This document shows, in pieces, positions 1 through 64,000 of a stretch of 64,000 nucleotides of DNA. Position 1 is the stretch's first letter, and each line of letters starts with the position of its first letter. Source of the stretch: Salipaludibacillus agaradhaerens (lineage in GTDB: Bacteria; Bacillota; Bacilli; Bacillales; Salisediminibacteriaceae). The notes under the pieces are model-generated. The model saw only the letters and a list, made by a program, of their open reading frames with translations. It searched no databases and was not told the DNA's origin. The position numbers and the translations under genes are program-made. The DNA is taken from positions 372,001 to 436,000 of the forward strand of contig NZ_KV917378.1 of assembly GCF_002019735.1 (NCBI RefSeq). Direction: 5' to 3'.

Positions 1-311
1 GCTATGTATCAGAATAGGTTTGTTAAGTATTGTGTAGCCTATGAAGGTAATTAAAATGGCGAAGTTATGCCTTGTTGTAGTCATTTTAAATTTTTGTCCC
101 CTTAAAATAGAATGACTCTGTTTAACTGTATAGAAGGAGTCATAGCGTTACATAAGAAATCATTACCTTTAGCAAGAATTTTCTTAAGTAAAAACACCCC
201 TAAAAAGCTATCAGATAAAAGTCAGTAAACAAATGACTTGCATTACTATAAAAAATAAAGTAACTTAATAAATATAAGGAAATCTATTTTGTTAGTTGGA
301 GGGAATTTCAA
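1..311. other. Intergenic region at left edge
   Basis: This AT-rich stretch shows no convincing gene on either strand. It ends in the ribosome site GGAGGG of the following gene. The one structured item is an inverted repeat at 219-239, listed separately. Confidence 0.6.
219..239. promoter_or_regulatory. Inverted repeat upstream of the VOC dioxygenase gene
   Basis: AAGTCA and TGACTT form a perfect 6-bp inverted repeat with a 9-base spacer, about 75 bp before the start codon of the VOC gene. It could be an operator for a dimeric repressor. It does not match the MhqR operator of B. subtilis as I remember it, so the regulator is unknown. Confidence 0.25.
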
Positions 312-1295
312 ATGAATCACTTAAAAGGGGTACACCATGTTACCGCCATAACGAGCAGTGCAGAAAAAAATTATGAATTTTTTACGTATGTATTAGGTAT
401 GCGGTTAGTTAAAAAAACAGTCAATCAAGATGATATTCAAACGTATCATTTGTTTTTTGCTGATGATGAAGGAAATCCAGGTACGGATATGACCTTTTTT
501 GATTTTCCTGGCATTCCAAAAGGACACCACGGAACAAATGAGATTTCGAAGAGCTCGTTTCGTGTTCCCAGTGATGAAGCACTAGACTATTGGGTGAAAC
601 GATTTGATCGATTGGAAGTGTCACATACTGGCATTAAAGAACAATTTGGCAAAAAGACGTTATCTTTTGTAGATTTTGATGATCAACAGTATCAATTGAT
701 TTCAGATGAAAAAGATGAAGGAGTAGCAGCTGGTATCCCATGGCAGGATGGCCCGATTCCATTAGAATTTGCCATTACAGGTCTTGGACCAATTTTTGTT
801 AGAATCGCAGACATCGACTATTTTAAAGAAATGATGGAAAAAGTGTTACTCTTCAAGGAAGTGTCCAGAGAAAATGATGTCTATTTATTTGAAGTTGGAG
901 AAGGAGGTAATGGGGCTCAGGTCATAGCTGAACACAATACTGTTCTCCCACAAGCACAGCAAGGATATGGTACCGTGCATCATGTTGCTTTTCGTATTGA
1001 AGATAGAACGGTTTTAGATGAATGGGATAATCGTTTACGACGTTTTGGATTCCAAACTTCAGGCTATGTAGACCGTTTCTTCTTTCAATCTCTTTACGCG
1101 AGAGTCGCGCCGCAAATTTTGTTCGAATTTGCCACAGATGGACCTGGCTTCATGGGAGATGAACCTTATGAAACATTAGGAGAAAAATTGTCTTTACCGC
1201 CATTTTTAGAAGGGAAAAGAGACGAAATAGAACAATCCGTTCGACCAATTGATACTGTGAGAAGTACTATTACAATGGAAAAAGAATATGAGTGA
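312..1295 (+). CDS. VOC family ring-cleaving dioxygenase-like protein (MhqA/MhqO type)
   Basis: A cytosolic 327-residue protein made of two vicinal-oxygen-chelate halves (about 1-145 and 150-300), the size of the B. subtilis hydroquinone dioxygenases MhqA, MhqE and MhqO. Likely metal ligands are visible: His in GVHHVTAI near the N-terminus, His in TVHHVAFRIED at the start of the second half, and Glu in LFEFATDGPGF near the C-terminus. The family is thought to open quinone or catechol rings or otherwise detoxify electrophiles. The start is set by GGAGGG 9 bases upstream. The gene is monocistronic, with its own terminator at 1299. The substrate cannot be read from sequence. Confidence 0.85.
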   Translation: MNHLKGVHHVTAITSSAEKNYEFFTYVLGMRLVKKTVNQDDIQTYHLFFADDEGNPGTDMTFFDFPGIPKGHHGTNEISKSSFRVPSDEALDYWVKRFDRLEVSHTGIKEQFGKKTLSFVDFDDQQYQLISDEKDEGVAAGIPWQDGPIPLEFAITGLGPIFVRIADIDYFKEMMEKVLLFKEVSRENDVYLFEVGEGGNGAQVIAEHNTVLPQAQQGYGTVHHVAFRIEDRTVLDEWDNRLRRFGFQTSGYVDRFFFQSLYARVAPQILFEFATDGPGFMGDEPYETLGEKLSLPPFLEGKRDEIEQSVRPIDTVRSTITMEKEYE

Positions 1296-1298
1296 CTA

Positions 1299-1330
1299 AA
1301 AGACGAAGCAAGATGCTTCGTCTTTTGCTT
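1299..1330 (+). terminator. Rho-independent terminator after the VOC gene
   Basis: AAGACGAAGCA and TGCTTCGTCTT pair perfectly across a 2-base loop, followed by T residues. It may also serve the convergent transporter gene. Confidence 0.85.
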
Positions 1331-1369
1331 TACTCATAACTAGCTCTTTCATTTCATAATCAAAAGTGT

Positions 1370-2920
1370 TTAAGTCGGTTTAATTTGATCCTTCCGTTTT
1401 TTTATCCGGACTTTAAGTCTTCTTTTCTCCGTTAACGGTTTAGGTTCTCGTTTTATGTCCGCTTTAAATGCTTTTAGCATGGAGAAAATCATCATAAAAA
1501 GGACAACTGTAAGAGGAAAGGCGCTGACGATAATCGCTGTTTGCATGGCTTCTAAACCGCCTGTAGCCATTAAGACAACTGAGGAGGCGGCTAAAATCAG
1601 TCCCCAAATATATTTCACTATATTAGGTGGTTCAGTGCTCCCATTAGTTGTTTGCATACCTAGCACAAATGTGGCTGAATCTGCTGAGGTAATAAAAAAG
1701 GTACTGATAAGAAAAACCGTTATGATCGCTAAAAGGCTACTAAAGGGAAGCTGTTCATAGACAAAAAATAAAGCTGTTTCAAGGGTCTGTCCTGAAACAT
1801 TCAGTCCTAAAGTGTACTCATAAAAGATGCCCGTACCTCCAAAAACACAAAACCAAAGAGTACATACAAGGGTTGGAGCAACAAGGACAGCGATGACAAA
1901 TTCACGAACGGTTCTCCCTTTTGAAACTCGCGCAATAAACGTGCCGACAAACGGCGCCCAAGCGATCCACCAGGCCCAATAAAATATTGTCCATCCTTGT
2001 AGCCACGCGGCATTGCCAGCATCGAATGGGGATAAACGCAGCCCCATTGCAGGAATATTTTGAACGTAGCTACCAAATGTTGTCGTAAATAAGTCTAGTA
2101 AAAAAATGGTTGGGCCAAGGATAATTACCGCTAAAAACAATATAACGGCCAAAATCATGTTTGTATTACTTAAATATTTAATCCCTTTTTTGATTCCTGT
2201 GCCAGCACTAATTAAAAATAACAAGGTGACAATGGCGATAATTAAAAATTGGATTGAAAAATTGTTTGGAATGCCCGTTAAATAACTTAACCCGCCATTT
2301 ATCTGAGCGGCCCCAAGGCCCAAAGAGGCACACACACCAAAAAGAGTAGCGAAGACGGCTATAATGTCAATAAGTGTTCCAATACGGCCCTTAACGCGGT
2401 CTCCCAATAATGGGCGCAACGTTGCACTCATTAAACCTGGATAGCCTTTTCTAAACTTAAAATAAGCTAGGGCTAAAGCAATGATGGCATAGATCGCCCA
2501 CGCATGGAACCCCCAGTGTAAATACGTATAACGTAAGCTCATAATAGCTGCTTCTCCCGTCTCACCTTCAATAAATGGGGGATTAGCAAAATGAGAAATA
2601 GGCTCAGAGACACCGAAAAATAATAAACCGATGCCCATACCAGCACTAAAAAGCATAGCAAACCACGTGGCACGGGAAAATTCCGGTTTGTCTTCTTCCT
2701 TACCTAATTTAATATGCCCGTACTTACTGAAGATGAGAAATAAGGCTACGACGAGAAAAAAAGTGGCCGCTATTTGATAAAACCATCCAAAATTTTGCAA
2801 GAAAAAGACGAGTGCAATATCCATGATAGCCTCCAAGTGAGTAGGTGACACGACACCCCACAACACAAAGACTAATGACATAACAAGTGCTATCCAAAAA
2901 ACAGCGGACACTTTTTTCAT
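1370..2920 (-). CDS. BCCT family transporter (glycine betaine/choline type, OpuD/BetL-like)
   Basis: A 516-residue integral membrane protein with about 12 hydrophobic segments, close in size to OpuD of B. subtilis. Family signatures are clear: GMGIGLLFFGVSEP near residue 94 and the tryptophan-rich GWTIFYWAWW near residue 309, which lines the betaine site in characterised members. The C-terminal tail (last 35 residues) is strongly basic, as in osmotically activated BCCT carriers. It most likely imports betaine-type compatible solutes with sodium under osmotic stress. The exact substrate (betaine, choline, ectoine) is not decided by sequence. The AAAGGAGG ribosome site lies inside a hairpin described at 2929-2959. 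Confidence 0.9.
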   Translation of the reverse strand: MKKVSAVFWIALVMSLVFVLWGVVSPTHLEAIMDIALVFFLQNFGWFYQIAATFFLVVALFLIFSKYGHIKLGKEEDKPEFSRATWFAMLFSAGMGIGLLFFGVSEPISHFANPPFIEGETGEAAIMSLRYTYLHWGFHAWAIYAIIALALAYFKFRKGYPGLMSATLRPLLGDRVKGRIGTLIDIIAVFATLFGVCASLGLGAAQINGGLSYLTGIPNNFSIQFLIIAIVTLLFLISAGTGIKKGIKYLSNTNMILAVILFLAVIILGPTIFLLDLFTTTFGSYVQNIPAMGLRLSPFDAGNAAWLQGWTIFYWAWWIAWAPFVGTFIARVSKGRTVREFVIAVLVAPTLVCTLWFCVFGGTGIFYEYTLGLNVSGQTLETALFFVYEQLPFSSLLAIITVFLISTFFITSADSATFVLGMQTTNGSTEPPNIVKYIWGLILAASSVVLMATGGLEAMQTAIIVSAFPLTVVLFMMIFSMLKAFKADIKREPKPLTEKRRLKVRIKKRKDQIKPT

Positions 2921-2928
2921 AAACAGAA

Positions 2929-2959
2929 GCCTCCTTTATCTTTAGTCTTTGAAGGAGGC
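2929..2959 (-). promoter_or_regulatory. Hairpin that sequesters the ribosome site of the BCCT gene
   Basis: On the minus strand GGCCTCCTT at the 5' side can pair with AAGGAGGC, which is the ribosome site just before the BCCT start codon, across a loop of about 15 bases. AACA and TGTT extend the stem past a small bulge. If transcribed, translation would be hidden until the stem opens. This is a direct sequence observation; the control function is inferred. Confidence 0.5.
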
Positions 2960-3187
2960 CTGTTTTTATGTGAAATGTTTAAATCTCTTTAAAAGAAACT
3001 TTTGAATTACTTAATTTGAGGCATCGAAATGTGCGAAGTCGCCAAAGAATTAATAAAATTCACACCATTCATGAGATGGCGTTTTCTTATTTACAACCTG
3101 GATATTGACTTTTAACAGCGTTGTCTTTCAGTAAAGATGATGAAAAGGCCGCGTGATATAAAAGGACTGATTATTGAATATAGATGA

Positions 3188-3202
3188 TCCAATTTAATTG
3201 GA
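3188..3202. promoter_or_regulatory. 15-bp palindrome, possible operator
   Basis: TCCAATTTAATTGGA is a perfect palindrome with a single central base. A second copy of one arm (TTAAATTGGA) follows about 20 bases later. No regulator can be named. Confidence 0.3.
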
Positions 3203-3261
3203 AAAAATCATATTTATAGTTTAAATTGGAAGTTTTGATACAGAAATATAATATTACTATT

Positions 3262-3276
3262 ACATAATTGTTATCA
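3262..3276 (-). promoter_or_regulatory. Fur-box-like sequence
   Basis: Read on the minus strand, TGATAACAATTATGT agrees with the Bacillus 7-1-7 Fur consensus TGATAATNATTATCA at 12 of 15 positions. It lies about 100 bp before the 3D-domain gene. Such partial matches are common in AT-rich DNA. Confidence 0.2.
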
Positions 3277-3377
3277 TTCTCTGTTATTGTGTTGGATGGA
3301 CGAAAGAAATATATCTTTTGTCCAAGTTGCAATAGACACAAAAGCAACTGAATAACTCTTATTTAGGGGGAAACTGT

Positions 3378-4598
3378 GTGCTTAAAAAGTTCATAACACT
3401 CGCGATAGTGGCTTGGTTAGGCCAATTCTTTTTTGCTACTGGCACCTACGCTACAGAAGAACTCGAGAATGAACAGGAGCAAATTCAAGAAGAACGAGAG
3501 GCAGTTCAAGCTGAACTATCAGAGGCAGAGGCCGAATTAGTGGCATTGATTGCTGACCTCGAAAGTTTAAATGATCATCTTCATAATCTCAGTGAAAAAA
3601 TAGAAGCTAATGAGGACATGATCGAGGAAACAGAGGCTGAAATTTCTGAAACCGAAAATCAAGTCGAAGAGCTTGAGGCAGAAATGGACCGGCTACAAGA
3701 AGATATTGATGAGCGGTTTGAGTTGTTGAAAGATCGAGCAAGCTCTTATCAAAGAAATGGTAGTGGAAATGGGGCTTATATTGAAGTTATTTTAGGAGCA
3801 GAAAGTTTTGGTGACTTTATGAGTCGTGTCATGACGATCTCCAAAATAGCACAAGCAGATAACGATTTTATCGAGCAGCTTGAAGCCAACCAATTAGAAT
3901 TAGAAGAAGTACAATTACAACACGTTGAATCACTTCTGGCGCTTGCTAATAAAGCAACTGAGTTAGAAGAAATGCAAGATGAGTTAGATGAGCAAAAAGA
4001 AGAAGTGGAACGTGTACGTGATGATATGAAGGAAAATGAAGCAGAGCAAGAGGCACTTATTGCTAAACTTGTAGATCAAGATTTAGACTTAGCTTCTCAA
4101 GAAGCGGATGTGCGTAATCGAATTAAAGATGAAGTTAAACGCCAAGAGGAACAACGGGCAGAAGCGGCACGTCAAGCAGAACAAGAAGCAAAAGAAAGAG
4201 AAGCGGCAGAGGCGGAGAAAGAAAGAGAAAGCGCTGAAGCAAAGAGTAGTGAATCAAACACTAGCTCGCCAAGCCGTTCGAACTCTAGCAATAACTCATC
4301 ATCTGACGGAAGTTGGCAAACCTTTTCAGCGACTGCCTACACAGCATCTTGCAATGGGTGTTCAGGTATTACAAGCACAGGAATTAATTTGAAAGATAAT
4401 CCTAACGCTAAAGTAATAGCCGTTGACCCTAGCGTCATTCCATTAGGCTCCCGAGTAGAGGTTAAAGGGTATGGAACATATATTGCGGCAGACACAGGTG
4501 GTAATATTACAGGCCAGAAGATTGATATTTTTATGTCTAATCGTAGTAATGCGTTAGCATTTGGACGTCAGTCCGTGCAAATTAGAATTTTGAATTAA
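3378..4598 (+). CDS. Secreted CwlO-type coiled-coil protein with a C-terminal 3D (Asp-Asp-Asp) domain
   Basis: A 406-residue exported protein with a signal peptide (cleavage likely after TGTYA near residue 25). Residues 26-290 are a long coiled coil that resembles the N-terminal regulatory region of CwlO/PcsB, including the conserved YIEVILGAESFGDFMSR segment near 134. A Ser/Asn-rich linker (about 285-310) follows. The C-terminal 95 residues are a 3D domain (TFSATAYT, AVDPSVIPLGSRV, AADTGG, IDIFM) as in YocH and MltA-like lytic enzymes. In CwlO the catalytic end is NlpC/P60, so this is a domain swap. It probably cleaves or remodels peptidoglycan, perhaps under FtsEX as CwlO is. The GTG start has AGGGGG 8 bases upstream. 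Confidence 0.85.
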   Translation: MLKKFITLAIVAWLGQFFFATGTYATEELENEQEQIQEEREAVQAELSEAEAELVALIADLESLNDHLHNLSEKIEANEDMIEETEAEISETENQVEELEAEMDRLQEDIDERFELLKDRASSYQRNGSGNGAYIEVILGAESFGDFMSRVMTISKIAQADNDFIEQLEANQLELEEVQLQHVESLLALANKATELEEMQDELDEQKEEVERVRDDMKENEAEQEALIAKLVDQDLDLASQEADVRNRIKDEVKRQEEQRAEAARQAEQEAKEREAAEAEKERESAEAKSSESNTSSPSRSNSSNNSSSDGSWQTFSATAYTASCNGCSGITSTGINLKDNPNAKVIAVDPSVIPLGSRVEVKGYGTYIAADTGGNITGQKIDIFMSNRSNALAFGRQSVQIRILN

Positions 4599-4627
4599 TA
4601 TTAATCAATTCATACGGTAAATATTTA

Positions 4628-4657
4628 AACCTGTCCATTTTGGGCAGGTTTTTTTAT
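4628..4657 (+). terminator. Rho-independent terminator after the 3D-domain gene
   Basis: AACCTG and CAGGTT form a stem around a short loop, followed by a run of seven T. Confidence 0.8.
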
Positions 4658-4751
4658 TCTTAACTCGAAACTTTTCTCCCTCTGAGTAGTATATAGAGTT
4701 AAGATGTAAAAAAATAATATTAAACCGTTTCTACATAAAAGGAGGAGAAAC

Positions 4752-4916
4752 ATGGAAATGATCAATGTCCTTTATCAACTCGTTGCGTTTGGCTTAGTGT
4801 TAGGCGTACTATTTGTCGTAGTGATAGTTGTAAGAGATTATTTAAGAATTAAGAGGAAAGTAAAAAATCTCGAAACTAAATTCGATAATTTTCTAAAACA
4901 TCGATCTGAACGCTAG
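4752..4916 (+). CDS. Small single-pass membrane protein (DUF4083-like)
   Basis: A 54-residue protein with one hydrophobic span (about residues 5-27) followed by a basic, helical cytosolic tail (RDYLRIKRKVKNLE). The start has GGAGGAG 6 bases upstream. It resembles the short DUF4083 type membrane proteins of Bacillus, of unknown function; the match is from memory and moderate. A structured repeat follows about 30 bp after the stop. Confidence 0.65.
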   Translation: MEMINVLYQLVAFGLVLGVLFVVVIVVRDYLRIKRKVKNLETKFDNFLKHRSER

Positions 4917-4948
4917 CTCAGAAACCCTAAGCTACTAAAACGTATCGC

Positions 4949-5103
4949 TTTACACAGATAAAGCATCCGTAAACCTTCTTAGTCAAAATAGCGAGGAAAG
5001 ATGTAACTCTATTTAGGCGGGAGATAACGGAGTTAATGTTCCAATTCACTCCACGACCGATCAGTGGGAGAAGAACAAAACGCCTACTGATTGGCGTTTT
5101 TTA
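4949..5103 (+). repeat. Structured intergenic repeat, copy A
   Basis: One of six copies of a roughly 150-bp intergenic family. It begins TTTACACAGATAA and ends in the 3' hairpin ATCAGT/ACTGAT followed by TTGGCGTTTTTT, which here could act as a terminator. The long-range stem TCCGT/ACGGA is kept. It lies after the 54-residue membrane protein gene. Confidence 0.8.
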
Positions 5104-5397
5104 ATGAGGTAAATTATATAGAAATAAAGCAATAAAGGTTTTTATCCAATTACTTGTGGATAGCCCTTTAGTAATGGGCTGAAAGTTGTTTTTTGGATGA
5201 ATTCCTAGTTAACTATTAACTTTTTTTAGAAAAAAGACTCATATCATCCTATTTATCCCATGTAGGACTTAGATTATCATTATATAGGTATTATCTATTT
5301 TTAAAAGTGAATATCACGGTATTAAGTGACAAAAAATCACTTCGTACGGATGTTCCCACGGAAAAATAAACATTTTTGAATTTTATGAGGTGATCCC
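5104..5397. other. Leader region of the LXG cassette
   Basis: No gene is seen. Small hairpins are present (TATCCA/TGGATA and AGCCC/GGGCT near 5150-5185), then the AAGTGA inverted repeat at 5324. The ribosome site GAGGTGAT precedes the first LXG-cassette gene. Confidence 0.5.
5324..5342. promoter_or_regulatory. Inverted repeat in front of the LXG cassette
   Basis: AAGTGA and TCACTT form a perfect 6-bp inverted repeat with a 7-base spacer, about 55 bp before the first gene. A second, smaller GTGA/TCAC pair lies just upstream (about 5306-5316), so AAGTGA occurs twice in the same direction. It may be the operator for the toxin cassette. The spacing of 7 does not fit the Fnr pattern. Confidence 0.35.
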
Positions 5398-5823
5398 ATG
5401 ATAACAGATGTATCTTCTCTCAATAACCAAATAACAAACCTAAGATCATCTATTTATAGTATGAATCAGCAAGTTAGTCTAAAAACAGAAGAAATAAGCC
5501 GACTGAAAATGGCACTCAGTGATTTAAACGGCTACAGTAGCGAATTTGATAGCAGTAAAAAGCTATGTCTTATGCCTGAACTTACCGCGAAAACATGGTT
5601 TGGGAGCTTAGCAAGTAAATTTCAATCTTTTCAATCAGGGGACTTGCAAAGAGGATATCTTGCCCTTTCGCAAAACCAGTTAAATAACGTTATAGCCAAC
5701 GTGGAAGAAAAAATTTCCACGCTTGAGAGCAGTGTGAATCAACTGGAACGAAATATTTCTTCTCATAACACACGCATTAACCAATTAACTGAACAGAGGA
5801 ATCAGGAGTTGAGAAGAACATGA
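5398..5823 (+). CDS. LXG-cassette helical partner protein (DUF5082, YwqH-like)
   Basis: A 141-residue, almost wholly helical protein with heptad-like N- and C-terminal segments and a central TWFGSLASKF motif, as in YwqH-type DUF5082 proteins. In type VII secretion systems of Firmicutes such small helical proteins bind the LXG domain and help target the toxin to the EssC translocase. It is the first gene of the cassette and overlaps the next gene by the ATGA tetranucleotide at 5820, which suggests coupled translation and a fixed complex. Confidence 0.8.
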   Translation: MITDVSSLNNQITNLRSSIYSMNQQVSLKTEEISRLKMALSDLNGYSSEFDSSKKLCLMPELTAKTWFGSLASKFQSFQSGDLQRGYLALSQNQLNNVIANVEEKISTLESSVNQLERNISSHNTRINQLTEQRNQELRRT

Positions 5824-6107
5824 GTGGCGAGATCAAAATAAATGACGAAAAAGTTCACAAGACTATTGATAATTTAAAAGCAGCGATTCAAGCGTTTGAA
5901 ATATCTTTATCAGCCGATGTCCCTGGAGATAACAGCCTGTCTATGACCAACGAGTTAGCTGAAATGAAACAGCAGTTTGAAGAACTTGTTGCTGCTTATG
6001 AAGCCCTTATCTTAAAACAAGCTAATTCAACGACAGAAGCAGTAGCATCATTTAAAGAAGTGGATACTCAGCTCGCTTCTTCCTTGCAGCCTACGGCTAT
6101 CTATTAG
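5820..6107 (+). CDS. LXG-cassette helical partner protein (DUF5344, YwqI-like)
   Basis: A 95-residue helical protein of the WXG100-like size class, matching the YwqI (DUF5344) position and length in LXG operons. Its start overlaps the stop of the DUF5082 gene. Members act as targeting chaperones together with the DUF5082 protein and the N-terminal LXG domain. No classic WXG motif is seen, which is usual for this group. The gene is followed 24 bp later by the toxin gene, with GCAGGAGG as its ribosome site. Confidence 0.8.
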   Translation: MSGEIKINDEKVHKTIDNLKAAIQAFEISLSADVPGDNSLSMTNELAEMKQQFEELVAAYEALILKQANSTTEAVASFKEVDTQLASSLQPTAIY

Positions 6108-6131
6108 ATTTCTGCAGGAGGATAACAAACA

Positions 6132-7556
6132 ATGAAACTATTAGACATTCAAGCTCTTAATGAGGATATTAATGTAACAAAAAAAGAAGTACAGCAATTT
6201 CAAGAGAAAATCACAACACTTCAGCAAGCCGTTCAAGACATTGTCGCTCTTGATGATGCGTTAACTGGTCAGGGAGGGGAAGCGATTAAATCGTTTTATA
6301 ATGATTGTCACAAAAGCTTCCTGACTTATCTAACGCATTTCACCACTCAATTTACGACCTCATTAGATCAGATGAAAGGTGCGGTAGCATCCTTAGAACC
6401 GAATAATGCCGGTTATATTAATGAGAATGTATTACAAAATGATGTGAATCAAGGGTTAACAAATGTATCCAATACAGCCGCCTCCATCACAGCAGATGTT
6501 AATGATGTCATTAGCAGGATCAGTGATATTGTCTCATTGCAACCCCTTGATGATCGTGGTGTTATCGATGATGTGAATCGAGGCAAAAAATCAGTCCTAG
6601 ATGTGGTTGAGAAGCTTCATGCCTTAGATGAGTCACAAACAGCTTCCTTGCAGACAGTCAAAGCTGAGCTAGTGACAATGAAAAATTACGTGACTGATTT
6701 AGGAAGCAAGTTTGAAAGTGGTGCTGTTTCGATCACGAGCTTCAATACGTCGTCTTTACAAAATATCGCAGCGTATCAGCAGATGACAGAAAGTATTGAG
6801 CAACATGCGTCAATTAATGGTGATGAGCTGACACCTTCTGAGGAAGCTGAAGTGAATGAGGCGGTGGAAGGGTCAGAAGAAAATATTTTAGATTTTGATA
6901 CTGAAGAATACCTAACAGCTGGAAATTTAACGAACCGTGTTGTAGAAGGGCTATCTTACTATGAAGCACATAATTTAACAAAAAAAGGATTTAGTATTAA
7001 ATCTTATGTCACTAATAGTGGTGAGATAAAATATCGTGTATTTAACCCACAAGCTGCTGGAATAAGAGCCCCGAAAACAGGAAGGACGACCAAGTTATAC
7101 TCAAAAAGCTTTATAGGTTCAATGAAAATGAAAAATGTCCCTAAAGTCGGCAAATTTGTGAACGCCAAAGTTGGTGCAGCAAAAGCGTTAGGTAGTAAAG
7201 CGGGGTGGCTTGGGACGGCCGTTACAGCTGGGTTTAATATGCATGGTAATATTCAAAATGGCGCATCCGCCTCAAAAATAATAGGGGATGTAGCTGTAGA
7301 TGTAGGGATTGGAGCTGTTTCACTAGCTGTTGGTGGGGCTGTTTCAGCTTTAGCAATTGGTTCATTTGGTGCTCCTGTTGTATTAGGTGCAGCAATTTCA
7401 ATTGGTTTTTCTATAGGTGTGACTACAGTTATGGATACTATTAAATTTAATGGAAAATCCCTTACCGACCATACAAAAGATGGTGTACAAAAAGTAGGAA
7501 CTGGAATAAAAAATGGAGCTAAAGCAGTGGCAGGGTGGTTTAGAAAGAAAAAGTAA
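6132..7556 (+). CDS. LXG-domain type VII secreted toxin with a glycine-rich hydrophobic C-terminus
   Basis: A 474-residue protein. Residues 1-230 form the helical LXG export domain, with Leu44-Thr45-Gly46 as the likely LXG motif. An acidic linker (about 235-260) is followed by a C-terminal region. Residues about 385-440 are hydrophobic and rich in small residues with repeated Gly spacing (VGIGAVSLAVGG, ALAIGSFGAP, GAAISIGFSIG), and the end is basic (GWFRKKK). No nuclease, NADase or lipid II phosphatase motif was recognised. Glycine-zipper LXG toxins that permeabilise membranes (TelE type) are known, so a membrane-targeting effector is the best inference. The two membrane proteins downstream fit as immunity. 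Confidence 0.75.
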   Translation: MKLLDIQALNEDINVTKKEVQQFQEKITTLQQAVQDIVALDDALTGQGGEAIKSFYNDCHKSFLTYLTHFTTQFTTSLDQMKGAVASLEPNNAGYINENVLQNDVNQGLTNVSNTAASITADVNDVISRISDIVSLQPLDDRGVIDDVNRGKKSVLDVVEKLHALDESQTASLQTVKAELVTMKNYVTDLGSKFESGAVSITSFNTSSLQNIAAYQQMTESIEQHASINGDELTPSEEAEVNEAVEGSEENILDFDTEEYLTAGNLTNRVVEGLSYYEAHNLTKKGFSIKSYVTNSGEIKYRVFNPQAAGIRAPKTGRTTKLYSKSFIGSMKMKNVPKVGKFVNAKVGAAKALGSKAGWLGTAVTAGFNMHGNIQNGASASKIIGDVAVDVGIGAVSLAVGGAVSALAIGSFGAPVVLGAAISIGFSIGVTTVMDTIKFNGKSLTDHTKDGVQKVGTGIKNGAKAVAGWFRKKK

Positions 7557-7583
7557 AAATCTAACACAGAAAGGGGTAGGGAT

Positions 7584-8306
7584 ATGCGGTTAGACTCTAC
7601 TATTAAACGTAATCAGCTTCCCCAACACTTTCTTAATTTTTTAGGCTTTGTGGAAACATTTAAAGTTAAATTTTCAAGCGTTACATTTACGCTGATTTTT
7701 TTAAATCTGGGAGTCGTTTATTTACTTTACGTTCCTTTTCCGATGGTCGTTTACTATCTTATCCTGCCACTGATTATCTTGGCACATATTTGGATGATCC
7801 GCCTATTATGTAAAAATCCATACACAGTTCAGTATGAATTTATTTGGTTTATTGGGATAATTGCGGTGATAGGATCGGTTCTTTATTTGGTTTTATTTCA
7901 AGGCATCGCTTATTTCATGCTAGGTTTATCAACTCTATTGTTTTTATTTACGAGTAATCTCATTTTTGTTATCGCTACTTTTGTGTTTTTAAAATATCAA
8001 CTGAATAAATACTCTGATATCACGAAGAAGCGAAAAACGGATTATATCTATCATAGCGGACTGTTAACGGCCGGACCGGGTATAGGCTATATCATAGGTC
8101 AAGCTGTTATGAGACACTCGGAATATTTAACATGGTTAGTTTTATTTTGTATTTTCTTATTCTTTTCTTTATTTTTGAGCTACGTAGCCGCTAAATTTAT
8201 TTACAAAGCTCTATTTATGAGAGCTAACTGGCACTTAGTCGTGTTCCAAAAGCCACTTAAGCGCGATCGAAAAAAATTCCGAGAAAAAGGTCTCGTATTA
8301 AAATAA
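7584..8306 (+). CDS. Polytopic membrane protein, probable LXG immunity protein 1
   Basis: A 240-residue membrane protein with about six hydrophobic segments and no recognised enzyme motif. It starts 27 bp after the toxin gene with AAAGGGGTAGGG upstream. It is a paralogue of the next protein: both share a fifth segment with AGPGIG/AGPASG and an ending FMRANWHLVVFQ/FMKLNLPLVVFV. Position directly after a hydrophobic toxin gene is typical of immunity proteins. No family name is recognised. Confidence 0.6.
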   Translation: MRLDSTIKRNQLPQHFLNFLGFVETFKVKFSSVTFTLIFLNLGVVYLLYVPFPMVVYYLILPLIILAHIWMIRLLCKNPYTVQYEFIWFIGIIAVIGSVLYLVLFQGIAYFMLGLSTLLFLFTSNLIFVIATFVFLKYQLNKYSDITKKRKTDYIYHSGLLTAGPGIGYIIGQAVMRHSEYLTWLVLFCIFLFFSLFLSYVAAKFIYKALFMRANWHLVVFQKPLKRDRKKFREKGLVLK

Positions 8307-8348
8307 TAGTGTCTTGCCTGGCTAATTAAAATGGAGAGTGACACGTCG

Positions 8349-9092
8349 ATGATAAAATTAGATGAACAAACAGATATAAATACATTGCCAGATGACATGA
8401 GGCAACACTTATTCTCAATGGATTCTAAAGGAATGAAATGGTTAATATTTTCCTTTGTGTTTATTGTTATGAATGTGGTAGGGGGAGTTTTACTTGTTGC
8501 TGATCCTTTCGTGACAACTTATATGGTCATTGCTGCTCCAGTGATGATTATAATAAATGTGTGGGCGTTTGCATTAATGATCAGAAATCCGCAAAAGACA
8601 CAATTAGAAGTGGTGTTATTTACGGCCTTTTTATTTGCAAGTTATGCTTTCGGTCTTCTTCTCATCTCACATAAATTCGCTTATTTTGTGGCAGGAGTTG
8701 AGGGGATAAGCTTCTTTATTGGGGTCTTAATACTATATTTAGGAACGATTGTTTACTTTATACGTTATTATCACAAGACGTTATCAACATTAGAAGGTGA
8801 AGTGGAGGCAAAGGAGCCAGCGAAATGGATGTGGAAAATTTTCGCGGCAGGCCCCGCTAGTGGGTTATTTATTTATCATGGCTTTCTGAAAGGAGCATTT
8901 GCCTCCGAGCTCATCTTAGTCGTCTTAGTTGTCTTGTTTGGAGTCCTTTCAATTTACTTATCTATTAAAATGTTTTATAAATATACGTTCATGAAACTAA
9001 ATTTACCACTAGTCGTGTTCGTTCAATCTAGTCATGAACAAATGACTGAGTTTGAAGATGTTGAGGAAGACGACTATGAAGATGAAAACTAG
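8349..9092 (+). CDS. Polytopic membrane protein, probable LXG immunity protein 2 (paralogue)
   Basis: A 247-residue membrane protein with the same plan as its upstream neighbour and an added acidic tail (FEDVEEDDYEDEN). The start is placed at ATG 8349, which has GAGTGA upstream; ATG 8331 would give six more residues but has no ribosome site. The tandem pair suggests duplication of an immunity gene, either for higher protection or to meet a variant toxin. Function is inferred from context only. Confidence 0.6.
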   Translation: MIKLDEQTDINTLPDDMRQHLFSMDSKGMKWLIFSFVFIVMNVVGGVLLVADPFVTTYMVIAAPVMIIINVWAFALMIRNPQKTQLEVVLFTAFLFASYAFGLLLISHKFAYFVAGVEGISFFIGVLILYLGTIVYFIRYYHKTLSTLEGEVEAKEPAKWMWKIFAAGPASGLFIYHGFLKGAFASELILVVLVVLFGVLSIYLSIKMFYKYTFMKLNLPLVVFVQSSHEQMTEFEDVEEDDYEDEN

Positions 9093-9133
9093 ATTATCGT
9101 AAATTCACTAAATCGAAGAGAGGAACAGATACA

Positions 9134-9418
9134 ATGGAAAAAACACTTTTACCTAATGGTTCGATTGTACTTTTAAAAGGCGGTAATAAAAAATTAATGG
9201 TGTACGGAAGAAAACAGCTGCTTGTGACAGAAGAAGATGTGGAGAAAGAGAATGATGATTTAACGATGTATGATTATATTGGGGTACCTTATCCGGAAGG
9301 GTATGTGAATCCAGAGCATTCATATGTCTTTAACCATAGTGACATTGATGAAATTGTCTTTACTGGTTTTGTTAATGAAGAGGAAGAAGAATTTCAACAC
9401 ATTTTACGACAGGTTTAG
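9134..9418 (+). CDS. DUF4176 protein of the LXG cassette
   Basis: A 94-residue soluble protein that opens with LPNGSIVLLKGGNKKLMVYGR, the mark of DUF4176 (shown here as the family's N-terminal motif). DUF4176 genes are common companions of LXG toxins and the T7SS loci of Bacillota. The role is not settled, with accessory or immunity functions proposed. It closes the cassette, preceded by GAGAGGAAC as ribosome site. Confidence 0.8.
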   Translation: MEKTLLPNGSIVLLKGGNKKLMVYGRKQLLVTEEDVEKENDDLTMYDYIGVPYPEGYVNPEHSYVFNHSDIDEIVFTGFVNEEEEEFQHILRQV

Positions 9419-9470
9419 ACAATAGTTCTTTAAAGGTAATACTCTCTTCTCTATTTTGATTGGTATACCT

Positions 9471-9570
9471 TTTATCACAGATAACCGTCCATAAAACTGC
9501 CGCCTCAAAATGGGAGATAACCGCCACTGATTTCCTGATTGGAGGTTCGTTTTATCTGTAAAATGAGAGG
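9471..9570 (+). repeat. Structured intergenic repeat, copy B (internally shortened)
   Basis: It begins TTTATCACAGATAACCGTCC and ends GAGGTTCGTTTTAT like the full copies. About 50 bp of the middle is missing, including most of the 3' hairpin arm. It sits directly after the LXG cassette. Confidence 0.75.
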
Positions 9571-9727
9571 TTATTTTCCCACGGAGAGCAGTACAACAAA
9601 TTAGTCCCTATCATTAACTTACTTACTATATACATTATTAACAGGTTTAAATAATGATAAATAAACTAATTCAAAACGGATTTAGGTATAATTGAAAGTG
9701 TGACAAAAGAAGAAGGGAGGTATCGTT

Positions 9728-9862
9728 TTGAAACCGTTATTAAAAGGACTTGGTATCGGGGTAGGAATAGGAATGGCAATTTATTTATCAGGACTTGTAA
9801 AAGATTGTTGCGCCCAGCAAGAAATTAAACGAGAACGGGACAAGTTCGGGACGGGTGAATAA
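9728..9862 (+). CDS. Short hypothetical protein with a hydrophobic N-terminus
   Basis: A 44-residue ORF with a TTG start and the strong ribosome site GAAGGGAGG 7 bases upstream. Residues 4-24 are hydrophobic and glycine-rich (GLGIGVGIGMAIYLSGL), followed by KDCCAQQ and a charged tail. It may be a small membrane protein. It is flanked on both sides by copies of the structured repeat. No family is recognised. Confidence 0.5.
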   Translation: MKPLLKGLGIGVGIGMAIYLSGLVKDCCAQQEIKRERDKFGTGE

Positions 9863-9864
9863 CG

Positions 9865-10022
9865 TTTATCACAGATAAGCGTCATAAATCTCTCGGCTCA
9901 AAATAGAGAGAGGTAACGCCATTTAGGCAGGCGCTAGCGGTCGCTAATGTCCTGATTTGACTCAACTACTAATCAGTGGGATAGAACGAAAACCCTCACT
10001 ATTGAAGGTTCATGTTATAAAG
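9865..10022 (+). repeat. Structured intergenic repeat, copy C
   Basis: A full-length, diverged copy starting TTTATCACAGATAA. Its inner hairpin has CTCTC paired with GAGAG around the CAAAATA loop, where other copies have GCCTC/GAGGC. This is a compensating change that keeps the stem. Confidence 0.8.
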
Positions 10023-10023
10023 G

Positions 10024-10055
10024 GAAAAAGGTGACCTATAAAGGCCACCTTTTTC
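10024..10055. terminator. Bidirectional terminator
   Basis: AAAAAGGTG and CACCTTTTT form a stem with one internal mismatch, with A and T runs on both sides. It can end transcription from the short ORF at 9728 and from sspP on the other strand. Confidence 0.65.
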
Positions 10056-10331
10056 ATTGAGTGAACAGTCGTTAAATGGGGTCAAATCGATGTTTAACTT
10101 TCGTCAACACCTCATTTTTTCGTTAATGACATGTCCTTGCCTGATTGTTCTTCTTAAACGTTGTTCAAGCGAACCACCCCTCAAGTACATATGCATTGCA
10201 AACGATACCCGCAAACTTAGTCACTCTCGTGAAGAAAGTCTGTAACCCTCTTCACTAACTAGCATAACCACACATGGATGAAAATATAATTGGTAATGTT
10301 TTCATGTTCGGAACGTATGGCTAGAGAAGAA

Positions 10332-10472
10332 TTATCCTTCACCGTTTGTTTGTGAGACATGATTTTTCTTTTTCGTTTTGTGTGAGCCTTTTAAAGGGGC
10401 TGGTTGACCAGAATCATCTTGATTATTTTTTGGATTTGCTTGTCGTTGAGATTTATACGTGTTTTTTTCCAT
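10332..10472 (-). CDS. sspP: Small acid-soluble spore protein P
   Basis: A 46-residue, hydrophilic, Lys/Asn-rich protein that I recognise as SspP. The family core GQPEPLDGSKKVKNRNH is matched by GQPAPLKGSHKTKKKNH. GGAAGGTG lies 9 bases before the ATG. In B. subtilis sspP also lies next to the aconitase gene, so the order is conserved. The protein is made in the forespore and is a minor spore component. A sigma-G-like promoter is seen at 10506-10535. Confidence 0.85.
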   Translation of the reverse strand: MEKNTYKSQRQANPKNNQDDSGQPAPLKGSHKTKKKNHVSQTNGEG

Positions 10473-10505
10473 TGAGAATCACCTTCCTATTTGTATGGTT
10501 ACTGC

Positions 10506-10535
10506 TAGTTTTTCCAGTAGTCTGTAGGATACTCA
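10506..10535 (-). promoter_or_regulatory. Possible sigma-G promoter of sspP
   Basis: On the minus strand TGAGTA is followed after 17 bases by AAAACTA, which agrees with the sigma-G pattern (TGMATA, 17-18, CATACTA) at most positions. The predicted start lies about 10 bases before the ribosome site. Confidence 0.4.
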
Positions 10536-10590
10536 TGGGCACTTATCCCAATAATAAATGTGATGATAAATGAAGGGGGGCGTTAAATCT

Positions 10591-10845
10591 GTGCCTTACA
10601 ATAAAAATAAACAGCAGGCATTTCAAGCTGCTCAGCAAGCGTTTGTTCAACTAGAAGATGCTTATCAGCAGTTAGATGAGCAATCTCCTGATTACGGGCA
10701 TCAAACTAAGCGGGTGCATGAAGAACTTAATGAGGCAGAACAAATTATTGAAAAGGCGTACGTTGTTGCTACGGAGCATCAAAAACATCAATTGGACATA
10801 TATGCAAATGAATTGATGAACGTGAAGTATGAGTTATTTAAATAA
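10591..10845 (+). CDS. Hypothetical helical protein
   Basis: An 84-residue, Gln/Glu/Ala-rich, fully helical protein (QAAQQAFVQLEDAYQQL, then ELNEAEQIIEKAYVVA). GTG 10591 is chosen because GAAGGGGGG lies 10 bases upstream; the earlier ATG at 10570 overlaps that ribosome site. It resembles small Bacillus proteins of the DUF2524 (YtzC) kind, but I am not sure. It sits between sspP (divergent) and acnA and has its own terminator. Confidence 0.6.
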   Translation: MPYNKNKQQAFQAAQQAFVQLEDAYQQLDEQSPDYGHQTKRVHEELNEAEQIIEKAYVVATEHQKHQLDIYANELMNVKYELFK

Positions 10846-10878
10846 AACGAATTGATAAAAATTAGTTATTGAAAATAA

Positions 10879-10910
10879 AGCAGCCAACTGATTTGTCTGG
10901 CTGCTCTTAC
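10879..10910 (+). terminator. Rho-independent terminator
   Basis: AGCAGCCA pairs with TGGCTGCT across an 11-base loop, followed by a weak T-rich tract. It separates the helical protein gene from acnA. Confidence 0.7.
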
Positions 10911-11010
10911 ATAATTGAAACGATAACAAGAGAGAAGCAAAAAAATGGACGATGAAGCATAAATTGTTATAGTATATAAGAGAAAATGTGACAATTTACT
11001 GAAAAGATTT

Positions 11011-11039
11011 TAGACAATTTCAATATTGTATTATATGAT
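11011..11039 (+). promoter_or_regulatory. Possible sigma-A promoter of acnA
   Basis: TAGACA and TATGAT are spaced by 17 bases. The predicted transcript start would lie only a few bases before the ribosome site, which makes a very short leader, so a promoter further upstream is also possible. Confidence 0.35.
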
Positions 11040-11062
11040 AGTACGTGAAGGAGGGAATACAT

Positions 11063-13783
11063 ATGTCAGATAACGTGTTATTTAATTCAAAGAAAACCTT
11101 TGATGTAAATGGTAAAACTTATCACTACTATGATTTGACAGCTATTGAGGAGGCTGGAGTTGGAACCGTTCACAACCTCCCTTACTCCATTAAAGTTCTT
11201 CTTGAGTCTGTACTAAGACAATTTGACGGTCGGGTGATTAAAGAGGAACATGTCGAGAATTTAGCTAAATGGGGTACCGATCAAGTGAAAAATATTGACG
11301 TTCCATTTAAGCCATCACGTGTTATCCTTCAGGATTTCACTGGTGTTCCGGCAGTCGTTGACTTAGCTTCGTTGCGTAAAGCAATGGCTGACATGGGGGG
11401 AGACCCAAAAGAAATTAACCCGGCAATCCCTGTGGACCTCGTTGTAGACCATTCAGTACAAGTGGATGAATTTGGCGGAGCTAACTCGTTGCTTCGAAAT
11501 ATGGAATTAGAATTTGAACGAAACGAAGAACGTTATAAATTTTTAAATTGGGCACAGAAATCTCTTGATAATTATCGAGCAGTCCCACCAGCTACAGGAA
11601 TTGTCCACCAAGTTAATTTAGAGTATTTAGCGAATGTGGTACAAGAAGGTGTGACGGAAAATGGTGAAAAAATAGCGTTTCCTGATTCATTAGTCGGGAC
11701 GGATTCACATACGACGATGATTAACGGCCTGGGCGTTTTAGGCTGGGGTGTCGGTGGTATTGAAGCGGAAGCTGGTATGTTAAAGCAGCCTTCTTATTTT
11801 CCTGTGCCAGAAGTTATCGGTGTCAAACTTAATGGTGCCATGCCAGAAGGGGCAACTGCTACTGACCTAGCATTAAAAGTAACTCAAGTTTTACGAGAGA
11901 AAAATGTGGTAGGAAAGTTTGTTGAGTTTTTTGGAACAGGGTTAGCCGATATGACGTTAGCTGATCGTGCGACAATTTCTAATATGGCTCCTGAATATGG
12001 GGCTACATGTGGATTCTTCCCAGTGGATGATGAAACACTTAACTATTTGCGCTTTACAGGTCGAAGTGAGGAGCTAGTTAACCTTGTAGAAGCTTATACG
12101 AAGGCGAACGGTATGTTCTACACACCTGGTCAAGATGACCCTAATTTCACATCGGTCGTTGAAGTGGATTTATCAGCGATTGAGCCTAATTTATCAGGAC
12201 CTAAACGCCCTCAAGACCTCATCCCATTATCACAAATGAAAGAACAATGGAAAGAGGCATTGACAGCTCCTGTTGGTAACCAAGGTTTCGGGCTTTCGCC
12301 AGAAGAGATAGCTAAAGAGGTGAAAGTTGTCCATCCGAACGGCAATACCTCTACATTAAAGACGGGGGCAGTAGCGATCGCCGCCATCACAAGCTGTACA
12401 AATACGTCGAACCCTCACGTTATGATAGGTGCAGGACTCCTAGCAAAGAATGCTGTGGAAAAAGGATTGAATGTGCCTGATTACGTTAAAACAAGTTTAG
12501 CGCCTGGTTCAAAAGTTGTTACGGGTTATTTAGAAAGCGCAGGTCTTATGCCATATTTAGATAAACTAGGATTTAATCTAGTGGGTTATGGTTGTACGAC
12601 CTGTATTGGTAACAGTGGTCCCCTACCAGAAGAAATTGAAAAAGGGATCGCTGACTCAGACTTGACTGTAGCATCTGTTTTAAGTGGAAACAGGAACTTT
12701 GAGGGACGGATCCATCCATTAGTGAAAGCGAACTACTTAGCTTCACCACCACTAGTTGTGGCGTATGCATTAGCAGGTACGGTCGATATTGACTTGTTAA
12801 ATGAACCAATCGGTCAAGATTCATCAGGAAATGATGTTTACTTTAAAGACATCTGGCCGTCAAATGATGTGATTCAGAAAGCAATGGAAGAAGCTGTTGA
12901 GCCAAAATTATTTAAAAAAGAATACGAACGCGTATTTGATGATAATGAACAGTGGAACCAGCTTGAAACGACAGATGGTGATCTGTATAAATGGGATCCT
13001 GAGTCCACTTATATTCAAAACCCACCATTCTTTGATGAGATGTCACCAGAACCAGAAGATGTTAAAGAGTTGAACGGACTTCGTGCTGTTGCGAAGCTGG
13101 GAGATTCAGTTACGACTGACCACATTTCGCCAGCTGGTGCTATCGCTAAAAATAGTCCAGCAGGGAAATTTTTAATGGAGAAAGGCTTAAGCCCAGCTCA
13201 ATTCAATTCTTACGGATCGCGTCGTGGAAACCATGAAGTGATGATGAGAGGGACTTTCGCAAACATTCGTATTAAAAACCAACTAGCGCCAGGCACTGAG
13301 GGTGGTTATACGACGTACTGGCCTACAGGTGAAGTGATGGCGATATATGATGCTTGCATGAAGTATAAAGAATCAGACACGGGGCTCATTGTTTTAGCCG
13401 GTAAAGACTACGGAATGGGAAGCTCACGTGACTGGGCTGCTAAAGGCACGAACCTTCTTGGTATTAAAACGGTCATCGCAGAAAGCTTTGAAAGAATTCA
13501 CCGCAGTAACCTCGTTCTTATGGGCGTTTTACCTCTTCAGTTCAAAGAGGGAGAAAGTGCCGAAACGTTAGGATTAAGCGGTAAAGAAACATTTGATGTT
13601 AAAGTGACGAATGATATTCAACCACGGGATCATGTCACAGTTGTAGCGACAGATGCTGAAACTGGAAAAGAGACCACTTTTGATGTTATTGCACGATTCG
13701 ATAGTGAAGTGGAGATTGATTACTATCGTCACGGTGGTATTTTACCAATGGTATTGAGAAATAATCTTGCTAGTGTAAAATAA
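11063..13783 (+). CDS. acnA: Aconitate hydratase (CitB/AcnA)
   Basis: A 906-residue aconitase that interconverts citrate and isocitrate in the citric acid cycle. It is close in length to CitB of B. subtilis. The three cysteine ligands of the [4Fe-4S] cluster are present: Cys in [10 protein letters not shown] near residue 444 and the two in [11 protein letters not shown] near 510. The swivel domain with [13 protein letters not shown] is at the C-terminus. The start is ATG 11063, 8 bases after GAAGGAGGG, rather than the longer frame from 11045. In Bacillus the apo-protein also binds RNA (IRP-like). Terminator at 13789. Confidence 0.97.
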
Positions 13784-13788
13784 TGATG

Positions 13789-13819
13789 AAACAGCCTCGT
13801 ATTTAGAGGCTGTTTTTAT
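13789..13819 (+). terminator. Rho-independent terminator after acnA
   Basis: AAACAGCCTC pairs with GAGGCTGTTT across a 6-base loop and runs into T residues. Confidence 0.85.
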
Positions 13820-14001
13820 TTTTTTATGCGCATTATGTTTGTTTTGTGGGTAAGAAAAAGTTGAGCCTCTATTTGTATAAACAAACGGCAAGAAAAATAG
13901 AGTTATGAGACACCTTTGGTAAAGCTCGTTCATGTATCTCATTGTATACATCTGATAAGTTCAGCCATACTAGGAACAACGGCTAAAATCGGAGGATAAT
14001 C

Positions 14002-14712
14002 ATGTTTGACTTTTGGTATGGAACAACTGATTTAGCTATTTATGGCTTCCTTATCCGAGCTGCGATTGTCTATATTTATGTTTTTATATTAATTAAAGTA
14101 CTGGGACAGCGTTCAATGACAACAATGAACCCGATTGATTTTCTTTTTGGCGTCGTGATTGGTGATGTTGTTGGGGAGCCACTTGCAGACGGAGAAGCAC
14201 CGATGGCAGGCCCGCTATCTGCGGCAGCTTTTATTGGTGGCGTTCATTTATTTTTGTCTTACATTGCTCTTAAACTCCCTCGTTTTCGTCGAGTCATTGA
14301 AGATGAACCTATTATATTGATTGAGCAAGGAAAAATATTAACAGACGAACTGAAGAAAGCAAAGGTTACTGTAGAATCATTATTAATGGATTTACGGCTA
14401 AACAGCTCCATTAATTTAACGGAAATAGATTATGCTGTTCTTGAAGCAAATGGTCAAATTAGTGTTATCAAAAAATCCCGTTACGACACCGTAACGAAAA
14501 ATGATATGGGGCAATCAGCTACTAATAAAGGTTATCCCACAGTCTTAATTCAGGATGGGCGTTATATACATGGCAATATTTCTAAAGTAGCGACGATTGA
14601 ATGGGTTAATACCCAGATCAAAAATAATGGTTATGAAGATGTAAAGGATGTGTTTCTTATGACAATGGACGGCACAGGTCAAATGTACTTTAGTGGAAAA
14701 GGGAAAAATTAG
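14002..14712 (+). CDS. DUF421 membrane protein (YetF family)
   Basis: A 236-residue protein with three hydrophobic segments in the first 90 residues and a cytosolic domain of about 140 residues. The motif KVLGQRSMTTMNPIDFLFGVVIGDV is the family's N-terminal signature (given in part: LGQRSM and DFLFGVVIGD). YetF-type proteins in Bacillus are abundant and of unknown biochemical role, some linked to spore membranes and germination. GGAGG lies 8 bases before the ATG. No partner gene in the operon. Confidence 0.85.
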   Translation: MFDFWYGTTDLAIYGFLIRAAIVYIYVFILIKVLGQRSMTTMNPIDFLFGVVIGDVVGEPLADGEAPMAGPLSAAAFIGGVHLFLSYIALKLPRFRRVIEDEPIILIEQGKILTDELKKAKVTVESLLMDLRLNSSINLTEIDYAVLEANGQISVIKKSRYDTVTKNDMGQSATNKGYPTVLIQDGRYIHGNISKVATIEWVNTQIKNNGYEDVKDVFLMTMDGTGQMYFSGKGKN

Positions 14713-14722
14713 AATATTTACA

Positions 14723-14753
14723 GTATAAGATAGCTCATTTTATGTTCATACTA
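14723..14753 (+). promoter_or_regulatory. Possible forespore (sigma-G/F type) promoter
   Basis: An exact CATACTA (-10 of sigma-G) lies at 14747, with GTATA 19 bases upstream as a weak -35. The spacing is a little long. It would drive the FbpB-like gene and sspN. Confidence 0.4.
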
Positions 14754-14779
14754 ATTTGTAATGAATGGAGGTAATAGAA

Positions 14780-14914
14780 ATGAGTAGAAAAATGAAACTG
14801 AAATTTGAGGAATTGTATATCCAAAACTTACAAGCGTTACTTAAAGATAATAAAGCGGTTCATGAGATAGAAAAACGGATTGATCAGCGACATATGGATC
14901 GTCTAAGCGATTAG
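14780..14914 (+). CDS. FbpB family small basic protein
   Basis: A 44-residue protein with the FbpB-type pattern FEELYIQNLQALLKDNKAV followed by an IEKRIDQRH helix. In B. subtilis FbpB is a Fur-regulated basic protein that works with an sRNA in iron sparing. Many Bacillaceae carry further members near spore protein genes. Here it lies 24 bp before sspN and behind a forespore-type -10, so a spore role is as likely as an iron role. GGAGG lies 9 bases before the start. Confidence 0.65.
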   Translation: MSRKMKLKFEELYIQNLQALLKDNKAVHEIEKRIDQRHMDRLSD

Positions 14915-14938
14915 TGACGAAGATAGGAGGTGAATAAT

Positions 14939-15082
14939 ATGGGGAAACATCGCAATCCAGCTCATCATTTCCAGCCTAATCACTTAGGCACTCAACCACG
15001 CAAAAGTGACAGTAATAAAGGGAAACAAATGAACACAAAAGGTAATGAGCAACCAGATTATGTTCCAGATAAAGGGAAATGA
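14939..15082 (+). CDS. sspN: Small acid-soluble spore protein N
   Basis: A 47-residue hydrophilic protein that I recognise as SspN from the arrangement NPAHHFQPNHLGTQP followed by NKGKQM and a short tail, parallel to B. subtilis SspN (YVPSHLGTKP, NKGEKM). AGGAGG lies 7 bases upstream. In B. subtilis sspN is joined to tlp under sigma-G; here tlp has moved about 5.4 kb downstream with its own promoter. It is a minor forespore protein. Confidence 0.85.
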   Translation: MGKHRNPAHHFQPNHLGTQPRKSDSNKGKQMNTKGNEQPDYVPDKGK

Positions 15083-15104
15083 TTATAGGAGATTTCCTTC
15101 ATAA

Positions 15105-15142
15105 ATGAGCTTGGGTACAATTAAATCCAAGCTCATTTTTCT
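15105..15142 (+). terminator. Rho-independent terminator after sspN
   Basis: ATGAGCTTGG pairs perfectly with CCAAGCTCAT and is followed by TTTTT. Confidence 0.85.
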
Positions 15143-15326
15143 ATATTTTCAATTGTTTTCGGTTACTTGCATTTAATTTTCTCTTCCATGCGTACAAGCC
15201 CGTTTGATTAAGCTCTCTCGTTTCTAAAAAGTGACTCAGGCCCTATCTAAATTGAATGTAACGCCTTCACTATTAGATAAACATAAAATAGTAGCAAAGT
15301 TAGAACCGAAATTTTTTATAAAAGAC

Positions 15327-15355
15327 TTGTCAAACGAAGCTTCCAATAAGATAAT
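15327..15355 (+). promoter_or_regulatory. Sigma-A promoter of the VanZ gene
   Basis: TTGTCA and GATAAT with a 17-base spacer lie about 50 bp before the TTG start of the VanZ family gene. Confidence 0.55.
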
Positions 15356-15402
15356 ATAATGATGACGGTATGTTACATATATTATGAAGGAGTTGCCCTC
15401 TG

Positions 15403-15891
15403 TTGAAAAAAAATAGATTCTTTTTTAACCCCTCTTTAACAAAGGGATTGTTAACTCTGCTCCTTATTTACATGGCGGGCTTATTTTATGTCACGCTATT
15501 TGCCTGGAATTACGGCTCTTCGTTTGGCCCCGTTGGCCCTGGAGGACGAAATTATAATTTAGACCCTTTTTTGAGTATTTACCGTATTTCTATGTACAGT
15601 GAGAGCTGGCTTGACCCTTTTCGTATTTTAATTGGGAATGTTTTGTTATTTGTGCCATTTGGCTATCTATTTCCGTTTTTAATAGATAGTATTAGAAAAA
15701 TAAATAGCAATATTTCTATTTTATTAACTGTTTTCTTTTCGATGCTTCTATCTATATTTATTGAAGTGAGCCAATTTCTATTTACTTATCGAGTAGCTAA
15801 TGTGGACGACGTCATTTTAAATACATTAGGTGGATTTATTGGTGTATTCGTTTATAAACTAAGTTTTCGCTTTATTCGTATCATTAAGTAA
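15403..15891 (+). CDS. VanZ family membrane protein
   Basis: A 162-residue protein with four hydrophobic segments and the VanZ pattern NVLLFVPFGYLFP, then FIEVSQFLFTYRVANVDDVILNTLGGFIG. VanZ proteins give low-level teicoplanin resistance in enterococci, but most members are of unknown function. The TTG start has GAAGGAGTTG upstream. Monocistronic, ending at a bidirectional terminator. Confidence 0.85.
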   Translation: MKKNRFFFNPSLTKGLLTLLLIYMAGLFYVTLFAWNYGSSFGPVGPGGRNYNLDPFLSIYRISMYSESWLDPFRILIGNVLLFVPFGYLFPFLIDSIRKINSNISILLTVFFSMLLSIFIEVSQFLFTYRVANVDDVILNTLGGFIGVFVYKLSFRFIRIIK

Positions 15892-15901
15892 TTTAAAACA
15901 C

Positions 15902-15930
15902 AAAGCATTCTCATAAGAGAATGCTTTTAT
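15902..15930. terminator. Bidirectional terminator between convergent genes
   Basis: AAAGCATTCTC pairs with GAGAATGCTTT across a 4-base loop, with an A run and a T run on the two sides. Confidence 0.85.
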
Positions 15931-15933
15931 GCG

Positions 15934-16599
15934 TCAGACATTATTTAATCGTTTCTCTTCAGTTTTAATGAGTTGCTGTTCGAGACGTTTGAGCCACCAT
16001 TTATAACCGATGTATACACATGTGATAAACACGGTGTAAATGAGGAGCATATAGACAAGCTCAGTAGGACTTGTAATAATTGTATGACCTATAAGTGCAA
16101 ATAATGTCATTGAAGGGATTTTGCCAAGTCCGGAAGCGATAGCATAAATACTAAAAGTAACTCTACTTAATGCTGCATAAGCATTAATAATAATCGAAGG
16201 GATGACGGGGATCATCCGCAATACAGTAATGGACATAAAAGCATTTTTCTCAAATAACAAAGTGAGCCTTTTAGTAGCAGAGTATTTTAATAACAATTTA
16301 GTGCCTAATGTATCAAAGCCACCATATCTGATTAGTGAGAAAAAAATAAGAGAGGCAAGTGTTGAGCCTGTCCATATAATAAATGCTCCCATAAATGGTC
16401 CATACGCTGCCCCTATCACACCACCTACTAAAGGATATGGAATGACGGGAAATAAAGACATGAGAGTGGCGATAGATAATGTTAAAACCACGTACTCTCG
16501 TTCATTTAATTGAATCCAATGTAGTAATTCACTGTGAAAAAATAGTAAGCTAATAATCATTAGCAGGGTACTTACGAGCACCACAGATTTTCTGAGCAT
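15934..16599 (-). CDS. TVP38/TMEM64 (DedA-like VTT domain) membrane protein
   Basis: A 221-residue membrane protein with a VTT domain: [21 protein letters not shown] near residues 60-80 and [18 protein letters not shown] near 135. Related bacterial proteins (YtxB, YdjX/Z) belong to the SNARE-associated superfamily, some members of which are lipid carriers. AAAGGAGAT precedes the start. A second member of the family lies at 26558. Confidence 0.85.
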
Positions 16600-16763
16600 A
16601 CATTATCTCCTTTTTATAAAGCGATCTATCTCATTATACACGATCTGACTTAAGCACAAAAGCATACACGTGTTTACTCTCATGCTATACTTAACTAACA
16701 AATATACTATATCAATAACATTTATAGCCTTTCTAGTGACTTTAAAATTTGAGGAGTCTAATT

Positions 16764-17711
16764 GTGAAAAAAACATTACTAAAATATCCTTGGCTCGTCT
16801 ATGTCATGCTAGCTTGTGCCACAAGTAGCTGGGGAAGTGCGTTTATTGCTGGAAATATTGCTACTCAGGACCTAGATCCAAGTACAGTGGCTTTTTTTAG
16901 ATTCTTTTTTGCTACATTATTATTAATTCCCCTTATGTTCTGGTTGGATAAAGGAGGACGGCGCCCTAAAGGTAAGGAATGGCTAATGATGGGGTTTCTT
17001 GGATTGACAGGTATTGCGTTATATAACATTGCTTTTTTTATTGCCACAAGAGATGCACCAGTGGTTAAAAGCTCACTTTTTATTGCTTCTAATCCCATAT
17101 TAATTCTGCTAATGTCTGCTCTTTTTTAAAAGGAAAAGATAAAAGGAAGACAGGTTATCGGGTTAATCCTAGCACTAAGTGGGGCAAGTATCATTATAAC
17201 GGAGGGCCAGTTTAGCACATTGATATCTGATGGTTTTCACCAAGTTGATTTAGTTCTATTAATAGCCGTTATATGTTGGGCGTTATATAGTGTCGTTGGA
17301 AAGGTAGCTTTACAAACATTCAGCTCGCTAACATGTACAACTTATGCTGTAGGAACTGGCACTATCATGTTACTTCCCTTTGCCATCGTAGAAACAAGCT
17401 ATACGGAGCTTCAAAACACCAGTCTACTGTCATGGGGAGCAATTATTCATATGAGTATCATCGTATCTGTGATTAGTTTTGTTATGTACTATCAGGGGAT
17501 AAAAATGATTGGTGCTGCGAAAGCCTCGATTTTCATCAATTTAATGCCTTTGTCTGCGGTTATTCTGGCAGTAGTTATCCTGGATGAAGCCTTTACATTT
17601 GTTCATTTTTTAGGAGCTCTTCTTGTCTTAACAGGTGTGACAATTGGCAGCAGAAGTGGGAGCATTGGGAACAAAACAACGAAAACCACTGTAATGGCTG
17701 ATGGGAGGTAA
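16764..17711 (+). pseudogene. EamA family (DMT superfamily) transporter interrupted by an in-frame stop
   Basis: The frame codes for a typical ten-helix EamA transporter of about 315 residues, but codon 122 (17127-17129) is TAA. The reading frame does not shift: translation continues in the same frame with KEKIKGRQVIGL, and family members have a Leu between the F and KEK, so a single TTA to TAA change explains it. Both EamA halves are otherwise intact, which suggests a recent mutation, a sequencing error, or stop read-through. The GTG start has GAGGAG upstream. The next gene starts 6 bp after the stop. Confidence 0.75.
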
Positions 17712-17716
17712 AATAA

Positions 17717-20026
17717 ATGGGTAAACAAGCGCAATATAAGTCACTAATAAACGAAATAGAAAAATGGAAGAATACATCTTTTAAACAGGCGAATGAAGCT
17801 GAGCTGGTGAGAATATTAGACAACGATCTGTTGGAAGATGAGGACCAAATAGCTGACGTGATGGCAATGCTTGCAGGTAGGCGGTATGAACGAAAAAGAG
17901 AATGGGATAATCAAGTAGACCAACTACTTACTGGCGCTAGTGATAAAGCGCCTTCTTCACCTTACGTGGCAGATATATGGGTTGATTTAGCATTATCATC
18001 TATGAACGAACCTTGGTTTCTAGAAGAATTACCTAAAATTCGTGAAACAGATCATAGCCAAGGAAGGAAAAGTAAAATAGACCGACTCTTAACCCTTGTG
18101 CAACAAGCAAAAGCTTGGTATCAAGAGTTAAAGGGAAAGGAAGAACGCATAGAACACGTGTTACGCTATGCAACTGATGAAGATAAGAAAGAGAAAATAA
18201 AAGAGGCCTTAAGTTTAATCGAACAGGTCGGTAACTGCCTTGAAGAGATTTTAAGGAGTGCAAAAGCATATAAAAGAACAATTAACGGGATCTACGCCTC
18301 TAGGGAAAAAAAACAACAGCTAGATGATGCCCTCGATGAATTGAAGGATTACCTTCACCAATGGGAAACTTGGCGAAAGACAACTGATGAAGAGGAAACA
18401 ACGGCTTTAGCTACTCTATATGCTATGACAGGTATTGATGAAGTAAAACGCAAAGTAGAAACCCATTATCATTACCTTGAATATGAAAAGGAACGGCAGC
18501 GGCAAGGCTATCATTTTGAAAACGAAAGAAGCTTGAACATGATTTTAACTGGTAACCCAGGAACAGGTAAAACATCTATTGCGCGACTGTTAGCTAAAAT
18601 TTATTATGATCTAGGTGTTCTGCCCCGTGAAGAGGTAGTGGAAGTGGATCGATCACATTTGGTAGGAGCTTATGTAGGACAAACAGAAGAAAAAACAATG
18701 AAAGTGATTCAACAAGCGTTAGGCGGCATCCTGTTCATTGATGAAGCATACAGCTTAAAGCGGGAAGGAAGCGGCGGGGCAGATTATGGCCAAACGGCGA
18801 TTGATACACTCGTCTCTGCTCTAACTAGCGGAGACTATGCAGGTAAATTTGCAGTAATCCTTGCAGGTTACCCAGAAGAGATGAGGACATTTTTATGGAG
18901 TAATCCTGGTTTACGAAGCCGTTTTCCCGAAACAAATCATATTTATTTACCCGATTTTTCTATGGAGGAGCTTTTGGAAATCGCCGAGCATGTCGCGTTA
19001 GATAACGATTTTTCCTTAACGGAAGAGGCTTTAACGGAACTGAGGAAACGACTAGAAAAAGAAAAAGTAGATGAAAGTTTTGGCAATGCCAGAACAGTAA
19101 AAAATATTATTTTGGATGCTATCTTTCATAAGGGCGCGCAAACTGCGAAAGAAAAAGTATATTCCAAAGAAAGCTTTACCGTGTTAGATGCTGATGCATT
19201 CAAACGACATGACCGCACAGATGATAATGATGAGCAAGTCGGTGAGACTCAATTAAATAAGCTTGTTGGATTAACGAATGTAAAAAGAGAAGTACATCAA
19301 CTTTCTTCCTTTGTGCAGATGCAAAAAAAACGAGAAAAACTTGAGTTACCTACCGTCCCCATTCAACTTCATGCTGTGTTTACAGGTTCACCAGGCACTG
19401 GAAAAACAACGGTGGCAAGTATTTATAGCCAAATTTTATATGATTTAGGACTTTTAAAACGAGGTCATATGATTGTCACGGGTCGAAGTGATTTAGTAGC
19501 TGGGTATGTGGGGCAAACGGCGATAAAGACTAAAAAGAAAATTCGTGAAGCACTTGGAGGCGTCTTATTTATTGATGAAGCTTATTCTTTAGTTAGCAAA
19601 GGACCACAAGATTTCGGCAGAGAAGCAGTAGATACGTTGGTAGAAGAAATGTCAAAGCACGGTGAAAACCTCGTTGTGGTGTTAGCTGGCTACTCTGCAG
19701 AGATAGCCAAATTGATGAAAACAAATCCAGGCCTTGCGTCTAGATTTAAAAAATATATAGATTTTCCAGACTATTCACCAGATGAGCTCTTACAGATATT
19801 AAAGTACTATATTGATCAATTCGGGTACACATTGGACGATACGGCGGAAGAAGCATTGCGAAAAGAACTTCATAAAAGGCCCCAAAAAGGTAATGGACGA
19901 GCCATGAAAGATCAAGTTGAAGAAGCGGTACAGCGTCAAGCTTTTCGGTTAATTCAAGAGGCTAATAGCCATGATGTTTCACGGTTGACGATAGATGATT
20001 TCCCGCTGATGGACGAGGAGGATTAA
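17717..20026 (+). CDS. AAA+ ATPase with two CbxX/CfxQ (SpoVK-like) modules
   Basis: A 769-residue protein. Residues 1-230 are helical and charged with no recognised domain. Two AAA+ modules of the CbxX/CfxQ family follow, each complete: Walker A GNPGTGKT (about 279) and GSPGTGKT (about 556), Walker B GGILFIDEAYSL and GGVLFIDEAYSL, and SRF arginine-finger segments after NPGL. SpoVK of B. subtilis and the EccA ATPases of mycobacterial type VII systems have a single module of this kind. The gene overlaps no other but is 2 bp from yneP and 6 bp from the broken transporter, so it may be in one transcript with them. Substrate unknown. Confidence 0.8.
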   Translation: MGKQAQYKSLINEIEKWKNTSFKQANEAELVRILDNDLLEDEDQIADVMAMLAGRRYERKREWDNQVDQLLTGASDKAPSSPYVADIWVDLALSSMNEPWFLEELPKIRETDHSQGRKSKIDRLLTLVQQAKAWYQELKGKEERIEHVLRYATDEDKKEKIKEALSLIEQVGNCLEEILRSAKAYKRTINGIYASREKKQQLDDALDELKDYLHQWETWRKTTDEEETTALATLYAMTGIDEVKRKVETHYHYLEYEKERQRQGYHFENERSLNMILTGNPGTGKTSIARLLAKIYYDLGVLPREEVVEVDRSHLVGAYVGQTEEKTMKVIQQALGGILFIDEAYSLKREGSGGADYGQTAIDTLVSALTSGDYAGKFAVILAGYPEEMRTFLWSNPGLRSRFPETNHIYLPDFSMEELLEIAEHVALDNDFSLTEEALTELRKRLEKEKVDESFGNARTVKNIILDAIFHKGAQTAKEKVYSKESFTVLDADAFKRHDRTDDNDEQVGETQLNKLVGLTNVKREVHQLSSFVQMQKKREKLELPTVPIQLHAVFTGSPGTGKTTVASIYSQILYDLGLLKRGHMIVTGRSDLVAGYVGQTAIKTKKKIREALGGVLFIDEAYSLVSKGPQDFGREAVDTLVEEMSKHGENLVVVLAGYSAEIAKLMKTNPGLASRFKKYIDFPDYSPDELLQILKYYIDQFGYTLDDTAEEALRKELHKRPQKGNGRAMKDQVEEAVQRQAFRLIQEANSHDVSRLTIDDFPLMDEED

Positions 20027-20028
20027 AC

Positions 20029-20451
20029 ATGTTTATAGATGAAACGACTATCACAGTTAGGTATGCAGAAACAGATCAAATGGGTGTTGTATATCATGCC
20101 AATTACCTCGTGTGGTGTGAAATTGGGAGAACGGGATTAATTGAACAGCTAGGCTTTAAATATACGGATATGGAGAAGCAAGGTGTATTATCTCCTGTCA
20201 TTAATGTCAATATGAATTATTTACGACCTGCAAAATATGGTCAACAAGTAACAATTAAAACATGGATTGAATCTTATACAGGCATTAGAGTCAAATACGG
20301 TTACGAGATGCACAATTCGCTGGAGGAATTATGCTTAACTGGGACGAGTGAGCATGTGTGTGTTAATGCGGAAACATTCCGCCCTGTAAATATTAAAAAA
20401 GTATTTCCTGACTGGCACATCGCTTATGAGACGCACAAACGTCATGTATAA
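20029..20451 (+). CDS. yneP: Acyl-CoA thioesterase (YneP-like, hotdog fold)
   Basis: A 140-residue 4HBT-type thioesterase. The motif RYAETDQMGVVYHANYLVWCE near residues 10-30 holds the catalytic Asp and the HxNYxxW pattern of YbgC-like enzymes (shown here as its core, ETDQMGVVYHANY). It would hydrolyse short acyl-CoA esters in the cytosol. It starts 2 bp after the AAA+ gene with GAGGAGG as ribosome site. In B. subtilis yneP lies next to tlp and yneQ, as here. Confidence 0.85.
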   Translation: MFIDETTITVRYAETDQMGVVYHANYLVWCEIGRTGLIEQLGFKYTDMEKQGVLSPVINVNMNYLRPAKYGQQVTIKTWIESYTGIRVKYGYEMHNSLEELCLTGTSEHVCVNAETFRPVNIKKVFPDWHIAYETHKRHV

Positions 20452-20464
20452 AAGGTGTAACTGA

Positions 20465-20494
20465 TGAATGTTTTTTGAGCCTTCGAACACACTA
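20465..20494 (+). promoter_or_regulatory. Sigma-G promoter of tlp
   Basis: TGAATG and CACACTA are spaced by 17 bases, each one base away from the sigma-G consensus (TGAATA, CATACTA). It lies about 35 bp before tlp, which is a known sigma-G gene in B. subtilis. Confidence 0.65.
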
Positions 20495-20528
20495 TTGACG
20501 AATGTTATATAGAAAGGAGGCTTGGGAA

Positions 20529-20756
20529 ATGGCTAAAAAGGACGACCGTTCCAATAATGTTGAAAGATTAGAAGCTATGGTGGAAAACACCGAGGAAAAC
20601 ATAGAAGAGGCAAGTTCCACACTCGATAATCGTCATTTGTCTGAACAAGAAAAAAACAACATTCGTCATAAAAATGAGCGTCGGGAGCAGAGTATTGAAG
20701 CATTTAAGAATGAAATCGCCGACGAAAAAGGAGACAGAGAGCACGGGCGTATTTAA
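20529..20756 (+). CDS. tlp: Small acid-soluble spore protein Tlp
   Basis: A 75-residue acidic helical protein that matches Tlp of B. subtilis: DDRSNNVERLEAMVENTEENIEEA and KNERREQSIEAFKNEI (cores DDRSNNVE and RREQSIEAF). Despite the old name thioredoxin-like protein it is a minor spore protein made in the forespore. The ATG at 20529 is chosen because AAAGGAGG lies 9 bases upstream; a longer frame from 20502 covers that site. Terminator follows. Confidence 0.9.
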   Translation: MAKKDDRSNNVERLEAMVENTEENIEEASSTLDNRHLSEQEKNNIRHKNERREQSIEAFKNEIADEKGDREHGRI

Positions 20757-20761
20757 ACCTG

Positions 20762-20804
20762 TGAGCTCAGCCAAGAGATTAGTTGCTCTAGCTGAGCTTT
20801 TTTT
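20762..20804 (+). terminator. Rho-independent terminator after tlp
   Basis: AGCTCAGC pairs with GCTGAGCT across a loop of about 19 bases, followed by seven T. Confidence 0.75.
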
Positions 20805-20807
20805 AAT

Positions 20808-21169
20808 ACAAACAATAGTAGATAATACATACTAACTTAAAGCTAAACGGTTGGGTGAATGAGTGAAATGTGGGAATAGGCCCTTTTAGGTGTGAAGAGA
20901 TTAGAAAGAGGGAAATCCACAATAGAACCATTAAATATCGTATGTTTCTTTGAGCCAAGTGTTTTTTATAGAAGAATGAATGTACAATGCGAAGAAGCTC
21001 CTCTCTGGAGCGGAAGATATATGTATGAGTCACCGCTTAGTTTGTTATGATGAAAGTGATCAGATAGTAACGTTTAAAAAATAAAGGTGGTAAGTAGACG
21101 GAAAAGAAGATCTCCCTTGAATTTCATCCACAATCTGTTATTAAATAGAAGTGTGAAAGGAGATTTGAT
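20808..21169. other. Gene-free region between tlp and yneQ
   Basis: A 76-codon open frame on the minus strand has no ribosome site and a composition unlike a protein, so I do not call it. One small hairpin (AGCTCC/GGAGC, near 20995) is present. GAAAGGAG before 21170 belongs to yneQ. Confidence 0.5.
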
Positions 21170-21484
21170 ATGGCATTCGGAGTCAAGCGCCAAGAACTAA
21201 CAGAATGGAAACAAAATGTACTTAAAGGTCGCGTGTCATTTTTAACTCATTTTTGGTACGATCCACGATTTCCTGAGTATAAAACGGTTACGAAAGCGGC
21301 ATGTGCTGACCGTGACATTCTTTTAGCATGGGGTGGGAAATATGGGTTAAAAGAATCATGGCTCCATGAAAGAGAAAGCTTCCCTCATTTTGATTTAATA
21401 GGAGAAACAGAAAAGCGCATATTACGGGCGGAAGGCTGCTATGAGAAGTTATTACAGCTTGAAAATAAAGCTGGAATAAAGTGA
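21170..21484 (+). CDS. yneQ: Conserved hypothetical protein YneQ
   Basis: A 104-residue soluble protein that opens MAFGVKRQELTEWK and has the FLTHFWYDPRFP and TKAACADRDILLAWG segments of YneQ. Function unknown. The place after yneP and tlp agrees with B. subtilis. Conserved Cys, Trp and His residues (HFWYD, WLHERESFPHFDL) suggest a metal or nucleotide site, but nothing is proven. GAAAGGAG lies 9 bases before the ATG. Confidence 0.7.
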   Translation: MAFGVKRQELTEWKQNVLKGRVSFLTHFWYDPRFPEYKTVTKAACADRDILLAWGGKYGLKESWLHERESFPHFDLIGETEKRILRAEGCYEKLLQLENKAGIK

Positions 21485-21532
21485 AGAAAAGCATGCGTAT
21501 CTATCAATTATAATTTGAAAAGGGTGATAATA

Positions 21533-22363
21533 ATGCTAGAGTTTCAGCAAAACGTCATTGCTACACTGAAAGTGAAGCCACATATTGATCCTAAAGAGGA
21601 AATCAGGAATAGAATAAACTTTCTTAAGGCGTACGTAAAAAAAGCTGGAATGAAAGGATATGTGCTTGGTATATCTGGTGGGCAAGATTCCTCACTACTC
21701 GGAAAGTTAATTCAACTTGCCATGGAAGAATTAAATACTGAGGAGAAGACAGATGACTATACATTTATTGCTGTCCGTCTTCCATATGGAGAACAAGCCG
21801 ATGAAGTTGATGCGCAAACTGCTCTCAACTTTATTCAGCCGTATAAAAGAGTGACTGTCAATATAAAAAAAGCGGTAGATGGTTCAGTTTCTCAGTTCAT
21901 AGAGGCCACTGGCGAAACGATGTCCGATTTTGTAAAAGGCAATACGAAGGCTAGAGAAAGAATGAAAGTCCAATATGATCTAGCGGCTCATTTTAAATGT
22001 TTAGTTGCGGGAACCGACCATGCAGCAGAAGCCGTTACAGGATTTTTCACTAAATTTGGAGACGGTGCATGTGATGTGACGCCCTTATTTGGCTTAAATA
22101 AACGGCAAGGAAAAGAACTTCTGAAATTTTTGGAAGCACCTGAGATTTTATACACGAAAACACCGACAGCTGACCTTGAAGATGAGCAACCTTTGCTATC
22201 AGATGAGCAAGCTCTAGGTATGACGTATGATCAAATCGATGACTACTTAGAAGGAAAAGAACTCCCTGAGGATATTAAGAAGAATTTAGAGAGGCGCTAT
22301 AAGTTAACTGAACATAAACGGCAATTGCCTGTCACCCTTTTTGATTATTGGTGGCAATCATAA
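21533..22363 (+). CDS. nadE: NH3-dependent NAD+ synthetase
   Basis: A 276-residue enzyme that makes NAD from deamido-NAD, ATP and ammonia, close in length to NadE of B. subtilis. The pyrophosphatase loop SGGQDSS is near residue 46. Other signatures are RLPYGEQADE, GNTKARERMKVQYDLA and AGTDHAAEAVTGFFTKFGDG (each partly shown). There is no glutaminase domain, so it uses free ammonia. ATG 21533 is preceded by AAAGGGTGAT; the frame from 21515 is too long. Its stop overlaps the start of the PHP gene (TAATG). Confidence 0.95.
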   Translation: MLEFQQNVIATLKVKPHIDPKEEIRNRINFLKAYVKKAGMKGYVLGISGGQDSSLLGKLIQLAMEELNTEEKTDDYTFIAVRLPYGEQADEVDAQTALNFIQPYKRVTVNIKKAVDGSVSQFIEATGETMSDFVKGNTKARERMKVQYDLAAHFKCLVAGTDHAAEAVTGFFTKFGDGACDVTPLFGLNKRQGKELLKFLEAPEILYTKTPTADLEDEQPLLSDEQALGMTYDQIDDYLEGKELPEDIKKNLERRYKLTEHKRQLPVTLFDYWWQS

Positions 22364-23214
22364 TGGCTCTAAAAGCAGATCTTCATATGCATTCCACTGC
22401 CTCGGACGGCGGGTATTCGCCGTCTGAAGTAGTAAGGCTTTGTGCTAAAGGGGAACTTGATCTTATTTCTCTAACGGATCATGATACGACAACAGGTATT
22501 GCAGAAGCTAAAAAGTCAGCGGCCTATTATAACATTCGTTTTATTCCTGGAATTGAATTATCAACACGAATAAATGATCAAAGTGTTGATATTTTAGGTT
22601 ATGGTATAGATGTGACCGATCATCAGTTTCAGGAAACGCTCGCTTTCCATCGTCACAAACGTGAACAAAGGATGGTAAGAATGATAGAAAAGTGTCGTGA
22701 TCATGATCTACACATTTCACTAGAAGATGTAGAAGCTCAAGTAACAGGAGAGACATATTCTCGTCCACATCTTGCGAAGGCTTTAATGAAAAAAGGGTAT
22801 GGTGCTTCCGTACACGAGATCTTTGAAAGATATATAGGCTATGGGAAACCATGTTATGTAATGAAAGAGAAAGAAATGCTTCCTCAAGAAGCAATAAGGG
22901 TTATTCACGAAGCAGGAGGGGTAGCGATCGTTGCTCATCCGATTTATTATGATATAGATGAATCGATTTTCAAGTGGTGCATAGAAGATGGTCTTGATGG
23001 AATTGAAGTCTATCATAGAGACCACTCTCCACACGCCATAGCGCGCTTTCGTCGTCTCACTGAACGAATAGAAGAAACATTAGGAAAGTCTATCCTTAAG
23101 ACAGGTGGGTCTGACTTTCATCATGAAGACTTCGGACGAGAAGGAGAACGGCTAGGGGTGACTAAGCTTCCTTTTCAAGAGGCCGAAAAGCTGTGGGAGC
23201 GCTGTAATTCATAA
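22363..23214 (+). CDS. PHP domain phosphoesterase (TrpH/RNase AM-like)
   Basis: A 283-residue PHP protein with metal ligands in DLHMHSTASDG at the N-terminus, LTDHDTT near 40, GIELST near 65, VAHPI near 190 and GSDFHHED near 250. The family includes the 5'-3' exoribonuclease RNase AM (YciV) and 3',5'-nucleotide bisphosphate phosphatases. The start overlaps the nadE stop by one base, indicating translational coupling, though a functional tie to NAD synthesis is not established. Confidence 0.85.
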   Translation: MALKADLHMHSTASDGGYSPSEVVRLCAKGELDLISLTDHDTTTGIAEAKKSAAYYNIRFIPGIELSTRINDQSVDILGYGIDVTDHQFQETLAFHRHKREQRMVRMIEKCRDHDLHISLEDVEAQVTGETYSRPHLAKALMKKGYGASVHEIFERYIGYGKPCYVMKEKEMLPQEAIRVIHEAGGVAIVAHPIYYDIDESIFKWCIEDGLDGIEVYHRDHSPHAIARFRRLTERIEETLGKSILKTGGSDFHHEDFGREGERLGVTKLPFQEAEKLWERCNS

Positions 23215-23356
23215 GTCGCCAACTCACTAGGGAGGCATGTTATCAAAAGCTGTCTCTTTCCTGCTTTTCTAAAATATTTTAATGATCTGCCTTATCAATG
23301 ATAACGCAACTTAATCAATCCCCCTTTAAACTATTTTCCAAAAAAAATGTAGTTTG

Positions 23357-23652
23357 GAATGTACCTGAATCCGTTACTGGTGGACGCTTTCCGCGGGCAC
23401 GGCCTCAGCCTCCTCGACGCAAAAAAACGCGTCTGTGAGGTCTTCAGCTCGCGCTGTTCCCGCTGGCGTCGCCACCATTCACTGCTTCGAGTAAATAGAA
23501 AATTCTAAATGAAGTAGCCTGAAATTTTGTTAGAATTTAGCATAGGGACGATTATTTAGTTCAAATGCTTATTCACCAGCCGGCCGCGGAAAGCGAATGG
23601 ATGGATTGCAAATCAACACTTACTATCACGGATTTCAGGATGTATTTAATAC
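23357..23652. repeat. GC-rich palindromic element with terminal inverted repeats
   Basis: The two ends are inverted copies: GTACCTGAATCCGT at the left and ACGGATTTCAGGATGT at the right, and further in GGACGCTTTCCGCGGGC against GGCCGCGGAAAGCG. The left half also contains a GC-rich hairpin region (about 23379-23480) in which GGTGGACGC faces GCGTCGCCACC. I recall very similar GC-rich sequences scattered between genes in many Bacillus genomes. It carries no ORF and is far more GC-rich than its surroundings, so it is probably a non-autonomous mobile repeat (MITE-like). Confidence 0.7.
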
Positions 23653-23894
23653 TTTATTCTTAAAAATCAGTCGTTTTTAATGTCGCATGAATGATCGGAA
23701 AAAGGATTAAATTCACAAACTTCCTATGATGAAAGAATGGCGTGAACTGACGCCACTCATAACCCGTGGTATAATTTAAAATACGAGCTGATGAACTGAT
23801 CTCTGTCAAATGTGTTAGGACTCTAGCAAAAGATCGTGGTCGGCTATAGCGATCTTCATAAAATATGAATGATTTACAAAAGGGGGAAGAGAGC

Positions 23895-25103
23895 TTGGAT
23901 CCATTAGAAGTAATAGAAAATGTCCCACAGGTCGTGCCTCAGTTTCAGCCAGTTTTAAATTCTAGTGAGTATCGGATTATCGGTTATGAAGTACTGGGTA
24001 GGATAAATCAAGATGGGGCACTTAACTCTTTAGGGCCTTTCTTTCGCGATTTGTCTGTGCCATCAGAATACAAGTGGGAAGTGGATAAAGAACTTTATCG
24101 TCAAGCTGTAAAACGCGTTTTGGAAGGAAAGCTTTTATCCCGTTTATTCTTTAATGTGGATCCTAATACCCTTGTACAGCTGCATTGTTTAGAAGAATTA
24201 ATGGAGCTTTTTGAGGAATTTTGTAAAGAAGGCTTACATAGAAAACAAGTCGTATTTGAAATGAGATTGACTGATTATCAAGGTGATTTGAACGATTTAA
24301 GTCATATGATCATGTACATGAAAGCAAGCGGCTACAGTGTGGCGTTAGATGATATAAAAACGAATGATGCTAATTTAGATCAACTGTCTAAACTGGAACC
24401 CAATATCATTAAAGTGGAATTATCTGACTTGAAATCATCTGTCAACGTGCATACCTATCGAGATGTGTTAAGTGCTTTATCTATTTTTGCTAGAAAAATT
24501 GGTGCTGGATTACATTTTAAAGGTATTCAAGATGCTCACCAGCTTCACATAGCATGGAAGCATGGCGGTCGATTTTTACAAGGCTTTTATCTTCATGAAC
24601 CCGTTAATGAGTTTATAGATGAGTATACAATTCACCCTTTTCTCCAGAAAAGTATTCATTCTTTTATTGATATGGCTCATAGGAAATTGCAAAGTCAAAT
24701 TGACTTTATCCGCTGGATGGATGCAAAAATGGAAGAAAAGAGTCATGACGTGTTTACTGATCAGCTAGTTGAAAACATTGCAAAAGAAACGCATGATGCC
24801 TCTTTCCGTGTCTATGTATGTGATGTGTATGGTTATCAAAAAAGTCCAAACTGGATTAAAAATGAAGATAAACAATGGACCCCTGATGAAACTACACGAG
24901 GGAAAAATTGGAGCTGGCGTACGTACTTTCTCGCCCATATTATGCAAATGAAGTATCGTAAATCAGGTGTGTTATCTGATAAATATCGAGATATAGAAAC
25001 GAATGACCTCATCCGTACCTATTCGTATCCTTTAGGGGAGGAGCATTATATTTTTATCGATCTTGACCCTGTTTTTTTATTTGAGAACGATTGGCTTCTT
25101 TAA
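23895..25103 (+). CDS. ykuI: Degenerate EAL domain protein (YkuI-like)
   Basis: A 402-residue protein that matches YkuI over its length: an N-terminal EAL domain (about 10-250) and a C-terminal PAS-like region (KNWSWRTYFLAHI, IRTYSYPLGEEHYIFID). YkuI binds cyclic di-GMP without clear hydrolysis in vivo. Here EAL is EVL in GYEVLGR, and the usual EGVE motif reads KGIQ, so the catalytic Glu is gone and hydrolysis is unlikely. DDIKTNDANLD keeps Asp pairs. TTG 23895 is chosen because AGGGGGAAG lies upstream and MDPLEVI aligns with the YkuI start. Likely a c-di-GMP effector. Confidence 0.85.
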   Translation: MDPLEVIENVPQVVPQFQPVLNSSEYRIIGYEVLGRINQDGALNSLGPFFRDLSVPSEYKWEVDKELYRQAVKRVLEGKLLSRLFFNVDPNTLVQLHCLEELMELFEEFCKEGLHRKQVVFEMRLTDYQGDLNDLSHMIMYMKASGYSVALDDIKTNDANLDQLSKLEPNIIKVELSDLKSSVNVHTYRDVLSALSIFARKIGAGLHFKGIQDAHQLHIAWKHGGRFLQGFYLHEPVNEFIDEYTIHPFLQKSIHSFIDMAHRKLQSQIDFIRWMDAKMEEKSHDVFTDQLVENIAKETHDASFRVYVCDVYGYQKSPNWIKNEDKQWTPDETTRGKNWSWRTYFLAHIMQMKYRKSGVLSDKYRDIETNDLIRTYSYPLGEEHYIFIDLDPVFLFENDWLL

Positions 25104-25110
25104 ACTGTTG

Positions 25111-25262
25111 TTTATCACAGATAACCGTCCGTAAAACGCTCGCCTCAAAATACAGAGGCGTGATAACGGACGCTCATGTTCTGATTCACGCAACGACCAA
25201 TCAGTGGGAGGAGAACGAAAACACCTACTGATTAAAGGTTCGTTTTATAGCGGAAAACGAGA
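25111..25262 (+). repeat. Structured intergenic repeat, copy D
   Basis: A full, well-kept copy from TTTATCACAGATAACCGTCC to GGTTCGTTTTATAG. The inner hairpin CGCCTC/GAGGCG encloses the AAAATACA loop, the long-range stem CCGTCCGT pairs with ACGGACG, and CAATCAGT faces ACTGATT in the 3' hairpin. Confidence 0.85.
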
Positions 25263-25274
25263 GGGTATTCTATT

Positions 25275-26432
25275 ATGGCGTCTATTTGGAAATTGAAAGG
25301 TATGTTGTTTTTTTTTCATGCTGCTATGACGATAATTGTCAGTTACCTACCTGTTTATTTTCAGTCGTTAGGGCTTAATGGGTCTGAGATAGGGATACTT
25401 CTTGCTGTTGGTCCGGCAGCAGCTATTGTGGCTCAGCCATTTTGGGGATTTATGAGTGACCGACGAAAAACAGTAAAACGGATTCTCATATTATGTTTAA
25501 GCAGTGCTTTTTTTGTTGGTTTCGTCTTTTTTCAGCTTGAAGAATTTTTCTTGCTATTTCCAGTTATGTTTGTGTTTTTTTCCTTCATGTCTCCAGCAGG
25601 GGGACTTGGTGACAGTTTATCTCAAAAAGTATCGGTTCAACGTGGTGTTTCTTTTGGTAGTATTCGTATGTGGGGGTCCCTTGGCTTCGGGTCTGCTTCT
25701 TTAGCAGGAGGCTATATATTAAGCTACATTGGGATTGCTAATATTTATTATGTCTTTGCGTCTTTTCTATTACTGGCTATTTTATTAACGTGTTTAGCAC
25801 CAGATAGTGAACCGACGAAAAGGCCTGCTCAGCTTATTGATGCATTTAGGCTGCTCAAAGAAAGGGAGTTACTGATTTTTTTAGCCGTCATATTAACGAT
25901 TAGTTTAACTCATCGTATGAATGATTCATTTTTAAGCTTGTATATCATTGAATTAGGCGGTGACGAATCTGTTATTGGTATAGCATGGTTCATCGGGGTG
26001 GTCACGGAGGCTGCGGTGTTTGCGTTAAGTGTTTATTGGCTTTATAAATGGCATCCGTTGACCCTCATTACAATCGCAGCAGCTATTTATATGATGAGAT
26101 GGCTGTTAATGGCGATGGCTCCTGGGCCTGAATTCGTACTTGTTTTACAAGTCATGCATGGTCTTGCGTTTGGGACTTTTTATTTGACAGCTTTTCAATT
26201 TGTCTCAAAACTTGTGCCTGAGCATTTACAATCTACAGGCCACCTTTTATTTATTGCTGTATTTTTTGGTTTTTCTGGTGTCACAGGGTCACTATTTGGG
26301 GGCGCAATTATAAATGGCTTTGATGTGAGAACTGTTTACTACGTGATGGTCTGGATTGCAAGTATTGGCCTCGTCAGTGCATTAGGTTATCGTTATGTTT
26401 TTTTGAAAAAATCCCGTGAAATGAACGCATAA
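25275..26432 (+). CDS. MFS transporter (LacY/NupG-like, YwbF type)
   Basis: A 385-residue carrier with 12 hydrophobic segments. The loop GFMSDRRKTVKR after helix 2 is the MFS signature and the first half contains RGVSFGSIRMWGSLGFG, typical of the MFS_1_like group that includes YwbF. Substrate unknown; sugars or nucleosides are transported by relatives. The start is only weakly served by GAGAGGG. It lies directly behind repeat copy D and ends at a terminator. Confidence 0.8.
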   Translation: MASIWKLKGMLFFFHAAMTIIVSYLPVYFQSLGLNGSEIGILLAVGPAAAIVAQPFWGFMSDRRKTVKRILILCLSSAFFVGFVFFQLEEFFLLFPVMFVFFSFMSPAGGLGDSLSQKVSVQRGVSFGSIRMWGSLGFGSASLAGGYILSYIGIANIYYVFASFLLLAILLTCLAPDSEPTKRPAQLIDAFRLLKERELLIFLAVILTISLTHRMNDSFLSLYIIELGGDESVIGIAWFIGVVTEAAVFALSVYWLYKWHPLTLITIAAAIYMMRWLLMAMAPGPEFVLVLQVMHGLAFGTFYLTAFQFVSKLVPEHLQSTGHLLFIAVFFGFSGVTGSLFGGAIINGFDVRTVYYVMVWIASIGLVSALGYRYVFLKKSREMNA

Positions 26433-26467
26433 AACCGATGACCCTTTATACTGTCATCGGTTTTATC
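26430..26467 (+). terminator. Rho-independent terminator after the MFS gene
   Basis: AAACCGATGAC pairs perfectly with GTCATCGGTTT across a 10-base loop, followed by TAT. Confidence 0.85.
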
Positions 26468-26484
26468 ACGTTAACGCCTCTTCG

Positions 26485-26513
26485 TTTAAATTCTTAGCTA
26501 TATTCGTTATAAT
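26485..26513 (+). promoter_or_regulatory. Possible sigma-A promoter of the second VTT gene
   Basis: TTTAAA and a consensus TATAAT are spaced by 17 bases, about 45 bp before the start codon. Confidence 0.45.
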
Positions 26514-26557
26514 GAGGGGAACAAATAGCTCAATACTTTAGATAGGGGTCACATACT

Positions 26558-27217
26558 ATGAAGAAATGGGCAATGGCCATATTACTAATCGCTCTTATTA
26601 TATTTATTATGATTAACTGGGAGTGGATCGTTCACCTTCAGCAAGAGGATTTGAGCTATTTTACAGAGGACGTCTTTGAGGAAGTGGGTTATGGGTTATT
26701 GTGGGTCACGATGCCACTTATGATTGTACAAAATGTGATTACACTGTTCCCTGTCCTTATTTTAATTATCATGCACTTTCATTTTTTTGGACTAATTGAA
26801 GGATTTTTATTTAGTTTAATTGGGACGACATTAGGGGCTCTCACCTGTTTTTGGCTTGCTAGATCATTTAGTTCCCGTTGGGTAGATCGCTTTTGGGGAA
26901 GAAATGAAAGGAGGTTAGCCTATGTGTTAAAGTTAATTGCCTCCTACGGTGTCTATATTTTAGTTGTGTTAAGAAGTATCCCTATTATGCCGAGCAATCT
27001 TATCTCAATTGCTGCGGCAGTGAGTCCTCTCGCTTTACGTCCTTATATATGGTCCTCATTTTTGGGGAATATGTCAATGATATGGTTATTAAGTTTATTG
27101 TCGGCTCCCCTTTGGATAGCTGAAAATGTGTTCATGCCTTATCTATTGAGCTATATTATTTTTGCCCTTACTGTGAGTGGCTATTATGCAGGCCGAGGAA
27201 TACTTAAACAAGAATAA
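26558..27217 (+). CDS. TVP38/TMEM64 (VTT domain) membrane protein
   Basis: A 219-residue membrane protein with the VTT core FFGLIEGFLFSLIGTTLGAL and LRSIPIMPSNLISIAAAVS (partly shown). It is a second, distant member of the family of the gene at 15934. A single N-terminal helix precedes the domain. A role in lipid movement is possible by analogy with DedA proteins. GATAGGGG lies before the start. Confidence 0.8.
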   Translation: MKKWAMAILLIALIIFIMINWEWIVHLQQEDLSYFTEDVFEEVGYGLLWVTMPLMIVQNVITLFPVLILIIMHFHFFGLIEGFLFSLIGTTLGALTCFWLARSFSSRWVDRFWGRNERRLAYVLKLIASYGVYILVVLRSIPIMPSNLISIAAAVSPLALRPYIWSSFLGNMSMIWLLSLLSAPLWIAENVFMPYLLSYIIFALTVSGYYAGRGILKQE

Positions 27218-27310
27218 TAAAGGAAAATGTTTATGTTATAGGCAGAGAATATCTATGAAAACGACTTTTAATGGTACGGAGCTCGTGACATTTGACGTGG
27301 AGGTGTAAGA

Positions 27311-28330
27311 ATGGATGTGCAAGAGCTAACGATCACTGAATTCGTTTTTTTAATCATTTTCGTTGTCTTAAGTACAGTTGTGATTATCATCGTGGTTGGT
27401 GATCGATTAAAGCGTTATAAATTACTCAATCACATTTCCGAGCAGACGCTGTCCGAAACAGATTTTGCTAAATTCTCCCCTCAACTCATTTCCCAGCTTA
27501 TTTATGGTAATGGAGTTTATACGAGGCATATCACAGCTGGATTACTAGATCTGGTCAGAAAACGTGTTATTACATTGGCTAAATCTGAAGAAGCTGGAAG
27601 CTATTATTTTTATGAAAAAGAACCTCAAAAACGAGGGAAACTCCCCCAGGAAGAAGACTACTTAATAGACTGGCTCCTTTATGACGTAGGGACGAGAGGC
27701 AGATTTTTTGTGGACGATCTACTCAACTATACGGAAAATAAGAAAAAACGAGAGCAGTTCCTTGAACGGTTGTATGAGTGGGAAGAGTTAATGCGGCATA
27801 AGTTAATAGAGGAAAAATTAATTGATACATTTCCTTTTTTAAAGCGTGTATTAACCGTTATCGCTATCTTCATGCTACTGATCGGAAGTGGACTTATTGT
27901 CTCCTCAGGCTTACTAAGTCTTTTATTTTTCATTAGTGGTGCTGTGACATTAATCATTATGCTGACATATTCCTCAATGACCCATTTAGGGCAGGTGGAA
28001 TACAAAAAATGGGTCCCGTTTATTCAAAACATTAAAAGAAAGCCACCGTCAGAGTATCAAGATAATGAATCACTTACCGTGAGCTATGTCTATGCCATTG
28101 CATTTAACTTAAGTGACACGTATGTGAAGAAATTCCCCGTTAGGGAAGCTTCTCAAGTATCGTTGAAAAATAATCAATTTCCCCTTTATGTTGCCACCAG
28201 TGGTCCTGGTGCTGTGGCAGTGACGACTGAAGGGGTTGAATTGATCAACGACATGGAGATGTCCTTTGAGCAAATCATTTCACCTATGACGTATGACACG
28301 GTAGACGGTTCCGACGGGATTTCAGAGTAA
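27311..28330 (+). CDS. DUF2207-like membrane protein
   Basis: A 339-residue protein with one N-terminal helix (15-30), a soluble region (about 60-175) whose pattern TRHITAGLLDLVRKRVITL and EDYLIDWLLYDVG resembles the C-terminal half of DUF2207 (YciQ) proteins, and two adjacent helices (about 182-225). The N-terminal domain usual for DUF2207 is missing. Function unknown. GGAGGTG lies 7 bases before the ATG. The 3' end overlaps the convergent gene by 9 bp. Confidence 0.6.
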   Translation: MDVQELTITEFVFLIIFVVLSTVVIIIVVGDRLKRYKLLNHISEQTLSETDFAKFSPQLISQLIYGNGVYTRHITAGLLDLVRKRVITLAKSEEAGSYYFYEKEPQKRGKLPQEEDYLIDWLLYDVGTRGRFFVDDLLNYTENKKKREQFLERLYEWEELMRHKLIEEKLIDTFPFLKRVLTVIAIFMLLIGSGLIVSSGLLSLLFFISGAVTLIIMLTYSSMTHLGQVEYKKWVPFIQNIKRKPPSEYQDNESLTVSYVYAIAFNLSDTYVKKFPVREASQVSLKNNQFPLYVATSGPGAVAVTTEGVELINDMEMSFEQIISPMTYDTVDGSDGISE

Positions 28331-29137
28331 TGAGCGGCTAGTTTTTACTGATTTGGCAAAGCGATTCATCACCCAAGGGTGCAATAGCCCTTGGGTATAT
28401 TTATATAAATACCAAGGAAGAGATGGCTGAAAATGTGTTAATGCTGTCCATATAGTTGTTTGCCCTGCATCATAAGCCACCACAAACCATAACCGTCCTG
28501 TGGCGTTAAGCGTATTTTTTTCTTTGTTTAAAAGGCCGCCTGTTAATTTCCATTCACTGATCTTCTGAGTCGTTAAGTCAGGCACTTTTTCTAAGTGTAA
28601 AAGTGGCGTAGATACACCTTTTAGGTGAAAGGTGGCACATTTTTCATCGAATGTAACAGTTAGAAGAGGCTTCACGAATGTGTTTAGCCAACGGAAGTAC
28701 ATATAAGCTATTGTGTGTGCATTTAATTGTTTGGTAGTTTTCCATCTTTGAACTGACGAAACACTGTTTTCTACTGTCTTGTTTCGTAAAGGATCCAATG
28801 TACTGTAGCGACAAAGAAGTGGCCTTTTAGATGTCGTGTTAAAAGGGGGTATTTCAGACTGTTTTTCAATTGAGATGGAGCGATCCCTTTCAATTGCTAT
28901 AATTGTAAATAACTGAATGATTAAGGCGTGCAAATCATGAGATGAACCTTGCATCAAACGATCGGTGGTGGATAGCCGTTCTTGCAAGATAACCTGAGAA
29001 TATGTATCAAAAAGCTGAGTGATATGGAAGGAAGTTAAAGGCAGGTTATGTGTCCCGTTCTTCATGCTTAATTTTATCTCTGTGGCGCAGTTATTTAGAG
29101 TGTTTGACTGTTCAGTGACAATGGCTGTGTGCTGCAT
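28322..29137 (-). CDS. Hypothetical protein with a DUF2867-like C-terminal part
   Basis: A 271-residue soluble protein that I cannot name. The first 190 residues are rich in Thr, Ser, Gln and His. The last 80 residues (TGRLWFVVAYD, THFQPSLPWYLYKYTQGLLHPWVMNRF) resemble the end of DUF2867, which often follows an epimerase domain, although no Rossmann motif is present here. ATG 29137 is chosen because GAGAGGGG lies 9 bases upstream. It overlaps the convergent DUF2207-like gene by 9 bp, so the two transcripts are antisense at their ends. Confidence 0.5.
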   Translation of the reverse strand: MQHTAIVTEQSNTLNNCATEIKLSMKNGTHNLPLTSFHITQLFDTYSQVILQERLSTTDRLMQGSSHDLHALIIQLFTIIAIERDRSISIEKQSEIPPFNTTSKRPLLCRYSTLDPLRNKTVENSVSSVQRWKTTKQLNAHTIAYMYFRWLNTFVKPLLTVTFDEKCATFHLKGVSTPLLHLEKVPDLTTQKISEWKLTGGLLNKEKNTLNATGRLWFVVAYDAGQTTIWTALTHFQPSLPWYLYKYTQGLLHPWVMNRFAKSVKTSRSLL

Positions 29138-29347
29138 ATGCTTCATCCCCTCTCTGCTCACTATACCACGATATTCTTCTAGTGACCTAAAGAAAAAAGA
29201 ATGATAGAAACGGATTTATCTTCTACCAATGTATGTGTGTACTTGCTTAGCTTGTTAAATACTATTTCCCCTAAATATGCTTTTACCGGTTTTCTCTTTC
29301 GCCTAAAAGATAAATGTAATGTTGACGACGACTACTTGAAGGGGTTC
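29138..29347. other. Short gene-free leader before repeat copy E
   Basis: No gene or clear signal is seen. The region between this point and the lipase gene at 29648 contains only repeat copy E and a leader with GGGAGTGGTG as ribosome site. Confidence 0.5.
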
Positions 29348-29510
29348 TTTTATTACAGATAACAGTCCGTAAAACGCCCGCCTCAAAATAGAGAGGAGGG
29401 CGACATCTATTTAGGCGACGGGAGATAACGGACGCTCATGTCTGATTCACGTAACTACTAAGCAATGGAAGAACGAAAACGCCCACTGATTGAGACTTGG
29501 TTTTATAACA
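29348..29510 (+). repeat. Structured intergenic repeat, copy E
   Basis: A full copy from TTTATTACAGATAACAGTCC to TTGGTTTTATAAC. The inner hairpin is the longest of the family: CGCCCGCCTC pairs with GAGGAGGGCG. The long-range stem GTCCGT/ACGGAC is intact. It lies about 140 bp before the secreted esterase gene. Confidence 0.85.
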
Positions 29511-29647
29511 TTTTATTTACATATTTTTAACAACTTTTTGATAGTGGTTATAGGATATTGAGGAGCGTCTATCGAATTAAATAGGTAATCTTTGACCGAG
29601 AAAGGAGGTTTTGGTATTCGGTTATATTATTAGGGGAGTGGTGACGA

Positions 29648-31141
29648 ATGAAAAAAGTAGTGGCTTTCTTTATGTTGATGTTGTTGTTATTTCCGACGGA
29701 AGCATTAGGAGGTAAATCTGGTACCCCTGGTAACCCTGGCGATTGGTATGTGAAAGATAATCCTGCAAATAGTGATCCAAGCAAGGCCCCACTTGTATTT
29801 GTGCATGGACTTAACAGTTCATCTTATGTTTGGTGGGAAGAAAACGATATGTATGATCTAGCATTAGAAAGAGGCTATGAAACCGCCTTTGTGGATTTAT
29901 ATCCAGTGAATAATATGTGGGATAACGGTTCGATGCTTGCTAGTATGCTAGGTGAAATTTATGAGTATTTTGGAGAGAAACCCCTCGTGTTAGTGACTCA
30001 TAGTAAAGGTGGGGTTGATGCCCAATCAGCTCTGGTACATTACGGGGCTAATGAATATGTATCAAATGTTTTTACATTATCTTCACCGCATCATGGCTCT
30101 CAGTTAGCTGATTTAGCCTACAGCAATTGGGCAGGCTGGTTGGCTGAAATTATTGGCGGTAGAAATGACGGCACATATTCATTACAAACAGGTCAAATGG
30201 CTTATTATCGTAGTTTAACAGATTCCCACACTGACCACAGAAGGAATCCTATTTACACGCTAGCTGGGACGAGTTGGGGTGGTTTTGGCGGTGCACTTTA
30301 TTGGGGAGGACTTTATTTAAGGCAATTCGGTCAAAATGATGGGGCTGTGACAGTGTCATCTTCTCGTTTAAATTATGCAACTGAAATTGCAGTAGGGGAT
30401 TGGGATCACTTTCTTATAGCCAATGGCCGTGCTACATTTGATTTCTTTAAGCCATTTCTTTCGACAGATCATCAGGAGAATGAAGGGGCAACACCGAACA
30501 TGGAGCTTGAGAAAGGAAGCGGAACGATTCTTCGGGGAGGCCCAGGAAAAGGGAATGTAAAAGAAGTGATTCCTGTAGAAGATGATGTTGAAGCAGTGAC
30601 GTTCAGTTATTTATCAGATATGCCTTTAGATGACCTATTATTAATGAGCCCTAGTGGAAAGAGTTACTCATTTAATGACGTGACTGAAATGCATGGGGAG
30701 TTCTTTGGTGCTTGGCAGCATATAGCAAGTGTTGCAAATCCTGAAGCAGGAGAGTGGGTCTTGACGAATCGTCAGACAGGTACCAACCCTTATTTCTTAG
30801 CTGTACAAGTTGAAGGCGGTGTAGCTGACAAGCTACAAATGGAACTGCCTAAAAGGATAAAGGATCCATTAAAACCATCCATTCAAAGTACGGCTATTAA
30901 TAAACAAACATTATCTTATGATATTCAAGTTTCGTATACGACTGCTGATAACCCTTCTGTATCATCTCGATTACAAACAGTTTCTTCAAAGAACGGTGAA
31001 ATGAATCTGCCATTCAATCAGGAAGGGGCCTATACGTTGACGATCACTATTTCAGGAAAGACAACTAACCAAGCACCATTTGAACGAACGATTGTTAAAA
31101 ATATATACATGGATAAAAAAGGTGACTTGTATTATAACTAA
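29648..31141 (+). CDS. Secreted alpha/beta hydrolase (lipase/esterase)
   Basis: A 497-residue exported enzyme with a signal peptide (cleavage near residue 21, TEALG). The oxyanion segment VFVHGLNSSSYVWW is near 50 and the nucleophile elbow reads THSKGG (Ser near 119), a variant of GHSKGG. Candidate acid and base are Asp in GQNDGAV and His in DWDHFLI. Residues about 290-497 form beta-rich extensions of unknown role, perhaps for binding substrate or cell wall. It would hydrolyse lipid or ester substrates outside the cell. GGGAGTGGTG is the ribosome site; terminator at 31155. Confidence 0.85.
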   Translation: MKKVVAFFMLMLLLFPTEALGGKSGTPGNPGDWYVKDNPANSDPSKAPLVFVHGLNSSSYVWWEENDMYDLALERGYETAFVDLYPVNNMWDNGSMLASMLGEIYEYFGEKPLVLVTHSKGGVDAQSALVHYGANEYVSNVFTLSSPHHGSQLADLAYSNWAGWLAEIIGGRNDGTYSLQTGQMAYYRSLTDSHTDHRRNPIYTLAGTSWGGFGGALYWGGLYLRQFGQNDGAVTVSSSRLNYATEIAVGDWDHFLIANGRATFDFFKPFLSTDHQENEGATPNMELEKGSGTILRGGPGKGNVKEVIPVEDDVEAVTFSYLSDMPLDDLLLMSPSGKSYSFNDVTEMHGEFFGAWQHIASVANPEAGEWVLTNRQTGTNPYFLAVQVEGGVADKLQMELPKRIKDPLKPSIQSTAINKQTLSYDIQVSYTTADNPSVSSRLQTVSSKNGEMNLPFNQEGAYTLTITISGKTTNQAPFERTIVKNIYMDKKGDLYYN

Positions 31142-31154
31142 AGGTATTGGAAGG

Positions 31155-31186
31155 AAGCTGTCCTAGAAAGCTTGGGACAGCTTTAC
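31155..31186 (+). terminator. Rho-independent terminator after the esterase gene
   Basis: AAGCTGTCC pairs with GGGACAGCTT across a 10-base loop; the T tract is short. Confidence 0.65.
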
Positions 31187-31191
31187 ATATT

Positions 31192-31309
31192 GTTTAAAAG
31201 GGAAAGACATAAGTGCAAAAGAAAAGCTTCCTTTATCTGTGCGAGGAAAAAGTGATATCTTTGTTAAAGTGAATAAACTTGACGGTTCGATCAGTTTTCC
31301 TAATAATTA
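31192..31309 (+). pseudogene. Possible C-terminal remnant of an unknown gene
   Basis: An open frame without start codon or ribosome site reads LKGKDISAKEKLPLSVRG and continues to LDGSISFPNN before a stop. It looks like the end of a former protein, perhaps a secreted one, but no family is recognised. Confidence 0.25.
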
Positions 31310-31377
31310 AAGAGGAATTAGCTGTTTTTATGTAGAAGAGGACAGTGGGGAAGTTAGATAAGGAGGTGATAGTGCCT

Positions 31378-31902
31378 ATGAAAACATTTCAGCTTTGTTC
31401 GTTAACGATTTTGTTTGATGATGTTCCTGAATCTGGAGATGATATAAAAGGGCAAGAGATCCCGCTAGTAGAAGGGTTAATTATTAATAAAGAGGAAGCG
31501 GAAAAAAATTGGTTGTTAGAAGCTGTCCTGACGCCTGATTGGAAGGATTTTTTTACAGAATACTTAGTCAATGGGCAGTCTTTCATGACGGAAGTAACTA
31601 TTACAAAGCGAACGAATGATCCAGCAACGCTCGTTTGTCATGTGCGTTCCGTCAATGAACTTGAGAAACATCTTAGTGTCCATTTAGAAGGCGTTCTTGT
31701 CGTTAAAAAAGAAGATTTATCAGATATTCTCATTAAAAACTTAATTGAAGAAGGGTACGAAGGAGAAGCACTTTATAAAGAATACCGGCAACGAAAAAAA
31801 GAGCGAGGTCGGGCGATTCAAGGTATTTTAAGTAGTGCTTATGAAGAGGTGAAGGAAAAAGGATATTACCGAATGGGGGCAGATAATGACACGCAAGATT
31901 AG
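31378..31902 (+). CDS. ywpF: YwpF-like family protein
   Basis: A 174-residue soluble protein beginning MKTFQLCSLTILFDD, with EIPLVEGLIINKE following as in YwpF of B. subtilis. Function unknown. ATG 31378 is chosen because AAGGAGGTGAT lies 8 bases upstream, which the longer frame from 31345 would bury. The tail is longer and more charged than I recall for YwpF (136 residues). It is followed by the amidohydrolase gene about 40 bp later, so the two are likely one transcript. Confidence 0.7.
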   Translation: MKTFQLCSLTILFDDVPESGDDIKGQEIPLVEGLIINKEEAEKNWLLEAVLTPDWKDFFTEYLVNGQSFMTEVTITKRTNDPATLVCHVRSVNELEKHLSVHLEGVLVVKKEDLSDILIKNLIEEGYEGEALYKEYRQRKKERGRAIQGILSSAYEEVKEKGYYRMGADNDTQD

Positions 31903-31941
31903 GTGTAAGACCTGAAGAAGTAAAGGAGGAGCGATGACGTA

Positions 31942-32805
31942 TTGAAAATAATAGATGCTCACATCCATTTATCGCATATCCATTCCTTTCACCAAACGGC
32001 TAAACCGTTTTCTCACCTGACCTATTCTTTCGAAGGATTAAAAAAAGACATGAAGGACAACCATGTGGTGGCAGCGGTAGGGATGGGGCTGCGAGAATTA
32101 GAAGGGGGCGAAGGGTTTCCCGATAAAGACGTGCCCACGCCGATGGGACTTGATATGCTTCAAGGTAAGGGAAAGGTTGTTTACTGTGCGGGCATAAATC
32201 CTTACCGTCTCGGTTATAGAGAATTAGATGCATTGGAAAAAGAACTGTTAAAACCAGAAGTGACTGGTATTAAAATTTATTTAGGTTATTACCCATTTTT
32301 TGCGTACGACCGTGTTTATGAGCCTGTGTATGATTTAGCAGCTAAATATCGGTTACCTATTGTTTTTCATACAGGCGATACATATTCAGAACGGGGCATT
32401 TTAAAATACGCGCACCCGTTGACAATTGATGAAGTGGCCGTTACTCACCGGCAAGTTACATTCGTTATGGCTCACTTTGGGGACCCTTGGATGCTCGATG
32501 CGGCGGAAGTCGTCTATAAGAATACCAATGTGTTTGCTGATTTATCGGGTCTTATTGTGGGAGATAGCCGTGAAGTATCGAGAGTTGCAGGGACCCCACA
32601 TTTTTTTGATCATCTAAAACACGGTTTGGCTTTTTGTGATAATTATGAAAAGCTGATGTTTGGAACAGATTGGCCTCTTGTAGAGATGGCGCCTTATATC
32701 CGTTTTATTGAATCATACATCCCTTTTTCGAAACGTGAGCATGTTTTTTATAAAACGGCTTTGCAAGTATTTCCAAAAATCAGGACCGCTCTTCTTCTGC
32801 GCTGA
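31942..32805 (+). CDS. Amidohydrolase family protein (amidohydrolase-2 type)
   Basis: A 287-residue TIM-barrel metal hydrolase. DAHIHLS at the N-terminus gives the first HxH pair, KIYLGYYPF is near residue 111, VFHTGD near 134, FVMAHFGDPW near 175 and FGTDWPL near 240 supplies the final Asp. Members hydrolyse or decarboxylate cyclic and aromatic acids; the substrate is unknown. The TTG start has AAGGAGGAG about 12 bases upstream, a little far. Confidence 0.8.
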   Translation: MKIIDAHIHLSHIHSFHQTAKPFSHLTYSFEGLKKDMKDNHVVAAVGMGLRELEGGEGFPDKDVPTPMGLDMLQGKGKVVYCAGINPYRLGYRELDALEKELLKPEVTGIKIYLGYYPFFAYDRVYEPVYDLAAKYRLPIVFHTGDTYSERGILKYAHPLTIDEVAVTHRQVTFVMAHFGDPWMLDAAEVVYKNTNVFADLSGLIVGDSREVSRVAGTPHFFDHLKHGLAFCDNYEKLMFGTDWPLVEMAPYIRFIESYIPFSKREHVFYKTALQVFPKIRTALLLR

Positions 32806-32840
32806 GATCAGTTTCGGCTGACAAGCCGGTTGGCGTCCGG

Positions 32841-33224
32841 TCAATGTGGCAGGCTTGTAGCGCGATCTTCGGAACCGACGGTAAATAAGCTTTCAATTTG
32901 ACGACTAACTTGATTTTTTAAATGAGCGTTCAAGTATTTAGCATTTAACACGTAGCCACGGGAGTAAATTTTGTATTCTGAAAATGTCCGATCGACGTTT
33001 GTTAGATGCACTTTAAGGCCGATTTTCTTCATATCTTTTTTCGTTTTATAAAATTGTAAGCTGAGCTTATGCAGAGATAGTTCTAATAGACGAATATACG
33101 GTTCCTTTAATTTTAAAGGGGCTTGGTCGAGACGTTCTAAGTCTTTCTCTAACACTTTACGAGCCATTTCAAACAAGATGTAAGATTCTGTAAGCTGTTC
33201 TTCTGTTTCAGTAAGTTTGGACAT
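32841..33224 (-). CDS. Conserved hypothetical protein (YhjD-like) with LexA box
   Basis: A 127-residue helical protein: ESYILFEMARKVLEKDLERL near the start, then FSEYKIYSRGY and KYLNAHLKNQVSRQIESLF (partly shown). It resembles YhjD of B. subtilis, of unknown function. ATG 33224 is preceded by AAAGGAGG with 9 bases spacing; the frame from 33254 is too long. About 37 bp upstream lies a near-perfect LexA box, so it is probably part of the SOS response. Confidence 0.65.
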   Translation of the reverse strand: MSKLTETEEQLTESYILFEMARKVLEKDLERLDQAPLKLKEPYIRLLELSLHKLSLQFYKTKKDMKKIGLKVHLTNVDRTFSEYKIYSRGYVLNAKYLNAHLKNQVSRQIESLFTVGSEDRATSLPH

Positions 33225-33260
33225 AAAGGGCGCCTCCTTTTCAATATAAAACAAGATTAA

Positions 33261-33274
33261 CGAACGTACGTTCT
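33261..33274 (-). promoter_or_regulatory. LexA (DinR) SOS box
   Basis: CGAACGTACGTTCT matches the Bacillus LexA consensus CGAACN4GTTCG at all but the last base, and the inner 12 bases GAACGTACGTTC are a perfect palindrome. It lies where a promoter of the minus-strand gene at 33224 is expected. Confidence 0.75.
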
Positions 33275-33421
33275 GTTTTATTTTACCCTTTTTTAAAGAA
33301 TAGTCAACTGGGATAATGTGTTAAAGCGAGGGGGTTACTTAACGACATTAAGGCATGATACTTGGGGAGAATGTTATGGGAAAGGCAACAAGTTAAAATT
33401 AACGGATAGGAGTGAATGTGA

Positions 33422-34120
33422 ATGAAACGATTAAAGAGTACAATGATAAGTTTATCAGCGAGTATTGTCATATTACTAACAGGGTGTGGCGGAAATAATG
33501 AGGAAAATACAGCTAACAATGAAACAGCTGGAGGGGATTATCCTCAGCTGAGTGAGACGGTTGCGGATAATGAGCAAGAAGCAGTTATTCACACAAATAA
33601 AGGAGAGATTTATGTAAAGCTTTTCCCTGATGCTGCCCCCCTTGCAGTAGAGAACTTCATCACGTTGAGCGAAGAAGGCTATTATGATGGTGTTATCTTT
33701 CACCGAGTTATTGAAAATTTCATGATTCAAGGTGGTGATCCAGACGGCACTGGGATGGGAGGAGAAAGTGCGTTTGGTGAAGCGTTTGAAGATGAATTTG
33801 ATGAATCATTAGCTCATTTTAGAGGCGCATTATCCATGGCGAATAGTGGGCCTGATACGAATGCCAGTCAGTTTTTTATCGTACAAGCAGGACCTGATTT
33901 GTTAAGTGAAGATGATTTACAAGCAGCAGGTTTATCTGAAGAGCTAGTAGAGATCTATATGGAAAGAGGAGGCACACCTCATTTAGATAATGCTCATACT
34001 GTTTTTGGACAGGTCATTGATGGGCTAGATGTGGTGGATGACATTGCCACAGTTGAGACTGAGGCAGGAGATCGTCCTACGGAGGACGTCGTTATTGAGA
34101 CAATTGAGATCATAGAATAA
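33422..34120 (+). CDS. Lipoprotein peptidyl-prolyl cis-trans isomerase (cyclophilin type)
   Basis: A 232-residue lipoprotein with signal peptide and lipobox LLTGC (Cys near 22), an Asn/Glu-rich linker and a cyclophilin domain from about residue 55. The domain has FHRVIENFMIQGGDP (catalytic Arg in FHRV) and ASQFFIV. It would act outside the membrane on folding of exported proteins, alongside PrsA. AGGAGTG is the ribosome site; a strong terminator follows. Confidence 0.9.
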   Translation: MKRLKSTMISLSASIVILLTGCGGNNEENTANNETAGGDYPQLSETVADNEQEAVIHTNKGEIYVKLFPDAAPLAVENFITLSEEGYYDGVIFHRVIENFMIQGGDPDGTGMGGESAFGEAFEDEFDESLAHFRGALSMANSGPDTNASQFFIVQAGPDLLSEDDLQAAGLSEELVEIYMERGGTPHLDNAHTVFGQVIDGLDVVDDIATVETEAGDRPTEDVVIETIEIIE

Positions 34121-34130
34121 TATAATAATC

Positions 34131-34172
34131 AAAAGCTGTACGGCATATGAAGCACGCCGTACAGCTTTTTTA
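34131..34172 (+). terminator. Rho-independent terminator after the cyclophilin gene
   Basis: AAAAGCTGTACGGC pairs perfectly with GCCGTACAGCTTTT across an 11-base loop, followed by more T. Confidence 0.9.
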
Positions 34173-34203
34173 ATCATGTCTAGAAGAAAACTATATGTAA
34201 CTG

Positions 34204-34383
34204 TTAGTCCCTAATTGTATAGTAAATCATGACAATAAGTGTCGCAAAAGCGATGATAACGAAAGGACCATCCATAAGTGAAGCGCCATCGCCACCCTCA
34301 TTTCCATCAGCAAATACATACGTAGCCGATGTCAATAAAAATAATAATGTCAATACACTCATTGAGAAAAATTGCTTTATCAT
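34204..34383 (-). CDS. Small exported membrane protein
   Basis: A 59-residue protein with an N-terminal hydrophobic segment that may be a signal peptide (cleavage after YVFA), a short Gly/Asp-rich loop (DGNEGGDGAS) and a C-terminal membrane helix ending YYTIRD. ATG 34383 is preceded by GGGGG at a usual distance. No family is recognised. Confidence 0.55.
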   Translation of the reverse strand: MIKQFFSMSVLTLLFLLTSATYVFADGNEGGDGASLMDGPFVIIAFATLIVMIYYTIRD

Positions 34384-34457
34384 GTGCCAAACCCCCAATC
34401 TGACAAACGAAGTCTTACTATTATTATAGAATGATTATGAAAGGGAAGCAATTGAAA

Positions 34458-34600
34458 TTTATCACAGATACCGTCCGTAAAACGTCCGCCTCAAAATAGG
34501 GGGGGAATTAAATCTATTTAATGCTAAAGTCCTGATTCACGGAGCTACCAATCAGTGTAAGAAGAACAAAACGTCGACTGAGTGAAGATTTGTATTATAG
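34458..34600 (+). repeat. Structured intergenic repeat, copy F
   Basis: A diverged copy from TTTATCACAGATACCGTCC to GATTTGTATTATAG, missing part of the middle. The conserved GTCCGCCTCAAAATAGG block and the CCAATCAGTG start of the 3' hairpin are present. Confidence 0.75.
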
Positions 34601-34726
34601 AACCGGGATTTTTTACTGACTTTTAGGAAAAATACAATTAATGATAGCAGAGTAAACGAGTTAATGGTATTCTTATCATAGGAAAAATGACTCATATCGG
34701 AGAGTTTTTTTAGGAGGATGAATAGA

Positions 34727-35617
34727 ATGGTAGAAAATAAAGGAATATTGCTTGAAAGTGGGACTAATGAACTAGAAGTGATTGTATTTGAAATAGGTCA
34801 AGGGATTTTTGGCATTAATGTGATGAAAGTACGAGAAATTATTCAGCCTCTTGATGTCACTTTAATGCCTCATTCCCATCCAAATGTAGAAGGAATTATT
34901 CGGTTAAGAGAAGAAGTTATGCCAGTGATTAATTTGGCTAAAGCTCTTGGATTTCCTGAATCTGATACGCCTAGTCACGATAAATTAATTGTGACAGAGT
35001 TAAACAAAGTCAAAGTGGCGTTCCACGTTCATTCTGTCTCTCGTATTCATAGAATTTCTTGGGAACAAATTGAAAAACCAAATAAATTAAGTCAAGGATT
35101 ACAGGATCTTACAATCGGTGTCATAAAAATGGATGAGAATATGATTCTGTTGCTTGATTATGAAAAAGTTGTCTATGACATTATGCCAGATTCCGCAATT
35201 TCCTTAAATAAATTAGAAGGAATTGAGGCTAAAGACCGCTCTCATAAACAGCTGCTAGTTGCGGAAGATTCACCTATTTTAAGACAACTTTTAAAGGATG
35301 TTTTGGAAGAAGCTGGTTATACTCGCTTGATTTTTACCGAAGATGGTAAGCAGGCTATGGAATATTTAGAAGGTAAAAACGGTCAAAGAATTGATTTGCT
35401 TATTACGGATATTGAAATGCCGGTCATGGATGGTCACCATTTAACAAGAAGAGTAAAAGAAAATCCGACTTTAAAAAGTTTACCAGTCATCATTTTTTCA
35501 TCATTAATTACAGGTGATTTATATCATAAAGGTGAACGAGTTGGGGCAGATGTACAAATTAGTAAACCAGAAGTGGGCGAACTTGTGGAGCACCTTGACA
35601 GATTATTAGAAATTTAA
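34727..35617 (+). CDS. cheV: Chemotaxis coupling protein CheV
   Basis: A 296-residue protein with an N-terminal CheW-like domain (about 15-160) and a C-terminal response receiver (about 180-296). The phospho-acceptor Asp lies in ITDIEMP near residue 228; AEDSP near the start of the receiver holds the acidic pocket and Lys in SKPE the conserved lysine. CheV couples receptors to CheA and takes part in adaptation. ATG 34727 is chosen because TAGGAGG lies 9 bases upstream; ATG 34718 directly abuts that site. No other che gene is in the window. Confidence 0.95.
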   Translation: MVENKGILLESGTNELEVIVFEIGQGIFGINVMKVREIIQPLDVTLMPHSHPNVEGIIRLREEVMPVINLAKALGFPESDTPSHDKLIVTELNKVKVAFHVHSVSRIHRISWEQIEKPNKLSQGLQDLTIGVIKMDENMILLLDYEKVVYDIMPDSAISLNKLEGIEAKDRSHKQLLVAEDSPILRQLLKDVLEEAGYTRLIFTEDGKQAMEYLEGKNGQRIDLLITDIEMPVMDGHHLTRRVKENPTLKSLPVIIFSSLITGDLYHKGERVGADVQISKPEVGELVEHLDRLLEI

Positions 35618-35660
35618 TAACTACGTGTCAAGTTTAAACTTCAGATAATGTGACTAATAA

Positions 35661-35695
35661 AGAAGCTCAGCAATTGATTGCTGGGCTTCTTTATG
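35661..35695 (+). terminator. Rho-independent terminator after cheV
   Basis: AGAAGCTCAGCAA pairs with TTGCTGGGCTTCT (one wobble) across a 4-base loop, then TT. Confidence 0.85.
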
Positions 35696-35766
35696 TATGG
35701 TTATATGTCAAATATAAATTCTTTATGCGAATAATGAATGAAAGGAAACGGTTATATCGTATCTCA

Positions 35767-35802
35767 CGCCATTCCCATTGATTGAAGATTCGTTTTATAT
35801 AG
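35767..35802 (+). repeat. 3' remnant of the structured repeat
   Basis: CCCATTGATTGAAGATTCGT and the following TTTATATAGG correspond to the last 35 bases of the full repeats (CCCACTGATTG, then GGTTCGTTTTATAG). The rest of the element is absent. Confidence 0.6.
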
Positions 35803-35834
35803 GCTCGACTAAAATAATTGTATTAATACACGTG

Positions 35835-35863
35835 TTGATATTGTTCTATTGTTATAGTATAAT
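35835..35863 (+). promoter_or_regulatory. Sigma-A promoter of the YhfH-type gene
   Basis: TTGATA and TATAAT are spaced by 17 bases, about 60 bp before the start codon at 35925. Confidence 0.65.
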
Positions 35864-35924
35864 TTAAAAAACTAAAAATATAGATAATTTAGAATTTAAT
35901 GATTTTAAAAAGGAGGGAACTTAG

Positions 35925-36056
35925 ATGCTCATGTCAAGTACGGAATTTTTCAGTCATTTACCTCCGAAAGAGTGTGCTAAATGTGGTGAGGTAATGGATG
36001 AAATGCATGAATGTTATGCAAATAAATGTGTTGATTGCGAAAGTGACATTCAATAA
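35925..36056 (+). CDS. yhfH: YhfH family zinc-ribbon-like protein
   Basis: A 43-residue protein with the YhfH pattern: TEFFSHLPPKECAKCGEVMDE near the N-terminus (core LPPKECAKCG) and HECYANKCVDC at the end. The two CxxC-type pairs suggest a small zinc site. Function unknown. AGGAGG lies 8 bases before ATG, and a good sigma-A promoter precedes it. Confidence 0.8.
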   Translation: MLMSSTEFFSHLPPKECAKCGEVMDEMHECYANKCVDCESDIQ

Positions 36057-36070
36057 GAGGAGAACGTGTT

Positions 36071-36109
36071 TTAAAACCGCTGTGAGTAAAAAGGTCACAG
36101 CGGTTTTAA
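36071..36109. terminator. Bidirectional terminator
   Basis: TAAAACCGCTGTGA pairs perfectly with TCACAGCGGTTTTA across a 9-base loop, serving yhfH and the convergent hcp gene. Confidence 0.9.
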
Positions 36110-36117
36110 GATGAGAA

Positions 36118-37428
36118 TTAATTTTCTAACATGGCAGCTATATCATCTTCTGCTTGAGTGATCAGCTTCAATCCAAATGTTTCCACTAAATGATGGAGGA
36201 CACCTTCAGAGATAAAATCAGGAGGCGTTGGCCCAATTCGAATATCTTGAATACCGAGGCTAAAGAGACCTAACAAGATGGCCACAGCTTTTTGTTCAAA
36301 CCAAGAGAGCACGATACTAACGGGAAGTTCGTTCACCTCACACTCAAATGCATCAGCCAAGGCTTGAGCTATTTTTATAGTTGAGCCTGAGTTATTACAT
36401 TGGCCTAAATCTATATAACGAGGAATATCTGTGCCTGGTACAGTGCCGTAGTCCACATCATTAAATCTAAACTTACCACAGGAGGTCGTTAGAATGACTG
36501 TGTTATCTGGTAATGAAGTAGCCAATTCCCGATAATAGTTTCCTTTTTTTCCAGGAGAATCACACCCAGCGATAACGAAGAATCGTTGAATTTTCCCTGC
36601 CTTAATGGCATCAATAATTTCCGGAGCCAGTCCTAAAACTGTTTCATGGTGGTAGCCCGTTACTAATGTTTCTTCAGAAGACATGTTAGCCTCTGGGAGT
36701 TCTAATGCTCGTTGTATAAGAGGACCAAAGTCGTTTGCTTCAATTTTCTGCACACCTTCAAGACCTGCTATATGGTAGGAGAAGAAGCGGTCAGCATACG
36801 ATCCTTTAATTGGCATGACACAATTCGTGGTAGCAAGGATAGCACCAGGGAATTTTTCGAACAGACGGCGTTGATCAAACCATGCTTTACCTATATTTCC
36901 TTTTAAATGAGCGTATTTTTTCAAATGGGGATAGCCATGGGCTGGTAACATTTCAGAGTGGGTGTAAATATTAACACCTTTTCCTTCCGATTGTTTAAGT
37001 AATTCTTCAAGAGCAAACAAGTCGTGACCAGTCACAATAATCGCTTTACCTTCCACTTTATTTTGTGAAATAGTGACAGGGCTAGGGGTGCCGAGTCGAT
37101 CGGTATGGGCTTTATCGAGTAAGTCCATGACTCTGATGGTCGCTCGGCCAACTTCCATAGCCATATCGATGTTTTCCTGCATGTTAAAATTAGCATTTGT
37201 CAGGGTAGTATATAGAGCTTGATGGGTGATGCCGTCCACTTCTTGGTCAATATAACCTAGAGAGCGAGCATGTGTTGCATAGGCTGCAACCCCTTTTAAT
37301 CCTAAAATAATGGTGTCTTGGATACTGGCTAAATCAGGGTCTTTACCACATACCCCCATCACTGTACAGCCTCCCACAGGTGTTTGTTCACATTGGTTAC
37401 AAAACATATCTAATTGTTGTGACTTCAT
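36118..37428 (-). CDS. hcp: Hybrid cluster protein (hydroxylamine reductase-like), short class
   Basis: A 436-residue Hcp of the shorter class that lacks one helical domain of the 550-residue enzymes. The N-terminal cluster motif is C-x2-C-x7-C-x5-C (CNQCEQTPVGGCTVMGVC at residues 10-27). Ligands of the hybrid Fe-S-O cluster are in TTNCVMP, IAGCDSP, TTSCGKFRF and DLGQCNNSG. Hcp reduces nitric oxide or hydroxylamine and protects against nitrosative stress in low oxygen. TAAAGGAGG lies before the start. An Fnr-type box and a matching -10 are seen at 37544-37586. Confidence 0.93.
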   Translation of the reverse strand: MKSQQLDMFCNQCEQTPVGGCTVMGVCGKDPDLASIQDTIILGLKGVAAYATHARSLGYIDQEVDGITHQALYTTLTNANFNMQENIDMAMEVGRATIRVMDLLDKAHTDRLGTPSPVTISQNKVEGKAIIVTGHDLFALEELLKQSEGKGVNIYTHSEMLPAHGYPHLKKYAHLKGNIGKAWFDQRRLFEKFPGAILATTNCVMPIKGSYADRFFSYHIAGLEGVQKIEANDFGPLIQRALELPEANMSSEETLVTGYHHETVLGLAPEIIDAIKAGKIQRFFVIAGCDSPGKKGNYYRELATSLPDNTVILTTSCGKFRFNDVDYGTVPGTDIPRYIDLGQCNNSGSTIKIAQALADAFECEVNELPVSIVLSWFEQKAVAILLGLFSLGIQDIRIGPTPPDFISEGVLHHLVETFGLKLITQAEDDIAAMLEN

Positions 37429-37543
37429 CGTGATTCCTCCTTTAGTTTGAATAGGTAGATAAGTGATCTCCCTATTTCATAATTGTTCATTTCACTCTTG
37501 TCATCTCTATTCATAATGCTCTTTTGCCCTGTAGTCTTTTACT

Positions 37544-37586
37544 ATCATAATGGCTCATTTGTACTTTCTCAGTGATGAAAATCACG
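37544..37586 (-). promoter_or_regulatory. Fnr-type promoter of hcp
   Basis: On the minus strand CGTGATTTTCATCACT fits the Bacillus Fnr pattern TGTGAN6TCACA in its GTGA-N6-TCAC core. A TATGAT -10 (37544-37549) lies with its centre 32 bp downstream of the box centre, placing the box at about -41.5 from the predicted start, the classic activating position. Confidence 0.65.
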
Positions 37587-37692
37587 ATCACCATAAGATC
37601 TCTCGAATAATCTGTAAGAGGTGGGGTATGATCTGGAAAAGGTTTAAGCAACTACAAGAGGAGGTAAGAAACAAAGGAAAGGAGAGAAACGC

Positions 37693-38466
37693 ATGATTAC
37701 ACGTGAGGATGGAGAGGGAGTCATTTGCATTGAACAAAATGAACATGGATTAATATCTGGCCAGCTTGTTCATCAATGGCGAGATGATTTATTTTTGCGC
37801 CCAGATTTAAAACCGAGAGTGACGTATGCCATAACACATCATGATCGCAGTTGGATTCCTCTAGATAGAAAGCTTGAATATAGTGAGGAAGAAGGAAAGG
37901 TGGCTTCTTTTATCGACTACCCGCTAAAGCGTAAATTACGTGCGTATGAACAAGGTGTTCATCAGTTTTTAAAAGAAGATGTGTATGCCGCCTACTTAAT
38001 TAGCCGCCATTATGCCAGTTTTTTTGAAAACGGTGAGGAAAAAGAAGGTGTCCCCTTTATGGCGCAGGAAAAACAACGACAGAAACATTTGTTCTCTCAA
38101 CTGTTATATAAAGATATTTCTCTCACAAAGGAAGAAGAAACATTTCATTTTGATTTGTTGCAACTGTGTGATAATTTATCGCTTTATTTGTGCATGAACA
38201 CTTGGGGAGCTAGTAAAGAGGAAGAAATAAGCTGGTTCAAAGCAGGATTTCCTCAGAGGCTTAGTCCATTAAATGGCGAGAAATTCCAAGCGTTTTGGCA
38301 ATCTGAAACGGAAGTGAGACTTACCCCGTTCCCATTTCACACGAACCGTCTTCATATTCGACTTCCATATAAAAAATTGATTAAAAAACGATTAACTAAA
38401 ACGACGGTTACTGAGGAATATAAAAAAGCCCCTGTCAATTACCATCCCATTGTGATCACACCTTAA
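37693..38466 (+). CDS. DUF3891 family protein
   Basis: A 257-residue soluble protein with the DUF3891 pattern: ISGQLVHQWR near residue 21, THHDRSWIPLD near 53, VYAAYLISRHYASFF near 98 and FDLLQLCDNLSLYLC near 154. The conserved His and Asp residues in the first half suggest an HD-like metal site. Function unknown. AAAGGAGAG lies 7 bases before the ATG. It is divergent from hcp and could share its regulatory region. Confidence 0.8.
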   Translation: MITREDGEGVICIEQNEHGLISGQLVHQWRDDLFLRPDLKPRVTYAITHHDRSWIPLDRKLEYSEEEGKVASFIDYPLKRKLRAYEQGVHQFLKEDVYAAYLISRHYASFFENGEEKEGVPFMAQEKQRQKHLFSQLLYKDISLTKEEETFHFDLLQLCDNLSLYLCMNTWGASKEEEISWFKAGFPQRLSPLNGEKFQAFWQSETEVRLTPFPFHTNRLHIRLPYKKLIKKRLTKTTVTEEYKKAPVNYHPIVITP

Positions 38467-38504
38467 GGAGCCAGGGGGACATTTGCCCAGTTTATGATAT
38501 GAAA

Positions 38505-38545
38505 AATACGCTCCTTCTCTAACGAGTTAAGGAGCGTCGTATATT
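38505..38545. terminator. Bidirectional terminator
   Basis: AATACGCTCCTT pairs with AAGGAGCG and the following CGTATT across a 12-base loop, ending both the DUF3891 gene and the convergent oxidoreductase operon. Confidence 0.75.
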
Positions 38546-38550
38546 AGGTA

Positions 38551-40845
38551 TTAAATAAATGGGGTATCATGCTTGACTTTTAACGTTTTCCATCGACGTT
38601 CTACTTCTGTTTCAAACTCTTGTAGCATGTCTTTATTCTCTTCTTTAAGCATGTGTTTCGTTTTCCCCATATATTGAAGCCATTCGGAGAGTTCAATGCG
38701 CTTTTTCTTAGCTTCTGGGTCATAAGTGATCGTTGTTTCTCCTCTTTCCACTTCATAAAGAGGGAAAAAGCATGATTCTACTGCTGCTTTCATTATTTTT
38801 TCACCATCACGATCAGCGGATTTCCAGTTTAATGGGCATGTAATTAAAATTTTACCGTAAACCATCCCCACATTTTGGGCATACCACTGGGCTTTTGCCG
38901 CTTTTTTAATTAAATCTTGCGGATAGGCTTCTGTTCCAGTAAAAACATACGGAATATTTGTTGAAGCCATAATTTGAGCCGTATCTTTATGGTGGAACGG
39001 CTTACCCTGTTTTGCCTTTCCTACCGATGTGGTACTCGTCATGTGACCGAGTGGTGTGGAGTAAGACATTTGGGAACCGGTATTCATGTAGCCTTCGTTG
39101 TCATATTCTAAAATAATCATTTTATGGTTTCTTAAAGCCGTTCCAATAGCAGATCCCATCCCAATATCCATACCACCATCGCCAGTTATCATAACAAAGG
39201 TGAAATCTTCATCAATCTCAATTTCTCCGCGCTCCTTCATTTCAAAGAAGGCCTCTAAGGTACCTGATAGAGTCGCTGGACCATTTTGAAATAAATTGTG
39301 AAGAAATGGCTGTTTATGTGAACTGTAAGGATAAGCAGTTGTCACCACATAGCCGCAACCAGTATGGAAGAGGATGACAGCATCGCCTTCAATCCCTTTA
39401 AAGAATAACTCAAGTCCAGGGAAAATACCGCAACCTGGACAGGCCCCATGACCTGATGCAAAACGTTTCGGCTTTCCTGTAAGCTGGCGAAGAGGGGGTA
39501 TTCTAACTTTTAGTTTGTTAGTTTCTGCATCCTCTGTTACATTAATTAATCCTGTTTTATACGTATCCCCAGTCATTGGTTCAATAACTTGCTCAAGTTT
39601 TTTCTCTGGAGCACCAGGTTGAATACCGTAGTAATCAAACGGTTTATCTATGATCCCTTTATTAGCTGCGTCAATGGCCATGTCGAAAAAGGCTTGCGCA
39701 TCATCCGGATAAAAATCTTTACCACCTAAACCGAAGACGCGACTTAACACGAGTGTATGATTATCTGGATCTTCTTGTAGAGCCGATTTGACTTCATGGG
39801 TTAAATTAGCGCCATTTGCTCCAAATGAATCAGCTCGTTCAGCGACTAAAAGCGCTTTTACATGTTTTAATGCCACTCGAATGTCTTCAGCAGGGAAGGG
39901 ACGGATAATATTGGGACTGATGACGCCTGCTCGAATCCCTTTAGCTCGTAAACGGTCTACGACATCTTTTGATGATTCAGCTGCAGAATTTAACAGAAAG
40001 AGTGCCACATCAGCATCATCCATCTTATATAAATCAAGGACATCATAGTGTCGTCCAGACAGTGCAGCGTATTCAGCAGCAACCTCTTCATAGACGTCAT
40101 AAGCTTTATAAAGAGCCTCAGATTGTTGGAAATGGTTGTTCATTAAATCATCACCGTTCATGTGAGCCCCGATGGTAACCGTTTTTTCTTTATCGATACT
40201 CACAGGGAAACCTTTAGGTGGTTCACCTACAAATGCTTGTACTGTTTCACGATCTCTGAACAAGTTTACTTTTCGTTTTTGATGAGACGTATAGAAACCG
40301 TCATATGCCACAATAACTGGTAGACGAACATCTTTATGCTCAGATAATTTTAGCGCAATTAAATTCATGTCATACACAGCCTGAGGTGTACGGGCAGTTA
40401 AAATAACCCAACCAGTGTTTAAGCCGTAATATAAATCTGAGTGATCGCCGCGAATATCAAGAGGACCACTGACAGCTCTCGTGACAAGATTCATGACCAT
40501 TGGGAAACGTAGCCCTGATTGGACAGGTAATTGTTCAATCATGTATAAAAAACCATTGGCACTCGTGGCATTGAAAACACGGGCACCGGTTGTTGCGGCA
40601 CCAAAACAAATGCCTGCTGAACCATGCTCACCATCGGCCGCAATCAATTCAATATCGTGTAGTCCCTTTGCCTTCATCATATCTAGGTACTGAGCAACCT
40701 CAGTTGATGGGGTGATCGGAAAATAACCCATAACATGATAATTGATTTGCGCTGCAGCCATGGCAGCCATTTCGTTACCAGATTCAAACGTACTTATTTG
40801 AACTGCTTTTGATTGATCTTGAACTTTTTTTTCTGTCATTGCCAT
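38551..40845 (-). CDS. 2-oxoacid:ferredoxin oxidoreductase, fused alpha-beta subunit (pyruvate type likely)
   Basis: A 764-residue fusion. Residues about 15-400 are the alpha subunit (PITPSTEVAQYL, EHGSAGICFGAATTGAR, RAVSGPLDIRGDHSD). Residues about 460-760 are the TPP-binding beta subunit with GHGACPGCG, the TPP motif GDGGMDIGMGSAIGTALR and YDNEGYMNTG, which is typical of pyruvate:ferredoxin oxidoreductases. It oxidises a 2-oxoacid and CoA to acyl-CoA and CO2 and passes electrons to ferredoxin. The start overlaps the stop of the gamma-delta gene (TAATG). The substrate (pyruvate or a branched 2-oxoacid) is inferred only. Confidence 0.85.
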   Translation of the reverse strand: MAMTEKKVQDQSKAVQISTFESGNEMAAMAAAQINYHVMGYFPITPSTEVAQYLDMMKAKGLHDIELIAADGEHGSAGICFGAATTGARVFNATSANGFLYMIEQLPVQSGLRFPMVMNLVTRAVSGPLDIRGDHSDLYYGLNTGWVILTARTPQAVYDMNLIALKLSEHKDVRLPVIVAYDGFYTSHQKRKVNLFRDRETVQAFVGEPPKGFPVSIDKEKTVTIGAHMNGDDLMNNHFQQSEALYKAYDVYEEVAAEYAALSGRHYDVLDLYKMDDADVALFLLNSAAESSKDVVDRLRAKGIRAGVISPNIIRPFPAEDIRVALKHVKALLVAERADSFGANGANLTHEVKSALQEDPDNHTLVLSRVFGLGGKDFYPDDAQAFFDMAIDAANKGIIDKPFDYYGIQPGAPEKKLEQVIEPMTGDTYKTGLINVTEDAETNKLKVRIPPLRQLTGKPKRFASGHGACPGCGIFPGLELFFKGIEGDAVILFHTGCGYVVTTAYPYSSHKQPFLHNLFQNGPATLSGTLEAFFEMKERGEIEIDEDFTFVMITGDGGMDIGMGSAIGTALRNHKMIILEYDNEGYMNTGSQMSYSTPLGHMTSTTSVGKAKQGKPFHHKDTAQIMASTNIPYVFTGTEAYPQDLIKKAAKAQWYAQNVGMVYGKILITCPLNWKSADRDGEKIMKAAVESCFFPLYEVERGETTITYDPEAKKKRIELSEWLQYMGKTKHMLKEENKDMLQEFETEVERRWKTLKVKHDTPFI

Positions 40846-41858
40846 TACTTCGCACCCCCTTGAACGAGTGGGAAATTGTGACTCACTTTATTCGCTTCAG
40901 CGAATCCTTTTACTTCTTCAAAATCTGCTAATGCCTCTGTAGGACAGGCATCGACACATTTAAGACAGCCTTTACAATATTGATAATCAATGCCTTTTAG
41001 GAACATTTGTGGACGACCTCGTTTGTCCTCTCCTTGTTCCCAAACAAAGCAATAGTCGGGACAGACCGTATCACAAGCTGCACAATGGATACAGCTGTCT
41101 GCATCATATTTAGGTAAGAAACCAATTCGTGAACCACTCAAATCTTTTTGGATACTATTAGCTTGAGCAGAGATAATCCCGCCGATCTCTTGCGTTTCAT
41201 AACCGAGGCGGGGCTGTATTCTCGAAAATTCTTTGCTTACTGCACCTTCTGGCACATCATACTTTTTAAATTGGACCTCATTATACCCTCTATTAAATGT
41301 TCGAATGTTAGGCTCTACGAGGTGAGGATATTTCTTCTCAAAAGTTCTTTTTATGACACTTCTCATATGTTCGGCATCCAAAAAATCTAAAATACGAAAC
41401 AGAGCGCCAAGCATCGCCGTATTTACTTTCGTTTTTTCTTCATAAGCAATTTTGAGCGCATCCACAGCAGCTAGTGTGCCGTAGTCTAACTTCAAATCTT
41501 GCTTGATCGTATCAAAGTTGCTTTTAGTATTCACTAACACGACACCATCAGCATTTAATCCGCTTACAACATCAACCATCTTATAAAGCGCTTCATGAAA
41601 TACCCCAATAACATGAGGCTGTTCAATAGGTGAATGGTCCCTTATATCTACCTCTGGGTCACAAAATCGAACAAAAGATTTAACGGGTGATCCTTTTTTT
41701 TCAGATCCGTATGAAGAAAAATTGGATCCATTTAAACCTAAACCGTCAACACCTGCTTCAGCAAGCATTTTTCCAGCGAGGTTGGCTCCGAGACCGCCGA
41801 TAGATTCAAGACGAATTTCAAAGAATCCAAGCTCGTTCTTTTTTGGTAATACAGACAT
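40845..41858 (-). CDS. 2-oxoacid:ferredoxin oxidoreductase, fused gamma-delta subunit
   Basis: A 337-residue fusion: gamma domain (about 10-190, with RLESIGGLGANLAGKMLAE near the start and GSEKKGSPVKSFVRF) and a ferredoxin-like delta domain at the C-terminus with two [4Fe-4S] motifs, CIHCAACDTVCP and CKGCLKCVDACP. ATG 41858 is chosen because GAAAGGGGA lies 8 bases upstream; the frame from 41942 runs through the promoter. It is the first gene of the two-gene operon. An Fnr-type box and -10 are described at 41901-41943. Confidence 0.87.
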   Translation of the reverse strand: MSVLPKKNELGFFEIRLESIGGLGANLAGKMLAEAGVDGLGLNGSNFSSYGSEKKGSPVKSFVRFCDPEVDIRDHSPIEQPHVIGVFHEALYKMVDVVSGLNADGVVLVNTKSNFDTIKQDLKLDYGTLAAVDALKIAYEEKTKVNTAMLGALFRILDFLDAEHMRSVIKRTFEKKYPHLVEPNIRTFNRGYNEVQFKKYDVPEGAVSKEFSRIQPRLGYETQEIGGIISAQANSIQKDLSGSRIGFLPKYDADSCIHCAACDTVCPDYCFVWEQGEDKRGRPQMFLKGIDYQYCKGCLKCVDACPTEALADFEEVKGFAEANKVSHNFPLVQGGAK

Positions 41859-41900
41859 GTAGATTCCCCTTTCAAAGAAATTGACTAACTTCCTATGGTC

Positions 41901-41943
41901 AGTATAGAAAAGATATGTATAAAAAGATATGACATGAATCACA
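41901..41943 (-). promoter_or_regulatory. Fnr-type promoter of the 2-oxoacid oxidoreductase operon
   Basis: On the minus strand TGTGATTCATGTCATA matches TGTGAN6TCACA at 9 of 10 defined bases. A TATACT -10 lies at 41901-41906 with the box centre 32 bp upstream, the same geometry as at hcp. A second TGTGA precedes the box directly (TGTGACACTGTGA), giving an extra half-site. Confidence 0.65.
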
Positions 41944-42148
41944 GTGTCACAAAATGTTAATATTTAAAAAATGCTACACTTTTTTTAATATATTAAAAAG
42001 CCTTTCTTGCTCTGTGTTTCACAAACATTTCTTATGTATAACAGATGGTTGTGTGAATTGGTACAGATTGTTACAGTATAGTTGAGCGACAATTTAATAG
42101 AAGATTGGGCATATTTATTCGTAGATTAAAAAAATGAGGGTGATAGAA

Positions 42149-42790
42149 TTGAAGGGATTAATTCTTAATGCAGAAAATTGGGTGAAGCAGCTGTTTGGGG
42201 AGGATACGAGTGGCCATGATTTTTACCATACTGATAGGGTGAGAAAAGCGGCCAGAACAATTGCTGAAAAAGAAGGCGCTGATGCTGAGTTGTGCGAGCT
42301 AGCAGCATTGCTGCATGATGCAGGTGATGATAAATTTCATCCATCGGAAGAAGCGGGGAAGCAATTTGTGAAAAGGTGGTTACAAAAGCAGGAAGTCACA
42401 AATGAGACAATTGAAAAATTGGTTGATATCATTGAAACAGTCTCTTTTAAAGGAGGAAATAACAGACCGCCTGCTTCCCTTGAGGCAAGAGTCGTGCAAG
42501 ATGCTGATCGGCTTGATGCCATAGGAGCTATTGGAATAGCACGCTGTTTCATGTTTGCGGGATATAAAGGCGAGGCCATGTACCACCCGGAGCTAAAGCC
42601 CCGAGATATCATAACAAAAGAGGCATACAGACAAGAAAGGTCGTCTGCCATTAATCATTTTTATGAAAAGTTATTAAAGCTCTCTGAGTTGATGACGACG
42701 GAAACAGGTAAACAGATGGCGCGTGAACGACACCAATTTTTAGAAACATTCCTTCACGAATTTTTCGCAGAATGGGAAGGGCAAAGATAG
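42149..42790 (+). CDS. HD domain phosphohydrolase (YpgQ/YedJ-like)
   Basis: A 213-residue HD protein with HDFYHTDRVRKAA near residue 20, the HD pair in ALLHDAGDDKF near 53 and QDADRLDAIGAIGIAR near 113. Relatives are metal-dependent nucleotide phosphohydrolases or pyrophosphatases. TTG 42149 is chosen because GAGGGTGAT lies 7 bases upstream; ATG 42134 has no ribosome site and overlaps it. Confidence 0.85.
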   Translation: MKGLILNAENWVKQLFGEDTSGHDFYHTDRVRKAARTIAEKEGADAELCELAALLHDAGDDKFHPSEEAGKQFVKRWLQKQEVTNETIEKLVDIIETVSFKGGNNRPPASLEARVVQDADRLDAIGAIGIARCFMFAGYKGEAMYHPELKPRDIITKEAYRQERSSAINHFYEKLLKLSELMTTETGKQMARERHQFLETFLHEFFAEWEGQR

Positions 42791-43005
42791 GAAAAAGCGA
42801 ATGTAGAATAAATGTGCTTGATAATTAACGCGCTAAATCAGAATATAATCATTTAACGCTTTCCAAATAAAAAAACTAAACAAAACACTAATTTTTGACA
42901 GCGTAGACCTTGATATGATAGTGTCATTTTTATGATATTAAATGATAAAATTTTAATTATAAATGAGTTGTTACCCACGCTATAAAGGAAGGGAGTGTTT
43001 AGGCC
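42791..43005. other. Gene-free AT-rich region
   Basis: No gene seen. A TTGACA at about 42895 is not matched by a good -10 at usual spacing. TGACA and TGTCA flank a 21-base stretch (42896-42926). GAAGGGAG near 42988 serves the short ORF at 43006. Confidence 0.4.
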
Positions 43006-43071
43006 ATGAAAAAGAAAATACTTATGTTCTTACCAATGGGCTATGGATACTCCACTGCTGTTTTCTTTTAG
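43006..43071 (+). CDS. Possible 21-residue peptide
   Basis: A short ORF with a strong ribosome site (GAAGGGAG) and the sequence MKKKILMFLPMG followed by YGYSTAVFF. It looks like the first residues of a longer exported protein, or a short hydrophobic peptide. It could be a leader, a peptide signal, or the remnant of a truncated gene. It lies 78 bp before the Rid gene. Confidence 0.3.
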   Translation: MKKKILMFLPMGYGYSTAVFF

Positions 43072-43148
43072 ACATTTTAAAATGGGTGAAGTCTGTCTAA
43101 TTTAATAAGAAAATAAGCAGAAAAATTTATAGTAAGCGAGGTAATAGC

Positions 43149-43541
43149 ATGCAAAAAATGATTAGAAAAAACCCTAGGATTATGCCAAAACCCGTAGGGA
43201 ACTACAGTCACATCACTAGAGTGCCAAAAGGGGCGGGTTTGATTGTAACATCGGGTCAAGTTGGGACAGATATGGATGGCAATATTCCTTCAAATTTAAA
43301 CGATCAAATTACAAACACTTTCGTCAACATGAAAAAGGTTCTTGAATCAGAAGGGCTGACTGAAGCGAACATTATAAAGGTTAATATATGGGCAACAGAA
43401 GAAATAGATTGGGATTATTTAGATGCTCAATGGGATGCGTTATTTGGAGCTGAATACCCATCTATGACAGTTGCATATATTTCTGCACTAGGATGGCCAG
43501 AGTTAAAAATTGAAATTGAACTATGGTGTGCTGAGGTTTAA
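43149..43541 (+). CDS. RidA/YjgF family protein, variant without the catalytic Arg
   Basis: A 130-residue Rid protein: GNYSHITRVPKGAGLIVTSGQVG near the N-terminus (core VTSGQVG), QITNTFVNMKKVLESEG and KVNIWATEEID. In true RidA imine deaminases an Arg near residue 105 precedes the C-terminal strand; here that segment reads SALGWPELKIEIE and has no Arg at the place, so enamine/imine hydrolysis is doubtful. Such members are grouped in other Rid subfamilies of unknown function. GCGAGGTAA is the ribosome site; terminator at 43583. Confidence 0.8.
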   Translation: MQKMIRKNPRIMPKPVGNYSHITRVPKGAGLIVTSGQVGTDMDGNIPSNLNDQITNTFVNMKKVLESEGLTEANIIKVNIWATEEIDWDYLDAQWDALFGAEYPSMTVAYISALGWPELKIEIELWCAEV

Positions 43542-43582
43542 TGCGGTAAAGAGCGGGGACAAATCTGTTGAAAATGAATTGT

Positions 43583-43626
43583 AAAAAGGCTTCGATCATC
43601 ATTTTTTGATGATCATAGCCTTTTTA
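43583..43626 (+). terminator. Rho-independent terminator after the Rid gene
   Basis: AAAAAGGCT and GATCATCA pair with TGATGATC and AGCCTTTTT, with small bulges, around a short T loop. Confidence 0.8.
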
Positions 43627-44001
43627 AGTTGGATCTTTTATCATCTATATTCTATGAACTGCTTATGGCAGTGCCCTTTTCTAAGTTCATCTTCATGGGG
43701 GTAAACCTGTAGTAAAAGATAGAAGACGAATTTGAGAAAAATTTCGGCGAAGATCTCGTAGGGCAATTTTTTCAAGGAAGATGAGGCAGGCACCTACCAA
43801 AAATTTATTGGGATAAGTGCCTCTCTACTTTTTATTTACTAGGTTGCCCCAGCGTGTATTTGAAAACTGGCCCCAACATTGTTTAAAACATCGAACAATG
43901 GGGACAGTTCAGACTGTCTTCAAGCGTTATGTCGTTTGTTTAATTGGATCGATAGTTATTGAGATACTTCATAAAATATCTGGATGGTCCATTATTATCA
44001 G
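43627..44001. other. Gene-free region with an inverted repeat
   Basis: A 71-codon plus-strand frame (from 43817) has no ribosome site and is not called. AACTGGCCCC...ATTGTT faces AACAATGGGG...CAGTT at about 43863-43908, and GACAGTTCAGACTGTC at 43905-43920 is a palindrome. The GGGGACAG type ends resemble the edges of small insertion remnants. Confidence 0.4.
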
Positions 44002-45282
44002 CTATTTCGTTATTCTTCTTGTCTCAAGGTAACGGGGTTGCCAGTAGGAATTTTGTAAATCAGCGATAGAAACACCACTTGAAGAGCCAGTATGAATAAA
44101 TTGACCATCACCAAGATAAATGCCTGCGTGAGAAGGGCCTTTTTGATAAGTTTCAAAAAAGACAATATCACCTGGCTGCGGAGAGGAAACGGGTGTCGTC
44201 ACTTCCCATATTTCTGCAACGGTTCTCGGCAAAGTAATGCCAGATTTATCGTAAACATACTGCAAAAACCCACTGCAATCGAAGCCACTAGTAGTAGTTC
44301 CTCCCCATTCATAAGGAATACCAATCAAATTTTTAGCTGTCGCAATAACATCAGTAGTTGCAGGCGCTTCTGATGATGAATGATCACTTACGGTGTTCGC
44401 TTTGTCTGATGACTTTGTTGAAGCGGTTTGTTGTTTTAACTCATCAAGGTTATCTGCCAGAAAATTTAAGACTTCCTTTCCAGCTAGTCCGTCTACAGAT
44501 AGCTGATGATCTTTCTGTAGTTGTCGTACTGCTTGTTGTGTATAACTGCCATATACGCCATCAGCTTCAGCGGTGTAATAACCTGCTTTTTTTAATTGTT
44601 GTTGTAACTGTTTAACCTCATGACTCTCGTCTCCGAAAGCTAAGTAATCGGACTGTTGTTGACTTTGTGAAGAGTCATTAATATAAACAGTGGAGGTATT
44701 GTCCTCTCTAGTAGAACTTTTCATTTTGGCTGTTCGGTACACGGGAGGTAATTCAGCATCGATTAAGGATTCAGCCGTATAGTGGTCATTTTTGAAAGTA
44801 GATTTTGTTCCTACAAGATGGGTGATAGTATCGGCGCCTACTTTACCGTCGATTTTGAGCCCGTGATCTTTTTGGTAATGGCGCACTGCCTCTTCAGTTT
44901 TACTTCCAAACACACCGTCAGGTTCTGAAACATAGTAGCCGAGGTCGCCTAAATAGCTTTGGATCGTTTTCACTTTTTTTCCGCTTTCACCTTTGGTTAA
45001 TAGAATGTTTGCTGGCCAGACTGATTGCATATCAGTATTCTTGACAACTGAACGTGTAGGCTCTGAATTCACAACCTTTAACTTTAATGATGTCGTTAGA
45101 TTTTTCTCTAACTTTACCTCGCTTTTTGTAAAATTCAGCACTGATAAATGGTTCAGTTTGACATCCTGCAGACTCGAATTAGTAAGAGATTCTGAATCTT
45201 CGGTGGACTGAAGAAGCGTTGCAGTCGCCATTGCTGATCCTAATATAAAACGCTTCTGTTTTTTCCCCATGGTGAGCATCAT
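44002..45282 (-). CDS. Cell wall D,L-endopeptidase: two peptidoglycan-binding domains and NlpC/P60
   Basis: A 426-residue exported hydrolase. After a short basic N-terminus and a weak hydrophobic signal (ILGSAMATATLL) come two PG_binding_1 domains (about 98-160 and 215-280 of the protein; DGVFGSKTEEAVRHYQKDHG and DGVYGSYTQQAVRQLQKDHQ, cores shown), then an NlpC/P60 domain from about 315. The catalytic Cys is in FDCSGFLQYVY (near 334) and the His in SHAGIYLGDG. It should cleave the D-Glu/diaminopimelate bond of peptide stems. ATG 45282 has AGGAGG 7 bases upstream. Confidence 0.9.
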   Translation of the reverse strand: MMLTMGKKQKRFILGSAMATATLLQSTEDSESLTNSSLQDVKLNHLSVLNFTKSEVKLEKNLTTSLKLKVVNSEPTRSVVKNTDMQSVWPANILLTKGESGKKVKTIQSYLGDLGYYVSEPDGVFGSKTEEAVRHYQKDHGLKIDGKVGADTITHLVGTKSTFKNDHYTAESLIDAELPPVYRTAKMKSSTREDNTSTVYINDSSQSQQQSDYLAFGDESHEVKQLQQQLKKAGYYTAEADGVYGSYTQQAVRQLQKDHQLSVDGLAGKEVLNFLADNLDELKQQTASTKSSDKANTVSDHSSSEAPATTDVIATAKNLIGIPYEWGGTTTSGFDCSGFLQYVYDKSGITLPRTVAEIWEVTTPVSSPQPGDIVFFETYQKGPSHAGIYLGDGQFIHTGSSSGVSIADLQNSYWQPRYLETRRITK

Positions 45283-45312
45283 TGTGAACCTCCTATTCCT
45301 ATTCAACGCATA

Positions 45313-45360
45313 CTTAGAACACTGAGACTAGTATATGAGCTTACTAGTATTCTTAGAACA
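45313..45360. promoter_or_regulatory. Hairpin bracketed by direct repeats in a divergent promoter region
   Basis: ACTAGTA and TACTAGT form a perfect 7-bp inverted repeat (45327-45348). On both sides lies the same 9-mer CTTAGAACA (45313-45321 and 45352-45360) in direct orientation. The place, between the endopeptidase gene and the divergent yfkM, suggests an operator. Confidence 0.35.
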
Positions 45361-45417
45361 AAGCATGTAAAGCAGCTTAATGGTGAAATATCTATCTGAA
45401 TCTTTCAAGGACTTAAA

Positions 45418-45443
45418 GATTGAAATGACGATTTAAAGGGTAT
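45418..45443 (+). promoter_or_regulatory. Sigma-B promoter of yfkM
   Basis: GATTGA and GGGTAT are spaced by 14 bases. The -10 is a perfect match to the sigma-B consensus (GTTTAA, 14, GGGTAT) and the -35 agrees at 4 of 6. YfkM is a known general stress protein in B. subtilis. Confidence 0.65.
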
Positions 45444-45500
45444 GTTACATAAAAAGGGTAATAAACCCCTACATAAGAGTAGATCGAGGAGGCTGACACG

Positions 45501-46025
45501 ATGACACTTGAAGGTAAGAAAATTCTAACGGTGGTAGAAGATGAATTTGAAGATTCTGAACTGATTTACCCCCATTATCGTTTACAAGAGGAAGGAATGA
45601 TCGCGCATATAGCGGGAAAAGAAGCTGGAAAAAGTTATTACGGAAAACATGGGGTTCCAGTCAAGACTGATTATAGCTTTGATCAAATAAACATTGAAGA
45701 ATATGAGGCGCTCCTCGTACCAGGTGGGTGGGCTCCGGATAAACTTCGCCGTTATGATGAAGTGCTTAAGATGGTTCAATTCATGAACGATCAACAAAAA
45801 GTCATTGGTCAAATTTGCCATGCGGGATGGGTTCTTATCTCTGCAAACATTCTAGAAGGTAAAAATGTTACAAGTACACCAGGAATTAAAGACGATATGA
45901 TGAATGCTGGTGCCGTATGGCATAATGAGGAAGTCATCATTGATGGCCATCTAGTATCTAGTCGTCGACCACCAGATTTACCCGCTTACGGACATGCGTT
46001 GGTAACGGCTCTGAAAAAAGACTGA
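45501..46025 (+). CDS. yfkM: DJ-1/PfpI family general stress protein (YfkM-like)
   Basis: A 174-residue PfpI-type protein with VVEDEFEDSELIYP at the N-terminus, YEALLVPGGWAPDKLR near 70 and the nucleophile Cys in IGQICHAGWVL near 105, followed by His. Relatives act as deglycases or chaperones, or as proteases in archaea. In B. subtilis YfkM is general stress protein 18, induced through sigma-B, which agrees with the promoter seen. CGAGGAGG is the ribosome site. Confidence 0.88.
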   Translation: MTLEGKKILTVVEDEFEDSELIYPHYRLQEEGMIAHIAGKEAGKSYYGKHGVPVKTDYSFDQINIEEYEALLVPGGWAPDKLRRYDEVLKMVQFMNDQQKVIGQICHAGWVLISANILEGKNVTSTPGIKDDMMNAGAVWHNEEVIIDGHLVSSRRPPDLPAYGHALVTALKKD

Positions 46026-46036
46026 AAATAACAGGA

Positions 46037-46065
46037 GGGGTAGCAAAATGCTATCTCTTTTTCTT
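46037..46065 (+). terminator. Rho-independent terminator after yfkM
   Basis: GGGTAGCA pairs with TGCTATC (one wobble) across a 3-base loop, followed by a T-rich tract. Confidence 0.7.
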
Positions 46066-46188
46066 TGGAAAAGAGGAGAAAGAAAATCATTGAAAAGGCG
46101 GAAATATCAGACATTTTGCTTATGTCATATTTCCAGTTAAAATAGGAATACGAACAATAGCGTATTTACATAATGGAGGAATTACACA

Positions 46189-47127
46189 ATGGAACACTCA
46201 CATACATGGATTAAAGAAATGAATAATAAAGTTTTTAATTTCAATAAGCTAAATCCACATCTCACTACGAGTTCTCTGCAACACTATTTAGCTTATTATT
46301 CTTTTGATATTACAGCGTTTACTACTTATAGATGTGGAACGGTGGAAGTGCAGGAAAAGAAAATATTTATTCAAGCATTTTTACGAGAGAACTCAAAAGG
46401 CACAATTTACTTTGTACATGGTTATTTAGACCACACAGGGGGCATGAGCAGAACAATTAATAAGCTCCTTAACGACGGCTATGACGTGATTAGCCTTGAT
46501 CTTCCTGGCCATGGTTTTTCTCAAGGTGAGTCCGGCTCTATTGCTTCTTTTGACGACTACGTCGAAGCAGTAGAAAAGGGCTACTACGTGATTGAGGAGA
46601 CGTTAAATAGACAAAACATCATCGGATTAGGGCATAGCACAGGTGGCGGAATTCTTTTTCATGCAGCCAGTGAGAACAAAGTAAACCTTGCGAAATTAGT
46701 GCTCGTGGCTCCTTTGTATATTCCATATGGATGGAATATGTTTAAAGGGGTCCTAAAAACAGCAGGTAAGATCATTCCAAGATCCAAAAGACGATTCAAA
46801 AAAAATTCGGAGGATTACGTCTATCGAGATTTTATCAAAAACGACCCATTACAAGTTAAATTGCTTTCTTCTTCATGGGTACTGGCTATGGAAGAGTGGC
46901 AGAAACGGATTATTAGCTGCCCGATCCTTGATATTCCTGTCTATTGTTTGCAGGGAGGGAAAGATACCACTGTTGATTGGAAGAAAAACGTCTCATTTTA
47001 TGAACAAAAATGCCGTCGCATTCAAATTGCCTTGTTTCCAAATGGACGGCATCAGCTTTTAAACGAAAGTAACGTTGTCCGCGAGTTTGTTTATGAGCGC
47101 ATACGGTCCTATTTAGAGGACGAGTAA
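46189..47127 (+). CDS. Alpha/beta hydrolase (lysophospholipase/monoacylglycerol lipase type)
   Basis: A 312-residue cytosolic hydrolase of the serine aminopeptidase S33 group. The oxyanion segment is YFVHGYLDHTGG, then LDLPGHGFSQGES near 105; the nucleophile elbow GLGHSTGGG has Ser near 149. Candidate Asp is in GGKDTTVDW and the His in FPNGRHQLL. It probably hydrolyses mono- or lysolipids. Ends overlap the convergent MFS gene by 19 bp. GGAGG lies 9 bases before ATG. Confidence 0.85.
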   Translation: MEHSHTWIKEMNNKVFNFNKLNPHLTTSSLQHYLAYYSFDITAFTTYRCGTVEVQEKKIFIQAFLRENSKGTIYFVHGYLDHTGGMSRTINKLLNDGYDVISLDLPGHGFSQGESGSIASFDDYVEAVEKGYYVIEETLNRQNIIGLGHSTGGGILFHAASENKVNLAKLVLVAPLYIPYGWNMFKGVLKTAGKIIPRSKRRFKKNSEDYVYRDFIKNDPLQVKLLSSSWVLAMEEWQKRIISCPILDIPVYCLQGGKDTTVDWKKNVSFYEQKCRRIQIALFPNGRHQLLNESNVVREFVYERIRSYLEDE

Positions 47128-48257
47128 TGTGAAGAACGTGCGGATAATATAACTAACCCAGCAACAGAAAGCATGATAATGGCACTGACAAGAAAGGGGT
47201 GAAATGATAGCTCAGCAGCAGTTCCAGCTATAAAGGAGCCTGACACAACACCTAAAGAGAAAGCAGCATAAAAAATGCCATAAGCTTTACCTCGATCAAC
47301 TTCTGAAGATACATCAGCCACAATTTTGTTCATTGATGGGAAAATAAATGCAAAACCAATCCCGTAGATAATCATGGCTAAGATAAGCATTGGAAGTGCC
47401 GTCACCATACTGAGTAATGTTAAGGCAACACTGATGAAAATAATGCCAGTTATAACTAAGGATACGGGTGTCTTTTTATCAAACAGCCGGTTAGCTGGCG
47501 TTAAAAATATGATAAGGGCTACGATACCAAAAAGACTAAGTAGCATGCCAGTAGTGGCAGTGCTTAGTCCCACGCTAGCAACTACGAGCGGTAGGGCAAA
47601 TGCTAGTGTCCCATTACTCACCATCAATGCGAAAGCACTTAAGCACGCGGTAATAATGAGTGGCTCTTTTATTAAAAGGAGTATGTCTTTTCCTTGAACA
47701 TGCCCACGATCCGAAGGAATGTATGATTCTTTTATATGGGTAACAATTAGGATAGATGTCAATATAAACAGTCCTGCCACGAGTAAAAAGACAGCATCTG
47801 CGGACCCTCTTGCTGCAATGGCACCACCTAGTGCTGGTCCGACAATAGCTGCGCTCCCAATACAAGCCCCTGTGTAAGCCATCGTTCGACCCCGTTCTCC
47901 AGTTCGCGTTTTATCACCAACATAGGCAAAAGCAGCGGGGATTAACGCTCCGCCAGCTAAACCGTGTAGTAATCGTACAATAAACAATTCTAAACCAGTA
48001 CGCGTTAACGGATAAAAAATCAGGATGATAGCCACGAGAAGCATACCACTAAGCAATAACTTCTTCCGCCCGAAGCGGTCAATCCAGTGCCCGGCTAAAA
48101 GGTTTCCTACCATGTTGGCTAGTGAGTAAACGGCGATAATAGCTCCAGTTAGAAAATGTGATGCACCTAAATTTTGTGCATAAGGGGTGATAATAGGTAA
48201 CTGAATAAATGTATCTAAAAAAGCTACGGCTATTATGAAGTATAAAATCTTTGTCAT
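47109..48257 (-). CDS. MFS multidrug-type efflux transporter
   Basis: A 382-residue 12-helix carrier. The loop GHWIDRFGRKKLLLSGM after helix 2 is the MFS motif A, and the helix 5 stretch YTGACIGSAAIVGPALGGAI matches motif C of the drug:proton antiporter group. Likely exports drugs or metabolites; substrate unknown. ATG 48257 has AGTGGTGAG about 7 bases upstream; the GTG at 48272 lies inside that site. The 3' end overlaps the hydrolase gene by 19 bp. Confidence 0.85.
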   Translation of the reverse strand: MTKILYFIIAVAFLDTFIQLPIITPYAQNLGASHFLTGAIIAVYSLANMVGNLLAGHWIDRFGRKKLLLSGMLLVAIILIFYPLTRTGLELFIVRLLHGLAGGALIPAAFAYVGDKTRTGERGRTMAYTGACIGSAAIVGPALGGAIAARGSADAVFLLVAGLFILTSILIVTHIKESYIPSDRGHVQGKDILLLIKEPLIITACLSAFALMVSNGTLAFALPLVVASVGLSTATTGMLLSLFGIVALIIFLTPANRLFDKKTPVSLVITGIIFISVALTLLSMVTALPMLILAMIIYGIGFAFIFPSMNKIVADVSSEVDRGKAYGIFYAAFSLGVVSGSFIAGTAAELSFHPFLVSAIIMLSVAGLVILSARSSHYSSSK

Positions 48258-48541
48258 ATATTGTCTCACCACTTTCTGCTCTTACTATACAATGAACATT
48301 AAAGCGCCGTAAAGTGGAAAGCCTATTTGCAAAATCACTTCAGAACAGTACCAAGATGAAAGACGTGGGAAAAGCCTGTTGCTATTTTCCTTTTATGTTG
48401 TTGGTTTTATGATGAATGGATGACGATTCTCAAATATTAGTAAACTACCCAACAACCTCTCCTAGTTTGTAAGACTTTCCCCCTATATAATTACATTACT
48501 TATAGATACACATTTTTACACATTCTAAGGGGGAAGCATCG

Positions 48542-49906
48542 GTGAAAAAAGGGAGAAAAATGAGGTTCGCCATTATTTTTGTCATTTTATTATTACTATT
48601 ATCTAGCACGGCTACTTTTGCGGGGAATGGACATGAGAGATTTAATATGTCTTATTTGTATTTTGGAAGTCCCGACAACTATGTTCAATTAGTAGATCGA
48701 ACGAATAACTCTCTTAACATGGTATCTCCTAATTATTTTGATGTTAATCAGGAGGGGAATCTTGTCTTTACGGATAAGTTTAGAGAATCTTTCGTAGCAG
48801 ACATGCATAGTAGAGGAATAAAAGTCGTTCCTTTTCTAGCTAATCATTGGGACAGGACGGCTGGTGAAAATGCCTTTAAAAATCGGCATGCTCTGTCAAC
48901 AGAAGTAGCTGAATATGTAGAGACATACAATTTGGATGGTATCAATGTGGATATCGAGGGTGTTGGACATGCTTATAGGGATGAGCATACAGATTTTATT
49001 AGATTACTCCGTGAGAAAATTCCTGCCCATAAGGAAGTATCAGTAGCAGTGGCTGCTAATCCTAACGGCTGGACAACTGGTTGGCATGGAAACTATGATT
49101 ATACAGAGCTAGCTAAGCACGCTGACTATTTAATGATTATGGCTTACGATGAGCATTGGCAAGGTAGTACACCGGGGCCTGTTGCAAGTTATTCCTTTGT
49201 AGAACGTTCAATTCAATACGCTCTCAACCAACAAGTTCCAAAAGAAAAAGTAGTCATAGGTATCCCATTTTATGGACGTATGTGGAAAACAGACGGTGAA
49301 AGAAATGCAGATGGCTTTTTAATTAATGGTCGTGGGATCTCGCATAATCAGATCCAAACGGTTGTAAATCATTATAACGGTGAGGTTATTTTTGATGAGG
49401 CTTCACAAACGCCTAAAGCTGTGTTTACTGTGACAGATGACGATCCTATCATTTCAGCGGAAGGGGTAAGACTAACGGCTGGTGATTATGTCATCTGGTT
49501 TGATAATGAGCAATCGTTTAAAAAGAAGTTAGAATTGATAAACTTATATGATATAAAAGGGACAGGAAGCTGGGCACTGATGCGAGAAGATCCACACATG
49601 TGGGATTATTATAAAACGTATTTAAATGGTGGTACAATCGGAACGGAGCCAGAGGAAGACGTGGTGCTTGAGCCAGAGCCGATAGAAGAAGAGCCAGTAG
49701 TTGAACCAGAACCAACTCCGGAAGTCATAGAAGAGGAAGAAGAGGTTATTTCTGACTCAGGGAATAATGGTAGAGGAAATGGTAAAGGACACAACAAAAA
49801 CACGACAGAAGATGTCCAACATGAAGAAGATTCAGGCGATAATCAATTAGAAGAACCGATCAAAGGGAACAACGGCAATGGAAACGGGAACGGCAGAAAT
49901 AGATAA
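48542..49906 (+). CDS. Secreted glycoside hydrolase family 18 protein
   Basis: A 454-residue exported enzyme with a signal peptide (cleavage near AGNG, residue 28) and a GH18 barrel. The catalytic motif DGxNxDxE is intact (DGINVDIE near residue 137, with Glu as acid). Downstream are MIMAYDEHW and IGIPFYGRMW, typical of YaaH/YdhD-like N-acetylglucosaminidases. The last 75 residues are a Pro/Glu-rich stretch followed by Gly/Asn repeats, a disordered tail. It may act on cell wall or chitin. The GTG start has AGGGGG 8 bases upstream; ATG 48560 is an alternative. Confidence 0.88.
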   Translation: MKKGRKMRFAIIFVILLLLLSSTATFAGNGHERFNMSYLYFGSPDNYVQLVDRTNNSLNMVSPNYFDVNQEGNLVFTDKFRESFVADMHSRGIKVVPFLANHWDRTAGENAFKNRHALSTEVAEYVETYNLDGINVDIEGVGHAYRDEHTDFIRLLREKIPAHKEVSVAVAANPNGWTTGWHGNYDYTELAKHADYLMIMAYDEHWQGSTPGPVASYSFVERSIQYALNQQVPKEKVVIGIPFYGRMWKTDGERNADGFLINGRGISHNQIQTVVNHYNGEVIFDEASQTPKAVFTVTDDDPIISAEGVRLTAGDYVIWFDNEQSFKKKLELINLYDIKGTGSWALMREDPHMWDYYKTYLNGGTIGTEPEEDVVLEPEPIEEEPVVEPEPTPEVIEEEEEVISDSGNNGRGNGKGHNKNTTEDVQHEEDSGDNQLEEPIKGNNGNGNGNGRNR

Positions 49907-49919
49907 AAGATCCTAGTTG

Positions 49920-49957
49920 AGTAGCACATACCGTGGTGGGATGTGCTACTTATTTTT
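49920..49957 (+). terminator. Rho-independent terminator after the GH18 gene
   Basis: GTAGCACAT pairs perfectly with ATGTGCTAC across an 11-base loop, followed by TTATTTTT. Confidence 0.85.
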
Positions 49958-50306
49958 GTATAGATTAGCAGGTAAGAATAAGCAGAAGTGCTACATATGT
50001 TCAAAAAAAAACGTCATCATTAATACAGCGGTGAACTAGTTGACCAGCTGCTTATCCGGATCGTTTACTTTTCTTCTTTCTGTGATGTTTGTTTTTTACA
50101 GTGGTCTTCGTGATTGAACTTGCATGCCCTATCCTAACTGTGTGGCTTAAATTTTTGAAATTTGATCAAGATCAGTTATAATTAAAAAGGCTCTTTTAAG
50201 TATAGGAAAGTGAACGGCTCTGATGGACCTACTCTTCACCACCTTTGTGTGTTAACAACGTCTATTCAACATCTATGAAAATACATATTAATTGGAGACT
50301 TAGCTT
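49958..50306. other. Gene-free region before an alpha/beta hydrolase gene
   Basis: No gene, repeat copy or clear promoter is seen. GGAGA before 50307 is the ribosome site. Confidence 0.5.
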
Positions 50307-51272
50307 ATGAAAAAAACAATCATTGTACTAGGATCAGTGACTACCATTTTTATAGCCGCTTATGGGTTTGTAGGAAATTATTTTTACAACTTCGCATTAA
50401 ATTCGGCAGATGAGAAAGAATTTATGGAAGATAATCCAAATTTAGCAGAAAGTGAAGCTGTATTAGCCTCTGTCGCATTAGAGGCAGAAGGAGAAGACGA
50501 GCAATTTAAAGCGGACTATGAGCCAGATGCTCTCACAATAACGTCTTCGGATGACAAGGCGTTAGCATTAAATGGCTATATGTATGAAAATGAGGGTGCT
50601 GGCCATAAATGGGCGATCGTTGTTCATGGCTATAATGGTGAAGCAAAAGGTATGACAAGATACATTCGTCATTTTTATAATCATGATTATCACGTGCTTG
50701 CGCCTGATCTTCGCGGTCATGGAGAAAGTGAAGGAGATTATATCGGAATGGGCTGGCATGATCGAAAAGATATTTTGCAGTGGATTGATGAGATTCTGGT
50801 AAGGGATCCGGAGGCCGAAATCGTCTTATTTGGTGTGTCGATGGGAGGCGCCACTGTCATGATGACAGCAGGAGAAGAAGATTTACCGGACAACGTGAAG
50901 GTGATCGTCGAAGATTGTGGGTATTCCTCTGTAAGCGATGTATTTACCTATCAATTAGACGACTTGTTTGGATTACCACCGTTTCCAGTATTAAATGCGG
51001 CTAATACGGTGACGAAGTTTCGTGCTGGCTATGACATATTTGAAGCCTCAGCTGTTGATCAAGTGTCTAAAAGTGAGACACCGATCCTATTTATTCACGG
51101 TGATGAGGACACCTTTGTCCCATATGAGATGGTTGATGATGTGTATGAAGCAGCTTCTGTTGATAAAGAGAAATTAATTATAGAAGGAGCGGGACACGGG
51201 GACGCTGAAAAGGTTGATCCTGTTACTTATTGGGAGACCGTCTGGGGATTTGTTGATCAATATATCGAGTAA
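50307..51272 (+). CDS. Membrane-anchored alpha/beta hydrolase
   Basis: A 321-residue protein with an N-terminal membrane helix (residues 4-25), so the enzyme domain probably lies outside. Key parts: VVHGYNGEAKGM near 107, APDLRGHGESEGDYIGMGW, nucleophile elbow FGVSMGGAT (Ser near 177), acid in HGDEDTFVP and base in GAGHGDA. It resembles the BAAT/FrsA or YqkD-type hydrolases of Bacillus. Substrate unknown. An acidic stretch follows the helix. Confidence 0.83.
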   Translation: MKKTIIVLGSVTTIFIAAYGFVGNYFYNFALNSADEKEFMEDNPNLAESEAVLASVALEAEGEDEQFKADYEPDALTITSSDDKALALNGYMYENEGAGHKWAIVVHGYNGEAKGMTRYIRHFYNHDYHVLAPDLRGHGESEGDYIGMGWHDRKDILQWIDEILVRDPEAEIVLFGVSMGGATVMMTAGEEDLPDNVKVIVEDCGYSSVSDVFTYQLDDLFGLPPFPVLNAANTVTKFRAGYDIFEASAVDQVSKSETPILFIHGDEDTFVPYEMVDDVYEAASVDKEKLIIEGAGHGDAEKVDPVTYWETVWGFVDQYIE

Positions 51273-51403
51273 GTTATATGCTCTTTCAGTGTGAGAGCCA
51301 TAAGTCACCAGGTTTAAAAGGTGAATTAAACTGACATGGACATGATACCCCCGGTTTATTTAAAATACTGTGAATGGGTTTTATCCTACTCTTAAGGGGC
51401 AGT

Positions 51404-51437
51404 GAAACTCCCATTGATTGAAGCTTAGCTTTATAGT
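51404..51437 (+). repeat. 3' remnant of the structured repeat
   Basis: CTCCCATTGATTGAAGCTTA and the following GCTTTATAG match the 3' end of the structured repeats (CCCACTGATTGAAGGTTCG, TTTATAG). The remainder is missing. Confidence 0.5.
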
Positions 51438-51442
51438 AAGGT

Positions 51443-51477
51443 GAGGCTTGCACTTAATGAGTGCAAGCCTCTTTCTG
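51443..51477. terminator. Rho-independent terminator
   Basis: GAGGCTTGCACT pairs perfectly with AGTGCAAGCCTC across a 5-base loop, followed by TTT. It can end the hydrolase gene and, on the other strand, the ECF operon. Confidence 0.85.
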
Positions 51478-51486
51478 TATAAGCCT

Positions 51487-52242
51487 TTAAACACGGACAC
51501 TGCTTTTAAGCATTTTTTTCATAAGAATCGCTGACTTCACCTTTGTTTTTAAGCAAGGGGAGATGTGTACCTGCTGATTAGTCGCCTTTATAGCGCTTTT
51601 TAAATCAGTCATTGTTGCGATTGGTTCAGGAAATGTGCTGTACACACTCCCATATTGTAAAAAATGATGTGTGTCACTTCCGCCGACAATCGGAAGGGAG
51701 AGTTCGTCGGCAAGGCGGGAAACATTTTGGACAAGTTGATCTTGTCCTTGTACGTATAAATCTTTTCCATTTAAATCAAACGCATCAAGCCTACTTAACA
51801 AGTCTCTGTCTAAATGGTGGAGTGGTGTACTATCTCGATAGGGGTGAGCACCAATTTTTATCATATTTAGCTCATCTGCCCAATCTAATAATTGCTTAAA
51901 AGGAACAAAATGGTCAGGCTCTGTAAACGGTTCTAGATGATGGCGCATTGCTCTAACTGATTCCCTTGCTCCTATTAACAAGATGTGGCCGGTCTCAGCA
52001 ATATCCACTTCAAGACCAGGGAATATTTTCAAGCCATTCGCATTATAATGATCGGATTCATAAGGGAAATGCTTATCTAATGAGTCATAAATGTCTGAAA
52101 AACGTAACGTATTAAAGTGCTCAGTCAAAGCGATAGCATTTAAATCATTCGCAAGCGCTTCTGTCACCATCGTATTGAAGTATGTTTCGTCAAAATACGT
52201 CTTCTTAGAAAGTTTCATATGGGTATGCAAATCAATATTCAT
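51487..52242 (-). CDS. PHP domain phosphoesterase at the end of the ECF operon
   Basis: A 251-residue PHP protein with metal ligands in IDLHTHMKLS at the N-terminus, ALTEHFNTLRF near 39, GLEVDI near 75, IGAHPYR near 133 and GGSDTHHF near 188. It has no polymerase or other extra domain, so it may dephosphorylate a small molecule. Start at the second ATG (52242) because AAGGAGA lies 9 bases upstream. It is the last gene of the ECF operon (16 bp after ecfT), which suggests that it processes the imported compound. Confidence 0.78.
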   Translation of the reverse strand: MNIDLHTHMKLSKKTYFDETYFNTMVTEALANDLNAIALTEHFNTLRFSDIYDSLDKHFPYESDHYNANGLKIFPGLEVDIAETGHILLIGARESVRAMRHHLEPFTEPDHFVPFKQLLDWADELNMIKIGAHPYRDSTPLHHLDRDLLSRLDAFDLNGKDLYVQGQDQLVQNVSRLADELSLPIVGGSDTHHFLQYGSVYSTFPEPIATMTDLKSAIKATNQQVHISPCLKTKVKSAILMKKMLKSSVRV

Positions 52243-52258
52243 TAGGCTCATTCTCCTT

Positions 52259-53077
52259 TTAATAAAATGATGTGACTAAAAATGCAGCGACTATATAGCA
52301 ACCTGATAAACTAAGAAAGGCTAGATCATGAAAACGAAAACGCATATGTTGCAATTTAATTTTCTTAACGTCAGGTGATGTAAGAGCACTGGAATATCCT
52401 TTTGATTCTAAGGCTTCCACTGTGGTCCTTGCTCGTTTGGCTGAACTTAAAATAAGGGGATAAAACGACAAGACAGCAATTTTTATTAAATAAACGACCA
52501 TTCTCCAATAAAGTAACCCCTTTTTCTCCGGTGCTTTTCCTCGTAAACGAAAGGATAAAAAAATTTGATGAAATTCTTCAACTAAGCTCGGAAGCATGCG
52601 ATACCCATAAGCGATTGAGAACGATACTTGACTAGGCACCCCAATGCTTAATAAGCCATCACTCAATTTTTCTGGATCCATTGAACTAAATACGACAATA
52701 CTTGCTAATGAAATGGTAGAAAGTTTTAACGTTAAAATTAGTAAGGGGAGGATGGTGTCTAAGTTTCCGCCAAAAAACCATGAAGCGATCAGTAAATAGC
52801 CCGCTTGACTGAGTAAGCCAAGGCAGAGAATGACAATGATGAGCGGGCTCACTTTAGTCATGATCGTCATAACGACCATTAGTGAAAAGAACGCGCCTAA
52901 AATAGCAGGGTCATGAATGAACCACGGTACAAACCCGAAAAATAAATACCATATAAACAATGTACGTGGATCTAATTTTGCAATAAATGTATCACCGTTA
53001 CCGTAAGCTGTGTTTAATAATTCAATTTTTACTTGTTCAACTGATAGGTTATCGAGAAGCCTTCGCGTATAGTTCAC
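52259..53077 (-). CDS. ecfT: ECF transporter transmembrane component (EcfT/CbiQ)
   Basis: A 272-residue membrane protein with five or six helices and the two coupling motifs of EcfT: the first around MLPSLVEEFHQI FLSFRLRG and the second AKRARTTVEALESKGY (Ala-Arg-Gly type). These bind the ATPase subunits. GTG start 53077 has AAGGAGG 8 bases upstream and overlaps the ATPase gene by 29 bp. It forms the energy module with the fused ATPase. Confidence 0.88.
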   Translation of the reverse strand: MNYTRRLLDNLSVEQVKIELLNTAYGNGDTFIAKLDPRTLFIWYLFFGFVPWFIHDPAILGAFFSLMVVMTIMTKVSPLIIVILCLGLLSQAGYLLIASWFFGGNLDTILPLLILTLKLSTISLASIVVFSSMDPEKLSDGLLSIGVPSQVSFSIAYGYRMLPSLVEEFHQIFLSFRLRGKAPEKKGLLYWRMVVYLIKIAVLSFYPLILSSAKRARTTVEALESKGYSSALTSPDVKKIKLQHMRFRFHDLAFLSLSGCYIVAAFLVTSFY

Positions 53078-54794
53078 AACAGTCTACCTCCTTACGTGTT
53101 GATTTCCACCTATTCACAAAATCGTCAACTGAATAAGAAAGGGATGAACCTCCAATATCTTTGCTCAGTTCGAGTATTTGTGGCGGAATAAGCCCTGCTT
53201 TTTTTAGTAAAGGGGTATTACTAAATACGGATTCTCTTGTCCCATCATGGAGGACTTTTCCTTCATGTAAGACGATGATGCGGTTAGCCCATTCTGCTAC
53301 GAGTTGCATGTCATGGGTAGCGATAATGACCGTTTCAACTTGCTCTTGTAGCTGACTCAACATATGAGTAATATCTTTCTTTGTAGCAATATCAAGGTTA
53401 GCAGTCGGCTCGTCTAACAAAATGATGTGGGGTTGCATAGCAACACCAATGGCGACAGAAGCCCGCCTTTGTTGCCCGCCGCTCAGTAATCGACCGTCTC
53501 GCTCTTGAATATCTTCAAGTCTGAACATGCGAATAATCTCATCTACGAAAGACTGATAGTTTGCTACTTTTCTCGCTTTAAGGTAAAATTCGATATCTTT
53601 TCGAATCGAATCTTCAATAAACATATCTTCTGGATTTTGATAAATGTATGTGACAATGTTAGCTAATTTTTCAGGAGAGGTAGTCTTCGTATGAAAGTCT
53701 TTTATCACCACATCGCCCTTATCAGGTTTAATGAGGCCTGTTAATAATTTTAGAAGTGATGATTTCCCTGCCCCGTTATTTCCCACTAGTGCGATTAAAT
53801 CGCCCTTTTCAAAAGATAGAGAAAGGTCATGAATGACTTTGTGCTTTTTCCTTGAGACCGTTTTATATGATACATCTATTCCTGTCATCGATATAATCGA
53901 TTCGCGGGTTGGAGAAAAAGAGACTTCTTTTTTAAATGTCGATTTAAAAAACATTGACTCGGACTGTTTAAAAAGTTTAATTGCTTCATCACACGTAATT
54001 GGATAGGAACTAGGAGAATCTTTCATATTAAGTTGGTAAGCAGCTTGGGTCACTTGGGGTGGAAAAATAGCATACGTCATTAATTGTTCGACTTCATTTA
54101 AAGCATGCTTCGTTTCCTTTTTCCAAACAAGTTGGCCTTCGTTCATGAGCAAAACGTGATGACAATAATCTGCAATAAATTCTGTATGGTGTTCAATGAC
54201 GATAATCGTCGTGCCTCTATTTTTATTAATATCTTTTAAAATGTCATAAAAAAGGCGGGCATGAACGGGATCGAGTTGGGCAACAGGCTCGTCTACGATA
54301 AGAATGTCTGGATCTAACGAGAGTGCACCGGCGAGGGCGAGTAAATGCTTTTGCCCGCCGCTTAGTTGCCAAACAAATTCGTCTAGATTGACATTTAATT
54401 GAGCTAACTTTAGTGCCCGTGCGCCCCTTTCTCGATAATCGGCATAGCCGTAGTTTAAACAAGCAAAGCTTGCATCATCGATCACTGTCGGGCGTACAAT
54501 TTGATTCTCAAAATCTTGATAAACATATCCGACATAACGGGAGAGGTCAGCCACTTTATGTTCACGCGTATCAAGCCCATTGATCATGACCTGTCCCGAA
54601 AAATCGCCTACATAATAATGTGGAATGATGCCATTTAGCAATTTGCATAAAGTGGATTTTCCACTTCCATTACCTCCTATTATGCCTACAAAATCCCCTT
54701 TTTCTAATGTAAAGGAAATGTTTGATAAAACGGGCTTTTCGCCGCCTGGATAGGTAAATGTCACATTTTCGATAGCAATATGATTATGACACAT
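53049..54794 (-). CDS. ECF transporter ATPase, two fused ABC domains
   Basis: A 581-residue tandem ATPase. The first half has Walker A GGNGSGKST, signature LSGGQ and Walker B ILIVDEP; the second has GNNGAGKSS, LSGGQQRR and IILLDEP. Both sites look active. Most ECF systems have separate EcfA1 and EcfA2, so this is the fused form. The start is placed at the fifth Met of the longer frame (ATG 54794) because GGTGAGG lies 6 bases upstream; it overlaps the S-component gene by 11 bp. Confidence 0.9.
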   Translation of the reverse strand: MCHNHIAIENVTFTYPGGEKPVLSNISFTLEKGDFVGIIGGNGSGKSTLCKLLNGIIPHYYVGDFSGQVMINGLDTREHKVADLSRYVGYVYQDFENQIVRPTVIDDASFACLNYGYADYRERGARALKLAQLNVNLDEFVWQLSGGQKHLLALAGALSLDPDILIVDEPVAQLDPVHARLFYDILKDINKNRGTTIIVIEHHTEFIADYCHHVLLMNEGQLVWKKETKHALNEVEQLMTYAIFPPQVTQAAYQLNMKDSPSSYPITCDEAIKLFKQSESMFFKSTFKKEVSFSPTRESIISMTGIDVSYKTVSRKKHKVIHDLSLSFEKGDLIALVGNNGAGKSSLLKLLTGLIKPDKGDVVIKDFHTKTTSPEKLANIVTYIYQNPEDMFIEDSIRKDIEFYLKARKVANYQSFVDEIIRMFRLEDIQERDGRLLSGGQQRRASVAIGVAMQPHIILLDEPTANLDIATKKDITHMLSQLQEQVETVIIATHDMQLVAEWANRIIVLHEGKVLHDGTRESVFSNTPLLKKAGLIPPQILELSKDIGGSSLSYSVDDFVNRWKSTRKEVDCCELYAKASR

Positions 54795-55659
54795 AGCGAT
54801 CCTCACCGTTCTTTGCGTTTTTTTGTTTTCTCATTAGCCAGATAGTCATAACAGAGATAAGGGCGGCTACTCCAATGACGATAAAGATAAAGCGTTCCCC
54901 AAAGAGAGCGACAAAATCAATATCCCATTCCACAAGGGTGATTTCCGCTTCAGCAAGAAATTCTGCAATCATGGCCATACCTGAAAGAATAATTAATATG
55001 ACGATGACCCGGGGACCAAGGACCTCTTTTAATGAATAGTTTAACGTATTATCACGAGGTTTCATGCCTAACAGCGGTTCTATTTTGCCATAGAGTCTTG
55101 GCACTAAATATAAGGTTGGGAGTAATGCGAATAAAATCCCTGAGAAGAGCACGTCATTTAAAAAAGAGAATCCTTCAATGACGACGATACTTTCAGCTAA
55201 TCCTGGGACTGCTTCAAGTTCCTCTACACCGATCCACACTTTTCCAATATCCACAACAGCACTAATGAATTGATGGATGGCCACACCGCTAATAGCAGCG
55301 ACACCGACTTGTAGTCGGTTTTTCGGATTTTTAACCATTGTTCCTGCAACATACATAGCAAGCGAAAAAGCAATAAACTTTTCTAATTCACCAAGTCCGC
55401 CAAATTGACCAAGCATAATTTCGCCGAAAATAACCTCGCCTAACGAAGCACCTACGGCTGCATAAAGAGGATGAAATAAAATACAAAGGGTCAGTGGAAT
55501 AAAGGCAAAGTATTCTACTGAAAATTCAACTGGTCCTAAATAGACTTTCGGTAAGAGCTCCGTGATCATGTTGGACAAACCGTAAAGCGACATGGATAAA
55601 ATAAAAACCATCATTTTCTGAGATTGCGTCAACGAGTAACGTTTTTTTAACTGCGTCAT
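54784..55659 (-). CDS. ECF transporter substrate-binding (S) component, specificity unknown
   Basis: A 291-residue membrane protein with about eight hydrophobic segments. A region near 80-130 (AAVGASLGEVIFGEIMLGQFG, core GASLGEVIFG) resembles substrate-binding parts of S components. It is longer than the usual 180-200 residues of single-domain S proteins. It is the first gene of the operon, divergent from an RpiR regulator. The substrate cannot be named; no riboswitch is seen upstream, which argues against a simple thiamine, cobalamin or riboflavin case. AAAGGAGG lies upstream. Confidence 0.72.
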   Translation of the reverse strand: MTQLKKRYSLTQSQKMMVFILSMSLYGLSNMITELLPKVYLGPVEFSVEYFAFIPLTLCILFHPLYAAVGASLGEVIFGEIMLGQFGGLGELEKFIAFSLAMYVAGTMVKNPKNRLQVGVAAISGVAIHQFISAVVDIGKVWIGVEELEAVPGLAESIVVIEGFSFLNDVLFSGILFALLPTLYLVPRLYGKIEPLLGMKPRDNTLNYSLKEVLGPRVIVILIILSGMAMIAEFLAEAEITLVEWDIDFVALFGERFIFIVIGVAALISVMTIWLMRKQKNAKNGEDRYVS

Positions 55660-55748
55660 GTGAGTGACTGCCTCCTTTAATTGAACTCTCCTTTAGTGTA
55701 ATTGGGAAATATTAATAAAGTTTTTATGTTATGTAAATATGATGTAAA

Positions 55749-55798
55749 AATTTCATGATTGAATTTAATGTATTAAAACATACATGTATAATGAAATT
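55749..55798 (+). promoter_or_regulatory. Promoter and nested palindromes in the ECF/RpiR divergent region
   Basis: AATTTCAT (55749) and ATGAAATT (55791) are inverted copies enclosing a perfect inner palindrome TTTAATGTATTAAA (55764-55777). A TATAAT at 55787 lies 17 bases from TTTAAT, so the inner palindrome covers the -35 of the regulator gene. It is a good candidate operator for the RpiR protein. Confidence 0.5.
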
Positions 55799-55829
55799 AC
55801 GAATCACTTAAGGGAGTGGAGATGATACA

Positions 55830-56660
55830 ATGCAACTATTCAATGTGAAAACAGCAAACTTGTCCCCTAATCAAATTAAAATTGCGGACTACATTAATCG
55901 CCATCTGCAAGATGTGCTCCTTTCTACAGAAAAGGAAATTGCAGAGGCTTTAAATGTGAGTACTGCATCAGTATCGCGATTTTGGAAAAGTGTGGGTTAT
56001 CATAATTTAAAAGATTTTAAGCGGAAAATGAGGGAAATTGATGTGACACCAGTTGGAAACTTTGAAAAAGCAATGGAAAGATTAACCGCTCATGAATGGC
56101 AACACGATCAACTGGAACAAGGAATGGCTAATTTAAAGGAAACGATGAGACATTTATCAGCGTCTCAATTTGACTTAGCAATAGAGGCACTAGTTAAAGC
56201 GGAGACCGTCTATATTTATAGTCCAGGGCCCTCAAAAGGATTAGGGGTGTTAATGCATCATCGGCTAAAACGATTTGGCCTCAACATCGTTCATATGACA
56301 AGTAGTGGAAGTGACATTTTAGAAGACATGGTACACTTTAAACGAGGGGATTTAGTCGTCTTATTTGGATTTGTACGTATGTTAAGTGAAGCAAAAGTGA
56401 TCCTTGACGACGCCAAGAAACGTGGTTATCAAACACTTCTCATTACAGATCAACTGATCTCAGAATTTACAGGGAAGGTGGATATCCAATTGTTCTCCAG
56501 TCGTGGTGAAAGAACAGATTTCCATTCGATGATAGGCCCAACCTTTTTAATCGAGAACGTGATTTTAGCCATAGGTATGAAAAAGGAAACGGAAGCACTG
56601 ACCCATTTAAAATCTCTAACGCAATTAAGAAGCATGTATGCTGATGAATTACCTAGGTAG
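55830..56660 (+). CDS. MurR/RpiR family transcriptional regulator
   Basis: A 276-residue regulator: N-terminal HTH of the RpiR type (TEKEIAEALNVSTASVSRFWK near 34-54, core NVSTASVSRF) and a C-terminal SIS domain (about 120-250) that in relatives binds a phosphosugar. It is divergent from the ECF operon and probably controls it. If the SIS domain follows the family, the effector may be a sugar phosphate, hinting at a sugar-linked substrate for the transporter. Confidence 0.88.
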   Translation: MQLFNVKTANLSPNQIKIADYINRHLQDVLLSTEKEIAEALNVSTASVSRFWKSVGYHNLKDFKRKMREIDVTPVGNFEKAMERLTAHEWQHDQLEQGMANLKETMRHLSASQFDLAIEALVKAETVYIYSPGPSKGLGVLMHHRLKRFGLNIVHMTSSGSDILEDMVHFKRGDLVVLFGFVRMLSEAKVILDDAKKRGYQTLLITDQLISEFTGKVDIQLFSSRGERTDFHSMIGPTFLIENVILAIGMKKETEALTHLKSLTQLRSMYADELPR

Positions 56661-56847
56661 GCTTTACTCGTTATAGCAAGCTAAAAATGAAGCGAAGGAA
56701 ACGAATTAACAAAGAGAAAGGAGGGCGTTTCATTAATTACTCGTTTTAAAGCTGTGAATGGTGCAACTAAGATGAGGGATTGTATAATTTTTGGTGAAGA
56801 TGGCGTATGTGAGAGCACTTTAAATTTTTATTAAGAGGTGAGCTGAT

Positions 56848-57915
56848 ATGTTATCGAATGACTTGACTGCCATGTTACAAATTGACTATCCAATCATTCA
56901 AGCACCGATGGCAGGAGGAATTACAACCCCTGAACTGGTGTCGTGTGTGTCGGAACATGGGGCTTTAGGCTCTATTGGTGCGGGTTATATGACACCACAA
57001 TCGTTACGTCAGCACATTAAAGACGTGCGAAAACGTACATCAAATCCTTTTAGCGTGAATGTGTTCGTTCCCAATGCATTTAATGTATCTATGGAAGAAG
57101 TGGAAGCATCGGTAAACCAATTGCGTCCCATCAGGAAAGCGTTAGGTGTTGAAGGCGGGAATCCTTCTTTACCTACACCAGCTTCAATGAAAAGAAACTT
57201 CGAGGAACAGATTAACGTTATTTTAGAAGAAAAGGTGCCAATTTGTTCCTTTACATTTGGTGTCCCGCCTAAAGAGGTAGTTGCTGAGTTAAAGAAAGAA
57301 AACGTGATATTAATGGGAACGGCCACAACTGTCAATGAAGCGATTTTATTAGAAAGCAAAGGAATGGATATGATTATTATCCAAGGTTCTGAAGCTGGCG
57401 GACATAGAGGGCATTTTTTAGCAGAACGCGACCAAAGTTTGATTGGGTTAATGTCACTCATTCCACAAGTATCTGATCATGTGACCATTCCAGTCATTGC
57501 CGCAGGTGGCATTATGGATGCTCGTGGCTTAGTTGCGGCTAGGTACTTAGGAGCTTCAGCTGTTCAAATGGGAACAGCCTTTTTAACATGTGCTGAAAGT
57601 GGCGCACATCCCACTTACAAAGAAGCCATCTTAAACGCCAATGAAGATGATATAGTTCTGACTAAAGCCTTTTCTGGAAAATGGGCGAGAGGGATAAAAA
57701 ATACATTTATCGATGATATGAAAGATTATACGTCTGTGCCCCCTTTTCCCGTGCAGAACACGCTCACGTCAGCTATTCGGAAAGCATCTGCTGATCAGCA
57801 TAACCCCGCATATATGTCACTATGGACAGGTCAAAATCCGAGACTTGCTACTGACCTCTCTGCCGCCACGTTCATTCAACATCTCGTTCAGGAAGTGAAA
57901 GTCATAACACGTTAA
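56848..57915 (+). CDS. Nitronate monooxygenase (2-nitropropane dioxygenase family)
   Basis: A 355-residue FMN-dependent enzyme of the NMO family. PIIQAPMAGGITTPELV at the N-terminus is the flavin-site motif, GSEAGGHRGHF near 190 holds the catalytic His region, and PVIAAGGIMDARG near 218 the phosphate site. It would oxidise alkyl nitronates such as propionate-3-nitronate in the cytosol. Relatives are often linked to fatty acid metabolism (FabK-like), but FabK-specific features were not checked. AAGAGGTGAG is the ribosome site. Confidence 0.88.
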   Translation: MLSNDLTAMLQIDYPIIQAPMAGGITTPELVSCVSEHGALGSIGAGYMTPQSLRQHIKDVRKRTSNPFSVNVFVPNAFNVSMEEVEASVNQLRPIRKALGVEGGNPSLPTPASMKRNFEEQINVILEEKVPICSFTFGVPPKEVVAELKKENVILMGTATTVNEAILLESKGMDMIIIQGSEAGGHRGHFLAERDQSLIGLMSLIPQVSDHVTIPVIAAGGIMDARGLVAARYLGASAVQMGTAFLTCAESGAHPTYKEAILNANEDDIVLTKAFSGKWARGIKNTFIDDMKDYTSVPPFPVQNTLTSAIRKASADQHNPAYMSLWTGQNPRLATDLSAATFIQHLVQEVKVITR

Positions 57916-58077
57916 ATAGCTCGTTTATTATGGGGGAATATGCTAAGACTAGTTTAAAAGCCATTTTTGAGAGGGTACAGTAATGAAAGAGGTGAATTCG
58001 TTGCAAAAATAGCAAGAACTCATATATGATCTTAGCATACGAAACCTAACTATAAGTCACAGTCAAAAGGAGATACA

Positions 58078-59544
58078 ATGGGACAGAAAGTCGATAACAC
58101 AGGATGGCAATTAGCCCATAGTTATGCGGAATTACCAACTATATTTTATAGTGACATTGCGTTATCACCAGTGTCGTCCCCTGACCTTGTCGTCTTAAAT
58201 GAGTCGTTAGCAGAGGACTTAGGTCTAGATGCTAATGAATTGAGAAAGGATGAAGGGATTGCGGTGCTTGCCGGTAATCGTACGCCAGAAGGGGGAAGTC
58301 CCCTTGCACAAGCTTATGCGGGTCATCAATTTGGTCACTTTACAATGCTTGGTGATGGAAGAGCCATGCTTATTGGTGAGCAAATAACCCCCAAAGGTCA
58401 TCGCGTGGATATCCAATTAAAAGGATCAGGAAGAACACCTTACTCACGAGGGGGAGACGGCCGGGCAGCACTAGGACCGATGCTAAGAGAGTATCTCATA
58501 AGTGAAGCGATGTATGCTTTAGGTGTTCCGACAAATCGCAGTTTAAGTGTGGTAAAAACAGGCGAGACCGTTATGAGGGAAACGCCATTAACTGGAGCTG
58601 TTCTCACACGTGTGGCTTCAAGTCACTTGCGAGTAGGGACTTTTGAATATGCGGCAAAGTGGGGAGACAAACAGGATCTACAAGCTCTCGCTGATTATGC
58701 TATAGCACGGCACTTTCCTCAAGGTCAAGAAACGGACCATCCTTATCATTTTTTATTGCAGCAAGTTATTGAACAGCAAGCATTGCTCGTGGCAAAGTGG
58801 CAATCTCTCGGTTTTATACATGGGGTCATGAACACGGATAATGTGACGATCAGTGGAGAAACGATCGATTATGGTCCTTGTGCCTTTATGAATACGTATG
58901 ACCCTGACACGGTGTTTAGTTCGATAGATGTTCAAGGCCGATATGCGTACGGAAATCAGCCGTATATAACAGGCTGGAATTTGGCCCGTTTAGCAGAGGC
59001 ATTGCTACCGTTATTAGCTGATGACGAAGACAAGGCGGTAGAAATGGCACAAGACGCTATTTCAGGATTTAGTGACAGCTATATGTCTTATTGGCTTGAA
59101 AACATGCGAGCGAAGTTAGGGTTATTTAATGAGGAAGAAGAGGATGAAGCTCTTATTAAAGATTTGCTCAGCTTAATGAAAACGTACGAAATGGATTACA
59201 CGAATACATTTATTGCCTTAATATTTGGAGAATGCAGACAGTTAGCATTGCCTGATAAGCCCGATTTTAAGCATTGGTATTCACGTTGGCAGGAGCGGTT
59301 AAAAAAACAAGACGCTTCTGATGAGGAAGTGCGTGATCTGATGAAAAAATCAAATCCTGCTGTCATACCAAGAAACCATCACGTGGAAGCAGCTCTCGAA
59401 GCGGCCGAACAACAAGATTTCAGTGTGATGAATCAACTTCTAGATGTGCTACTTAAACCTTATGACCATGAACGAGATCAAGACACTTATGCGAGCCCTC
59501 CGGAGCCATCGAATACGCCGTACAGAACCTTTTGTGGTACTTAA
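58078..59544 (+). CDS. selO: Protein adenylyltransferase SelO (YdiU/UPF0061)
   Basis: A 488-residue pseudokinase-fold enzyme that AMPylates proteins on Ser, Thr or Tyr. Signatures: [16 protein letters not shown] near 80, [17 protein letters not shown] near 115, [18 protein letters not shown] near 245 and PRNHHVE near 435. The C-terminus ends PYRTFCGT with a near-terminal Cys, in line with the redox control described for SelO. AAAAGGAG lies 7 bases before the ATG. It is not in an evident operon. Confidence 0.92.
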
Positions 59545-59572
59545 CAACCATCAATTTAATAATGAGAAACAG

Positions 59573-59605
59573 ATGTCGGCCATGCTTTAGCGTGGCCGAT
59601 TGTCA
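59573..59605 (+). terminator. Hairpin after selO, overlapping the mrfA promoter
   Basis: CGGCCATGC pairs with GCGTGGCCG (one wobble) across a 4-base loop. The T tract is poor (ATTGT), so termination may be weak. Its 3' edge touches the -35 of the mrfA promoter. Confidence 0.55.
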
Positions 59606-59628
59606 TGCAAACGTATATTCGCTATAAT
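59600..59628 (+). promoter_or_regulatory. Sigma-A promoter of mrfA-mrfB
   Basis: TTGTCA and a consensus TATAAT are spaced by 17 bases, about 29 bp before the start codon of mrfA. Confidence 0.75.
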
Positions 59629-59656
59629 GAGACAGAAGAGAACGGAGGGGGAAAGG

Positions 59657-61933
59657 ATGTTTCGTAAAAAAACATTAGAAGAGCTCATGGCGGAATTAAA
59701 AAGAGACGCCAATGTGACGCATTGGCACACATTAGATGCGGAACCGGCTAAAACGTCTCCATTTCCAGCCGATATTCATCCTCATTTGAAAAAAGCATTG
59801 CAAGCCCGCTCAATTAATGCTTTGTACACACATCAAAAAAGTGCCTATGAAGCAGCAATGAAAGGTGAAAATATCGTCGCTGTGACGCCGACAGCTTCAG
59901 GGAAAACATTGTGTTATAACTTACCTGTCTTGCAACGACATATGATGAACAAAGCAAGTCGGGCACTTTATATATTTCCAACGAAAGCGTTGGCTCAAGA
60001 CCAAAAAGCAGAACTGAACGAGATGATCGACGAGATGGACGTGTCAATTAATAGTTATACGTATGACGGAGACACACCAGCCAATATACGTCAAGTCGTA
60101 AGAAAAGCCGGGCACGTCGTTATTACAAATCCAGACATGCTTCATTCAGCGATTTTACCTCATCATACAAAATGGATCTCACTGTTTGAAAATTTAGACA
60201 CGATCGTCATTGACGAACTTCACACGTACCGCGGCGTTTTCGGTTCTCATGTTGCCAATGTGATTCGCCGATTAAAGCGGATTTGCGCATATTATGGCAG
60301 TGATCCAACATTTATATGTACGTCTGCAACGATCGCCAATCCCACTGAGTTGGCCGCTGAATTAACAGGGGAACCAGTGCGACTCATTGACAATAATGGT
60401 GCGCCTAAGGGGAAGAAAAATTTTGTCTTTTATAACCCCCCGATCGTTCATAAGCAATTAAACATACGGCAAAACGCCACGAAAGTCGTGAATGAATTAG
60501 CTTCTAAATTTTTGAAAGAACGGATACAAACCATTGTTTTCGCGCGAAGTCGGGTACGTGTAGAGGTAATTTTAAGTCACTTACAAGAACTTGTTAAAAA
60601 CGAGCTCACTAAGAAGTCAATCAGGGGGTATCGCGGGGGATACTTACCGAAACAGCGCAGGGAAATCGAACGAAGCCTGCGAAGCGGTGAAACGATTGGG
60701 GTCGTCAGTACGAATGCCCTAGAATTAGGGGTGGACATCGGTCAACTGCAAGTATGTGTCATGAACGGTTACCCAGGCTCCATTGCGTCTAGCTGGCAGC
60801 AAGCTGGCCGGGCAGGACGCAGACAAGACGAGTCCCTCGTTCTCATGGTGGCGAACTCATCACCACTTGATCAATACTTATTTCAGCATCCTGACTACTT
60901 CTTTCACGGAACACCTGAAACAGCACGAATTAATAAAGATAATCTCATTATTTTAGTCGATCACTTAAAATGTGCAGTTTATGAACTCCCTTTCAAAAAG
61001 GGTGACACGTTTGACGGTGTAGAGGTGGACGACATACTTGACTATTTAACAGAAGAACGGGTATTGCATGACGGTCATGAGTCGTGGTATTGGATGAATG
61101 ACGCCTTTCCAGCTCATAATATTAGCCTTCGATCAGCTGCCCAAGAAAACGTCGTGATCATCGACCAATCTGACACGGCGCATCATCGTGTCATCGGTGA
61201 AATGGATACCTTCAGTGCCATGACCCTCCTGCACGACGAAGCGATCTACTTGCACGAAGGGACGCAATTCCAAGTGGAGTATTTGGACTGGGAAGAGAAA
61301 AAAGCGTATGTGCGTGCCGTTGATGTGGAGTACTTTACAGATGCTAATTTAGCTGTGAAATTGAAGGTTCTAGAAGTGGATCACGATCAGCCATGTGGGC
61401 GCCATCGGATACAATATGGGGATGTAATGGTCACAGCAATGGCCACTATTTTTAAAAAAATCAAGCTAGAAACCTTTGAAAACATCGGATCAGGTACCAT
61501 TCATTTACCAGAACAAGAACTTCATTCAAACGGGTTAGCCCTGACATTTTCTAACGATAGCTTTAGTGAAAAACAACAAGATGATCAAACTGAACTCGTA
61601 TTAATGGGAATGGCCCATGTGCTTCAACACGTTGCATGTGTCCATGTCATGTGTGATAAACATGACTTACATGCCGTACCGGAAGTGAAAGCCGTACACT
61701 CAGGACAGCCGACTGTGTTTTTATACGACCGTTACCCAGGGGGGATTGGTCTTAGTGAAAGTGTTTTTAAGCAAATGTCTGTCATATTACACGAAGCGTT
61801 AAATTTTGTTAGCGGATGTCCTTGTGAAAGTGGCTGTCCGTCTTGTGTTGGGGTAGGAAGTATAAACCCGTCAGTTTCTATAAAACGATTGGTGACCCAA
61901 TTAATTGGAGAAGCAGTAGATGCCAATGGATAA
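59657..61933 (+). CDS. mrfA: DNA repair helicase MrfA (YprA)
   Basis: A 758-residue SF2 helicase matching YprA/MrfA, which with MrfB removes mitomycin C adducts in B. subtilis. Motif I is TPTASGKT near residue 78, motif II DELH near 185, motif III CTSATIANP near 220 and motif VI QQAGRAGRR near 380. The C-terminal MZB domain has the four-Cys cluster CPCESGCPSC (near 721-730). ATG 59657 is chosen for GGAGGGGG upstream; the frame from 59600 runs over the promoter. It is followed by mrfB after 33 bp. Confidence 0.93.
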   Translation: MFRKKTLEELMAELKRDANVTHWHTLDAEPAKTSPFPADIHPHLKKALQARSINALYTHQKSAYEAAMKGENIVAVTPTASGKTLCYNLPVLQRHMMNKASRALYIFPTKALAQDQKAELNEMIDEMDVSINSYTYDGDTPANIRQVVRKAGHVVITNPDMLHSAILPHHTKWISLFENLDTIVIDELHTYRGVFGSHVANVIRRLKRICAYYGSDPTFICTSATIANPTELAAELTGEPVRLIDNNGAPKGKKNFVFYNPPIVHKQLNIRQNATKVVNELASKFLKERIQTIVFARSRVRVEVILSHLQELVKNELTKKSIRGYRGGYLPKQRREIERSLRSGETIGVVSTNALELGVDIGQLQVCVMNGYPGSIASSWQQAGRAGRRQDESLVLMVANSSPLDQYLFQHPDYFFHGTPETARINKDNLIILVDHLKCAVYELPFKKGDTFDGVEVDDILDYLTEERVLHDGHESWYWMNDAFPAHNISLRSAAQENVVIIDQSDTAHHRVIGEMDTFSAMTLLHDEAIYLHEGTQFQVEYLDWEEKKAYVRAVDVEYFTDANLAVKLKVLEVDHDQPCGRHRIQYGDVMVTAMATIFKKIKLETFENIGSGTIHLPEQELHSNGLALTFSNDSFSEKQQDDQTELVLMGMAHVLQHVACVHVMCDKHDLHAVPEVKAVHSGQPTVFLYDRYPGGIGLSESVFKQMSVILHEALNFVSGCPCESGCPSCVGVGSINPSVSIKRLVTQLIGEAVDANG

Positions 61934-61966
61934 AGGGAGACATTTGTTAGTGAGGTGACTGAAACG

Positions 61967-63238
61967 ATGAGTATGAAAGCGAAATTGTTAAGAATGAAAC
62001 ATCATTTACAACTGCCTGAAGAAAAAGATCAGGGGGAACTAAAAGGCGGCATAGAGAACGAAGCGCCAGAACCAACTGATGACGAAACAGCGTTTAGGGC
62101 ATTAGGCTTTGAGCCATTTTATTTTGAAAATGAACGAGCCTTCCGTAAGCGGGTTATCTACCCATATGAAAGCGCGCAAGATAAACAACTAGTCGAAGAC
62201 ATGAAACACATTCAGGCTTTTTGGCAAGACCATTTGCAAGATCACCCCCTTTCGTTTGCCGGGAAGCCGTTGGATCGACTGCTTTTTTTTGATACAGAGA
62301 CGACAGGTCTTTCCACTGGTGCAGGAAATGTTATTTTTCTTATTGGCTATGCTCGCCTAATGGCTAACGGGATCGAGGTGACCCAGCATTTTTTAGAAAG
62401 TCCGGCAAGTGAAGCCGCTTTTTTATCAGGTTTTTTAGATGATTTTCATGAAGAAGACTATCTTGTCAGCTATAACGGCAAGTCATTTGACTGGCCACAA
62501 GTGAAATCTCGTCATGCATTTATTAGAAAACAGTTACCAAAACTACCTGCCTTTGGGCATATTGATCTACTTCATAGTGCCAGACGCTTATGGAAAGATG
62601 AACTCCCTTCATGCCGGCTTGCCATAGTAGAAGAGCATAAATTATCTCTAAAGCGAGAAGGAGATGTGCCAGGAAGTCTAGCACCGCTATTATACTTTGA
62701 ATACTTATCTAATAAAACGCCTCACCATTTAAGCGGTATTATTGCCCACAATGATCAAGACGTTCGGTCATTAATCTCGCTTTATGCCCTGATTGTCAAA
62801 AAGATTATTTATCCATTAGAAGACTCGGCCTCTGCAAAAGAACACCTAGCCATAGGTGCTTGGTTTGAAAAGCTAAAAAAGTTTGATTGGGCAGAAAAAC
62901 ATTTTAAACAAGCCATTAAACGAGCACAACAACCGCTTCCAACGGTTTATTATCAGCTTGGCAGTCTTTACAAAAAAATGAAGAAACCTGACTTGGCAGT
63001 TAAATATTTAGACCAAGCCCTTATGGAAGGGACTTTTCCCCCTATCGAAACATGGATTGAACGTGCCAAACTAGCCGAACACTTTGAAAAAGACATTGAA
63101 AAAGCCTATTATTTTGCTCAACAAGGTCTTTCTACCTTAAAAAAGAGAGAGAAACTAGGGCATAAAGCCAATTTCGTCAGCTATAAAAAAGATTTAAATA
63201 ACCGTATGAAGCGGCTAGAGAAAAAACGCCAGGCCTAA
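61967..63238 (+). CDS. mrfB: DNA repair exonuclease MrfB (YprB), RNase H-like with TPR
   Basis: A 423-residue protein. The DEDD-type exonuclease core spans about 100-280: FFDTETTGLSTG near 108 (Asp, Glu), YNGKSFDWPQVKSRH near 168 and AHNDQDVRSL near 265. The C-terminal 130 residues hold TPR-like helices (EKHFKQAIKRA, VYYQLGSLYKKM, AVKYLDQALMEG). It is the partner of MrfA in mitomycin repair. ATG 61967 has GAGGTGA 8 bases upstream. No terminator was recognised directly after it. Confidence 0.92.
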   Translation: MSMKAKLLRMKHHLQLPEEKDQGELKGGIENEAPEPTDDETAFRALGFEPFYFENERAFRKRVIYPYESAQDKQLVEDMKHIQAFWQDHLQDHPLSFAGKPLDRLLFFDTETTGLSTGAGNVIFLIGYARLMANGIEVTQHFLESPASEAAFLSGFLDDFHEEDYLVSYNGKSFDWPQVKSRHAFIRKQLPKLPAFGHIDLLHSARRLWKDELPSCRLAIVEEHKLSLKREGDVPGSLAPLLYFEYLSNKTPHHLSGIIAHNDQDVRSLISLYALIVKKIIYPLEDSASAKEHLAIGAWFEKLKKFDWAEKHFKQAIKRAQQPLPTVYYQLGSLYKKMKKPDLAVKYLDQALMEGTFPPIETWIERAKLAEHFEKDIEKAYYFAQQGLSTLKKREKLGHKANFVSYKKDLNNRMKRLEKKRQA

Positions 63239-63474
63239 ATTATTAAAACCGAGTGTGGCAGGCGCTTAAATCTAAAGTGACAGTGTAGTTGCTAGCAAAA
63301 AAGAGGTATAACAACTTTCGGGGAAGAGTTGGTTCTATCATGAATAACGACATTTTCGGTATAACAGGAGTGGTTTATTTTTATATGATTTACGATGATA
63401 TGAGGAAATTGGATCAAATAGCTGTGAGACTATCCACATTTATATAGGCTATAAAACACAATTTTAACTATGAA
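63239..63474. other. Gene-free region after mrfB
   Basis: No gene or recognised signal is seen between mrfB and the tRNA-like remnant. The composition is AT-rich. Confidence 0.5.
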
Positions 63475-63553
63475 GTGGTGGGAGAACTGACAAGGCGTAG
63501 ACGGCTCAAAACTAGTTCCTCTGGAGTGTCGGTTCGATCCTGACCACCTACCA
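63475..63553 (+). other. Decayed tRNA-Leu(CAA)-like sequence, possible attachment site
   Basis: The T arm GTCGG-TTCGATC-CTGAC is intact, the anticodon loop reads CTCAAAA (anticodon CAA), and the ends GGTGG and CCACC pair, with ACCTACCA at the 3' edge. The overall order matches long-variable-arm tRNA-Leu genes. The anticodon stem does not pair and the D arm is altered, so it is not a working tRNA. The 3' end of a tRNA-Leu gene is a common target of tyrosine integrases (for example ICEBs1), and a broken integrase gene lies 146 bp away. Confidence 0.5.
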
Positions 63554-63698
63554 TCTACATAATTTGCATCAATTTTAATAATTCATTATTAGCCCGTAAT
63601 CCTTGATATATAAGGGTTTTCAAGCTCTTTATATTAATTAAGTTTCCTATAGAAAACGATTGATTTTGAATCGATTTTACACATTTTTCACACAAGAT

Positions 63699-64000
63699 TT
63701 ACACCACCATTTGTTCGAATATACTGACTGTTCCAAGCTCATCTTCCTCGCGTAACTCTTTAATGACGTGGGTGTATATCAATATCGCCATGACCAAGTC
63801 GTTCACTGACGTAGTGTATAGAAACTTTTTTATACAGAATTACACTTGCATGAGTGTGTCGTAAGCCATGAATGGATATTTGCGCTATATCGAAATCCTG
63901 TAATGATTTCTTTAGTAGCTTGTTTGCATTAGTATTACTTATTACTTTATATTTGGAATTAGGACTGTAGAAAACCAACTGGTGTATATTTGTCGGCGTG
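63699..64000 (-). pseudogene. Tyrosine recombinase/integrase, C-terminal part, frameshifted
   Basis: The gene enters the window from the right edge. It codes for the C-terminal catalytic region with the motif HGLRHTHAS (HxLR box) and SERLGHGDID. At about 63780 the frame breaks: the first frame ends in HPRH and a stop at 63760, while the next frame continues YTHVIKELREEDELGTV to a stop at 63699. About four residues before the nucleophile Tyr seem to be lost. The integrase is thus dead, the relic of a phage or conjugative element whose attachment scar may be the tRNA-like sequence at 63475. Confidence 0.8.

What the first reader, a model, noticed from the sequence alone, without database searches (positions are those of the whole stretch)
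4949..34600. Family of about 150-bp intergenic repeats with compensating stem changes
Six copies (4949-5103, 9471-9570, 9865-10022, 25111-25262, 29348-29510, 34458-34600) share blocks TTTATCACAGATAACCGTCC, CGCCTCAAAATA, ATCAGTGGGAG and GGTTCGTTTTATAG. All are in the same orientation and none is inside a gene. Three stems recur with compensating changes: an inner hairpin around a CAAAATA-type loop (CGCCTC/GAGGCG in D, CGCCCGCCTC/GAGGAGGGCG in E, CTCTC/GAGAG in C), a long-range stem GTCCGT/ACGGAC, and a 3' hairpin CAGTGGG/CCCACTG. Conserved loops with varying but paired stems point to selection on RNA (or hairpin DNA) structure. I do not recognise it as a named riboswitch or known repeat class.
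Basis: partly seen in the sequence, partly recalled or inferred. Interest (0 to 1): 0.75.

Follow-up and report, generated by a model that had tools for sequence, protein, structure and literature searches.

The report
Hairpin-ended mobile DNA repeat of Bacilli
The six repeats are copies of a short, gene-less mobile DNA element that can fold into two hairpins and inserts at the sequence TTTAT, with well over a hundred copies in this genome and relatives in many other genera of Bacilli.

Summary
They are mobile: among this genome and two relatives six insertion/empty-site loci were found, and at five the empty allele has one TTTAT where the filled allele has TTTAT-element-TTTAT. Copies follow the direction of replication (115 of 136 listed sites after collapsing neighbours), also between oppositely directed genes (21 of 25). 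None of 141 lies wholly inside a called gene; two overlap a gene end. A covariance model finds the family in 47 of 398 genomes of the class, 28 of 146 genera, own included. Between lineages the stems change with compensation (15 of 34 pairs; slid controls 1-4) without excess of G.T over A.C, which favours folding as DNA. Best reading: a bcr1-like non-autonomous element moved as single-stranded DNA on the lagging-strand template by an enzyme acting in trans. The enzyme is unidentified: Y1 transposase was not found in this genome or in G004. Homology to bcr1 could not be tested.

The parts
4950..5103 (+). decayed full-length copy, shared with relative G004
   Evidence: profile match 4950-5099; inside a 97% identical block with G004, which has a copy there
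9471..9555 (+). copy lacking the right hairpin, as if deleted between the two CTGATT repeats
   Evidence: profile positions 1-91 only, then GGAGGTTCGTTTTAT
9865..10018 (+). full-length copy, shared with G004
   Evidence: colinear G004 copy
25111..25248 (+). 138-bp copy, absent from both G004 and G006 at the same place
   Evidence: empty sites with one TTTAT
29349..29506 (+). full-length copy; G004 has a shortened form at the same site
34458..34598 (+). decayed full-length copy; G004 has pieces of one in the colinear block
51380..51434 (+). deletion derivative of the variant subfamily (TTTATCC..CTTAAGGGGCAGT); G006 holds a complete copy here. Not found by the profile on its own
35773..35799 (+). 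possible right-end fragment of a related copy (weak). Not found by the profile
   Evidence: direct-repeat family D3; sequence read

Best explanation
A non-autonomous mobile element of about 0.1-0.16 kb (about 0.2-0.34 kb in longer variants of other genera), bcr1-like. Shown: it inserts at TTTAT and leaves TTTAT on both sides; it lies between genes, is oriented with replication, and its two-hairpin fold is kept by compensating changes between lineages. Inferred: the strand that folds is the one exposed as lagging-strand template; a single-strand-specific enzyme of the HUH (IS200/IS605-like) type, acting in trans, recognises the left and right hairpins, cuts after the two TTTATs, and pastes the single-stranded element 3' of a TTTAT in another lagging-strand template. 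In the window's own genome that enzyme seems to have been lost, and most copies are decaying.
For: Empty sites. Tandem copies sharing one pentanucleotide. Orientation: 129 of 150 listed copies, 115 of 136 after collapsing neighbours, follow the leading-strand direction; between convergent or divergent genes 33 of 37, collapsed 21 of 25; same in G006, 96 of 114 unambiguous of 124 positions copied. 0 of 141 wholly in called genes although 53% of TTTAT sites are. Covariation across lineages with G.T no commoner than A.C. No terminal inverted repeats (by eye). Copies 95-97% identical between genera and patchy BLAST presence within one genus. IS608 and ISDra2 target the lagging-strand template and TnpA recognises subterminal structures (PMC6006769, abstract).
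Against: No Y1_Tnp (PF01797) found in G000 or G004, though each has insertions the other lacks; 4 of 21 other element-bearing genomes also lack it; no TnpB (PF07282) in G000, G004, G006. No longer element with the same ends and a gene was seen in the 145 loci (0.98 Mb) scanned, and the G006 IS200-like element has different ends. A duplication of TTTAT by another enzyme would look the same at sequence level. One insertion/empty pair (G004 against G006) lacks TTTAT in the empty allele. The replication bias partly overlaps with gene direction: 379 of 474 called genes are co-oriented. In the 34 copies of this genome and near relatives G.T (56) slightly exceeds A.C (41) at consensus Watson-Crick pairs, and two consensus pairs are themselves U.G.
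Confidence: 0.6

Rival explanations
1. A functional structured RNA (regulatory or other) dispersed through the genome, where each copy is kept for its RNA.
For: Strong covariation across lineages; intergenic position; two U.G consensus pairs in the copies of this genome; in B. cereus about half of the bcr copies were part of transcripts, bcr1-bcr3 often in untranslated or intergenic parts (PMC3446304, passages).
Against: Copies in one genome lose pairing; between lineages G.T is not above A.C; presence/absence between genomes whose aligned blocks are 74-98% identical; no BLAST match in 5 of 7 same-genus relatives (one 161-base query, distant subfamilies could be missed); no Rfam match.
Confidence: 0.08
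2. A rolling-circle element (IS91/Helitron-like HUH Y2 or Rep enzyme) giving tandem multimers.
For: In four arrays (6, 4, 3 and 2 units) all 11 internal junctions read TATAT while the left outer ends read TTTAT, as if multimers of one master had been inserted; a hairpin near the 3' end; replication bias.
Against: Three two-unit pairs have TTTAT at the junction, as separate insertions would give. TTTAT at both ends and a conserved left hairpin are not typical of IS91 (recalled). Unequal recombination also makes arrays. No such enzyme was searched for.
Confidence: 0.15
3. A DDE-type MITE, or a cassette of a site-specific recombinase, with TTTAT as a duplicated target.
For: TTTAT on both sides in 51 of 92 full-length copies and once in five empty sites.
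Against: No terminal inverted repeats; the target is nearly always the same sequence; DDE transposition does not by itself predict replication-strand orientation or conserved asymmetric hairpins.
Confidence: 0.12

Closest known systems
bcr1 (group A repeats bcr1-bcr3 of the Bacillus cereus group)
   Same: Listed with 147 and 167 bp and a conserved structure (PMC2267715, passages); TTTAT motif tied to mobility (PMC6542083, passages); counted among MITEs (PMC3733652, passage). TTTAT at each end and about 155 bp are recalled from the abstract of Okstad 2004 (not held).
   Different: Described as restricted to the B. cereus group; the present family is in 27 genera besides its own in the sample. 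No bcr1 sequence could be compared. Orientation with replication and DNA-type covariation were not mentioned in the passages seen.
PATE: ends-only derivatives of IS200/IS605 elements
   Same: Only palindromic ends, no gene, often moved by a transposase in trans (PMC7290912, passages); lagging-strand template preference of IS608 and ISDra2 (PMC6006769, abstract).
   Different: No parent IS with the same ends found in the loci scanned; Y1 transposase not found in two genomes that each have insertions the other lacks.
REP/REPIN with TnpA-REP (RAYT)
   Same: Intergenic palindromic DNA thought to be spread by single-strand enzymes (PMC6006769, abstract).
   Different: REPs are 20-40 bp with GTAG or CGTC tags (PMC3733652, title and start of abstract); this is mostly 138-161 bp with TTTAT ends; no Y1 protein found in G000.

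Membership tests
bcr1 | about 150 bp, multi-copy, intergenic | tested here: met
bcr1 | TTTAT at both ends, mobility | tested here: met
   51 of 92 full-length copies have TTTAT at both ends; five of six empty sites with TTTAT
bcr1 | sequence homology to B. cereus bcr1 | not testable with these tools
   no bcr1 sequence reached: paper not held, accessions not held, no genome with the recalled 16S signature among 398
bcr1 | restricted to the B. cereus group (as published) | tested here: not met
   own genome lacks the recalled B. cereus-group 16S signature; the 80 listed named loci of relatives are in other genera or unplaced Bacillus species
IS200/IS605-derived PATE | subterminal hairpins at both ends, no terminal inverted repeats, fixed short target | tested here: met
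   predicted folds and covariation, sites, ends by eye
IS200/IS605-derived PATE | orientation with the lagging-strand template | tested here: met
IS200/IS605-derived PATE | parent IS with the same ends | tested here: inconclusive
   none in 145 loci of 0.98 Mb; 16 and 20 Y1 loci scanned with the repeat profile gave only neighbouring copies; whole genomes were not scanned for this
IS200/IS605-derived PATE | Y1 transposase available in the genome | tested here: not met
   none found in G000 and G004; present in 17 of 21 other element-bearing genomes
DDE-type MITE | terminal inverted repeats | tested here: not met
   TTTATCACAGATAACC and the reverse complement of GGTTCGTTTTAT do not match (by eye)
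Rfam RNA family | match at gathering score | tested here: not met
   0 matches in the 64-kb window

The most novel reading that the evidence does not exclude
A Bacilli-wide superfamily of hairpin DNA parasites moved during replication by an enzyme that is not the Y1 transposase, perhaps a host-encoded one, so that element and mobiliser are never linked.
Probability: 0.25. Interest if true: 0.8.

Novelty: new member of a known kind. Interest (0 to 1): 0.5.

Why it matters
bcr1 has been treated as a B. cereus-group speciality whose way of moving is unknown. If this superfamily is the same thing, it is an abundant parasite of Bacilli at large, and its strand bias, empty sites and DNA-type covariation turn the open question of how it moves into a bench test. 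Such repeats can also be mistaken for structured RNAs in covariation screens.

Tried and rejected
Rfam: nothing. Y1 transposase as linked mobiliser: not found in G000 and G004; the G006 IS200-like element (745 bp, three copies compared) has other ends; of 16 Y1 loci scanned with the repeat profile three have copies nearby, of 20 more one has, none with shared ends. TnpB: no match in G000, G004, G006, two in G019. Longer autonomous form: left-only and right-only matches 200-4000 bp apart were listed in loci L105-L249; the distances are 202-392 bp, and 1284 bp once between two neighbouring copies; nine regions were read and are variants with extra hairpins or neighbouring copies. Orientation explained by gene direction alone: not sufficient. 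Blastn against plasmids with eight queries matched records of Pseudalkalibacillus, Peribacillus, Cytobacillus and one of Klebsiella; the window copy itself matched none. One query against phages matched none. One exact-pattern scan of viral contigs found nothing. A tRNA control for G.U counts was begun and dropped: eight tRNA lines only.

Results that weigh against the reading: one of six insertion/empty loci has no TTTAT in the empty allele (G004 16538 against G006; the flanks align poorly); at a second locus one of the two relatives has TTTGT. A further row (G006 74054 against the window) is a deletion, not an empty site, and is not counted. Two of the 141 copies overlap the end of a called gene by more than 40 bases; the gene caller is my own simple one, and called genes cover 64% of the stretches. 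The set of 33 convergent/divergent sites outside exception-picked stretches (32 follow replication) leaves out most exceptions by construction; the 37-site set is enriched in them. G.T against A.C in other cuts: 36/35 of 1957 cells over all 34 pairs in the best 59 rows; 21/31 of 1636 and 13/20 of 778 in the main helices; in the 34 copies of A2, 56/41 of 1321. G022's single match did not hold up (E 0.19) and is not counted as presence. Alignment A4 was fitted to the model, so its 30 of 34 double-changed pairs lean towards the structure; A3 (MAFFT) gives 15 of 34. Loci L138 onward were picked by an exact left-stem pattern, which biases the left stem and the cross-genus identities. E-values of the models are rough; a few of the 47 genomes rest on one match near 1e-6.
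Full report
Observation. The six copies exist on one strand between ORFs. They belong to a family with at least 150 copies in the 4.32 Mb genome (150 of 2563 candidates were scored, all matched) and 242 left ends within one mismatch, against 8 for the reversed pattern. Consensus: TTTATCACAGATAACCGTCCGTAAAAC, a stem-loop, GATAACGGACGCTAATGTCCTGATT, a linker, then CAATCAGTGGGAG-loop-CTCCCACTGATTG and AAGGTTCGTTTTAT. Length classes are about 159, 138 and 96 bp. Two shortened forms recur: one without the left hairpin (as if deleted between GATAAC repeats) and one without the right hairpin (between CTGATT repeats).

Mobility. Relatives G004 and G006 were compared with the window over one 100-kb region each; aligned blocks are 88-98% identical to G004 and 74-92% to G006. 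Between two genes that read by eye as tsf and pyrH the joined flanks matched G004 at 95% and G006 at 93% in one piece, and G004 shows AAGAA-TTTAT-GATATTG where this genome has AAGAA-TTTAT-element-TTTAT-GATATTG. A sixth locus (G004 16538 against G006) has no TTTAT in the empty allele. So five of six loci are clean. Of 92 full-length copies 66 have TTTAT on the left, 64 on the right, 51 on both sides.

Orientation and placement. GC skew at 21 sampled points changes sign between 2.82 and 2.93 Mb and between 0.52 and 0.64 Mb; by the usual rule the origin lies at the first and the terminus at the second, and 2.86 and 0.62 Mb were used. Of 150 copies 129 follow the leading-strand direction, 115 of 136 after collapsing neighbours. 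Called genes do so in 379 of 474 cases. Between convergent and divergent genes, where transcription gives no net direction, 33 of 37 copies follow replication, 32 of 33 outside the stretches that I had fetched because they held exceptions, and 21 of 25 after collapsing neighbours. In G006, 96 of 114 unambiguous positions do the same, out of 124 copied from the listing. None of 141 copies lies wholly inside a called gene and two overlap a gene end, though 53% of TTTAT sites lie in called genes.

Distribution. Of 40 relatives six gave a BLAST match to one copy; five hold up, since the G022 match does not. The family is abundant in G004, G006 and G019, and five of seven same-genus genomes gave no match. 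Model R2 (14 sequences) finds 47 of 398 genomes of the class and 28 of 146 genera at E 1e-4, own genome included, with at most seven candidates scored per genome. The class is unnamed there; Bacilli is inferred from named relatives. A pattern from one subfamily hit 112 stretches in named genomes, of which 80 were listed: among others Niallia, Lysinibacillus, Rummeliibacillus, Terrilactibacillus, Heyndrickxia, Cytobacillus, Sporosarcina, Oceanobacillus, Gottfriedia and Paenibacillus. Copies from Lysinibacillus antri and Sporosarcina sp. are 97.5% identical, and copies from Niallia endozanthoxylica and Terrilactibacillus laevilacticus 95.6%, which suggests transfer between genera; both pairs were picked by the pattern.

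Structure. Among 34 copies, 26 from this genome and 8 from relatives, structure decays: 16 of 48 pairs show double changes against 8-16 in slid controls, though pairing and covariation score are above them. Among 14 sequences from diverse lineages 15 of 34 pairs show double changes against 1-4; in 83 model-aligned sequences 30 of 34 against 13-19, with 236 double-changed cells against 21-46 (alignment fitted to the model). In the three main helices of that set 2029 of 2152 cells are Watson-Crick, 29 are G.T and 46 A.C. A structural RNA would normally show many more G.U than A.C (general knowledge; no control was completed), so the fold is probably read as DNA. The 34 copies of this genome and its relatives show 56 G.T against 41 A.C and two U.G consensus pairs, which is neutral or slightly the other way.

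Mechanism. Fixed TTTAT, two asymmetric hairpins, no terminal inverted repeats and lagging-template orientation are the marks of single-strand transposition of the IS608/ISDra2 type (PMC6006769, abstract; PMC7290912, passages). The weak point is the enzyme: no Y1_Tnp found in G000 or G004, one or more matches in 17 of 21 other element-bearing genomes without visible link to the repeat, and no TnpB match in G000, G004 or G006. Either the enzyme came and went, or it is of another type. Outside tandem arrays the best full-length pair among 109 sampled copies is 95.6% identical, a left-hairpin-less copy matches a full one exactly over 88 bases, and the median best identity is 87%, which fits a family that has slowed or stopped.

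Relation to bcr1. Papers seen in passages describe bcr1 as a 147-167 bp intergenic repeat, structured, with a TTTAT motif, mobile, and restricted to the B. cereus group (PMC6542083, PMC2267715, PMC3446304, PMC8725734, PMC3733652). In PMC4877379 only a reference-list entry was seen. The resemblance is close, but no bcr1 sequence could be compared, so I call this bcr1-like. Searches for bcr1 and for TTTAT repeats in Bacillus (listings, with the passages above) showed no description of this superfamily; most subscription papers are not in that library.

Noticed in passing
G000:C1 1671514-1672431, 2265979-2266594, 2267049-2267514, 3196867-3197178; also 498914, 2353944, 2554391: Tandem copies. In four arrays of 6, 4, 3 and 2 units all 11 internal junctions read TATAT while the left outer ends read TTTAT, as if multimers of one master had been inserted; three two-unit pairs have TTTAT at the junction.
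   Followed up: partly
L156, L158, L160, L170, L188, L212, L240: Longer variants (about 210-335 bp) carry extra hairpins with ACA-TCC-TGT-like or ACA-GGA-TGT-like triloops, in either orientation, between the two domains or inside the right loop: nested small palindromes.
   Followed up: partly
L116 (Klebsiella grimontii plasmid pNY3A, CP079755.1): A decayed copy in an enterobacterial plasmid record, far outside Bacilli; transfer, contamination or misassembly not resolved.
   Followed up: no
G006; L282-L286: G006 holds very many copies: 25 profile matches, full or partial, in one 100-kb region against 14 in the matching G004 region, and a distinct TTTATCCCACTCTTAAGG subfamily.
   Followed up: partly
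L109 (G006:C1:320000-323000): A broken Y1 transposase gene lies between complete copies of the repeat in the same orientation; no shared ends seen.
   Followed up: partly
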